Assembly: GCA_005116775.1 (NCBI GenBank)
Contig: SWDN01000005.1
Coordinates: forward strand, 16,349-53,364
Reading direction: 5' to 3'
DNA from: Nitrospira sp.
GTDB lineage: Bacteria > Nitrospirota > Nitrospiria > Nitrospirales > Nitrospiraceae
Length of the DNA: 37,016 nucleotides
The notes under the pieces are model-generated. The model was not told the DNA's origin, did not search any database, and saw only the letters and a program-made list of their open reading frames with translations. Positions 1 through 37,016 of this stretch are shown piece after piece. Within the stretch, counting starts at the first letter, position 1. Each line of letters opens with the position of its first letter. The position numbers and the translations under genes are program-made.

Positions 1-62
1 ATACTGGCCACAACCACACTAATGCTGCCGACGATCCATAACATGAATAATTCGTATAACAT
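1..62 (-). CDS. 5' end of a leftward small membrane protein gene (partial)
   Basis: An ATG on the minus strand at 62-60 is preceded by a perfect AGGAGG (76-71), eight bases upstream. The reading frame stays open to the window edge and gives about 20 residues, starting MLYELFMLWIVGSISVVVAS. This is almost wholly hydrophobic, as expected for a first transmembrane segment. A TGA-TATAAT extended -10 box lies directly upstream. The protein is cut by the window edge and I do not recognise it. The strong promoter plus strong ribosome-binding site suggests a well-expressed gene. Confidence 0.5.
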   Translation of the reverse strand, partial: MLYELFMLWIVGSISVVVAS

Positions 63-82
63 GTCGTGTGCCTCCTGGAAAA

Positions 83-91
83 ATTATATCA
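83..91 (-). promoter_or_regulatory. Extended -10 promoter for the leftward gene at the window edge
   Basis: On the minus strand a perfect TATAAT (88-83) is preceded by TG one base upstream (91-90), which is an extended -10 element. It lies in a locally AT-rich patch (about 80-120). No good -35 box stands at 17 bases, as is common for extended -10 promoters. Transcription would begin near 76, giving a very short leader. Confidence 0.45.
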
Positions 92-129
92 AATGTTTCA
101 ATTTTTAAAACAAATATTAAGAGGCTGTC

Positions 130-157
130 TTGCCGTTAAATTCCAAGCGCTTAGAAT
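130..157 (+). promoter_or_regulatory. Candidate promoter for the GNAT gene
   Basis: TTGCCG (130-135) and TAGAAT (152-157) are separated by 16 bases. They lie about 60 bases upstream of the acetyltransferase start. Each box matches the sigma-70 consensus at four or five positions. Confidence 0.35.
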
Positions 158-217
158 CATACCCTCCAAAAGTTTGGTGAGGATCGCCATCGATTTATGC
201 GAACGAAGGTTTAGTTG

Positions 218-820
218 ATGGATCTCTTTTTCCCTGTCGACGCAAAGCTGAAAGACGGTTCGCCTGTTCAGTTGGTGTTGGCCGATGAGCGTGATGTGGA
301 GCCGCTATGCCGGCTCTACCGGGTGATTGTCGATGAGGGGAACTCCTACCCGCATGACCGGTTCCCAAATCAGGACGATTTCATGGACTATTGGTTTCGT
401 GGCAAGAGCACTGTGGCGGCCTATGTGCCGAACCGTGACAATGCGGTGGGCATGGCCGGAGCATTTTATCTCAAGCCGAATTGGCCTGGGCGGGCAGGAC
501 ATGTGGCGAATGCCGGTTTTATCGTGGCGCCTGACCGGCGCAACAACGGCCTGGGTTGGCTGCTGGGTACGACGATGCTGGCCTATGCCAAACAACTCGG
601 CTACCGTTGCGTGATCTTCAATCTGGTTTTTTCTGAGAATGTGGCCGCGCGCCGTCTCTGGACCAAACTTGGGTTTACAGAACTGGGTGTGGTTCCCGGC
701 GCGGTGCGGAAGAACGATGGGACTTATCAGGACGCGATGGTTATGTTTCGATCCTTGATGGATAGGCCGATTCTTTCTTGTGACGAAAATACTGACGAAC
801 CAACGCCTCGACTGCTGTGA
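218..820 (+). CDS. GNAT-family N-acetyltransferase
   Basis: The product is about 200 aa of the GNAT fold, which transfers an acetyl group from acetyl-CoA to an amine; the substrate is unknown. The acetyl-CoA-binding motif A is clear: a beta strand ending in GFIVAPD is followed by RRNNGLG, which fits the R/Q-x-x-G-x-G/A signature, and then a helix. Motif B follows as NVAARRLWTKLGF. An ATG at 218 is preferred to the TTG one codon earlier because an AAGG (206-209) is well spaced from it. The fold ends near residue 180, and the last 20 residues are a tail that overlaps the 3' end of the convergent sigma-54 regulator by 80 bases. Confidence 0.8.
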   Translation: MDLFFPVDAKLKDGSPVQLVLADERDVEPLCRLYRVIVDEGNSYPHDRFPNQDDFMDYWFRGKSTVAAYVPNRDNAVGMAGAFYLKPNWPGRAGHVANAGFIVAPDRRNNGLGWLLGTTMLAYAKQLGYRCVIFNLVFSENVAARRLWTKLGFTELGVVPGAVRKNDGTYQDAMVMFRSLMDRPILSCDENTDEPTPRLL

Positions 821-3386
821 AATGCCGGTCGGGGAGGTTTTTGAAGCGCCGTTTGCAATCGAGGAGGGCTTGGTCGGCTGTCGCGAAGGGTTCGATCACG
901 GACATGAGGTGGCTGTGGTAGTCCATGAGCTTCAGCTCAACGGTTCTCAGATGGCTGGGATCGCCGGCGATGGCCGACGCAGCTTTCGAGTGATCGCTCT
1001 CTGCCTCGACCAGCGATTGGAAGCAGAGGCCCTTTAGTCGTTGTGTGACCGTGCTGCGATCCCACCCTAACGTTTTCGCCGTCGCCTGCATGTCGAAGCT
1101 GTGTTGACGGAGGCAATTCAATACTGCGGCATCGCTTGCCGGGTCAGGAAGAATCTGTGGCGTCTTCGTTCGACCTACAGCCGGTGTGGATTCACGGCCA
1201 AGGCGCAAGCTTTCCTTGGTGAGCAGGGGGCTGTCGTTGAGCGCAATCGCTTGTTCCAGGCAGTGCCGGAACTCCCTCACGTTCCCCTTCCACTCATGCC
1301 CGATGAGCGCCCGAAGGGCTTCGTTCGAAAGCTTCGGCGCCGGCTTGTTCATCTGACTGGCGATGTCGTTGAGAAACATATCCGCGAGGATCGGCACGTC
1401 TCCGGCGCGTTCTCGCAATGGCGGAAGCCGGAATACCAGGCTGGTCAATCTGAAGTAGAGATCCTCGCGGAACCAGCCTTCGGACACTCCTCGCTGTAGG
1501 TCACGATTCGTTGCGGCGACGATACGCACATCCACTGTGGTTGGGGCCGTTGCGCCGACGCGATAGAAGGACCTCTCCTGTAAGACTCGCAACAGCTTGC
1601 TCTGATGGTCTAACCGAAGATCGCCGATTTCATCGAGAAAAATAGTCCCATGATTCGCAAGCTCGAAGTAGCCACGCCGGTCTGTCGTGGCGCCGGTGAA
1701 GCTGCCTCTCGTATGGCCGAATAGTTCGCTTTCAAAGAGATCAGGAGAAATCGCCGCCATGTTGACGGCGATGAAGGTTTTCCCGGTTCGTGGACTGAGC
1801 CGGTGGGCCGCCCGGGCGAATAGTTCTTTCCCTGTTCCCGGTTCGCCGAGCACAAGGACGGTCAGAGGCGACTTCGCTCCCTTCTTAAGATCCCGATAGA
1901 GGCGTAAGAAGCTGGGGTCTTGGGTGATCATGCCGAGCTGCCGGCATTCGTCTCGAAGGCGATCGAGTTCCGCATCACCGATCGCCATGGGTTCGTTCGT
2001 GGCCGCGCGCAGATTGTGCAACTGTTGTTCGAGCGCCTCCAGTTTCTTGCGCGCGTCTTCTTCCTGCCCTTGCGCGTCGGCTAATTGGGAGCGAAGAATG
2101 TCTGTGGATCGAGTGAGTGTTTCCTGCTGATCTGTCGATTGCACGATGGCAGCTCGTGCGACGGCGAGATCTTCCTGCAAGGTTTCAGCACGGGTCTCGC
2201 GCAGGACCAGAGCTTCACGCACGGCGACGGCTTCCTGCTGCAGGCTGAGCATGTCCTGTTCGATGAGCATCAGTCGCTGATGCGCGGTGAGGTGACTCCA
2301 AATGGTCGTGCCGACCAACACCAACAGGGCAGCGGTCAGAGGCATGGCGAGGGGAAGCACGACGTTGGCCATCGCGCGTGCGAGGACAATCACTACTCCA
2401 TAGACGGCAATGGCCTTTCCGGCCAGGAGCAGGCTGATCGCTCCTCGGAACCGAAGAAGCAGCCAGGCAACCAATGAGGCGACGAGCAGCGTCAACAATG
2501 AGTGACCGGCTGCACCGAGTTGAGAGAAGCGGTTGCCGGTCAGCAGCATGTTCAGAACATGGAGATGCGCGACTGAACCGGTGACGGTCTGTCCTGTAGG
2601 CAAGAGCCAGCTTTCTCTCGCGGTTGGGTGTGGAAGAAACACGACGACTTTGCCCTTGAACCACTCGGTGAGCCGATCGCGTTCGTGATGCTCGATGGCG
2701 TTCCAGATGGATGATAGAGGAATCGTCGGGAAGGCATCGATAGTTCCATTGCCGGCGTAGTTCACCAAGAGCGAGGCCGTGCCTTCGTTTGAAAGAGATG
2801 GTTTCGTCAGTGAGGCCTGTTGTTGAAAGGTCTCGTACAGCGCAATCCCGAAGGCTGGAATTGAGTGCCCATTTTGGATTGCGGTCATCGGCACTGTTCG
2901 CGCGACGTGATCGGCATGGGTCTCAACGAACAGATGGCTCGCGATTGTTGTGTCCGAGGCCAACGTCGCGTCAGGGCTCTGCGCGATGACAAGAGGGCCG
3001 GCGTTGCCCATGGCTTCCATCAGTAGCGCATCGCTCGCCGCCTCGCCGAGTTGCGCCGATCCGGCATGGTCGAGGCCGATGAGGAGCGCGCCGGATTCAT
3101 GCGCACTGGTCAGCAATCGTGCGAGGATGGCTCGATCCCATGGCCCGGCGCCGAATTCTTTGTCGCTGACGGGGTCTCTTGTGACAATGAGAAGGGATGG
3201 GCTGACTGGGATGGGAGCTCGATCAGCCAACCAGAAATCGTAGACGGCCCAATCCAGCGCAGTGAACGTGGCTGGGGCTGCGGTCCACAGGCCGAACGAA
3301 AGCACCGTTGCGAGCAGCCCCATCGCGCAGGCTTGGAGCCAGGAGGAACTGAGAAATTGTCGCCACAGATGCGACGCATCGAACAT
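741..3386 (-). CDS. CHASE2-domain membrane sensor with sigma-54 activator (AAA+) domain and HTH
   Basis: This 881-aa protein fuses an extracytoplasmic sensor to a bacterial enhancer-binding protein. An N-terminal membrane segment (about 18-38) is followed by a CHASE2 region (about 42-285), further membrane segments (about 293-362) and a coiled coil (about 375-465). The sigma-54 interaction ATPase spans about 485-720, with Walker A GEPGTGKE (514-521), GSFTGA (561-566, a Ser variant of the GAFTGA loop), Walker B TIFLDE (581-586) and WKGNVRE (699-705). A Fis-like helix-turn-helix lies near 755-787. About 95 further residues follow the HTH, which is unusual because the HTH normally ends these proteins. 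It starts 9 bases after the TPR gene, with GGTAGG as a ribosome-binding site, so the two form an operon. I found no convincing -24/-12 promoter nearby, so its target is unknown. Confidence 0.88.
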   Translation of the reverse strand: MFDASHLWRQFLSSSWLQACAMGLLATVLSFGLWTAAPATFTALDWAVYDFWLADRAPIPVSPSLLIVTRDPVSDKEFGAGPWDRAILARLLTSAHESGALLIGLDHAGSAQLGEAASDALLMEAMGNAGPLVIAQSPDATLASDTTIASHLFVETHADHVARTVPMTAIQNGHSIPAFGIALYETFQQQASLTKPSLSNEGTASLLVNYAGNGTIDAFPTIPLSSIWNAIEHHERDRLTEWFKGKVVVFLPHPTARESWLLPTGQTVTGSVAHLHVLNMLLTGNRFSQLGAAGHSLLTLLVASLVAWLLLRFRGAISLLLAGKAIAVYGVVIVLARAMANVVLPLAMPLTAALLVLVGTTIWSHLTAHQRLMLIEQDMLSLQQEAVAVREALVLRETRAETLQEDLAVARAAIVQSTDQQETLTRSTDILRSQLADAQGQEEDARKKLEALEQQLHNLRAATNEPMAIGDAELDRLRDECRQLGMITQDPSFLRLYRDLKKGAKSPLTVLVLGEPGTGKELFARAAHRLSPRTGKTFIAVNMAAISPDLFESELFGHTRGSFTGATTDRRGYFELANHGTIFLDEIGDLRLDHQSKLLRVLQERSFYRVGATAPTTVDVRIVAATNRDLQRGVSEGWFREDLYFRLTSLVFRLPPLRERAGDVPILADMFLNDIASQMNKPAPKLSNEALRALIGHEWKGNVREFRHCLEQAIALNDSPLLTKESLRLGRESTPAVGRTKTPQILPDPASDAAVLNCLRQHSFDMQATAKTLGWDRSTVTQRLKGLCFQSLVEAESDHSKAASAIAGDPSHLRTVELKLMDYHSHLMSVIEPFATADQALLDCKRRFKNLPDRHFTAVEALVRQYFRHKKESAYPSRIET

Positions 3387-3395
3387 GATGATGAC

Positions 3396-4658
3396 CTACC
3401 GACCCATCATAATCTCGTCCAGGATCGCTTTCGTGTCTTGTTTGGGCAGCCCCTTCAGCATGGCCTTGGCTTTCTGTACGTCCGGCGCGACACCGAGACC
3501 TTTCCCGTAGATGCGTGCCAATGCTTTCTTCGACGGGCTGAATCCATCGGCAGCGGTGGCGGCAAAACACGTCAGGATACGTGTGTCGAACGGAGCGAGC
3601 TTAGTGTCGAGCCCGGTTTCATACAAGCGCGCCAGTTCATCGTGTGCGGTCTCTCCCAGTGCAAAGGCTTCGGCAAACAGCGCTGTGACTCCGTCGGCGG
3701 ATTGATTGTCTTTGAGCAGGGCGATACCCAATGATTCGTCGAGGTCGTGTCTCACGACGTTCGGATAATCAGCCCAGAGTTCGTCGCGATACTGCCGGAA
3801 CGCCTCAATCGCTTCTTTTCGTCGTCGCTCAGGCTGGTCCGTCGATAGCGCTTGGCGGCGAAGCTGTGAAAGAGATTCTGCCGCTCGCTGCTGGCCGAAT
3901 TGGACGGCCTTGGTCCACCAGCGGATCGCCTGTGAGAGATTCTTTTCGACACCCTGCCCGTTGCGATAGGCGTTGCCCATAAAGGACTGTGCCTGCGGAA
4001 CTCCGCCGATCGCCGCGTCTTCCATCAATTGCGCCGCCTCTCGATGCCGATTCGTCAGCTTCAATATCAGCGCAAGACGATAGCGGGCATCGGGAAAGTC
4101 CGGATGCAGCTCCAGGGCTCGACGATAGGACTGGACCGAGGCGGTAAGATTACCGAGTGAGTACTGCACGTGTCCCAGGCTGTAATGCGCATGGACGAGT
4201 TCGGGATCGAGTCGGAGGGCTTCCATCAAGGCGATGGCAGCCGCATGTCCATCGTGTTTGGTCATCAAGGCGATGCCAAGTTGTAAGTGGGCTTGGGCGT
4301 TGTTCGACTCGATGGCGATCGCCACGCGACATTCATCGATGGCGGCGTCGAGATCTCCGATACGGTAGAGCCCTTGCGCCAACTTTAGTCGGCCATCTGT
4401 GCTGGTCGGCGCGATACGGGCTGCATTGCGCAACTCGCCCAGTGCCGTGAGGGCGTCCGTCTGTTCAGAGGTCAGGCGTTCTGGTAACTGGTGTTCATCC
4501 GTAGGCGCTGGAGGAGATGAATTTTCAGAAGAGGGAGGGGGAGACTCGATGACTGAGAGTGACTCGCTCTCAGGTGATTGTGCGAATGACGAATGGATTG
4601 GGAAGCAAGCGGTGAAGGGTGTGAGTAAGAAAAGCACAAGTACCAATCGGCGACGCAT
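3396..4658 (-). CDS. Exported TPR / Sel1-repeat protein
   Basis: The product is 420 aa. Its hydrophobic N-terminus (MRRRLVLVLFLLTPFTACF) acts as a signal peptide. The Cys after PFTA could be a weak lipobox, but the -3 position is not typical. Tandem TPR units occupy about 70-215, with repeated A-x-x-x-L-G-x-A and Y-x-x-A patterns such as DAAIDECRVAIAIE and ASVQSYRRALEL. A Sel1-like repeat follows at about 220-265 (GNAYRNGQGVEKN, AIRWWTKA), and another resembling it lies near the C-terminus (ALARIYGKGLGVAPD). Such proteins act as scaffolds in the envelope. It is the first gene of a two-gene unit with the CHASE2 regulator, so it may take part in signal reception; that link is inferred from position only. 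Confidence 0.8.
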   Translation of the reverse strand: MRRRLVLVLFLLTPFTACFPIHSSFAQSPESESLSVIESPPPSSENSSPPAPTDEHQLPERLTSEQTDALTALGELRNAARIAPTSTDGRLKLAQGLYRIGDLDAAIDECRVAIAIESNNAQAHLQLGIALMTKHDGHAAAIALMEALRLDPELVHAHYSLGHVQYSLGNLTASVQSYRRALELHPDFPDARYRLALILKLTNRHREAAQLMEDAAIGGVPQAQSFMGNAYRNGQGVEKNLSQAIRWWTKAVQFGQQRAAESLSQLRRQALSTDQPERRRKEAIEAFRQYRDELWADYPNVVRHDLDESLGIALLKDNQSADGVTALFAEAFALGETAHDELARLYETGLDTKLAPFDTRILTCFAATAADGFSPSKKALARIYGKGLGVAPDVQKAKAMLKGLPKQDTKAILDEIMMGR

Positions 4659-4701
4659 CGGAAACCTGTGCCCCCAGAATCTATAGCCGAAGACGGAATG
4701 T

Positions 4702-4710
4702 AGTATAACA
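4702..4710 (-). promoter_or_regulatory. Extended -10 promoter for the TPR-CHASE2 regulator operon
   Basis: On the minus strand TGT-TATACT (4710-4702) forms an extended -10 box about 45 bases upstream of the TPR gene start. No clear -35 box is visible at 17 bases. Confidence 0.4.
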
Positions 4711-4766
4711 CCGAATCGATGACGATGGGTCTGAGCGAGTTCGCCGAGGGGAGCGATGAGGGTGAT

Positions 4767-5195
4767 TCAGCGGGCCTTCTGAACGGCCTGCTGCAGGCGC
4801 TGAATCGTGCTTTGGAGATCGGGGTTCAAAAGGAGCAGGGGCTCATGTTGCACCCGCCACACCGGCTCAAGGGAGGACGGGTCGCTAGCGAGTCGAGGGA
4901 TTACATGCCAGTGGATGTGAGGGAGCTGGTTGCCGAGGAGTTCATAATTGATCTTCTTCGCATCGAAGACCTGAGCCAGAGTCTTTGCCACGAGATTGAC
5001 CTCTTCCATCAACTGAATCCGCTCCGTGGGAGCCAGATGAAACAGTTCTGTCGCGTGGCGTTTGAACAGGACGACGGTCCATCCGGGGAAGAACTGATCG
5101 TCGTGCAGATAGGCCTTGGAAAGGCCGAGATCGGCGATGAAATGGTCTGTGTTCGGCCAGCTCCCCTGACAGGCCTTGCAGGTAGGGTCGTTCAT
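4767..5195 (-). CDS. HIT-family nucleotide hydrolase/transferase
   Basis: This is a histidine-triad protein of about 142 aa, starting MNDPTCKACQG. The active-site signature is HIHWH in LPHIHWHVIPR, where the histidines act on nucleoside phosphate esters such as dinucleoside polyphosphates. A CxxC pair at the N-terminus (C-K-A-C) may bind a metal, as in other HIT subfamilies. The start at 5195 is chosen because its ATG overlaps the stop of the upstream exported-protein gene as ATGA, which points to translational coupling. A start seven codons earlier would overlap that gene further. The physiological substrate cannot be told from sequence. Confidence 0.85.
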   Translation of the reverse strand: MNDPTCKACQGSWPNTDHFIADLGLSKAYLHDDQFFPGWTVVLFKRHATELFHLAPTERIQLMEEVNLVAKTLAQVFDAKKINYELLGNQLPHIHWHVIPRLASDPSSLEPVWRVQHEPLLLLNPDLQSTIQRLQQAVQKAR

Positions 5196-5848
5196 GGTTG
5201 GTTGGCCTTGCGCCACTCTTCTTCTGTGACCACCCCTTTTTTAATCAACAATTGAATCAGTTTGTCGACGGAGTTGCGACTGGGGGTTGTCGGGATGGTT
5301 CCCGGTTGCCCCGGGGCAGCCGGGGTTTGTTGAGCTTGTTTTGGCTCAGGCGGTGGACGTTTTTGCCCCAACACTTTGAACGAAGGTGTGAAGACTGCGA
5401 GATAATCTTTGTTCCTGAGGCGAATGCCAGCAGGAAGGCTGTCGGTGAGCGGGCCGAGGTCCGGGGCCGGCCCGACCGGTACACGAAAGAACGGTTTACC
5501 GTCGCTTGTTTCGCCGTCGTGACCGAGTACATCGAAGCGGGTGAGGAGGGACTCGCCTGTCAGTCCCTCGTGGTCTTCACCTGCGAGGTTGGTAATCTTA
5601 TCGAGGACGATCACCAGCGAGTCGGCGATCAACGAATCGGATGAGTGGTTTCTGACGCTGACATCGTAACGATACTCGCTGGTAAAGGTATCGCGGCCTT
5701 TGAGGGTGACGATGACGGAAGCCTTGCCGGTTAGGTCGGTGAGTTGATCGAGTGAGGGTGCCGCGAATCCTGCTATCGGAGCGATGAGGGTGGAGGCGTA
5801 GACGATTCCGCCGATGACGCTCGCTGCGGTGAGGCGCATTCTTGTCAT
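5192..5848 (-). CDS. Exported protein of unknown function
   Basis: The product is 218 aa. The N-terminus (MTRMRLTAASVIGG, then a hydrophobic run ending GFAAP) is a signal peptide with likely cleavage after an Ala near residue 29. The middle looks like a beta-rich domain (for example VIVTLKGRDTFTSEYRYDVSVRN). A Pro/Gln-rich linker follows at about 165-190. The C-terminus is a short amphipathic helix, KLIQLLIKKGVVTEEEW, resembling the short C-terminal oligomerisation helices found on many exported proteins. It is translationally coupled to the HIT gene. I do not recognise the family. Confidence 0.65.
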   Translation of the reverse strand: MTRMRLTAASVIGGIVYASTLIAPIAGFAAPSLDQLTDLTGKASVIVTLKGRDTFTSEYRYDVSVRNHSSDSLIADSLVIVLDKITNLAGEDHEGLTGESLLTRFDVLGHDGETSDGKPFFRVPVGPAPDLGPLTDSLPAGIRLRNKDYLAVFTPSFKVLGQKRPPPEPKQAQQTPAAPGQPGTIPTTPSRNSVDKLIQLLIKKGVVTEEEWRKANQP

Positions 5849-5947
5849 GGTGTCGCCTAACCCACCCGGACTAGATTTTTCTTACGCATTCGATCCGAGC
5901 ATAGCAGATATCAAGGCATTCATCGAGTGTTGGCGTAGAGGCTCGCC

Positions 5948-5977
5948 TTGACACCTCGTTTCATCGAACGATATTCT
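5948..5977 (+). promoter_or_regulatory. Promoter of the HD-yjbQ-protease operon
   Basis: A consensus -35 TTGACA (5948-5953) is followed after 18 bases by TATTCT (5972-5977). Transcription would begin near 5984. This argues that the gene downstream starts at the ATG at 6025 rather than at the TTG at 5980. Confidence 0.55.
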
Positions 5978-6024
5978 CATTGCGGTTGTCTCTGTGTTCC
6001 ATACGCCGTGTGTGCTCCAATTCC

Positions 6025-6906
6025 ATGATGCTATCTGCCCATACAGGCGCTCCGCTTCTAGTCCCTCGCGCGCTCCTCTCCCAGTTGATGCGTCTCTACG
6101 ATTACCCGCACCCTGTTCACTCTGACCGGGTCATTCGCGGGTACGATCGGTCCCATGCGGTGCGGACTGCGCGTATGTGCGCAGCGGTGGCTACAGTGCT
6201 GGGCCATGGAGCCGAGCGGGTCCGCCAATATCAGATTGCCTGTTTGTTGCACGACTTGGGCCGTGCCGGACTTGATCGGCAACTTTTCGGAAAGATTTGG
6301 TCTTGGGCCAAGGAGCGCGGGATTCCGACAAGGCCACGCGAATGGAGAGCCATACATCCGGAGACGGCTTACGGGCGAGAAACGGAAGCCTTTCTCCGAC
6401 AGTACCGCAACGAATTAGAAACTGACGGCATTGCCATGACCCCTTGGGCCGAAGAGCAGGTTGAGATGCGGCTAGGCTATTCACGCCGGCTTGCCCGCCG
6501 GCTGCGCGCCGTTCGTCCTGCAATCAGAGAGATGGGTGTGACCTGGGCTCCTTGGATGCAACAGGTGATGCTGTATTATTATTACCCGGAGAAGCTGGCA
6601 TCGGCGAAACCTTGGCTCAAGCAGTTGGCCGAGATTCTTGTCGCCTGCGAGCAGTTTGAGGCCTTCAACAATCGGCGTCGTGGACGAGACTACTATGTAC
6701 GGAAGAGAGAAACGTCGATCGATGCCTTTGCCTATTTGGAGAAATTGCAGCACGAAGGCATACTGAGTGGCGAGGTGATGGAGGCCGTGCGCCGGTTGAC
6801 GGCGCAAGGCGAGTTCGATGCAATTATCGAGGAGGCTCGCGGCTGCGCCTTTACGCGAGAGGAACGGCGAGCGCTCCGAATGATAGGGTCATACGATGGC
6901 AGTTAA
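6025..6906 (+). CDS. HD-domain (HD-GYP-like) phosphohydrolase-type protein
   Basis: The product is about 293 aa. The metal-binding HD signature is visible: a histidine in YDRSHAVRTARM, then the paired residues in ACLLHDLGRAGL, and a later histidine in AIHPETAYGRE, which resembles the HPE of HD-GYP proteins. A second half rich in Tyr, Trp and Arg (YYYYPEKLAS, FEAFNNRRRGRDYY) follows. HD proteins hydrolyse phosphate esters, including cyclic dinucleotides in HD-GYP members, but a full GYP motif is not seen, so no substrate is assigned. The start at 6025 is set by the upstream promoter, and no good ribosome-binding site is visible. The gene overlaps the next one by 11 bases, so they are probably co-translated. 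Confidence 0.7.
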   Translation: MMLSAHTGAPLLVPRALLSQLMRLYDYPHPVHSDRVIRGYDRSHAVRTARMCAAVATVLGHGAERVRQYQIACLLHDLGRAGLDRQLFGKIWSWAKERGIPTRPREWRAIHPETAYGRETEAFLRQYRNELETDGIAMTPWAEEQVEMRLGYSRRLARRLRAVRPAIREMGVTWAPWMQQVMLYYYYPEKLASAKPWLKQLAEILVACEQFEAFNNRRRGRDYYVRKRETSIDAFAYLEKLQHEGILSGEVMEAVRRLTAQGEFDAIIEEARGCAFTREERRALRMIGSYDGS

Positions 6907-7318
6907 AACAGTATCGTTGCGTCTTACCATGCAGGGGAACACGCAGATCGAAAATATGACGAAATCCGTGGCTGATGCCCTCGCTGGCACCGGGCTGTCG
7001 TCCGGGATCGTGACGGTGTTCGTGAAGCACACGACCGCGTCGGTGATGATCATTGAAGACGAGCCGGGCATCAGGGCCGATACCAAAACATTTTGGAATC
7101 AGGCTGTGCCTGCCGATCCTGCCTGGCAGCACAATACGAGGAATGCCGGTGAAGATAATGGCCACAGTCACTTGCGCGGTCAGCTGCAAGGGCCGTCAGT
7201 CACCATTCCGTTCCTGGACGGGACGATGTTGCTAGGAGCCTGGCAGCAGATTGTGCTGGTCGACTTCGATACCAGACCTCGGACCAGGGAAATTATCATT
7301 CAAATCATGGGTGAATGA
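6896..7318 (+). CDS. YjbQ-family protein (UPF0047, secondary thiamine-phosphate synthase-like)
   Basis: The product is 140 aa and matches the whole length of the YjbQ/UPF0047 family. Conserved blocks are visible: FVKHTTASVMI, EDEPG, the NGHSHLRGQLQGPS block with its metal-binding histidines, and IPFLDG. Members have been linked to weak thiamine-phosphate synthase activity, but the true role is unsettled. It overlaps the HD gene upstream by 11 bases and the protease gene downstream by an ATGA, which implies a tightly coupled operon. Confidence 0.88.
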   Translation: MAVKTVSLRLTMQGNTQIENMTKSVADALAGTGLSSGIVTVFVKHTTASVMIIEDEPGIRADTKTFWNQAVPADPAWQHNTRNAGEDNGHSHLRGQLQGPSVTIPFLDGTMLLGAWQQIVLVDFDTRPRTREIIIQIMGE

Positions 7319-7980
7319 CGGTGATGAAGCAGTTGATCGTGTCGGCTGGATTTGCGCTCATCGGCCTTTGGCCGGTCGTATCGCCGGCAGAGTGGGGCAA
7401 GCCTCTGGGCGGGACATACGACGGTCCTGAAGGGAAGTCGCGCGTCGTGACGCCGGCGGCTGCCGAATTGGGCGCGGATGAGCGGGCCACGATGGCCGTG
7501 TTCGAACGGGCGACGAAATCCGTTGTCTTTATCGCGAATACGGCGATTCAACGAGATCCCTGGTCGCTGAATCTCTTTGAGGCTCCGCAAGGGTCGGGAT
7601 CGGGATTCGTGTGGAATAAGCAGGGGCACATCGTCACCAATTTTCATGTCATCTACGGGGCGAATTCGGTCACAGTCACGCTGGCCGATCGGACGGAGCA
7701 CAAGGCCACGCTCATCGGCGCTGACCCTGATCATGATGTGGCGGTGCTGCAGATTCGCGCGCCCGAAGAGGCGCTTTCACCCATCGTCATCGGGGCATCG
7801 CAGGATTTGCGCGTCGGGCAGAAAGTCTTGGCGATCGGGAATCCGTTCGGCCTCGACCATACGCTGACGACCGGTCATGCCACCAGCGAACTTCTTGTTC
7901 TCCGAGCTTCCAACATAGATAGACCACTCGACCATCATGAAGATGAGGAAAGTCACAGAGACCGAGATCCAGATCCTTGA
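7315..7980 (+). pseudogene. Truncated trypsin-like (S1C, HtrA/DegP-type) serine protease
   Basis: The reading frame begins with a signal peptide (VMKQLIVSAGFALIG). It continues through the first half of an HtrA-type protease: GSGSGFVWN, TNFHVI with the catalytic His, DPDHDVAVLQI with the catalytic Asp, and AIGNPFGLDHTLTTG. In the family this last motif is followed by V-I/V-S and then by the GNSGGP segment carrying the catalytic Ser, and usually a PDZ domain. Here the homology ends at about 7878, and the remaining 33 codons read the wrong strand of a DUF2203 gene. The catalytic Ser is absent, so the product cannot be an active protease. The start overlaps the yjbQ stop as ATGA. Confidence 0.82.
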
Positions 7981-8239
7981 CCAGGATACCGAGTTCCTGA
8001 ATCGCCTGAAGGCTCGCGCTGATTTGTTGCAGACCCAGTATGTAGAGGTGTCCAACGGTGCTGCCTCCTCCATATTCAGCCTGAGCGCTGGCTTTTTTAA
8101 TGTCCTCCTTCGTACGAGATAAGACGGCTTTGGCCTGTTGGATCGACGTCAGCTTAGAGTTAAGCTGAGGAATGAGGCGATTGGCCTCTGATAACGTGAA
8201 TGTTCGCTCGTGTTGTCCCTGTTCGTCGTCGTGCGACAT
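7878..8239 (-). pseudogene. DUF2203-family protein, 3' end missing
   Basis: The product starts MSHDDEQGQHERTFTLSEAN at 8239, preceded by GAGGAGAC. It matches the DUF2203 pattern: a TFTLSEANRLIPQL opening, a long helical stretch, then VKDLDLGLCDFPHL, VVYLCWKLGE and EVRWWHD. Family members continue with about ten residues ending in a GFAGRQP-like tail. Here the match stops right after WWHD, at about 7880, and the frame runs on to 7787 through the antisense of the protease. Its function is unknown in the family. The break coincides with the break in the convergent protease, so both genes lost their 3' ends at one point. Confidence 0.75.
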
Positions 8240-8292
8240 CGTATGTCTCCTCGAAGCCCTCTCATTTAGCACACCACTCTTTTGTGCTGCAA

Positions 8293-8306
8293 CCGATAGC
8301 TATCGG
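8293..8306. repeat. Perfect 14-bp palindrome CCGATAGCTATCGG
   Basis: The sequence is its own reverse complement over 14 bases. It lies about 55 bases upstream of the DUF2203 start and about 90 bases upstream of the rho promoter, where an operator for either could sit. There is no T tract next to it. Confidence 0.5.
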
Positions 8307-8394
8307 AACAGGTTGTTCTGCGGTTCATGAGGGGACTTCTTGGGCTGGACTGATTCGACGCGAAGGAGGCGCTGTGAAAAAAAAGATATCCCTG

Positions 8395-8423
8395 TTGACA
8401 CAGAAGAGTGCTCGCGTTATGAT
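8395..8423 (+). promoter_or_regulatory. Near-consensus sigma-70 promoter for rho
   Basis: A perfect -35 TTGACA (8395-8400) is followed after exactly 17 bases by TATGAT (8418-8423). Transcription would start near 8430, leaving a leader of roughly 340 nucleotides before the rho start codon. Confidence 0.75.
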
Positions 8424-8767
8424 TTGCGGGTTCATTCAGCTCGGTTCGCAATAATCCCCACACCTATAAGACTTCCGGGGCACATCTCGAAACAAGCCGC
8501 AATAGCTCAAGGGACAGAGGCGAGTCAGCGACGCATGAGTTCCGGCGCGCAACAATCATTCGCAACCATGAGACAGAGTCGTACACGAGTAGCGACGCGC
8601 AAAAATTGGCCAGTTCCTCACGGGTTATCCTCTTGTAGCCGATAGACACGATACAATCATCAACGCATTACCAATACGTTCCTATTCAGTTCGTGGACAA
8701 TTTCCCATGGTTCACCATGTGCGATCGCTGCCGGTAACGATGCAGCTAAGGGCTTGAGAGGATATTC

Positions 8768-10039
8768 ATGGCACAAACGAAGGGGGAGGTTATGCATCTG
8801 GCGGAGTTGAAGCAGAAGTCCATTGCTGATCTCAATGAGGTGGCACGGGATCTGAAGATCGATGGCGCACCCAATCTGCGGAAGCAGGAATTAATTTTTG
8901 CGATTCTGCAGGCGCAGACCGCAAATAATGGTGTGGTCTTCGGCGAAGGTGTGCTCGAAACGCTTCCTGATGGGTTTGGGTTTCTGCGCGCACCCGATTC
9001 GAACTATCTCCCCGGTCCCGACGACATCTATATCTCGCCCTCTCAAATCCGACGATTCAATTTGCGCACCGGCGACATTGTATCTGGGCAGATACGTCCG
9101 CCGAAGGAAAGTGAACGGTATTTTGCGTTGCTCAAGGTCGAAAAGGTCAATTACGAAGACCCCGAAGTCTCTCGCGACAAAATTCTCTTCGATAACCTGA
9201 CGCCGCTGTATCCTGAAGAACGTCTGGTTCTTGAGTTCGACCGTGAAGAATATTGTACCCGCGTGATGGATCTCACGACCCCGATCGGTAAAGGCCAGCG
9301 CGGATTGATCGTCGCGGCTCCTCGAACCGGAAAAACGATGTTGCTGCAGGCTATCGCCCGGGCTATTCTTAAAAATCACAAGGAAGTGACCTTAATTGTG
9401 CTGCTCATCGATGAGCGGCCGGAAGAAGTCACCGACTGGCAGCGGCAGGTAAAGGCCGAAGTCATCAGCTCCACCTTCGATGAGCCGGCCCAGCGCCATG
9501 CTCAAGTGGCTGAAATGGTGCTCGAAAAGGCCAAGCGGTTGGTTGAACATAAGAAAGATGTCGTGGTGCTGCTGGATAGCATTACTCGCTTGGCTCGCGC
9601 ATACAATACGATTGCGCCTCCAAGCGGTAAGGTATTGTCGGGAGGGTTGGATTCAAATGCCCTTCAACGGCCGAAACGGTTCTTTGGAGCGGCTCGTAAC
9701 ATTGAAAACGGCGGCAGTCTCACCATTATGGCGACCGCGCTTGTCGACACCGGCAGCCGGATGGACGATGTGATTTTTGAGGAGTTCAAAGGGACCGGCA
9801 ACATGGAAGTCCATCTTGATCGCCGTCTGGCCGACAAGCGGCTCTTCCCGGCCATTGATATTGCCCAATCCGGGACGAGAAAAGAAGAGTTGTTGGTAGA
9901 CAAGGATCGTCTCAATAAGATGTGGATTCTGCGCAAAGTACTCAGTCCGCTTGGCACGATGGAAGCCATGGAGTTTCTGATGGACAAGCTGCATGGCACC
10001 AAGACCAACCAGGAGTTTCTGCAGTCGATGAATCGATAG
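8768..10039 (+). CDS. rho: Transcription termination factor Rho
   Basis: Rho is the hexameric RNA-dependent ATPase that ends transcription. The 423-aa product is full length. It has the N-terminal helical domain (about 10-50), the cold-shock RNA-binding domain (about 55-125, [13 protein letters not shown]) and the RecA-like ATPase with Walker A AAPRTGKT (183-190), Walker [17 protein letters not shown], and the RNA-contacting region [11 protein letters not shown]. The start at 8768 has GAGAGG nearby. A second ATG at 8792 ([11 protein letters not shown]) matches the usual family start and follows an AGGGGGAGG, although that is only two bases away, so either could be used. A 340-base leader precedes it. 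Confidence 0.97.
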
Positions 10040-10100
10040 CATCCGGCTTGTATCTGGCCGCTGAGACAGGGTACAGTGGCGGGTCTTCGAATAGGCGAAG

Positions 10101-10111
10101 GCTGATATATT
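10101..10111 (+). promoter_or_regulatory. Candidate extended -10 promoter for rpmE
   Basis: TG (10103-10104), one base, then TATATT (10106-10111) forms an extended -10 box 24 bases upstream of rpmE. A small hairpin (CTTCG/CGAAG, 10085-10100) lies just before it. Confidence 0.35.
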
Positions 10112-10134
10112 GTGATGTCGGGGGAGTGTGAATT

Positions 10135-10341
10135 ATGAAGAAGGGTATCCATCCCGTGTATCGGGAAGTGGCCGTGCATTGTGCGTGCGGCAATAAATAT
10201 AAGACCAGATCGACGGGCGGAGATATCAATGTCGATATCTGTTCAAACTGCCATCCCTTTTTCACAGGGACTCAGAAGATCATCGATACCGAAGGTCGTG
10301 TCGAACGGTTCAAAAAGAAGTACGCGAAGAAAGACAAGTAG
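10135..10341 (+). CDS. rpmE: 50S ribosomal protein L31
   Basis: This 68-aa protein of the large ribosomal subunit starts [16 protein letters not shown]. It is the zinc-binding type, with Cys residues in VHCACGN and [11 protein letters not shown] supplying the ligands, so it is probably the form used when zinc is plentiful. A GGGGGAG stands at a good distance upstream of the ATG. It lies between rho and prfA, a common arrangement of translation genes. Confidence 0.97.
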
Positions 10342-10360
10342 ATCGAGAGAGTTCATACGA

Positions 10361-10400
10361 GGGACCCTGCTTCGCTGAGGGTCAGGGTCTCTTCGTTTTT
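10361..10400 (+). terminator. Hairpin with short T tract between rpmE and prfA
   Basis: GACCCTG (10363-10369) can pair with CAGGGTC (10383-10389), extended at the base by one or two more pairs. CTTCG and five T residues (10396-10400) follow. The T tract is set back from the stem, so this may be a weak or partial terminator that lowers transcription into prfA. Confidence 0.45.
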
Positions 10401-10441
10401 GTGCGGCAGGGGCTGAGCGCGAATCAGAGGGAAGCGGGGCC

Positions 10442-11518
10442 ATGGAAGCAGTCTTGCTAAAAAAGTGGGAAGTGCTGGCCACTCGATACGATGAGTTGAC
10501 GAATCAGCTCATGGATCCATCCATGATGAGTCAACCTTCGCAGTTGCACAAGGTGAATAAAGAGCGAACGGATATCGAGCCGGCGGCCAAGCTTCTCGCC
10601 ACTTATCGAGACAACGCGCGGCAGCTAGAGGAAGCTGCTCAAATCCTTGCAGACCCCACGGCCGGAGTTGAATTACACAAGATGGCAATGGAGGAAAGCT
10701 CCACGCTCGAACAGCAGCAGCACGAGATCGAACAGCAGGCCCAAGAGCTGCTTATTCCCAAGGACCCGCGAGACGAGAAGAGTCTGCTCCTTGAAGTCCG
10801 TGCTGGGACAGGCGGAGACGAGGCGGCGCTCTTTGCCGGAGACTTGTTCCGCATGTACAGCAAATACGCAGAGATCAAAGGGTTCAAGGTGGATATGGTC
10901 GAAGCCACGGAAACCACAGGTGGAGGCTACAAGGGAGTCGTTGCACTGATCGAAGGCAAGGGCGCCTATAGCCATTTCAAATTCGAGGCTGGGGTTCACC
11001 GAGTTCAGCGTGTCCCCGTCACTGAGGCCAGTGGCCGGATTCACACGTCGACCGTTACAGTTGCCGTCATGCCTGAAGTGGACGAGGTGGACGTGCACAT
11101 CGATCCCATGGATCTCCGTATCGACACATTCTGTTCATCCGGCGCCGGAGGCCAGAGCGTCAATACGACAAAGTCGGCGGTGCGGATCACCCATATTCCG
11201 ACCGGTGTGGTGGTGAGCTGTCAGGACGAACGGTCGCAGCTGAAGAATCGCACCAAGGCGATGAGAACCCTGCGGGCCAGAATCGTCGAGGCGGAGCGGG
11301 AGAGGCAGGATGCGGAAATCGCGCAGAATCGTAAGGCTCAGGTGGGCACGGGCGAGCGAAGCGAAAAGATTCGCACCTACAATTTTCCCCAAAATCGTGT
11401 AACAGATCATCGCGTCGGCGTGACCTTGCATAAGTTGGAACAGGTGCTCGAGGGCGACCTCGGTGAATTTGTTCAGGCCTTGAAGGCACAACGTCAGCAA
11501 GAAGTGAGTGCAGCGTAA
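10442..11518 (+). CDS. prfA: Peptide chain release factor 1
   Basis: This class I release factor reads UAA and UAG stop codons. The 358-aa product is full length. The GGQ motif that triggers peptide release is at 236-238 (SGAGGQSVNTTKSAVR). The anticodon-like tripeptide is PVT at 192-194 (RVPVTEASGRIHTS), the RF1-type P-x-T rather than the SPF of RF2. The Gln of GGQ is the normal target of PrmC, whose gene follows directly and overlaps or abuts this one. That is the standard pairing. Confidence 0.97.
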   Translation: MEAVLLKKWEVLATRYDELTNQLMDPSMMSQPSQLHKVNKERTDIEPAAKLLATYRDNARQLEEAAQILADPTAGVELHKMAMEESSTLEQQQHEIEQQAQELLIPKDPRDEKSLLLEVRAGTGGDEAALFAGDLFRMYSKYAEIKGFKVDMVEATETTGGGYKGVVALIEGKGAYSHFKFEAGVHRVQRVPVTEASGRIHTSTVTVAVMPEVDEVDVHIDPMDLRIDTFCSSGAGGQSVNTTKSAVRITHIPTGVVVSCQDERSQLKNRTKAMRTLRARIVEAERERQDAEIAQNRKAQVGTGERSEKIRTYNFPQNRVTDHRVGVTLHKLEQVLEGDLGEFVQALKAQRQQEVSAA

Positions 11519-11519
11519 C

Positions 11520-12425
11520 ATGGATGCGGTTGCCCCCATTCCACAGTCAACAGGCCAGGCGACGCTCGGTGAGGTGATCACCGAGGCGCGACGGCTATTG
11601 GAACAGGCTGGTATCGAGAGCGCAGCGCAGGAAGCGTTGTGGATTGTGGAGCATGTGCTCCGGCTTCCTGTCCATCATGTGCTTACCAATCGAGACCGAG
11701 TACTGTCACGTACCGAACTCACAGCCACGCGAGGGCTGCTTGAGCGGCGAGTTGGTCGTGAGCCCTTACAATATATTCTGGGGACCCAGGAGTTTTGCGG
11801 GTTGGAGTTTCACGTCGATCCGGCGGTGCTTATCCCGAGGCCGGAAACAGAGTTGCTGGTGGAATATGTCGCACAACGGATTTCTGCCGAGCGAGAAGCC
11901 ACCATTGTCGATGTGTGCACGGGGTCTGGGTGTATTGCCGTGGCGCTTGCGCGCCTGAGACCTCGTGCGCACATGATCGCGACGGACCTATCGAACCTCT
12001 CGCTCAACGTCGCCAGGCAGAATGCCATTCGTCATGCGGTTGGTGAGCGGATCACATGGCTGGAAGGTAACTTGTTGGGAGCATTGGCGGGACAGGAGCT
12101 GGAAGGGCAGGTCGACGTCATTGTCTCAAATCCTCCCTATATTGCGCAGGCAGAGTGGGCGACGCTCCAGCCGGAGGTCCGGCTGTTTGAGCCGCGCGGC
12201 GCGCTGGTGGCAGGGCCTCAGGGGACGGAGTTGCACGAGCGGTTGCTGCAAGAGGCTGGTCGATACCTCTCTCCCGCCGGCGTAGTGATTATGGAAATCG
12301 GCGCCGGTCAGGCTCCGGCAATGCGCCAGATTATCGAGCGGATGGCAAAGTATCGACTCCACCGGCTGATCTACGACGAAGCGGGGCTTGAGCGTGTGGT
12401 GATTATCGAGCGAGCAGGCAGGTAG
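11520..12425 (+). CDS. prmC: Release-factor glutamine N5-methyltransferase
   Basis: PrmC methylates the Gln of the GGQ motif in release factors using S-adenosylmethionine. The 301-aa product has the N-terminal helical domain (about 1-95), then AVLIPRPETE (102-111), the SAM-binding VDVCTGSGCIAVAL (about 130-143) and the catalytic NPPY (204-207). The ATG at 11520 lies two bases after the prfA stop. A GTG at 11508 is possible but lies inside prfA. The arrangement prfA-prmC fits substrate and enzyme. Confidence 0.95.
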   Translation: MDAVAPIPQSTGQATLGEVITEARRLLEQAGIESAAQEALWIVEHVLRLPVHHVLTNRDRVLSRTELTATRGLLERRVGREPLQYILGTQEFCGLEFHVDPAVLIPRPETELLVEYVAQRISAEREATIVDVCTGSGCIAVALARLRPRAHMIATDLSNLSLNVARQNAIRHAVGERITWLEGNLLGALAGQELEGQVDVIVSNPPYIAQAEWATLQPEVRLFEPRGALVAGPQGTELHERLLQEAGRYLSPAGVVIMEIGAGQAPAMRQIIERMAKYRLHRLIYDEAGLERVVIIERAGR

Positions 12426-12434
12426 GGGTAGACG

Positions 12435-12995
12435 ATGGATCGCACAGTCATCACAGGCGGGACGCCGCTTCGAGGAGAAGTCCAGATCAGTGGGGCCAAG
12501 AATGCCGCGTTGCCGATCTTAGCCTCCACGATTCTTGGCGGCGGCGAATGCGTCATTACCAATGTGCCTCGCGTGGTGGACGTCGTCACCATGGGAAAGT
12601 TGTTAGGCATTTTGGGCGCGAAGGTTCAATTCGAGGAAAATCGCGCAGTCATCAACGCCGCGGTGATCACGTCAACCCAGGCTCCGTACGATCTCGTGAA
12701 GACCATGAGAGCCTCCGTTCTGGTGCTAGGGCCTCTATTGGCGCGATGGGGAGAAGCGACGGTGTCGATGCCCGGCGGTTGCGCAATCGGGTCTCGGCCC
12801 GTCAATCTCCATCTTGCCGGGTTGGCGAAAATGGGTGCAGACGTGTCGATGGAACATGGGTATATTCGTGCCAAAGCGAAGCGACTAAGAGGCGCGCAGA
12901 TCTATTGCGATACGCCGACAGTCACGGGAACAGAAAATTTAATGATGGCTGCAGTACTTGCAGATGGCACAACAATCTTAGAAGACCTATGTTGA
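12435..12995 (+). pseudogene. murA: UDP-GlcNAc 1-carboxyvinyltransferase MurA, truncated
   Basis: MurA performs the first committed step of peptidoglycan synthesis. The frame matches the family from residue 1 to about 183: K22 and N23 in SGAKNAALP, the fosfomycin-target Cys at 116 in SMPGGCAIGSRP, and GTENLMMAAVLADGTTILE. Family members then continue with N-A-A-x-E-P-E and more than 200 further residues. Here the homology stops at about 12983, and the frame reads D-L-C and a stop. The following bases encode the interior of HisG in another frame. MurA is normally essential, so this break is hard to accept as biological unless another copy exists. Confidence 0.9.
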
Positions 12996-13521
12996 ATATG
13001 GCGCAGCGGATGTCGGGATTGTCGGGAAAGACGTCTTGATGGAGCAGGACAGCGACGTCTACGAGCCATTGGATTTAGGGATTGGAGCGTGTAGAATCGC
13101 CGTCGCTGCGCTCAAGGGACAAGCCTCACGCGACCGGCTGTCCTCGAAAATTCGGGTGGCCACCAAGTATCCGAAGATCACCGAGCGGTATTTCAATCAG
13201 CGCGGCGTGTCGGTCGAAATTGTCAAGTTGTACGGCTCGATCGAATTGGCGCCGTTGGTTGGTCTGGCTGATCGGATCGTGGATCTAGTCGAGACAGGCA
13301 ATACCCTCAAGGCACATGATCTTGTCGAGGTGGAGTGCATCGCACAATCCACGGCTAGGTTGATCGTCAATCGGGCGAGTTTGAAGCTGAAGCATACAGT
13401 GGTTACGGAATTGATCAAAAAGCTCCGAGTCGTCACGAACACATCAACGGGGCCTCGGACCGTTGCTTCGCGCAAGTCTTTGCAAGGGGTACGTCGAACC
13501 GCCAAACGGACGCGCACATGA
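12985..13521 (+). pseudogene. hisG: ATP phosphoribosyltransferase HisG (short form), 5' end missing
   Basis: HisG begins histidine synthesis by joining ATP and PRPP. The sequence from 12985 reads TYVEYGAADVGIVGKDVL and continues to the normal end with DLGIGACRIAVA, KIRVATKYPKIT, VKLYGSIELAPLVGLAD and VECIAQSTARLIVNRAS. These are hallmarks of the short HisG form, which needs HisZ. Roughly the first 50-60 residues are missing. An ATG at 13036 lies in frame but falls in mid-domain and is not a genuine start. The frame upstream belongs to murA. The stop overlaps the hisD start as ATGA. Confidence 0.9.
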
Positions 13522-14624
13522 AGATTGTCGCCTCCACCGAGCGAGCCTTCCTCTCCGCCCTCAAGAGAGTCACGTCGCGTGGTCGCGTCCAAGGGGCTGC
13601 CGTCGAAAAGACAGTCAAGTCGATTCTGCAAGCCGTGGAACGGGGCGGCGATAAAGCCGTCCTCCGCTATACGAAACAATTCGACCGTGTTTCCATGAAG
13701 GATACAGGGTTGCGGGTGACCTCCGAGGAGATTAAACAAGCCTATTTCCACATCCGGAAAGACGAGGGCGATGCGCTCCGATTTGCAGCCCAGCGGATCA
13801 CGTCGTTTCACGAACGCCAACGCATCAAGACCTGGATGTATCAGGATAACCAGGCGACGCTGGGTCAGGTGGTGACACCGGTCGATGCCGTGGGAGTGTA
13901 TGTGCCGGGAGGAAAAGCCGTATACCCCTCATCGGTCTTAATGTGCGCGATTCCGGCCAAAGTTGCAGGCGTGTCCCGTGTGGTGATGTGCACACCGCCG
14001 CAAAAAGGTCCGATCAATCCGTATTTACTGGTTGCAGCCGACATTGCCGGCGTGACGGAGATCTATCGAGTCGGAGGCGTGCAAGCGATCGGAGCGATGG
14101 CCTATGGAACCAAGACCATCCAGCGCGTCGATAAAATCGTGGGCCCCGGCAATATTTATGTCGCGACGGCGAAGCGGCTTCTCTATGGCACAGTCGGGAT
14201 CGACATGGTGGCAGGCCCCAGCGAACTGCTTGTTGTCGCGGACGGCGATGCCAAGCCGGCGCATGTTGCAGCTGATCTGCTCTGCGAGGCGGAGCATGAC
14301 GAGGATGCGCAGGTCTATCTCGTGACCACATCGGCCCAGTTGGCAAAGGATGTGGTGCGCCTCATCGACAGCCAGTTGAAAGGGTTGCAACGGGAAAAGA
14401 TCGCGGCGAAGTCCATCGCGCGCCATTCAGTGGCCTTCGTGGTCGCCACGATGGACGAAGCCATCAATGTGGCCAACCAGATTGCCCCAGAGCACTTGAC
14501 CCTCTCAGTCGATGAGCCGTTCGACTATCTGGAGAAAGTCCGTCACGCGGGAGCGCTCTTTTTAGGCCGATACACTCCCCCATCGGTTGCGGATTATGTT
14601 GCCGGCCCCGGCCGCAGCGAGTGA
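13518..14624 (+). pseudogene. hisD: Histidinol dehydrogenase HisD, 3' end missing
   Basis: HisD oxidises histidinol to histidine in two steps using NAD and zinc. Residues 1 to about 363 match the family: VYVPGGKAVYPSSVLM, VGPGNIYVATAKR, IDMVAGPSELLV, DLLCEAEHD and the catalytic pair in APEHL (E325, H326). The match ends in SVADYVAGPG, which should continue with N-H-V-L-P-T-G-G and about 65 more residues including a zinc-binding His. Instead it reads R-S-E and stops. The residue before A-E-H, usually the zinc ligand Gln, is Glu here (CEAEHD), a possible second oddity. HisB, expected next, is absent. Confidence 0.9.
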
Positions 14625-14707
14625 AGGCCCGAGGCGTACCCTCTGGGGTACGTTGAGGGTCTGAACGATGCGAGAACGCGGCTGGCGGGCTTTTTCAGCA
14701 TCCTGCC
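14613..14707. repeat. Structured intergenic element, possible dispersed repeat
   Basis: This stretch lies between the hisD break and hisH. It contains GTACCC-TCTG-GGGTAC (14638-14653), a six-base-pair stem, followed by a segment ending GGCTTTTTCAGCATCCTGC. The texture is that of an intergenic repeat. From memory, very similar sequence recurs in Nitrospira genomes, but I cannot verify that here and found no second copy in this window. Confidence 0.4.
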
Positions 14708-14718
14708 AGAAGGTGGAT

Positions 14719-15330
14719 ATGATCGCCATTATCGATTACGGCATGGGCAATCTCCGCAGTGTCTCCAAGGCCTTTGAGGCGGTGGGACATCAGGCGGTGG
14801 TCACGCGTGATCCGCGTGTAATTGCGAATGCGAGTCATGTCGTTCTGCCAGGTGTCGGAGCCTTTGGCGAGTGCATGGCGAATGTTGAGCGCTATGGGTT
14901 GGCGGAACCGATTCGCGCAACAATTCAATCGGGAAAACCATTTCTGGGAATCTGTTTGGGGCTCCAACTATTGTTTACGGAGAGTGAGGAGTTCGGCACT
15001 CACAAAGGACTCGGTATCATTCCTGGTAGGGTCAGACGGTTTGAAATCGATCCGGCGTTGAAAGTTCCTCACATGGGATGGAATCAGGTCAATGTTCAGC
15101 GGCCTTGCCCGTTGTTCGAGGGGATTGCGACGGGCAATCATTGGTATTTTGTGCATTCGTATTTTGTCGATCCGGTTGACCGGCAGATCGCTGCGACAAC
15201 GACGACGTACGGCATTCCGTTTGTTTCAAGTATCTGGAGGGACAATGTGGTGGCCTGTCAGTTCCATCCTGAAAAGAGCCAGGCCGTTGGGTTACAGTTG
15301 ATCAAAAACTTTGGGGCCTGGCATGCATAG
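14719..15330 (+). CDS. hisH: Imidazole glycerol phosphate synthase, glutaminase subunit HisH
   Basis: HisH releases ammonia from glutamine and passes it to HisF. The product is 203 aa. The class I amidotransferase triad is visible: nucleophile C79 in FLGICLGLQLLF, and His and Glu in CQFHPEKS near the C-terminus. The oxyanion region LPGVGAFG is also present. The ATG at 14719 (MIAIIDYGMGN) fits the family start and has AGAAGG five bases upstream. The frame is open further upstream but lies in the intergenic element. Confidence 0.96.
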   Translation: MIAIIDYGMGNLRSVSKAFEAVGHQAVVTRDPRVIANASHVVLPGVGAFGECMANVERYGLAEPIRATIQSGKPFLGICLGLQLLFTESEEFGTHKGLGIIPGRVRRFEIDPALKVPHMGWNQVNVQRPCPLFEGIATGNHWYFVHSYFVDPVDRQIAATTTTYGIPFVSSIWRDNVVACQFHPEKSQAVGLQLIKNFGAWHA

Positions 15331-15360
15331 CCATCAGGGTTAGGCGTGAGGGGTGAGGTC

Positions 15361-16116
15361 ATGACAATGAGAAGCAAGCGAACAGCCGCGTTTGGTCGGA
15401 CACTGTACAGGTTCATGCTGATGGTTGTCGTGCTGGCCGTTATCGGCTGTAGTGGGTCGAAAGTGACCACGAAATTGTCCGCGGAATTGCCACGCTATCA
15501 GATTCGTACCATTGCATTGTTGCCGTTCACGACGCTCGATACGCCGCAGGTGCGGGATCTTGTCGATCGTAGCTTCTCAGTGCCGTTAGGAGTTCAACGA
15601 TCCGATATGGCGATGTCGGCGCCGCTCAGTACTGAGCATTCGCTCAGTCAAACGGTCATAGTGCCGAGGGGAGCTGGAGATATCGTCACACAGTTACTCT
15701 GGAGCCGGTTGAAGACGAGACAGGGAATCACTGTGCTTTCGCCGGGCGAGGCAACGATCATATTGGACACGTCGGCCTCAAAACATTCTACTGGACAGTT
15801 GCCAGCGGTCACGGTCGCAAAACAGCTCAAAGCGGATGCCTCGTTGGTCGGCCAAGTATTGGTGTATCAAGAACGCGTCGGGGGGCGCTTCGGGGCCAGT
15901 CCGGCGGCAACAGTGGGTTTTGAGGCCAAAGTGATTGCTACTGACGGGCAAGTTTTGTGGGAAGGGAATTACTATGAGAAGCAGCGGCCGATGAATGAAG
16001 ATGTGATGGGATTCCTCCAACGGAGAGGGATGTTCGTCACAGCGGAAGAACTGGCTGCGTATGGAGTTGAGTACATGCTCCGCGAGTTTCCGTTTGGAAC
16101 AGTTGAAGAACACTGA
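15361..16116 (+). CDS. Envelope lipoprotein of unknown function inside the his operon
   Basis: The product is 251 aa. A hydrophobic N-terminus ends in a lipobox, VIGCSGS, so it is a predicted lipoprotein. The mature part has a beta strand IRTIALLPF, a segment GDIVTQLLWSRLK, then VTVAKQLKADASLVGQVLVY and FEAKVIATDGQVLWEGNYY. This layout resembles CsgG/GNA1162-like envelope lipoproteins, but only at the level of pattern. The ATG at 15361 follows GGGGTGAGG. It has no evident link to histidine synthesis; its place between hisH and hisA means shared transcription at most. Confidence 0.7.
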   Translation: MTMRSKRTAAFGRTLYRFMLMVVVLAVIGCSGSKVTTKLSAELPRYQIRTIALLPFTTLDTPQVRDLVDRSFSVPLGVQRSDMAMSAPLSTEHSLSQTVIVPRGAGDIVTQLLWSRLKTRQGITVLSPGEATIILDTSASKHSTGQLPAVTVAKQLKADASLVGQVLVYQERVGGRFGASPAATVGFEAKVIATDGQVLWEGNYYEKQRPMNEDVMGFLQRRGMFVTAEELAAYGVEYMLREFPFGTVEEH

Positions 16117-16134
16117 GAGAAAACAGTTTTTTGT

Positions 16135-16860
16135 ATGCTCGTTATTCCTGCTATTGACTTAAAAGACGGTCGCTGTGTGCGGTTGCGCCAGGGCGATATG
16201 GCGGCTGAAACGGTCTATTCCGACGACGCGCCGGCTGTTGCGAGGCAATGGCAGCAAGGCGGTGCGACATTGATCCATGTGGTGGACCTCAATGGAGCGG
16301 TGGAGGGGGAGCCGCGCAATCTTACGCAGATCGAATTGATTATTCGAGCCGTGACCGCGAGGGTACAGGTCGGAGGAGGGATCCGGTCGATCGAGATGGT
16401 GCGTCGTTATCTAGGGGCAGGTGTGGACCGAGTGGTGCTCGGCACTGCGGCATTGACTGACCGGTTATTCTTGGAGAAGGCCTGTCTGGAGTTTCCCCGC
16501 CAGATTCTGTTGGGACTGGATGCGCGAGAGGGGAAGGTGGCGGTAAAAGGCTGGACGGCGGTATCGGAGACGAAGGCAACTGATCTGCTCAAGGAGCTGG
16601 CAGGTTATGCCTTGGGCGCCGTGATTTATACGGACATTGCTCGCGATGGCATGTTGAACGGGCCAAATCTGGTGGCGTTGCAGGAGGTGGTTGAGTTGTC
16701 GTCCTTTCCTGTGATCGCTTCCGGCGGGATTTCGCGCGTCGAAGACTTGCGGGCTGTGCAGGCGCTCGGCCCAAGGGTTGAAGGTGCAATAGTGGGCAAA
16801 GCGCTCTACGACGGCAAACTCGAGTATCGAGCCGCTGTCGCGGCGCTCTGTGAGGCATGA
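16135..16860 (+). CDS. hisA: ProFAR isomerase HisA
   Basis: HisA opens the ribose ring of ProFAR to give PRFAR, the fourth step of histidine synthesis. The 241-aa product is a full (beta-alpha)8 barrel with the catalytic aspartates D8 (PAIDLKDG) and D129 (GLDAREGK). Phosphate-binding loops are VGGGIRS and IASGGIS. The helper motif [14 protein letters not shown] is intact. It sits between the lipoprotein gene and hisF, and nothing in it is damaged. Confidence 0.96.
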
Positions 16861-16897
16861 TGATTTCATTCCAGACACGTTCCTTTCACGTGCTGCC

Positions 16898-17659
16898 ATG
16901 TTGACCAAACGCATTATTCCCTGCCTCGATGTGAAAGACGGTCGCGTCGTCAAAGGCGTGAGCTTTGTGAATTTGCGCGATGCGGGAGATCCAGTCGAAG
17001 TAGCCACGGTCTACGACCGGGAAGGAGCCGATGAACTCTGCTTCCTGGACATCACCGCGTCTCATGAAAATCGAAAAACCATCATCGGCGTGGTCGAGCA
17101 GACGGCGGCGCGGGTGTTCATGCCGCTGACTGTCGGCGGGGGAGTGAGAACGATTGAGGATATTCGGGCATTGTTGAATGCGGGTGCGGACAAGGTCAGT
17201 ATCAATACGGCGGCGGTCCAACGGCCTGAGTTTGTGAAAGAAGCAGCGGAGCGATTCGGGACGCAATGTATCGTCGTGGCCATAGACGCCAAGCATCGTA
17301 TCGCGCCGGCAACCGGATGGGAAGTGTTCACCCATGGGGGCCGCAAGCCGACTGGGCTCGACGTCGTCGAATGGGCAAAGATGATGGCGCAATATGGAGC
17401 AGGTGAGATTTTGCTCACGAGCATGGATCAGGATGGGCAGCAACGAGGATACGATCTCGCGTTGACGGCTGCTGTGTCGGAGGCTGTGTCGATTCCCGTG
17501 ATTGCGTCAGGGGGAGTAGGAAGCTTGGATCATCTCTACGATGGATTCGTTAGGGGCAAGGCCGATGCGGTCCTGGCCGCGTCCATTTTCCATTTCCGGA
17601 CTCACACGATTCAAGAGGCGAAAGCCTATCTTCGGCAGAAGGGAGTGGCGGTTCGATAA
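16898..17659 (+). CDS. hisF: Imidazole glycerol phosphate synthase, cyclase subunit HisF
   Basis: HisF closes the imidazole ring using ammonia from HisH. The 253-aa product is a complete barrel with D11 (IPCLDVKDG) and D130 (VVAIDAKH), and phosphate-binding GGGVRT and IASGGVG. The ATG at 16898 ([11 protein letters not shown]) matches the family start exactly, although no ribosome-binding site is visible. A GTG at 16850 would add 16 residues that overlap hisA and are not family-like. Its stop overlaps the hisI start as TAATG. Confidence 0.95.
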
Positions 17660-17799
17660 TGGATGTCGCGCGATTGAAATTCGATGCGCAGGGGATCTTC
17701 ATCTTCATGTGTTGGGCGGGCGCCACCTCGCTTGGCCCCCAGGCTAGGGGCTTGTTATCACACCACGTTGACAGATTTCTTTCCCGTCTGTTACCCTGA
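17659..17799 (+). pseudogene. hisI: Phosphoribosyl-AMP cyclohydrolase HisI, only the first 12 codons remain
   Basis: The frame opens [12 protein letters not shown], which is the normal beginning of HisI in this position after hisF. The rest of the enzyme (the QDWxDGTVLM region and the zinc-binding Cys residues) is missing. From about 17694 the sequence changes to IFIFMCWAGATSLG and ends after 46 codons, in what looks like the upstream region of dnaG. The assignment rests on 12 residues plus position, so it is less certain than the other truncations. Confidence 0.6.
17768..17797 (+). promoter_or_regulatory. Promoter of the dnaG-rpoD operon
   Basis: A perfect TTGACA (17768-17773) is followed after 18 bases by TACCCT (17792-17797). 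It lies about 80 bases upstream of the chosen dnaG start and downstream of the hisI break, so it belongs to the dnaG side. Confidence 0.5.
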
Positions 17800-17873
17800 C
17801 CGGTCTATTTTACGACCACTTACAGTTATTGTTCCCACCGGTGTCAGGTGGGGAAATAGGAGCCGCGACTCCC

Positions 17874-19688
17874 GTGGGCCGAGGTCTGATTTCTGAAGAT
17901 GTGATCAATCGAGTCAGGGATCGGGTCGATATCACTGAGGTCGTCGGGCATCATGTGAGCTTGACGCGAGCCGGCCAGAATCTGAAGGGACTCTGTCCTT
18001 TTCATCAGGAAAAATCACCCTCCTTTACGGTCAGTTCTTCCCGCCAGATTTTTCATTGTTTCGGATGCGGCGCGGGGGGCAACGTGTTTACGTTTCTGAT
18101 GCGGATCACCGGCGCGAATTTTCCTGAGACGGTTCGTGAGCTTGGGCAGAAGTTCGGGATCGACGTACCGGACAGCGGGCCGAGCGCGGGGCCTCATGCG
18201 GCGCAGGCGAGCCGTCTTGAGCCGCTCAATCGGTCGGTGGCGGCGTGGTTTCAACAAAATTTGCGGGATGGGGTCACCGGTGCGACGGCGCGGGACTACT
18301 TGGCTGGTCGGGGCATTCAGGCTGGGACGATCGAGCGATTTGAAATTGGCTGTGCCCCGGCTGAGTGGGATGCCCTCATCAAAGCGTTGAGCAAGCAGGG
18401 CTTTGCGCAGAGCGATTTGGCCGCCGCCGGCCTGACGGTGGCGCGAGAACATGCATCCGGGGCCTATGATCGGTTTCGTTCCCGCGTCATGTTCCCAATT
18501 ACGGATTTGCGAAAGCGGATCGTGGGGTTTGGAGGGCGTATCCTTGGCGAGGGGACTCCGAAATATCTCAATTCGCCGGATACTCCCTTGTTCAAGAAGG
18601 GGCAGACTCTCTACGCGTTGGATCTTGCGCGGGAAGCGGTCGCTCGGCTGAAGACCGTAATCGTGGTAGAGGGGTATTTCGACGCGGTCGCCCTTCATCA
18701 AGCCGGGTTGACCCATACGGTCGCAACGCTGGGGACCGCACTGACGGCGGAGCATATTCAGGTATTAAGGCGGTTTGCCTCGAAGGTGGTGTTGTTGTTC
18801 GATCCGGATCAGGCCGGGGTTCGGGCCGCACTGCGAGGGCTCGATCTGTTTGTGAACAGCGGGCTCGGTGTGAAAGTCGTCACCTTGCCGACTGGCGAGG
18901 ACCCTGATACCTATGTGCGAAAGCAGGGATCAGAGGCGTTCGCTCGGTTGGAAGAACAGGCTCCGAGCCTCTTGGACTTTGCTCTTGAGCATAGCTTGAG
19001 CACAGCGGAGTCCAGTACGATCGAAGGGCGTATCCGCAGCGTGGACGATGTGCTGCGGATTTTGCAAAAGAGCGAACATCCCATCGAACGAGAAGAACGG
19101 ATTCGTGTAGTGGCCGAACGATTGGGAGTTAGCCAACAACGGTTGATCGAACGGTATCCGGCGCTGGTGCAGCCGGAGGGACGTCGTCCGGTGGCCGTTC
19201 AATCGACCGGTCCCACATCGTCGATTTTCAAGGGTGCGAGTGAAGAACGGGATCTGGTGTATTTGCTGCTGCACGGGCACCTCACGCCCGCCGATGTGCA
19301 ACGGTTGAAGCCCGAGGCTTTCTCGGTTCCGGCCTGCCGGTCCATCGTCGAGGCGGCATTGAATCGCCTCGATCGAGACGGTCGAGTCGGGCTCAGGTTA
19401 CTGTTGGATGCCGTGGTGGACGATCCGGATTGCGGGTCACTGGCCACTGAGCTGTCTATGAGGGAAGACCATTTCGACGACGTGAGAGCCCATGTATCGG
19501 GGTGCTTAGAGACGTTGAGTCGGAAGCGAACCGAGGCCGTGTTTCGAGACCTGATCGCGCGCCTCAAGGCTGCCGAGCGGGAAGGCCGTGCGGAGGATGC
19601 ACGGGCGTTGAATGCGCAAGTGAATGAATTGATGATGCACAAGGCCGGCCGGTCCTCCACCGGAATGTTGTCCTTAGTGAAGGAGTAG
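17874..19688 (+). CDS. dnaG: DNA primase DnaG
   Basis: DnaG makes the RNA primers for DNA replication. The product is 604 aa from a GTG at 17874 ([20 protein letters not shown]), with AGGAG 11 bases upstream. The frame is open 15 codons further. The CHC2 zinc finger has C41, H44, C62 and C65 ([22 protein letters not shown]). The catalytic core follows, with the Toprim Glu in [12 protein letters not shown] and the Asp pair in LLFDPDQAG. The C-terminal part is the DnaB-interacting helical region. It lies two bases before rpoD, the usual macromolecular-synthesis pairing. Confidence 0.96.
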
Positions 19689-19690
19689 TC

Positions 19691-21532
<1,842 letters not shown>

Positions 21533-21559
21533 TGTGTCATGGAGCGGTTCCTTTGGGAT

Positions 21560-21588
21560 TTGACTCCCCTCTCCGGTCAGCCTAAAAT
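21560..21588 (+). promoter_or_regulatory. Promoter of the tRNA gene
   Basis: TTGACT (21560-21565) and TAAAAT (21583-21588) are separated by exactly 17 bases. They lie 50 bases before the mature tRNA 5' end. Confidence 0.7.
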
Positions 21589-21637
21589 TAGCCGCGCCTC
21601 TCTGCGAGTCAGGCGCGCGCGAGTCATCCGCCTGAAG

Positions 21638-21714
21638 GGGCCCATAGCTCAGGTGGTTAGAGCGGCTGACTCATAATCAGCTGGTCCTAGGTTCAAGTCC
21701 TAGTGGGCCCACCA
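21638..21714 (+). tRNA. tRNA with CAU anticodon (Ile2 or elongator Met)
   Basis: A 77-base cloverleaf is complete: acceptor GGGCCCA/TGGGCCC, D arm GCTC/GAGC, anticodon stem GCTGA/TCAGC with loop CTCATAA (anticodon CAT at 21672-21674), T arm CTAGG-TTCAAGT-CCTAG and an encoded CCA. The G1-C72 pair excludes initiator tRNA. The GGGCCC acceptor and overall form resemble tRNA-Ile2, whose C34 is changed to lysidine by TilS, more than elongator Met. That choice is tentative. Confidence 0.95.
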
Positions 21715-21774
21715 GCACGGCGGCGGAACTGATCGTCCGAGATCGTGATTGAATCAGTACGGAATAGGAGTGCA

Positions 21775-22551
21775 TTGAACCAGAACCTCTCTCCCCTGAT
21801 CGAACTCCAGAAACTGGATCTCCGCATCGCAGAGATCAAGGACCAGCGCCGAAAAATCCCAGAGCGGCTCCAAGCGATTGAAGGTCCTCTTCGGGAGGCT
21901 CGGCAGTTCCATCAACAGACTGGCGCCTCCGTGGAGACGCTCGTGAAAGAAAGGCGGTCGTGCGAACAGGATCTTGAAGCGCATGAAGCGCACACCGAGA
22001 AAATGAAGTCGCGGCTGTCTGAGCTGAAATCCAATAAAGAATACCAGGCGCATTTGTTCGAGATTGAGGTTGCCAATAAGAAGAAGGGGGACATCGAAGA
22101 GAAGATTTTGCTCTGTATGGAGAAGATCGAACAACTGCAGCGGGCAGCGAAAGACGCGCAAGAGAAACTCAGTGCCATCGAGAAAACGCATACGCAGGAA
22201 AAGCAGGCGCTCGACACACTAGAACATCGGCTCTCGACCGAGTTGGCTGATCTCGAAGTGCAGCAACAAGCCCGTTCGGCTCATGTCGAGAAGGGGCTTC
22301 TCGCCCGCTACAATTCGATCAAAGCGTCGCGTAAGGATCACGCGCTTGCTGAAATCAAAGAGGGGATCTGTTCTGGATGCCGTCTGCAGCTTCCCCCACA
22401 ACTGATTTCAGAAGTCAAACGCGCGGAAGATCTTCACACTTGTCCCTACTGCCGCCGAATGCTCTACTGGGATGGGCAAATTCCCGGCGAACGCGCGGGA
22501 GAGCACGAGGTTGATAAGACGTCAGTGCTTGAGATCGGCGAGTCTGTTTAA
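21775..22551 (+). CDS. Coiled-coil protein with C-terminal C4 zinc ribbon
   Basis: The product is 258 aa. A long helical coiled coil (about 5-190, with repeats such as KMKSRLSELKSNKEYQAHLF and EKIEQLQRAAKDAQEKL) leads to a zinc ribbon whose ligands are in GICSGC and TCPYCR. This is the widespread C4-type zinc-ribbon family (DUF164-like), thought to act with nucleic acids or in envelope processes; no role is proven. A TTG at 21775 is chosen because AGGAG lies five bases upstream. Its stop codon overlaps that of the convergent RNase gene. Confidence 0.82.
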   Translation: MNQNLSPLIELQKLDLRIAEIKDQRRKIPERLQAIEGPLREARQFHQQTGASVETLVKERRSCEQDLEAHEAHTEKMKSRLSELKSNKEYQAHLFEIEVANKKKGDIEEKILLCMEKIEQLQRAAKDAQEKLSAIEKTHTQEKQALDTLEHRLSTELADLEVQQQARSAHVEKGLLARYNSIKASRKDHALAEIKEGICSGCRLQLPPQLISEVKRAEDLHTCPYCRRMLYWDGQIPGERAGEHEVDKTSVLEIGESV

Positions 22552-23210
22552 TCTGTTTTCCTCAACACAGATTGCGTCGTCTTGAAGTGCAGTTTGGCGA
22601 CCGACCCCAGTCGTTCCTCTCCATGCTTTTTCACGATCATGCGTCCGGCCAGTTCGACGGCAGGCGATGCCCCTTTGGGCAATGTCGTGCCGATTTCATC
22701 TGAGAGGCGTTTCAATCGGAGGAGGAACTCCGCCCGGGCTAGGATTGAAGCGGCAGCCACTGCCAAATCTGATTCAGCCTTGTGCCGTTGTTCCAAGACG
22801 ATGGTGCGGCCCTTCTCCTGTAAGGCGTTCAGAATCAACCGCTCGTCGCCGAACTGATCTGCGATTGCGCGCCCGCACGAAACCTTTTCCAGTAATGTCT
22901 CCAAGGCCTTGGCATGGCCCCAGGCTAACAAACGATTCAAGTTCCGGATCTTCGAGTACAGTTCGTTGTATCGTTGCGGGCCGATCGCAATAATGCTGTG
23001 GAGGCACAGCATTCGAATGTCGGGCGCCATATCGAGAATACGACCGTCCGATATTTTCTTGCTGTCCCGAACGTTCATAAGCGTCAATTCGTTCTGGGTG
23101 GTCGCATCGACGAAGACAGCGGCGATGACGAGAGGACCAAAATAGTCTCCCTTGCCAGATTCATCGATGCCGATGCGTTCGATGGAGGTGTGCGGTGTTT
23201 TGTCGGTCAC
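22548..23210 (-). CDS. Ribonuclease HIII-like protein, single domain
   Basis: The product is 220 aa. The opening IGIDESGKGDYFGPLVIAAV is the type 2 RNase H signature in its HIII form (DESGKGD) rather than the HII form (DEAGRGP). Further conserved acidic and basic residues are seen in VRDSKKISDGRI and ESDLAVAAASILAR. Such enzymes cut the RNA strand of RNA-DNA hybrids and help remove primers and R-loops. Classical RNase HIII is about 300 aa with a TBP-like N-terminal domain, which is wholly absent here. It is convergent with the zinc-ribbon gene, and the stops overlap by four bases. Confidence 0.85.
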   Translation of the reverse strand: MTDKTPHTSIERIGIDESGKGDYFGPLVIAAVFVDATTQNELTLMNVRDSKKISDGRILDMAPDIRMLCLHSIIAIGPQRYNELYSKIRNLNRLLAWGHAKALETLLEKVSCGRAIADQFGDERLILNALQEKGRTIVLEQRHKAESDLAVAAASILARAEFLLRLKRLSDEIGTTLPKGASPAVELAGRMIVKKHGEERLGSVAKLHFKTTQSVLRKTD

Positions 23211-23323
23211 AGGTGGATAGACCTAGTAGAAAATCTCAGTGTGGCGCGGTAATCTAACAGACCGATCTGGGGTGGTCAATTTCGTCGGAGTCGACAGGAT
23301 CGAATCGAGAAGGGGGGCGTTCG

Positions 23324-24187
23324 ATGCGCACAGTGAAGCAGCAGTCATGGTCGGTGTTTGTGATGGTGATGAGTGTGGCGCTCGTCTCACTGGTGGGGTG
23401 CGAAACCAATCCCTACACTGGACGGTCGCAGTTGCTCATGACCTCCGTGTCGCAAGAAATGCAAATGGGCGCGCAGGCCTATGATCAGGTGAAGAGCGAT
23501 CCGAAAATGCGACCGTCTCAAGATCCTCGCGAGATCGAGCCTGTCAAGCGCGTGGCAGCCCGCATTGTCGAAGCGGCCAAGCGTTCGAAGTATGCCGAGA
23601 TGGCGAATCAGTTTCAGTGGGAAGTGACGGTCATCAAAGACGACAAGACGCCGAATGCCTTTGCGCTGCCTGGAGGCAAGATGGCGGTGTATACCGGCAT
23701 TTTCCCCATGGCCAAGACTGAAGCAGGGCTGGCCGCTGTTATGGGGCATGAAGTTGTCCACGCCTTGGCCCGGCACGGCGCCGAACGAATGAGCCAAGGC
23801 CAGCTGACGAATGCCGGGCTTCAGGTCATTGGCACGGCAGCCGGAGCAGCAGGCGGAGGCGGGATGTTGGGGCAAGCGGCAATGGCGGCGCTTGGCGTCG
23901 GTGCGAAGGTGGGCGTGTTGCTGCCCTTCAGCCGAAAGCATGAATCGGAGGCGGATTATATTGGGATACTGCTCGCGGCAGATGCCGGCTACGACCCGCG
24001 AGAGTCGATAGCCCTGTGGGAACGGATGGGGCAGGTGTCCGGCGGCGGTGCGCCGTCAGAGTTTATGTCTACGCACCCAAGCCACGAGACCCGTATCGAT
24101 CAGCTGAAAAAGTGGATGCCGGAGGCCATGGCCATTTACCAGACCAAGCCGCCAGTGCCTGCGGCGCTGTTGCCGTCCGTTCAGTAG
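23324..24187 (+). CDS. M48-family metallopeptidase, lipoprotein
   Basis: The product is 287 aa. A signal sequence ends in the lipobox LVGCETN (C26), so it is anchored in the envelope. Zinc-binding residues are HEVVH (142-146) and E207 in HESEADYIG, as in M48 peptidases such as BepA and LoiP, which act in envelope protein quality control. NPYTGRSQLLM after the lipobox and STHPSHETRI near the end are typical of this group. A GAAGGGGGG stands before the ATG. No TPR domain follows, so it is closer to the short LoiP form than to BepA. Confidence 0.9.
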   Translation: MRTVKQQSWSVFVMVMSVALVSLVGCETNPYTGRSQLLMTSVSQEMQMGAQAYDQVKSDPKMRPSQDPREIEPVKRVAARIVEAAKRSKYAEMANQFQWEVTVIKDDKTPNAFALPGGKMAVYTGIFPMAKTEAGLAAVMGHEVVHALARHGAERMSQGQLTNAGLQVIGTAAGAAGGGGMLGQAAMAALGVGAKVGVLLPFSRKHESEADYIGILLAADAGYDPRESIALWERMGQVSGGGAPSEFMSTHPSHETRIDQLKKWMPEAMAIYQTKPPVPAALLPSVQ

Positions 24188-24207
24188 ATTGAGTCGTTCC
24201 TTTGTAC

Positions 24208-24227
24208 CGCGCTCTTGAAAGCGCGGC
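24208..24227. repeat. Hairpin CCGCGCT/AGCGCGG spanning the rnpB -35 box
   Basis: A perfect seven-base inverted repeat with a six-base loop lies directly after the M48 gene. There is no T tract. The loop and first base of the right arm contain the -35 hexamer of the rnpB promoter. Confidence 0.6.
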
Positions 24228-24244
24228 GATCCGGTTCTATAGTA
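24216..24244 (+). promoter_or_regulatory. Promoter of the RNase P RNA gene
   Basis: TTGAAA (24216-24221) and TATAGT (24239-24244) are 17 bases apart. Transcription would begin near 24251, which matches the start of the P1 helix of RNase P RNA. Confidence 0.7.
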
Positions 24245-24249
24245 TTTTC

Positions 24250-24687
24250 GCGCGAGGGAGAAGACTGGGTGATCGCTCGGGGCGGCAACGCTCTGAGAGG
24301 AAAGTCCGGACTTCATGGGCAGGGCGCTGGGTAACTCCCAGGCGGAGCGATCCGACACCAGCACCACAGAGAATAAACCGCCGATGGCCAGGGCGATGGG
24401 ATTTCGATCTAATTGTCCTGGCTCAGGTAAGGGTGAAACGGTGGGGTAAGAGCCCACCGCGGTGGTGGCGACATCACTGGCAGGGTAAGCGTCGCCCGAT
24501 GCAAGGCCAAATAGGAAGACATCTGTCGGCTTTTTTCGAAAAGTCGGCGACCGGCTGGCCCGGCCGAGGTCTTCGGGTAGGTCGCTTGAGGTTCGAGGTA
24601 ACTCGAATCCCAGAGAAATGATCATCTCTGCTTGGGAGCATATCCCAGGCAGGACAGAATCCGGCTTATCGGTCTTCTCCACCGCGC
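24250..24687 (+). ncRNA. rnpB: RNase P RNA, bacterial type A
   Basis: This is the catalytic RNA that trims tRNA 5' leaders. The universally conserved blocks are present: GAGGAAAGTCCGG (24297-24309) near the 5' end and ACAGAATCCGGCTTAT (24654-24669) near the 3' end. The closing helix P1 pairs GGAGAAGACTG (24257-24267) with CGGTCTTCTCC (24670-24680), and it can extend with GCGCG/CGCGC. Seven T residues (24688-24694) follow. The length of about 430 nucleotides fits type A. The last 60 or so bases are also the antisense of the 3' end of the glutaredoxin-like gene. Confidence 0.96.
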
Positions 24688-24939
24688 TTTTTTTATTCCT
24701 CGACGCAGCTCTGCTTCCGTCACTGTTCCAGAGAAATACTCGACCTCATCAAGCAAAACGACCGGAACTTTTATCCCGTAACGTTCCATCAATGCGCTGT
24801 TGCCGTCTATCGGCACCTTGCGCGTTTCGATATCCAGTTCTGAGCGAAGTTGCTGGACGATTCCGTACACGACTTCACACATGTGGCAGTGTTCACGAGA
24901 CAAGATGGTCACACGGATAGGCATACCCATAGAGCGCAC
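24622..24939 (-). CDS. Glutaredoxin-like thiol-disulfide protein
   Basis: The product is about 105 aa from a GTG at 24939; ATG codons at 24930 and 24924 are also possible and no ribosome-binding site decides. It has the thioredoxin-fold pattern VTILSREHCHMCEVV with a C-H-M-C active site, then IETRKVPID, the cis-Pro loop in KVPVVLLD and a final helix. This matches the DUF836/glutaredoxin-like family. The fold ends near residue 85. The last 20 residues are encoded opposite the 3' end of rnpB, so the two convergent genes overlap by about 60 bases. Confidence 0.82.
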   Translation of the reverse strand: MRSMGMPIRVTILSREHCHMCEVVYGIVQQLRSELDIETRKVPIDGNSALMERYGIKVPVVLLDEVEYFSGTVTEAELRRGIKKARWRRPISRILSCLGYAPKQR

Positions 24940-25026
24940 GACTCGAGCCGATGCGTTGGAGTGTGAAAGGGTATCATGTGAGGAGGCAGACTGTCAGGAA
25001 ATGAAGCAGTTAGACTTGCACTACTA

Positions 25027-25056
25027 TTGACGGGTGGAAACATGTGGTGATAGGAT
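25027..25056 (+). promoter_or_regulatory. Promoter upstream of ilvB
   Basis: TTGACG (25027-25032) and TAGGAT (25051-25056) are separated by 18 bases. A leader of about 140 nucleotides follows before the ilvB start. I saw no clear leader peptide or attenuator in it. Confidence 0.5.
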
Positions 25057-25203
25057 CACACATCTTTATCCCTGATTTTTCAGAATGTTCTGAACAGTCG
25101 TAGCTTCCTGTCCGGTGCTAGCTGGACGAGCTACGGCGAACCCCAATGTTGTGCTGACTCCACAGCGTCGCTCTTATCTAGCTGTATGGAGGGAGGGTCT
25201 GTC

Positions 25204-26556
25204 ATGAAGCTCACAGGCGCTGAAATCCTCATTGAATGTCTCAAACGAGAAGGCGTGAAGACAATTTTTGCGCTTCCCGGTGGTGTCGTTCTGAAGATTT
25301 TCGACATGCTTCATCAGCAGAAAGACATTGATGTGGTCCTGACTCGTCATGAGCAGGGTGCCGGCCATATGGCAGAAGGTTATGCCAAGGCGACCGGAAA
25401 AGCCGGGGTCTGCCTTGTGACATCCGGACCAGGTATGACGAACGTGATCACGGCATTGGCGGATGCCTACATGGACTCCGTTCCGTTGGTCTGTTTCAGC
25501 GGACAAGTTCCCACCAGCCTGATCGGAAACGATGCATTCCAGGAAGCAGATAATGTGGGATTGAGCCGTCCCTGTACCAAATACAATTTTCTGGTGAAAG
25601 ACGTAAAAGATTTGGCGATGACGATCAAAGAGGCGTTCTACATTGCGACGACGGGGCGTCCAGGTCCTGTGTTGGTGGATATTCCGAAAGACGTTTCCAT
25701 GGATAAGGCGGAATTTGTGTATCCGAGTTCCATCTCTATCCGCAGCTACAATCCAGTGTATGAAGGGAATAAATGGCAAATTAAGCAGGCCGCTGAGGCC
25801 ATGTCGAAAGCGAAGAAGCCGATACTGTATGTCGGTGGCGGCGTTATCTTCTCTGGCGCATCGCAAGAATTACTGGAGTTAGCTGAGCTGACCCATATGC
25901 CGGTCGACATGACATTGATGGGGCTCGGGGCGTTCCCTGGCGAACATCCTCAGTCCTTGGGTATGTTGGGGATGCACGGTACTTATTGGGCGAATATGGC
26001 CATGCACTACTCCGATCTTGTCGTGGCTATTGGGGCACGGTTTGACGATCGTGTGACCGGAAAGGTCTCCGAGTTTTGCCCTCACGCCAAGGTCATTCAC
26101 ATCGATATCGATCCGACCTCGATTCGGAAAAATGTCAATGTCGACATTCCGATCGTCGGGGACTGCAAGGCGGTGCTGCGTGAGTTGATTCAGATTCTTC
26201 GCGCCACGGTAAATGGCGATCAACGGGAGCTACGTAAGCCGTGGTGGAGTCAGATTCATGAATGGCAACAGGCGAACCCTCTTGCCTATCGGCAAGAAGC
26301 GGATGGCCCGATCAAGCCGCAACATGTCATTAGCCGACTCTACGACCTCACGAAAGATCGAGACCCGATTGTGTCGACCGACGTCGGACAGCACCAGATG
26401 TGGGCTGCCCAATACTTTAAGCTGGCAAAGCCGAATCGCTGGCTGACCTCAGGAGGGCTTGGAACCATGGGGTTCGGTTTCCCTGCTGCGATGGGGGCAC
26501 AGGCGGCGTTCCCGGGCCGGCTGGTTCTCTGCATTGCCGGAGACGGCAGTATCCAA
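25204..26556 (+). pseudogene. ilvB: Acetolactate synthase large subunit, truncated and fused in frame to leuA
   Basis: This enzyme makes acetolactate for valine, leucine and isoleucine. The start at 25204 (MKLTGAEILIECLKREGVKT) follows GGAGGGAGG. The thiamine-diphosphate-activating Glu is E50 in TRHEQGAGH, and the family is matched through VSTDVGQHQMWAAQY and LGTMGFGFPAAMGA up to GDGSIQ (446-451). The cofactor-binding motif should continue as M-N-x-x-E-L and reach an N-N about 28 residues later, with about 120 residues to the end. Instead, at about 26556, the frame passes without a stop into LeuA. The thiamine-diphosphate site is therefore incomplete and no activity is expected. The ilvN and ilvC genes expected next are absent. 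Confidence 0.92.
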
Positions 26557-27240
26557 GGGGCGAATGCCTTTGCCCATACGTCCGGCATTCATCAAGATGG
26601 TCTGCTGAAAGACAAGACAACCTATGAAATTATGCGGCCAGAGACGGTTGGTCTGGTCGAGAGCAAAATGGTCATGGGAAAGCTCTCAGGCCGGCATGCA
26701 TTTCGGCAGAGGCTGGTGGAGTTGGGCTATACGCTTTCTGACGAAGAGGTCAATCACGCATTTGAACGGTTTAAGAAGTTGGCCGATCAGAAGAGGGAAA
26801 TCTACGAAGAGGACCTTGAGGTCATCGTTTCAGAGGAGTTGGTCAAAATGGCCGATCGGATCACTTTAAAGTCGTTCCATGTGGCCAGCGGGACGGATCA
26901 GGTGCCAACCGCCACAGTCGAGCTCGAAATCGACGGACGAACGATCTCGCAGACAGGGACAGGCGATGGGCCGGTTGATGCGGTCTATCGGATGATTGCT
27001 GCTATCACGCAGACAAGGAGTACGCTTCTCATGTATGTCGTCAAGGCGATTACCGGTGGCACTGACGCCCAGGGCGAAGTCTCGGTCCGGGTTCAAGAAG
27101 ATGGACGCACCGTCTCAGGCCATGGGGCGGATACAGATATTATCATGGCCTCGGCGCGGGCCTATCTCAATGCGCTGAATAAGCTGTCGTACTTGGCCGG
27201 CAAACAGGCGCAGGGCGAACAGAAGGTCAACTTGATTTAA
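26557..27240 (+). pseudogene. leuA: 2-isopropylmalate synthase LeuA, C-terminal part only
   Basis: From GANAFAHTSGIHQDG onward the sequence is LeuA: the subdomain after the catalytic barrel (KTTYEIMRPETVGL, KLSGRHAFRQRL) and the regulatory leucine-binding domain (FHVASGTDQVPTATVEL, GDGPVDAVYRMI, GRTVSGHGADTDIIMASA). About 227 residues remain, ending normally. The catalytic TIM barrel with its metal-binding His residues, more than half of the enzyme, is missing. It has no start of its own and is joined in frame to ilvB. Confidence 0.92.
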
Positions 27241-27263
27241 GGAAAGTGCCCACGATAGAGTCA

Positions 27264-27290
27264 ACAGCTCCGGTCTGAGATCAGAGCTGT
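27264..27290. repeat. Imperfect 27-base inverted repeat after leuA
   Basis: ACAGCTC (27264-27270) pairs with GAGCTGT (27284-27290). After one mismatch the pairing resumes inward (GGT with ATC), leaving a small loop. No T tract follows, so it is either a Rho-type or processing-site hairpin or an operator ahead of the cupin gene. Confidence 0.45.
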
Positions 27291-27312
27291 CTAGTTGGCT
27301 GTGAGGCACGCC

Positions 27313-27675
27313 GTGGTTCATGTTACCCTGGCAGGTCGGCCTGAGTTTCTGGCCGGAGATCATACGGTACTGCGAGAGCTCCTGCATCCGTCGAAGCAGC
27401 CGCTGGCACTTGGGTATAGTATGGCGCACGGAACCTTGGCTCCTGGCGCTCGGTCGAAATGGCACAGATTGGCCTCTTCAGAGGTCTACTATATTATCGC
27501 CGGCCATGGACGGTTGGCGGTAGACGATTCTGTCGTCGCAGTAGAACCAGGCTCTGTCGTCTATGTGCCGCCGGGAAGTAAGCAGTCTCTCGAAAATCCT
27601 GGCCCCACAGCTATCGAGTTTCTCTGTTTGGTCGACCCTGCTTGGCGAATAGAGGATGAGGAAGTGTTGGAATAG
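27313..27675 (+). CDS. Small cupin-domain protein
   Basis: The product is about 120 aa, a single conserved-barrel cupin. Metal-ligand motifs are seen in GARSKWHRLASSEVYYIIAGHG (His, then Glu) and in VEPGSVVYVPPGSKQSLEN. It ends LVDPAWRIEDEEVL, a tail common in a cupin subfamily of unknown substrate. A GTG at 27313 is preferred because TGAGG stands six bases upstream; TTG 27295 and GTG 27301 are in frame. It lies between leuA and leuB, in the same direction, and could be co-transcribed. No role in leucine synthesis can be claimed. Confidence 0.78.
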   Translation: MVHVTLAGRPEFLAGDHTVLRELLHPSKQPLALGYSMAHGTLAPGARSKWHRLASSEVYYIIAGHGRLAVDDSVVAVEPGSVVYVPPGSKQSLENPGPTAIEFLCLVDPAWRIEDEEVLE

Positions 27676-27716
27676 TCTCCTGTGCGGCCATCACCCATAA
27701 AGAGGGAGTGTGATCT

Positions 27717-28790
27717 GTGAAGGCGAAGATTGCCGTATTAGCTGGCGATGGAGTAGGTCGTGAGATTGTCCCTGAGGCGGTGAAGGTCCTGAAGGCTGTG
27801 GCGGAGAAGTTCCGCCACACGTTTGAGTTTGCCTCCGGTGACGTTGGAGGTCAGGCCATTGACAAAGTAGGGGTACCACTTCCTCAAGAGACCTTGACGC
27901 TGGCCAAGCAAAGCGATGCCGTCTTGCTCGGCGCGGTTGGCGGCCCCAAGTGGGAAGGGTTGGAGTATAGCCTGCGTCCGGAACGCGCCCTGTTGGGTTT
28001 GCGCGAGCATCTGGGCCTGTATGCGAATTTACGGCCTGCGAAGTTATACCCCATGTTGACCGATGCTTCCACGCTGAAGCGCGACGTGATTGAAGGGATC
28101 GACATCCTCGTCATCAGGGAGCTGACCGGCGGTATTTATTTTGGAAAGCCGAAGGGAATCGAGAGACTGCCGAACGGGAGCGAACGAGGGTTCAATACCG
28201 AGGTCTATACGACCGAAGAAATCCGTCGCATTGCGAAAGTGGCATTCGAGGCTGCGAGAAAACGCCGGAAGAAGGTGATGTCCGTCGATAAAGCGAATGT
28301 GCTGGAGTCATCCGAACTCTGGCGTCGCGTCGTCATTGAGACCCACAAGGGGTATCAGGACGTCGAGTTGAGCCATATTTACGTCGATAATGCGGCGATG
28401 CAACTGGTGCGCAACCCTCGGCAGTTCGATGTGATGCTCTGTAATAATATATTCGGTGATATTCTCAGCGACGAAGCGGCGATGTTGACAGGATCCATCG
28501 GCATGTTACCGTCGGCCAGTATCGGCGCACAGGTCGGGCTGTTCGAGCCGATTCACGGCAGCGCGCCAGACATTGCAGGGAAGAATGTGGCGAATCCCAT
28601 TGCGACGATTGCTTCAGCGGCAATGATGCTGTCCTATGGGTTCAAGTTGGATAAAGAAGCGGAATCCATCGAGCAGGCGATCGTGAAAACCCTCGATCTG
28701 GGTTACCGCACTAAAGACATTCACAGTCCTGGGACTCGCCTGGTCAGTACGACGGAAATGGGCGAGGCCATCCTGCAACATTTGAATTGA
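27717..28790 (+). CDS. leuB: 3-isopropylmalate dehydrogenase
   Basis: LeuB oxidises and decarboxylates 3-isopropylmalate in leucine synthesis. The 357-aa product is complete: [14 protein letters not shown] at the N-terminus, the substrate Arg residues in [22 protein letters not shown], the catalytic Tyr in [10 protein letters not shown], the Lys in [11 protein letters not shown], and the metal-binding Asp residues in [13 protein letters not shown]. The NAD-specific region [14 protein letters not shown] is present. A GTG start follows GAGGGAG. The next gene begins within 20 bases. Confidence 0.97.
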
Positions 28791-28799
28791 GGGAGGTTC

Positions 28800-30014
28800 T
28801 TGAGGCTGATGAGTGCAGATCTCAAAACCGGACTGATCCAGACCGTTGCCGGTACGGGAGATCCAGGCTGGTCTGGCGACGCGGCGATGGCCATCGCCGC
28901 TTGTCTGAATGAGCCGAAGGGACTGACCCTGGATGCCGAGGGAAACCTGTTCATCGCCGACTCAGAAAATCATCTTGTGCGAAAGATTGACAGACGGACA
29001 GGCCGTATCACGACCGTCGCGGGGTGTAGGCAGACGATCGGGCCTGAAGCAAAGCCTGTTTCACCGGCGCCAGTCGCACAGAGAGTGTACGATGACCCGT
29101 TTGCCGAAAGTGACGCGGTTAATTCGCACGCCTTTTCTCAGCAGACAGACTTGAGCGGAACGGTTCGTTATGTCGTGGCTGGCACAGCGCCGGCGAAACG
29201 TTTCAGCGGCGACGGTGGCCCAGCGGATCAAGCGCTGTTGAACTTCCCGACGGCCGTGGTGGTCGATCGGGCAGGGCATCTCTACATTGCGGACATGCTG
29301 AACCATCGGGTCCGGCGTGTGGATGCGATCACAAGAGTGATGACGACAGTTGCAGGCCTAGGCCAGCCTCGATATTCGGGAGACGGAGGATTGGCTGTGG
29401 AGGCGGGGCTGAATGAGCCGGCCGCTCTGGCATTGAGCGAAGAGGACATCCTCTATATCGCGGATCAAAGCAACAACCGTGTCAGGGCGGTGGATTTGGC
29501 CACTGGATTGATTCGTACGGTCGCAGGGACGGGAGCAGCAGCGTATAATGGGGATGGTATGGCCGCGATAGAAACAGGTCTGGCTGGCCCCAGCGGATTA
29601 GCGCTGGCGTCGGATGGCACGTTGTATATCGCCGATACGTTCAATGGCAGAATTCGCACCGTTGATCCGCTCACTGGTCTCATACGAACGGTGGCGGGGG
29701 ATGGCGGTGAATATCGGTATCAGGGGGTGAATGAACCGCCCAGTGCCAGTCTCTCTCGGCCATCGGGGATTACATTGGATGAAGAAGGGAATCTCTACAT
29801 GACCGATTCGGACAATCATCTGGTGCGACGGCGGGATCGAATCACTGGATGTCTTGAACGTATCGCTGGGGTGGGGGTGGCCGACTACGGGGGTGACGGG
29901 GGAGCAGCCCTTGAGGCCGGCTTGAGTTACCCCTTTGGAATTGTGGTGAGTCGTGCGGGACATGTGTTTGTGGCCGATACCTTCAATCATCGTATTCGAG
30001 AGATTTGGCAGTAG
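28800..30014 (+). CDS. NHL-repeat beta-propeller protein
   Basis: The product is about 404 aa, made of six NHL repeats of about 55 residues with the repeating pattern T-V-A-G-x-G, G-D-G, L-x-x-P-x-G/A-L/V, L-Y-I-A-D-x-x-N-x-R-V/I-R. This forms a six-bladed propeller, usually a binding platform. Blade 2 carries an insert of about 55 residues that breaks the pattern (GCRQTIGPEAKPV onward). No signal peptide is seen. The start is unclear: TTG 28800 with GGGAGG three bases upstream, or ATG 28809. The first residues (ADLKTGLIQTVAG) look like a joint between blades, so the N-terminus may be shortened. Confidence 0.75.
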   Translation: MRLMSADLKTGLIQTVAGTGDPGWSGDAAMAIAACLNEPKGLTLDAEGNLFIADSENHLVRKIDRRTGRITTVAGCRQTIGPEAKPVSPAPVAQRVYDDPFAESDAVNSHAFSQQTDLSGTVRYVVAGTAPAKRFSGDGGPADQALLNFPTAVVVDRAGHLYIADMLNHRVRRVDAITRVMTTVAGLGQPRYSGDGGLAVEAGLNEPAALALSEEDILYIADQSNNRVRAVDLATGLIRTVAGTGAAAYNGDGMAAIETGLAGPSGLALASDGTLYIADTFNGRIRTVDPLTGLIRTVAGDGGEYRYQGVNEPPSASLSRPSGITLDEEGNLYMTDSDNHLVRRRDRITGCLERIAGVGVADYGGDGGAALEAGLSYPFGIVVSRAGHVFVADTFNHRIREIWQ

Positions 30015-30028
30015 GCAGAATCGAGGTT

Positions 30029-31051
30029 ATGTTGAAAAAGAAGCCTGGGTATGTGATCGCCATCCTCGGTGCAACGGGGGCGGTGGGGAAAGAAACTCTT
30101 GAGATTTTAGAGGAGCGAAAGTTTCCGTTGGCCTCGCTCCGCCTGTTTGCTTCGAAGCGTTCGGCTGGCGAGGTGATGTCGTGTCAGGGCAAAGACTGGA
30201 CGGTTGAGGAGTTGACGCCGGAGTCGTCGTTTGCCGGTGTCGATTTCGCATTTATTTCAGCGACCGATGCGATCAGTCGCGAGTACGGTCAACGGCTCGG
30301 AGCAGCCGGGGTTGTGGTCATCGACGACAGCGGTGTCTTTCGGATGGAGGTCGGCGTTCCGTTGGTGGTGCCGGAAGTGAACGCTCATGCGCTGTTGACG
30401 ATGCCTCGGGGCATTGTGTCGATTCCCAATTGCACGACGACACCACTCGTCATGGCGCTCAAGCCGCTGCAGGATGCCGTGGGGGTGAAGCGCGTCGTCG
30501 TTACGACGTTTCAATCGGTCTCCGGGACTGGCGCTGCGGCCATGGATGAGCTGATGACGCAGACGAAGGATCTGATGTCCTTTCGCGATACGAAGGCTGA
30601 AGTGTATCCGTATCAGATCGCATTCAATCTGCTGCCGCATATCGGATCATTCAACGACGGCGGGGACTGCTCCGAAGAAGTGAAAATCGCCCGCGAGACG
30701 AGAAAAATTCTCGACGCTCCGAGGCTTCGCGTGACAGCGACGACCGTGCGTGTTCCAGTGATGCGCTGCCATTCCGAAGCCATCAACGTCGAGTTGGAAA
30801 AACCGCTCAAGCCGAATGACGCTCGTGCGCTGTTGGCGGCTATGCCGGGTGTCATTGTGTACGATGATCCAGGCAAGAAGCTCTACCCCATGCCTTTGGA
30901 TGCGACCGGCAAAGATGAGGTCTACATCGGCCGCGTCAGGGAGGACGAATCGATCACGAACGGTCTGAATCTCTGGGTGGTTTCCGATAATCTCCGCAAA
31001 GGGGCCGCGCTCAATGCGGTGCAAATCGCAGAACATTTAGCGCAAGGCTGA
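30029..31051 (+). CDS. asd: Aspartate-semialdehyde dehydrogenase
   Basis: Asd reduces aspartyl phosphate to the semialdehyde that feeds lysine, diaminopimelate, threonine and methionine synthesis. The 340-aa product is complete. It has the NADP-binding GATGAVG (14-20), the catalytic Cys at 135 in SIPNCTTTPLVM, the substrate-binding QSVSGTGAAAMDEL, and the His in RCHSEAINVE. The ATG at 30029 follows GAGG; an upstream TTG at 30005 lies inside the NHL gene. Its stop overlaps the next start as TGATG. Confidence 0.96.
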   Translation: MLKKKPGYVIAILGATGAVGKETLEILEERKFPLASLRLFASKRSAGEVMSCQGKDWTVEELTPESSFAGVDFAFISATDAISREYGQRLGAAGVVVIDDSGVFRMEVGVPLVVPEVNAHALLTMPRGIVSIPNCTTTPLVMALKPLQDAVGVKRVVVTTFQSVSGTGAAAMDELMTQTKDLMSFRDTKAEVYPYQIAFNLLPHIGSFNDGGDCSEEVKIARETRKILDAPRLRVTATTVRVPVMRCHSEAINVELEKPLKPNDARALLAAMPGVIVYDDPGKKLYPMPLDATGKDEVYIGRVREDESITNGLNLWVVSDNLRKGAALNAVQIAEHLAQG

Positions 31052-31305
31052 TGGCTGAATGGGGAAATCTTGGCAAGGTCTTTATCGGAGTCGGGCTCTG
31101 TGTGGTTGTGGTCGGCCTGCTGTTGCTGATCGCAGACCGCGTTCCAGGACTTGGGAATTTCTTGGGATGGTTCGGCAAGCTTCCCGGCGACATCTCTATC
31201 CGACGAGATAACTTCAGCTTCTTCTTTCCCATCGTCACGAGTCTGCTCCTCAGCGTGATTCTGAGTCTGGTATTCTATTTCATATCATGGATCATTCGCC
31301 GATGA
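31051..31305 (+). CDS. DUF2905-family small membrane protein
   Basis: The product is 84 aa with two membrane segments (about 8-27 and 57-80) joined by a short loop, FGKLPGDISIRRDNFSFFFP. This is the hallmark of the DUF2905 family, whose function is unknown. The ATG overlaps the asd stop (TGATG), and its own stop overlaps the spoIID start (ATGA), so three genes are translated in series. Confidence 0.85.
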   Translation: MAEWGNLGKVFIGVGLCVVVVGLLLLIADRVPGLGNFLGWFGKLPGDISIRRDNFSFFFPIVTSLLLSVILSLVFYFISWIIRR

Positions 31306-32297
31306 AGAAGCTGAGAAGTGGCGTGTGTCTTACCCTCGTGATGGGAGCATGGCTTCTCGGTCTGTCTTCTGGAGTCGAGGCGGCCGAGTCGATCCGCGTC
31401 CTGCTGGCGGCTGAGGTGTTGCGACTCGATATCCGTTCAGATGGTCCGTTGTGGGCGACAGATGTAAATGGTCGTGGTCAGACTCTGCGCGCCTCGGTCC
31501 AGGTCTTAGCCGCTGACAAGGGGTTTTTCGTGAACAGTGTCCGGATGCAGACGGACCAGTTGACGATCCATGGCGGAGAGCAAGGTCTCACCGTGACCTT
31601 TCCTCGGCCCTCTCGGAAGCCGAATGGGGCGGCGGTGTCATCGGGCGACTCCGGCACAGAGTTTTCCGTAAGCGGCCTTATCCATCTTGTGAGAAGAGGT
31701 AAGGGAATTCTGGTCATCAATCGGGTGGACGTCGAAGAATATGTCAAAGGGGTGGTGCCCGCCGAGGTCAGCTCAACCTGGCATCCGGAGATGTTGAAGG
31801 CGCAGGCAGTCGCGGCCAGGACCTATGTCCTCTATCAGCAGATGTTGAGTGCGACGCGAGACTACGATGTAGCGTCTACAGTGCAAGATCAGGTCTACCG
31901 TGGGAAGCAGGGAATTGATGCCGGGATTCTGCGCGCGGTTGAAGATACGCGCGGACTGGTCGTGACCTATGATGGCGCACCGATTTATGCTGCATTCTCA
32001 TCGACGGCCGCAGGGTTGACGGAAGATGCCATGAATGTGTGGTCGAAAGACTATCCCTATCTCAAGGGTGTGGAGTGCCCCTTCGACTTGATGTCGCCGT
32101 TCTATCAATGGAAATCTTCCTTTACTGTCGATACGCTCGAGCAAAACTTACGGCAACAGGGATTTTCCGTGGGTACAATTGCGACGATGACGCCCCTGTC
32201 GTTCAGCCGTGGAGGGCGCATTGCGAAGTTGCGTGTCCTCCACTCTGGTGGAGAATTGGTGCTTCGCGGAGAAGAGTTGCGGAAAGCAGTCGGGTAG
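31302..32297 (+). pseudogene. SpoIID/LytB-domain protein, 3' end missing
   Basis: SpoIID-type proteins are peptidoglycan lytic transglycosylases or amidase enhancers in the envelope. The product has a signal peptide (MKKLRSGVCLTLVMGAWLLG) and the SpoIID core: INRVDVEEYVKGVVPAEVSSTWHPEMLKAQAVAARTY (the Glu of PAEV is catalytic in SpoIID), then YDVASTVQDQVYRG and STAAGLTEDA. It ends RGEELRKAVG then a stop. The family continues past this point with a short final strand, so the last residues are missing. The change comes at about 32298, where antisense ppiD begins. Most of the domain is intact, so activity might remain. The ATG at 31302 overlaps the DUF2905 stop. Confidence 0.78.
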
Positions 32298-32730
32298 CGG
32301 GGGTCAGATGGTTCGCTGCCAGGAGTCGTTGATAGATCTCCGGATCGAAGGCGCCGTTCTTTTGAAAGTCGGGGATTTGCATGATGACTTCACGCAGGTC
32401 AGCGTCAGCGACAGTGAGACCCATGTTCTTTGCCGCGATGAGCCAGGTCCGATTGTCGACGAGTTGATCGATCACCATTTGCTTGATCGTTTCGTCTTTG
32501 AATTCTCCGGGGACTTTGTCTTTATAGAAGCGGTAGGTGTTCTCGTAGGCGCGCCGAAACTCATCACGGGATATGGTGAGATCTCCGACTGAGGCAACCG
32601 CGGCGCCGGTTTGCTGCTCGCCGAACCCCCACCAACCCATCGTGATGACGAAGGTGAGGGCGATGACTCCCATGATGGACTTGAGGAGCCAGGGGTAGCT
32701 ATGTGACGATTCGCGCATCAATTTGAGCAT
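32298..32730 (-). pseudogene. PpiD/SurA-type periplasmic folding factor, N-terminal part only
   Basis: The product begins MLKLMRESSHSYPWLLKSIM and has one membrane anchor (about 14-36). It continues with the SurA-like chaperone domain: VASVGDLTISRDEFRRAYEN, KQMVIDQLVDNRTWLIAAKN, DADLREVIMQIPDFQKNGAF and YQRLLAANHLTPAT. PpiD proteins run to 600 aa or more, with a parvulin prolyl-isomerase domain. Here the match ends at about residue 144 (32298), and the frame continues into antisense spoIID to 32203. GAGAGG lies upstream of the ATG. It is a membrane-anchored chaperone fragment without its catalytic domain. Confidence 0.82.
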
Positions 32731-32897
32731 GACAACCTCTCGGAAACCTGATATGTACGGATTCTACCCAGGGATTTCAGTAAAGGCAAGAGACGGCGTT
32801 TCATGCGACCATGGTCAGCATGATGAGGAGAGTGATCAGTCCGCGAAGATGATCGCAGCGGCTCATAATGCGTGAGCTGTAGAAGAATGGTCTTTGT

Positions 32898-32926
32898 TTG
32901 TGCAAGGCAGTTCGATTTGTTATACT
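32898..32926 (+). promoter_or_regulatory. Promoter of the RDD-mre operon
   Basis: TTGTGC (32898-32903) and TATACT (32921-32926) are 17 bases apart. They lie about 25 bases before the RDD gene start, so the leader is short. Confidence 0.55.
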
Positions 32927-32951
32927 TTGCCACGAATTGTAAGGAGATCCC

Positions 32952-33410
32952 TTGGCAGAGGAGGTCAGAGGGGTTCATTTGATCGGCGCAGGGGTTTACC
33001 CTAAGGCGCAGGTTCTGAATCGAGGTATTGCCAAGCTGATCGATCTGTTCATCGTTGCAGCAGCCGGTCAAATGTTTGTGCCGGTGGGTTTTCTCGGAGG
33101 ATTGGCCTATATACTGATTGCCGATGGATTTTCCGGTGGGCGTAGCATCGGCAAGCGGTTAATCGGCCTTCAGACAGCGCTTCCAGATCGGCGTGAGCCT
33201 GCAGGTTTTCGAGAGTCCATTATCCGCAATCTTCCCTTTGCGGTGGCTCACGTTGCGTTCGCGGTTCCGTATGTGGGATGGCTTGTGTCGGCAGCAATCA
33301 TTGGGTTCGAAGCGGTCTTGATTATCGGGAATGAGCAGGGGCGGCGTCTTGGCGACGAGGTGGCAGGCACTCAGGTGTTAGATGCAGGCCGTCTGGCATC
33401 GCCCGACTGA
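32952..33410 (+). CDS. RDD-family membrane protein
   Basis: The product is 152 aa with three hydrophobic segments (about 30-60, 100-118 and 120-138). The RDD signature is present: Arg and Asp in NRGIAKLIDLFI, then GGRSIGKRLIGLQ and the final Asp in GRRLGDEVAGTQV. The family is of unsettled function; some members are linked to ion transport. A TTG start at 32952 is set by AAGGAG (32941-32946) five bases upstream. It is followed by mreB after 37 bases and is probably co-transcribed with it. Confidence 0.83.
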   Translation: MAEEVRGVHLIGAGVYPKAQVLNRGIAKLIDLFIVAAAGQMFVPVGFLGGLAYILIADGFSGGRSIGKRLIGLQTALPDRREPAGFRESIIRNLPFAVAHVAFAVPYVGWLVSAAIIGFEAVLIIGNEQGRRLGDEVAGTQVLDAGRLASPD

Positions 33411-33429
33411 GCCAGCTGTCGGAGCGTGA

Positions 33430-34497
<1,068 letters not shown>

Positions 34498-34518
34498 GGT
34501 TCCATCCCAAACTCCCTT

Positions 34519-35400
34519 ATGTGGATGGCTCACTCCAGTTCTCCCTACGGTGCCAGGCGCATTGCGCTTGCCTGTTTTGCCCTCCTGCTGGTGGCTCTTT
34601 TTATCTTCCCCAGTCAAATCCAAGGGCTTCTGCAGTATCTGGGGGGACCGGTCGGTTACGTCGTCAGTGTTCCCCTCGAAGCGGTTGCCTCGATCGATTC
34701 CAGCATTGCTGATCGTTGGGCACAGTATGTGGCCTTGCAAGGGGTTCGGGAAGAGAATCAGCAGCTGCGGAAAGAAAATGAGTGGTTACGAGGGCAACAT
34801 AGTCAGTTGCGCGAATCAGCCGCTGCGACAGAACGATTGACGGCCTTACTGAACTTTAAAGAGCAGGCGCTTCCTACCATGATCGCGGCTCAAGTGATCG
34901 GGCGCGATGCCACAAATCGATATCGCGCCATTATTCTCAATAAAGGAGAGAGCGACGGGGTCAAGCCGGATATGGGAGTCGTGACGCCTGCCGGTGTCGT
35001 CGGGCGGGTGGTGAAAACGACGGGAGCGTCCTCGGTGGTGCTCTTGGTGACTGATCCGAACAACGCCATTGCTGCGCTCATTCAGCGGACGAGAGATGAA
35101 GGTATTGTGGAAGGGGCTCAGCGGGGGTTGGCCAAGCTGAAGTATATTCCGTTGCTGTCAACCTTGCGAGACGGCGATCGGGTTGTGACATCAGGCCTTA
35201 TCGGAGATTTTCCCCGAGGGCTCATGATTGGCGCGATCACGCGGATCGATAAAGAGGAAGGCGCTCTTTTTCAGTCTGCCGAACTGATGCCGGAAGTCGA
35301 TGTCGGTCGCGTAGAGGAAGTGTTGGTCATTCAGACGTCATACGGACAGTCCGCGAAGACCGGGGTAGGGGCAGATCCACCAGAGAAGTCAGTGCCATGA
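34519..35400 (+). CDS. mreC: Rod-shape-determining protein MreC
   Basis: MreC is the periplasmic part of the elongation complex and contacts PBP2. The product is 293 aa, with one membrane segment (about 15-35), a coiled coil (about 70-110, with EENQQLRKENEWLRGQHSQL), then the beta-rich domain with VIGRDATNRYRAIILNKGESDGV, GVVGRVVKT, VLLVTDPNNAIAALIQRT and VVTSGLIGDFPRGLMIG. No good ribosome-binding site is seen at the ATG at 34519, and an ATG at 34525 is equally possible. Its stop overlaps the mreD start as ATGA. Confidence 0.95.
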   Translation: MWMAHSSSPYGARRIALACFALLLVALFIFPSQIQGLLQYLGGPVGYVVSVPLEAVASIDSSIADRWAQYVALQGVREENQQLRKENEWLRGQHSQLRESAAATERLTALLNFKEQALPTMIAAQVIGRDATNRYRAIILNKGESDGVKPDMGVVTPAGVVGRVVKTTGASSVVLLVTDPNNAIAALIQRTRDEGIVEGAQRGLAKLKYIPLLSTLRDGDRVVTSGLIGDFPRGLMIGAITRIDKEEGALFQSAELMPEVDVGRVEEVLVIQTSYGQSAKTGVGADPPEKSVP

Positions 35401-35888
35401 AATTCCTATTCTATCTGGCTCTCGTGGTTCTGCTTGTTCCCTTGCAGACGACGCTATTGCCACATCTGAGCGTATGGAATATCAAGCCGGACTTGGGGCT
35501 TGTGGCCGCAGCGCTCGTTGGACTCTTTGCGGGCGAACTTGAAGGCCTTCTCGTGGGACTCGCGATCGGATGGATTCTGAGCTTATTCTCTGCCGGCGAA
35601 CTGTGGTTGAGCCTTCTCGTGAACGGGGGCGTTGGTCTCTTGACAGGATTTTTGGGGCGGCAAGTGTCGCAGGTGACCGCGATCTCCCTAGGGGCAGGGG
35701 TTTTGTTGGTATCGTTGGCGAGCGGGTTGCTTGCCGCAATGACGTTCAAGGGCTTCGATACATCTCAGATGTGGTGGATGGTCGAGTCTATCGTATTCCC
35801 ACAAGCCTGTTTCGACGGGGTGATGGGAGCGGCGTTCTATTGGATACTCTCCCGACGATTTGATCGAACCCGCCTGAGGACCGAATAG
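35397..35888 (+). CDS. mreD: Rod-shape-determining protein MreD
   Basis: The product is 163 aa with about five hydrophobic segments (for example FYLALVVLLVPLQTTLL and LGLVAAALVGLFAGELEGLL), as expected for MreD, the integral membrane part of the elongation complex. MreD is poorly conserved, so the call rests on size, topology, the LPHLSVWNIKPDLGLV opening and position between mreC and mrdA. The ATGA overlap with mreC suggests coupled translation. Confidence 0.9.
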   Translation: MKFLFYLALVVLLVPLQTTLLPHLSVWNIKPDLGLVAAALVGLFAGELEGLLVGLAIGWILSLFSAGELWLSLLVNGGVGLLTGFLGRQVSQVTAISLGAGVLLVSLASGLLAAMTFKGFDTSQMWWMVESIVFPQACFDGVMGAAFYWILSRRFDRTRLRTE

Positions 35889-35929
35889 CAGGTCTCTCAA
35901 TGGGCGTGGAAGAATGTTGATTGTGACGC

Positions 35930-37016
35930 ATGGCAACTGCTGGTCTGCACGATTCTGAACTCGGGGAACTCCAACGCCGCCTGATCATCCTCCGCGTCGG
36001 CTTGCTGCTCATCGTAGCGTTATTAGCAGTACAGCTCTGGAACTTGCAAATTCGTGAGGGGGCCTACTATCGCGATCTCTCGGCGAACAATCGGACACGT
36101 TCTGTCATTATGGAGCCGGCGCGAGGGCTCATCTACGATCGAAATGGGGTGTTGCTGGCGAACAACGTTCCGAGTTTCACCCTCTATGTTTCCCTTGAAG
36201 ACGTGAAAGATCGCGATCGGCTCATCGACCAGCTCAGTATTCTTCTGGGGCTCGACGAAGCGCTCGTCAGGAAGAAACTCACGGCTCGTGGCAGTAAACA
36301 ACTTCCGCGCAAGGTGAAAGATCGTTTAACCCTCCGAGAAGCGACATTGATCGAGTCGCACCGTCTGGACTTGCCCGGAGTGATGGTGCAAGTCGAATCG
36401 CAGCGAAACTATCCGAGCGGAATGACTGCCTCACATATATTAGGTTATGTCGGGGAGGTATCGCCTGAGCAATTAGAGAAGCCTGAATTTGCCGATCTGC
36501 ATCAGGGCAGCATCGTCGGGCAATATGGTGTGGAAAAGTTTTTTGATCAGCTCATGCGCGGTCAGGCCGGACAGAAAAGCATAGAAGTCGATGCGATAGG
36601 TCATGAAAAGCGAACCGTGGTTGTGGAACAGCCTCATGCGGGGGACAATTTGTACCTCACGATCGATGCTCGGTTGCAAAAAGTAGCCGAAAACTTGTTG
36701 GGAGAGGAATCCGGCGCGATCGTCGCGCTCGATCCGAGAACAGGCGACGTGCTGGCTATGGCCAGCCGCCCTGGTTTCGACCCGAATATTCTCTCGCGCG
36801 AACTGACACCGAAACAATGGGCTGAGATCGTGCAAAACGAGGGGCGACCTTTGAACAATCGGGCCTCGCAAGGGCAGTATCCGCCAGGTTCGGTTTTCAA
36901 AGTGATGATGGCTGCAGCCGCATTAGAAACGAAGACCGTAACGCCGTCGACGTCCATCTACTGCAATGGAGGGTATCAGTTCGGTCGCCGGACGTATCAT
37001 GATTGGAAAGCTGGAG
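35930..37016 (+). CDS. mrdA: Penicillin-binding protein 2 (partial, cut by the window edge)
   Basis: PBP2 is the transpeptidase of the elongation complex. The first 362 residues are present and the gene runs off the window. A membrane anchor lies at about 18-38. The non-catalytic dimerisation domain follows with RGLIYDRNGVLLANN, SHILGYVGEVS and VGQYGVEKFFDQLMRG. The transpeptidase domain starts near 255 (GAIVALDPRTGDVLAMASRP) and carries the active-site S-x-x-K at 321-324 in YPPGSVFKVMMA. The KTGT motif lies beyond the edge. The order mreBCD-mrdA is the classical one. Confidence 0.95.
   Translation, partial: MATAGLHDSELGELQRRLIILRVGLLLIVALLAVQLWNLQIREGAYYRDLSANNRTRSVIMEPARGLIYDRNGVLLANNVPSFTLYVSLEDVKDRDRLIDQLSILLGLDEALVRKKLTARGSKQLPRKVKDRLTLREATLIESHRLDLPGVMVQVESQRNYPSGMTASHILGYVGEVSPEQLEKPEFADLHQGSIVGQYGVEKFFDQLMRGQAGQKSIEVDAIGHEKRTVVVEQPHAGDNLYLTIDARLQKVAENLLGEESGAIVALDPRTGDVLAMASRPGFDPNILSRELTPKQWAEIVQNEGRPLNNRASQGQYPPGSVFKVMMAAAALETKTVTPSTSIYCNGGYQFGRRTYHDWKAG

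What the first reader, a model, noticed from the sequence alone, without database searches (positions are those of the whole stretch)
7870..32305. Six gene-breaking junctions in a row, all preserving ancestral gene order
At about 7880, 12985, 14611, 17694, 26556 and 32298 a conserved gene stops in mid-domain and the sequence resumes inside a gene (or intergenic stretch) that would normally follow a little further on. Between the breaks, genes are intact with no scattered stops or frameshifts, which is unlike ordinary decay. Losses include murA, parts of hisG/hisD/hisI, hisB, ilvN, ilvC and the leuA barrel, a combination that would make a free-living cell inviable or auxotrophic. The best explanation is an assembly with gaps closed without Ns, or reference-guided joining. 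Real serial deletions, perhaps in a mixed population, are the alternative.
Basis: partly seen in the sequence, partly recalled or inferred. Interest (0 to 1): 0.75.

Follow-up and report, generated by a model that had tools for sequence, protein, structure and literature searches.

The report
Assembly joins that skip missing DNA
Six broken genes in this stretch of a draft Nitrospira genome from an environmental sample are almost certainly places where separate assembly pieces were glued together without marking the missing DNA between them, not real gene losses.

Summary
The six junctions are really in the sequence: 7874|7875, 12952..12984, 14608..14610, 17694|17695, 26555..26557 and 32296|32297. 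Against up to six same-genus genomes the window skips about 13.8-15.7, 0.9, 1.06, 0.9, 4.8 and 1.6 kb and stays colinear. Lost are hisB, ilvN, ilvC, psd, pssA, queA, most of hisIE, parts of murA, hisG, hisD, ilvB, leuA and others. Searches of the assembly with the missing stretches found no other copy.

Best explanation: contigs butted end to end without N. The genome is a 70%-complete draft, and the window is exactly the piece between two 100-N placeholders. Similar unmarked steps recur elsewhere in this contig and in 2 of 3 other comparable stretches. In the homologous region five near-complete relatives show one such step between them; a 71%-complete one shows two. At murA the break carries 31 bases of a different murA, continuing in frame, as a chimeric contig tip would. 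Eleven of 12 edges cut genes.

No reads were available and the software step responsible is unknown.

The parts
7315..7874 (+). HtrA/DegP-type protease gene, cut in the trypsin domain (left edge of join 1)
   Evidence: Pfam Trypsin_2; relative ORF L034:15316-16449 matches TIGR02037, below its cut-off; junction alignment
7874..7875 (.). Join 1: 13.8-15.7 kb missing relative to G001, G018, G010 (Pup-proteasome-like and 2-oxoacid:ferredoxin oxidoreductase genes)
   Evidence: search of G000 gave one 971-base 75% match
7875..8272 (-). DUF2203 gene, last codons missing (right edge of join 1, opposite strand)
   Evidence: Pfam DUF2203 in window ORF 7787-8272 and in relative ORF L034:1587-2135
12435..12952 (+). 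murA 5' part (about 173 codons of about 420)
   Evidence: TIGR01072 positions 1-185 of 416, tip included
12953..12983 (+). Join 2: 31-base divergent murA continuation, read as a chimeric tip; 931 bases missing in relatives
12984..13521 (+). hisG 3' part
   Evidence: alignment from 12984; ORF 13036-13521 matches TIGR00070 positions 72-183 of 183
13518..14608 (+). hisD, C-terminus missing
   Evidence: TIGR00069 positions 1-332 of 393
14608..14610 (.). Join 3: about 1.06 kb missing against G001 (hisD end and hisB); the right side begins in a dispersed repeat
14610..14706 (.). Copy of a dispersed repeat at the right edge of join 3
   Evidence: 40 further repeat-sized matches in G000 (in which 40 of 115 first-look candidates were scored); 30 hits in 676,384 sampled bases
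17656..17694 (+). First codons of hisIE (left edge of join 4)
   Evidence: relative ORF L033:9753-10409 is HisIE; alignment
17694..17695 (.). Join 4: 906 bases missing (rest of hisIE, start of hinT)
17695..17747 (+). HinT (HIT family) C-terminal fragment
   Evidence: frame read; relative ORF L033:9412-9756 is HIT family
25186..26555 (+). ilvB 5' part
   Evidence: TIGR00118 positions 1-441 of 557
26555..26557 (.). Join 5: about 4.79 kb missing (ilvB end, ilvN, ilvC, psd, pssA, leuA start); the only in-frame join of the six
26557..27240 (+). leuA 3' part, in frame with ilvB
   Evidence: NF002087 positions 288-510 of 516
31287..32296 (+). SpoIID/LytB-domain gene, C-terminus missing
   Evidence: TIGR02669 positions 2-190 of 270, 2-269 in the relative
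32296..32297 (.). Join 6: about 1.6 kb missing (spoIID end, queA, end of a surA-like gene)
32297..32730 (-). SurA-like N-terminal gene fragment on the opposite strand
   Evidence: Pfam SurA_N_3

Best explanation
The window is one piece of a scaffold of a roughly 70%-complete Nitrospira MAG. Assembly of this organism broke into shorter contigs, for example at sequences shared with co-occurring organisms and at dispersed repeats. A later scaffolding or gap-handling step placed the contigs in genomic order and, at these six places, butted the ends together with no Ns, while at other places it left fixed 100-N placeholders. Each junction is an unmarked gap and the missing gene parts were simply not assembled. 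Shown: exact colinear jumps, no other copy of the missing DNA found in the assembly, similar steps in other contigs, a divergent tip at one break, and only one such step in five near-complete relatives. Inferred: that the DNA exists in the organism, why the contigs ended where they did, and the software step responsible.
For: (1) G000 is 2,670,838 bases in 53 contigs, 70.19% complete. The window is exactly bounded by 100-N runs; its 276,384-base scaffold has 17 runs, all of exactly 100. (2) Six clean colinear jumps. (3) Searches of G000 with the missing segments found the flanks, repeats and one partial 75% match only. MurA is over the cut-off in 17 of 19 genomes; G000 holds only positions 1-185, plus a distant hit of the kind all 19 have. 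(4) 16 N-less jumps in 222,287 aligned bases of four sampled stretches: 8 in C45 including these 6, 4 in C9, 4 in C3, 0 in C23; 4 clean steps of the opposite sense (bases extra in G000) by the mirrored rule. (5) In the homologous region five near-complete relatives show one such step in all; the 71%-complete MAG G010 shows two, one placing a copy of the repeat against the inside of leuA. (6) At murA 31 bases continue the frame but match 4 of 4 relatives at 52-58%, lower than each of 488 31-base windows of the retained murA against the same relative; G+C is 39% against 48% or more at the same place in 50 loci. (7) Four of 76 N-run edges lie at the dispersed repeat against 0.5% expected, and so do 2 of 16 N-less joins, one of them join 3 itself. 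(8) 11 of 12 edges lie inside genes; one of six joins is in frame.
Against: No reads or assembly graph were available, so spanning reads cannot be excluded. N-less and 100-N joins coexist, so one simple rule (all Ns stripped) does not explain both. Only one of six joins has a clear divergent tip. The tip's best match among 50 Nitrospira loci is 77%, while some true loci have a best match as low as 68% there, and 4 of 487 31-base windows of the retained murA have as low a G+C, so neither measure alone proves foreign origin; its source was not found. Edge conservation is only modestly raised: p about 0.0003-0.01 against G001 and G018, 0.05-0.21 against G008. The repeat in (7) was defined from join 3, so that join counts circularly; without it 1 of 15 joins remains. 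The ten N-less steps outside the window were compared with G001 only, and the four opposite steps show that natural indels occur, so some of the ten may be natural.
Confidence: 0.95

Rival explanations
1. Real serial deletions in a degenerating, host- or community-dependent Nitrospira, each fixed by illegitimate recombination.
For: Junctions are sharp, genes between them are open and near full length, and no other copy of the missing segments was found in the assembly.
Against: murA, needed for the cell wall (established knowledge), is cut with no other copy over the cut-off; a 31-base divergent murA tip does not come from a simple deletion; similar steps are rare in near-complete relatives but present in another incomplete MAG. 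Genome size over completeness gives about 3.8 Mb, in the range of relatives, but this argument is circular, because real losses would also lower the completeness figure.
Confidence: 0.02
2. Real deletions present only in part of a mixed population, captured by the consensus.
For: MAGs are population consensus sequences (established knowledge); order is preserved.
Against: Six large deletions cutting unrelated essential and biosynthetic genes within about 24 kb would all have to be the assembled form; none of 80 named Nitrospira loci has an alignment across any of the five junctions tested, though many of them cover only some.
Confidence: 0.02
3. A sub-case of the best explanation: mis-joins made specifically by reference-guided ordering on another Nitrospira genome.
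For: All six joins keep the order of relatives; fixed 100-N gaps are what several scaffolders write (recalled, from no call).
Against: Paired-end, long-read or Hi-C scaffolding would also keep order; the C9 sample holds an N-run interval that is not colinear with G001, though another reference could have been used.
Confidence: 0.25

Closest known systems
Local assembly errors and scaffolding gaps in MAGs (Chen et al. 2020, PMC7111523; search listing and passages seen)
   Same: Incomplete or incorrect genes at scaffold joins; unsupported consensus, which the authors open up and replace by Ns.
   Different: Here the gaps are about 0.9 to 15 kb, unmarked, in series, and mixed with fixed 100-N gaps. 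I did not meet this exact case in the passages shown; the whole paper was not read. The authors' names are recalled.
Fragmentation of metagenomic assemblies by strain variation and multi-copy contigs (Dehalobacter gap closure, PMC3528712; search listing and passages seen)
   Same: Breaks even in non-repetitive genes caused by coexisting similar genomes, and multi-copy contigs with chimeric edges.
   Different: There gaps were resolved; here the ends were joined with the intervening DNA left out.

Membership tests
Unmarked assembly gap (contigs butted without N) | Colinear jump with nearly constant missing length against several relatives | tested here: met
Unmarked assembly gap (contigs butted without N) | Recurs in the genome and goes with incompleteness | tested here: met
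   16 places in four sampled stretches, with 4 opposite steps as background; five near-complete relatives 1, 71%-complete G010 2
Unmarked assembly gap (contigs butted without N) | Edges show contig-end traits (chimeric tips, repeats, conserved sequence) | tested here: met
   murA tip; repeat at join 3; conservation raised clearly in two of three relatives. Met for some edges, not for each
Unmarked assembly gap (contigs butted without N) | No reads span the joins | not testable with these tools
   no reads available
Genome reduction by real deletion | Essential genes kept | tested here: not met
   murA truncated at 185 of 416 with no other copy over the cut-off
Genome reduction by real deletion | Smaller genome than relatives | tested here: inconclusive
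   2.67 Mb at 70.19% against 2.6-4.4 Mb for the six same-genus genomes listed at 99% or more; correcting for completeness is circular for this question

The most novel reading that the evidence does not exclude
A Nitrospira lineage with real serial deletions through murA and the histidine and branched-chain pathways, living as an auxotroph without its own MurA.
Probability: 0.02. Interest if true: 0.8.

Novelty: not a real feature. Interest (0 to 1): 0.12.

Why it matters
A species-level genome in a collection carries unmarked gaps that look like gene losses and gene fusions (for instance an open 684-residue IlvB-LeuA protein). Anyone using it for metabolism, auxotrophy, gene-fusion or pan-genome work would be misled. 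A relative (G010) shows similar breaks, so the check used here (clean colinear jumps against near-complete relatives) may be worth running on other MAGs of low completeness and few contigs.

Tried and rejected
A search of plasmids with 6.5 kb of the window gave one 66-base hisD match and nothing useful. The scan of named genomes did not list the window's own record among its 80 best, so the assembly could not be named and its method is unknown. The C34 sample was left out of the count of junctions because its synteny with G001 is broken (aligned 4,223 and 11,613 bases). Aligned pieces were dropped under 250 bases, under 300, of 200 or below, of 80 or below and of 150 or below. The rule finds only colinear joins, so non-colinear N-less joins would be missed. 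Searches of G000 with missing DNA scored 40 of 80, 110 and 115 first-look candidates and all candidates; limits were E 1e-30, 1e-10 and 1e-5. Two literature searches found nothing; two others gave the papers cited. I did not search for the organism from which the murA tip came.

Considered and rejected, by eye on the edges printed only: excision of a mobile element (no element or target duplication seen) and microhomology deletion (no shared stretch beyond a base or two seen).

Full report
What was checked. The window lies at G000:C45:16349-53364 of a 2,670,838-base, 53-contig draft genome, 70.19% complete and 1.7% contaminated. Same-genus genomes with a full-length match encode LeuB at 92-96% identity, and the best HisA relatives in named genomes are Nitrospira and Nitrospirota MAGs, so I take the window to be Nitrospira. 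I fetched the homologous region from six same-genus genomes and aligned it.

The six breaks are real in the sequence. Against G001 the window runs colinearly and jumps at 7874|7875 (13,791 bases missing), 12952..12984 (931), 14608..14610 (1,062), 17694|17695 (906), 26555..26557 (4,792) and 32296|32297 (1,604). Other relatives give the same places and similar lengths; not every fetched stretch covers every junction, and at the third the repeat on the right side is absent from G008, G010 and G018. None of 80 named Nitrospira loci has an alignment crossing any of the five junctions tested; several are short or diverged and bear on only some junctions.

What is missing. In relatives the gaps hold: the end of an HtrA-type protease gene, Pup-proteasome-like genes (ATPase, Dop, beta subunit, PafA; all four under the NCBIfam cut-offs), 2-oxoacid:ferredoxin oxidoreductase genes and the end of a DUF2203 gene; the murA end and hisG start; the hisD end and hisB; most of hisIE and the start of hinT; the ilvB end, ilvN, ilvC, psd, pssA and leuA start; the spoIID end, queA and the end of a surA-like gene. 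Eleven of twelve edges lie inside genes; the twelfth starts in a dispersed repeat. Only the ilvB-leuA join is in frame.

No other copy was found in the assembly. Searches of G000 with the missing stretches return the flanks, copies of dispersed repeats, and one 971-base 75% match within the first missing stretch (in only 40 of the first-look candidates were scored). In a search for murA, 17 of 19 genomes hold a match over the cut-off; the two without are G000 (positions 1-185) and G025, which has a fragment of positions 324-416. All 19, G000 included, also have one distant match, which I take to be aroA (inference).

Why an artefact. First, the window is exactly the piece between two runs of 100 N, and the scaffold carries 17 such runs, all exactly 100. 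In G001 the seven tightest N-run joins (100-119 unaligned bases, runs included) span from about nothing to 1.65 kb, so the run length is a placeholder. Second, N-less steps are not confined to the window: by one rule 16 occur in four sampled stretches, eight in C45 (two outside the window), four in C9, four in C3 and none in C23; a fifth sample, C34, could not be compared. The mirrored rule found four steps of the opposite sense (425 to 1,271 bases extra in G000), a rough measure of natural indels, so some of the ten outside the window, which were compared with G001 alone, may be natural. Third, in the homologous region the near-complete relatives G001, G005, G008, G012 and G018 show a single comparable step (about 680 bases, in G001), while G010, 71% complete, shows two, one of which sets a copy of the dispersed repeat directly against the inside of leuA.

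Fourth, the murA break. After base 12952 the murA frame continues for 31 bases as a recognisable but different murA, then jumps into hisG. Those 31 bases match 4 of 4 relatives at 52-58%, whereas the retained murA matches at 82-84% and none of its 488 31-base windows is as low against any of the four. Their G+C is 39%, below all 50 Nitrospira loci compared at that place, though 4 of 487 windows of the retained murA are as low, and some true loci are at least as isolated in identity. A deletion would join native murA to hisG; a contig end that strayed into another organism's murA through shared bases gives what is seen. This origin is inferred; the source was not found.

Fifth, weaker support. 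N-run edges fall at the dispersed repeat in 4 of 76 cases against 0.5% expected, and so do 2 of 16 N-less joins; one of those two is join 3, from which the repeat was defined, so only the other counts freely. Edges are somewhat more conserved than background against G001 and G018 (p about 0.0003-0.01), weakly against G008 (p 0.05-0.21).

Against this: no reads were at hand; only one join has a clear divergent tip; and the coexistence of marked and unmarked joins means the software step is unknown. Genome size over completeness is about 3.8 Mb, within the range of same-genus genomes, but that test is circular here and I count it as inconclusive.

Compared with what is known, this is a severe form of the gaps and local assembly errors described for MAGs (PMC7111523, passages seen) and of fragmentation by coexisting similar genomes (PMC3528712, passages seen). 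It is not a biological feature. The practical value is a warning about this genome, and perhaps others made the same way.

Noticed in passing
window 14610-14706: A dispersed repeat of roughly 100-130 bases, present at dozens of places in G000; similar short repeats are dispersed in G001 and G018. Nature not determined (no Rfam match at gathering score there).
   Followed up: partly
G010:C25, reversed 60-kb stretch (L045-L047) near 39992 and 45289: A second incomplete Nitrospira MAG has two similar N-less breaks: one at the RNase P RNA region and one setting the dispersed repeat against the inside of leuA.
   Followed up: partly
G001:C7 (L034:8396-15242): G001 carries a Pup-proteasome-like cluster (ATPase, Dop, proteasome beta, PafA; all under the NCBIfam cut-offs) between the HtrA-type gene and rho, in the stretch missing from the window.
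   Followed up: no
window 5199-5893: About 695 bases with only 20 at the same place in G001, the one clean extra stretch of the window by the rule used.
   Followed up: no
G000:C45:60590-73707: About 13 kb with only 724 bases at the syntenic place of G001; content not examined.
   Followed up: no
window 24257-24684 and 21638-21711: RNase P RNA (class A, full model length) and a tRNA gene between the joins.
   Followed up: no
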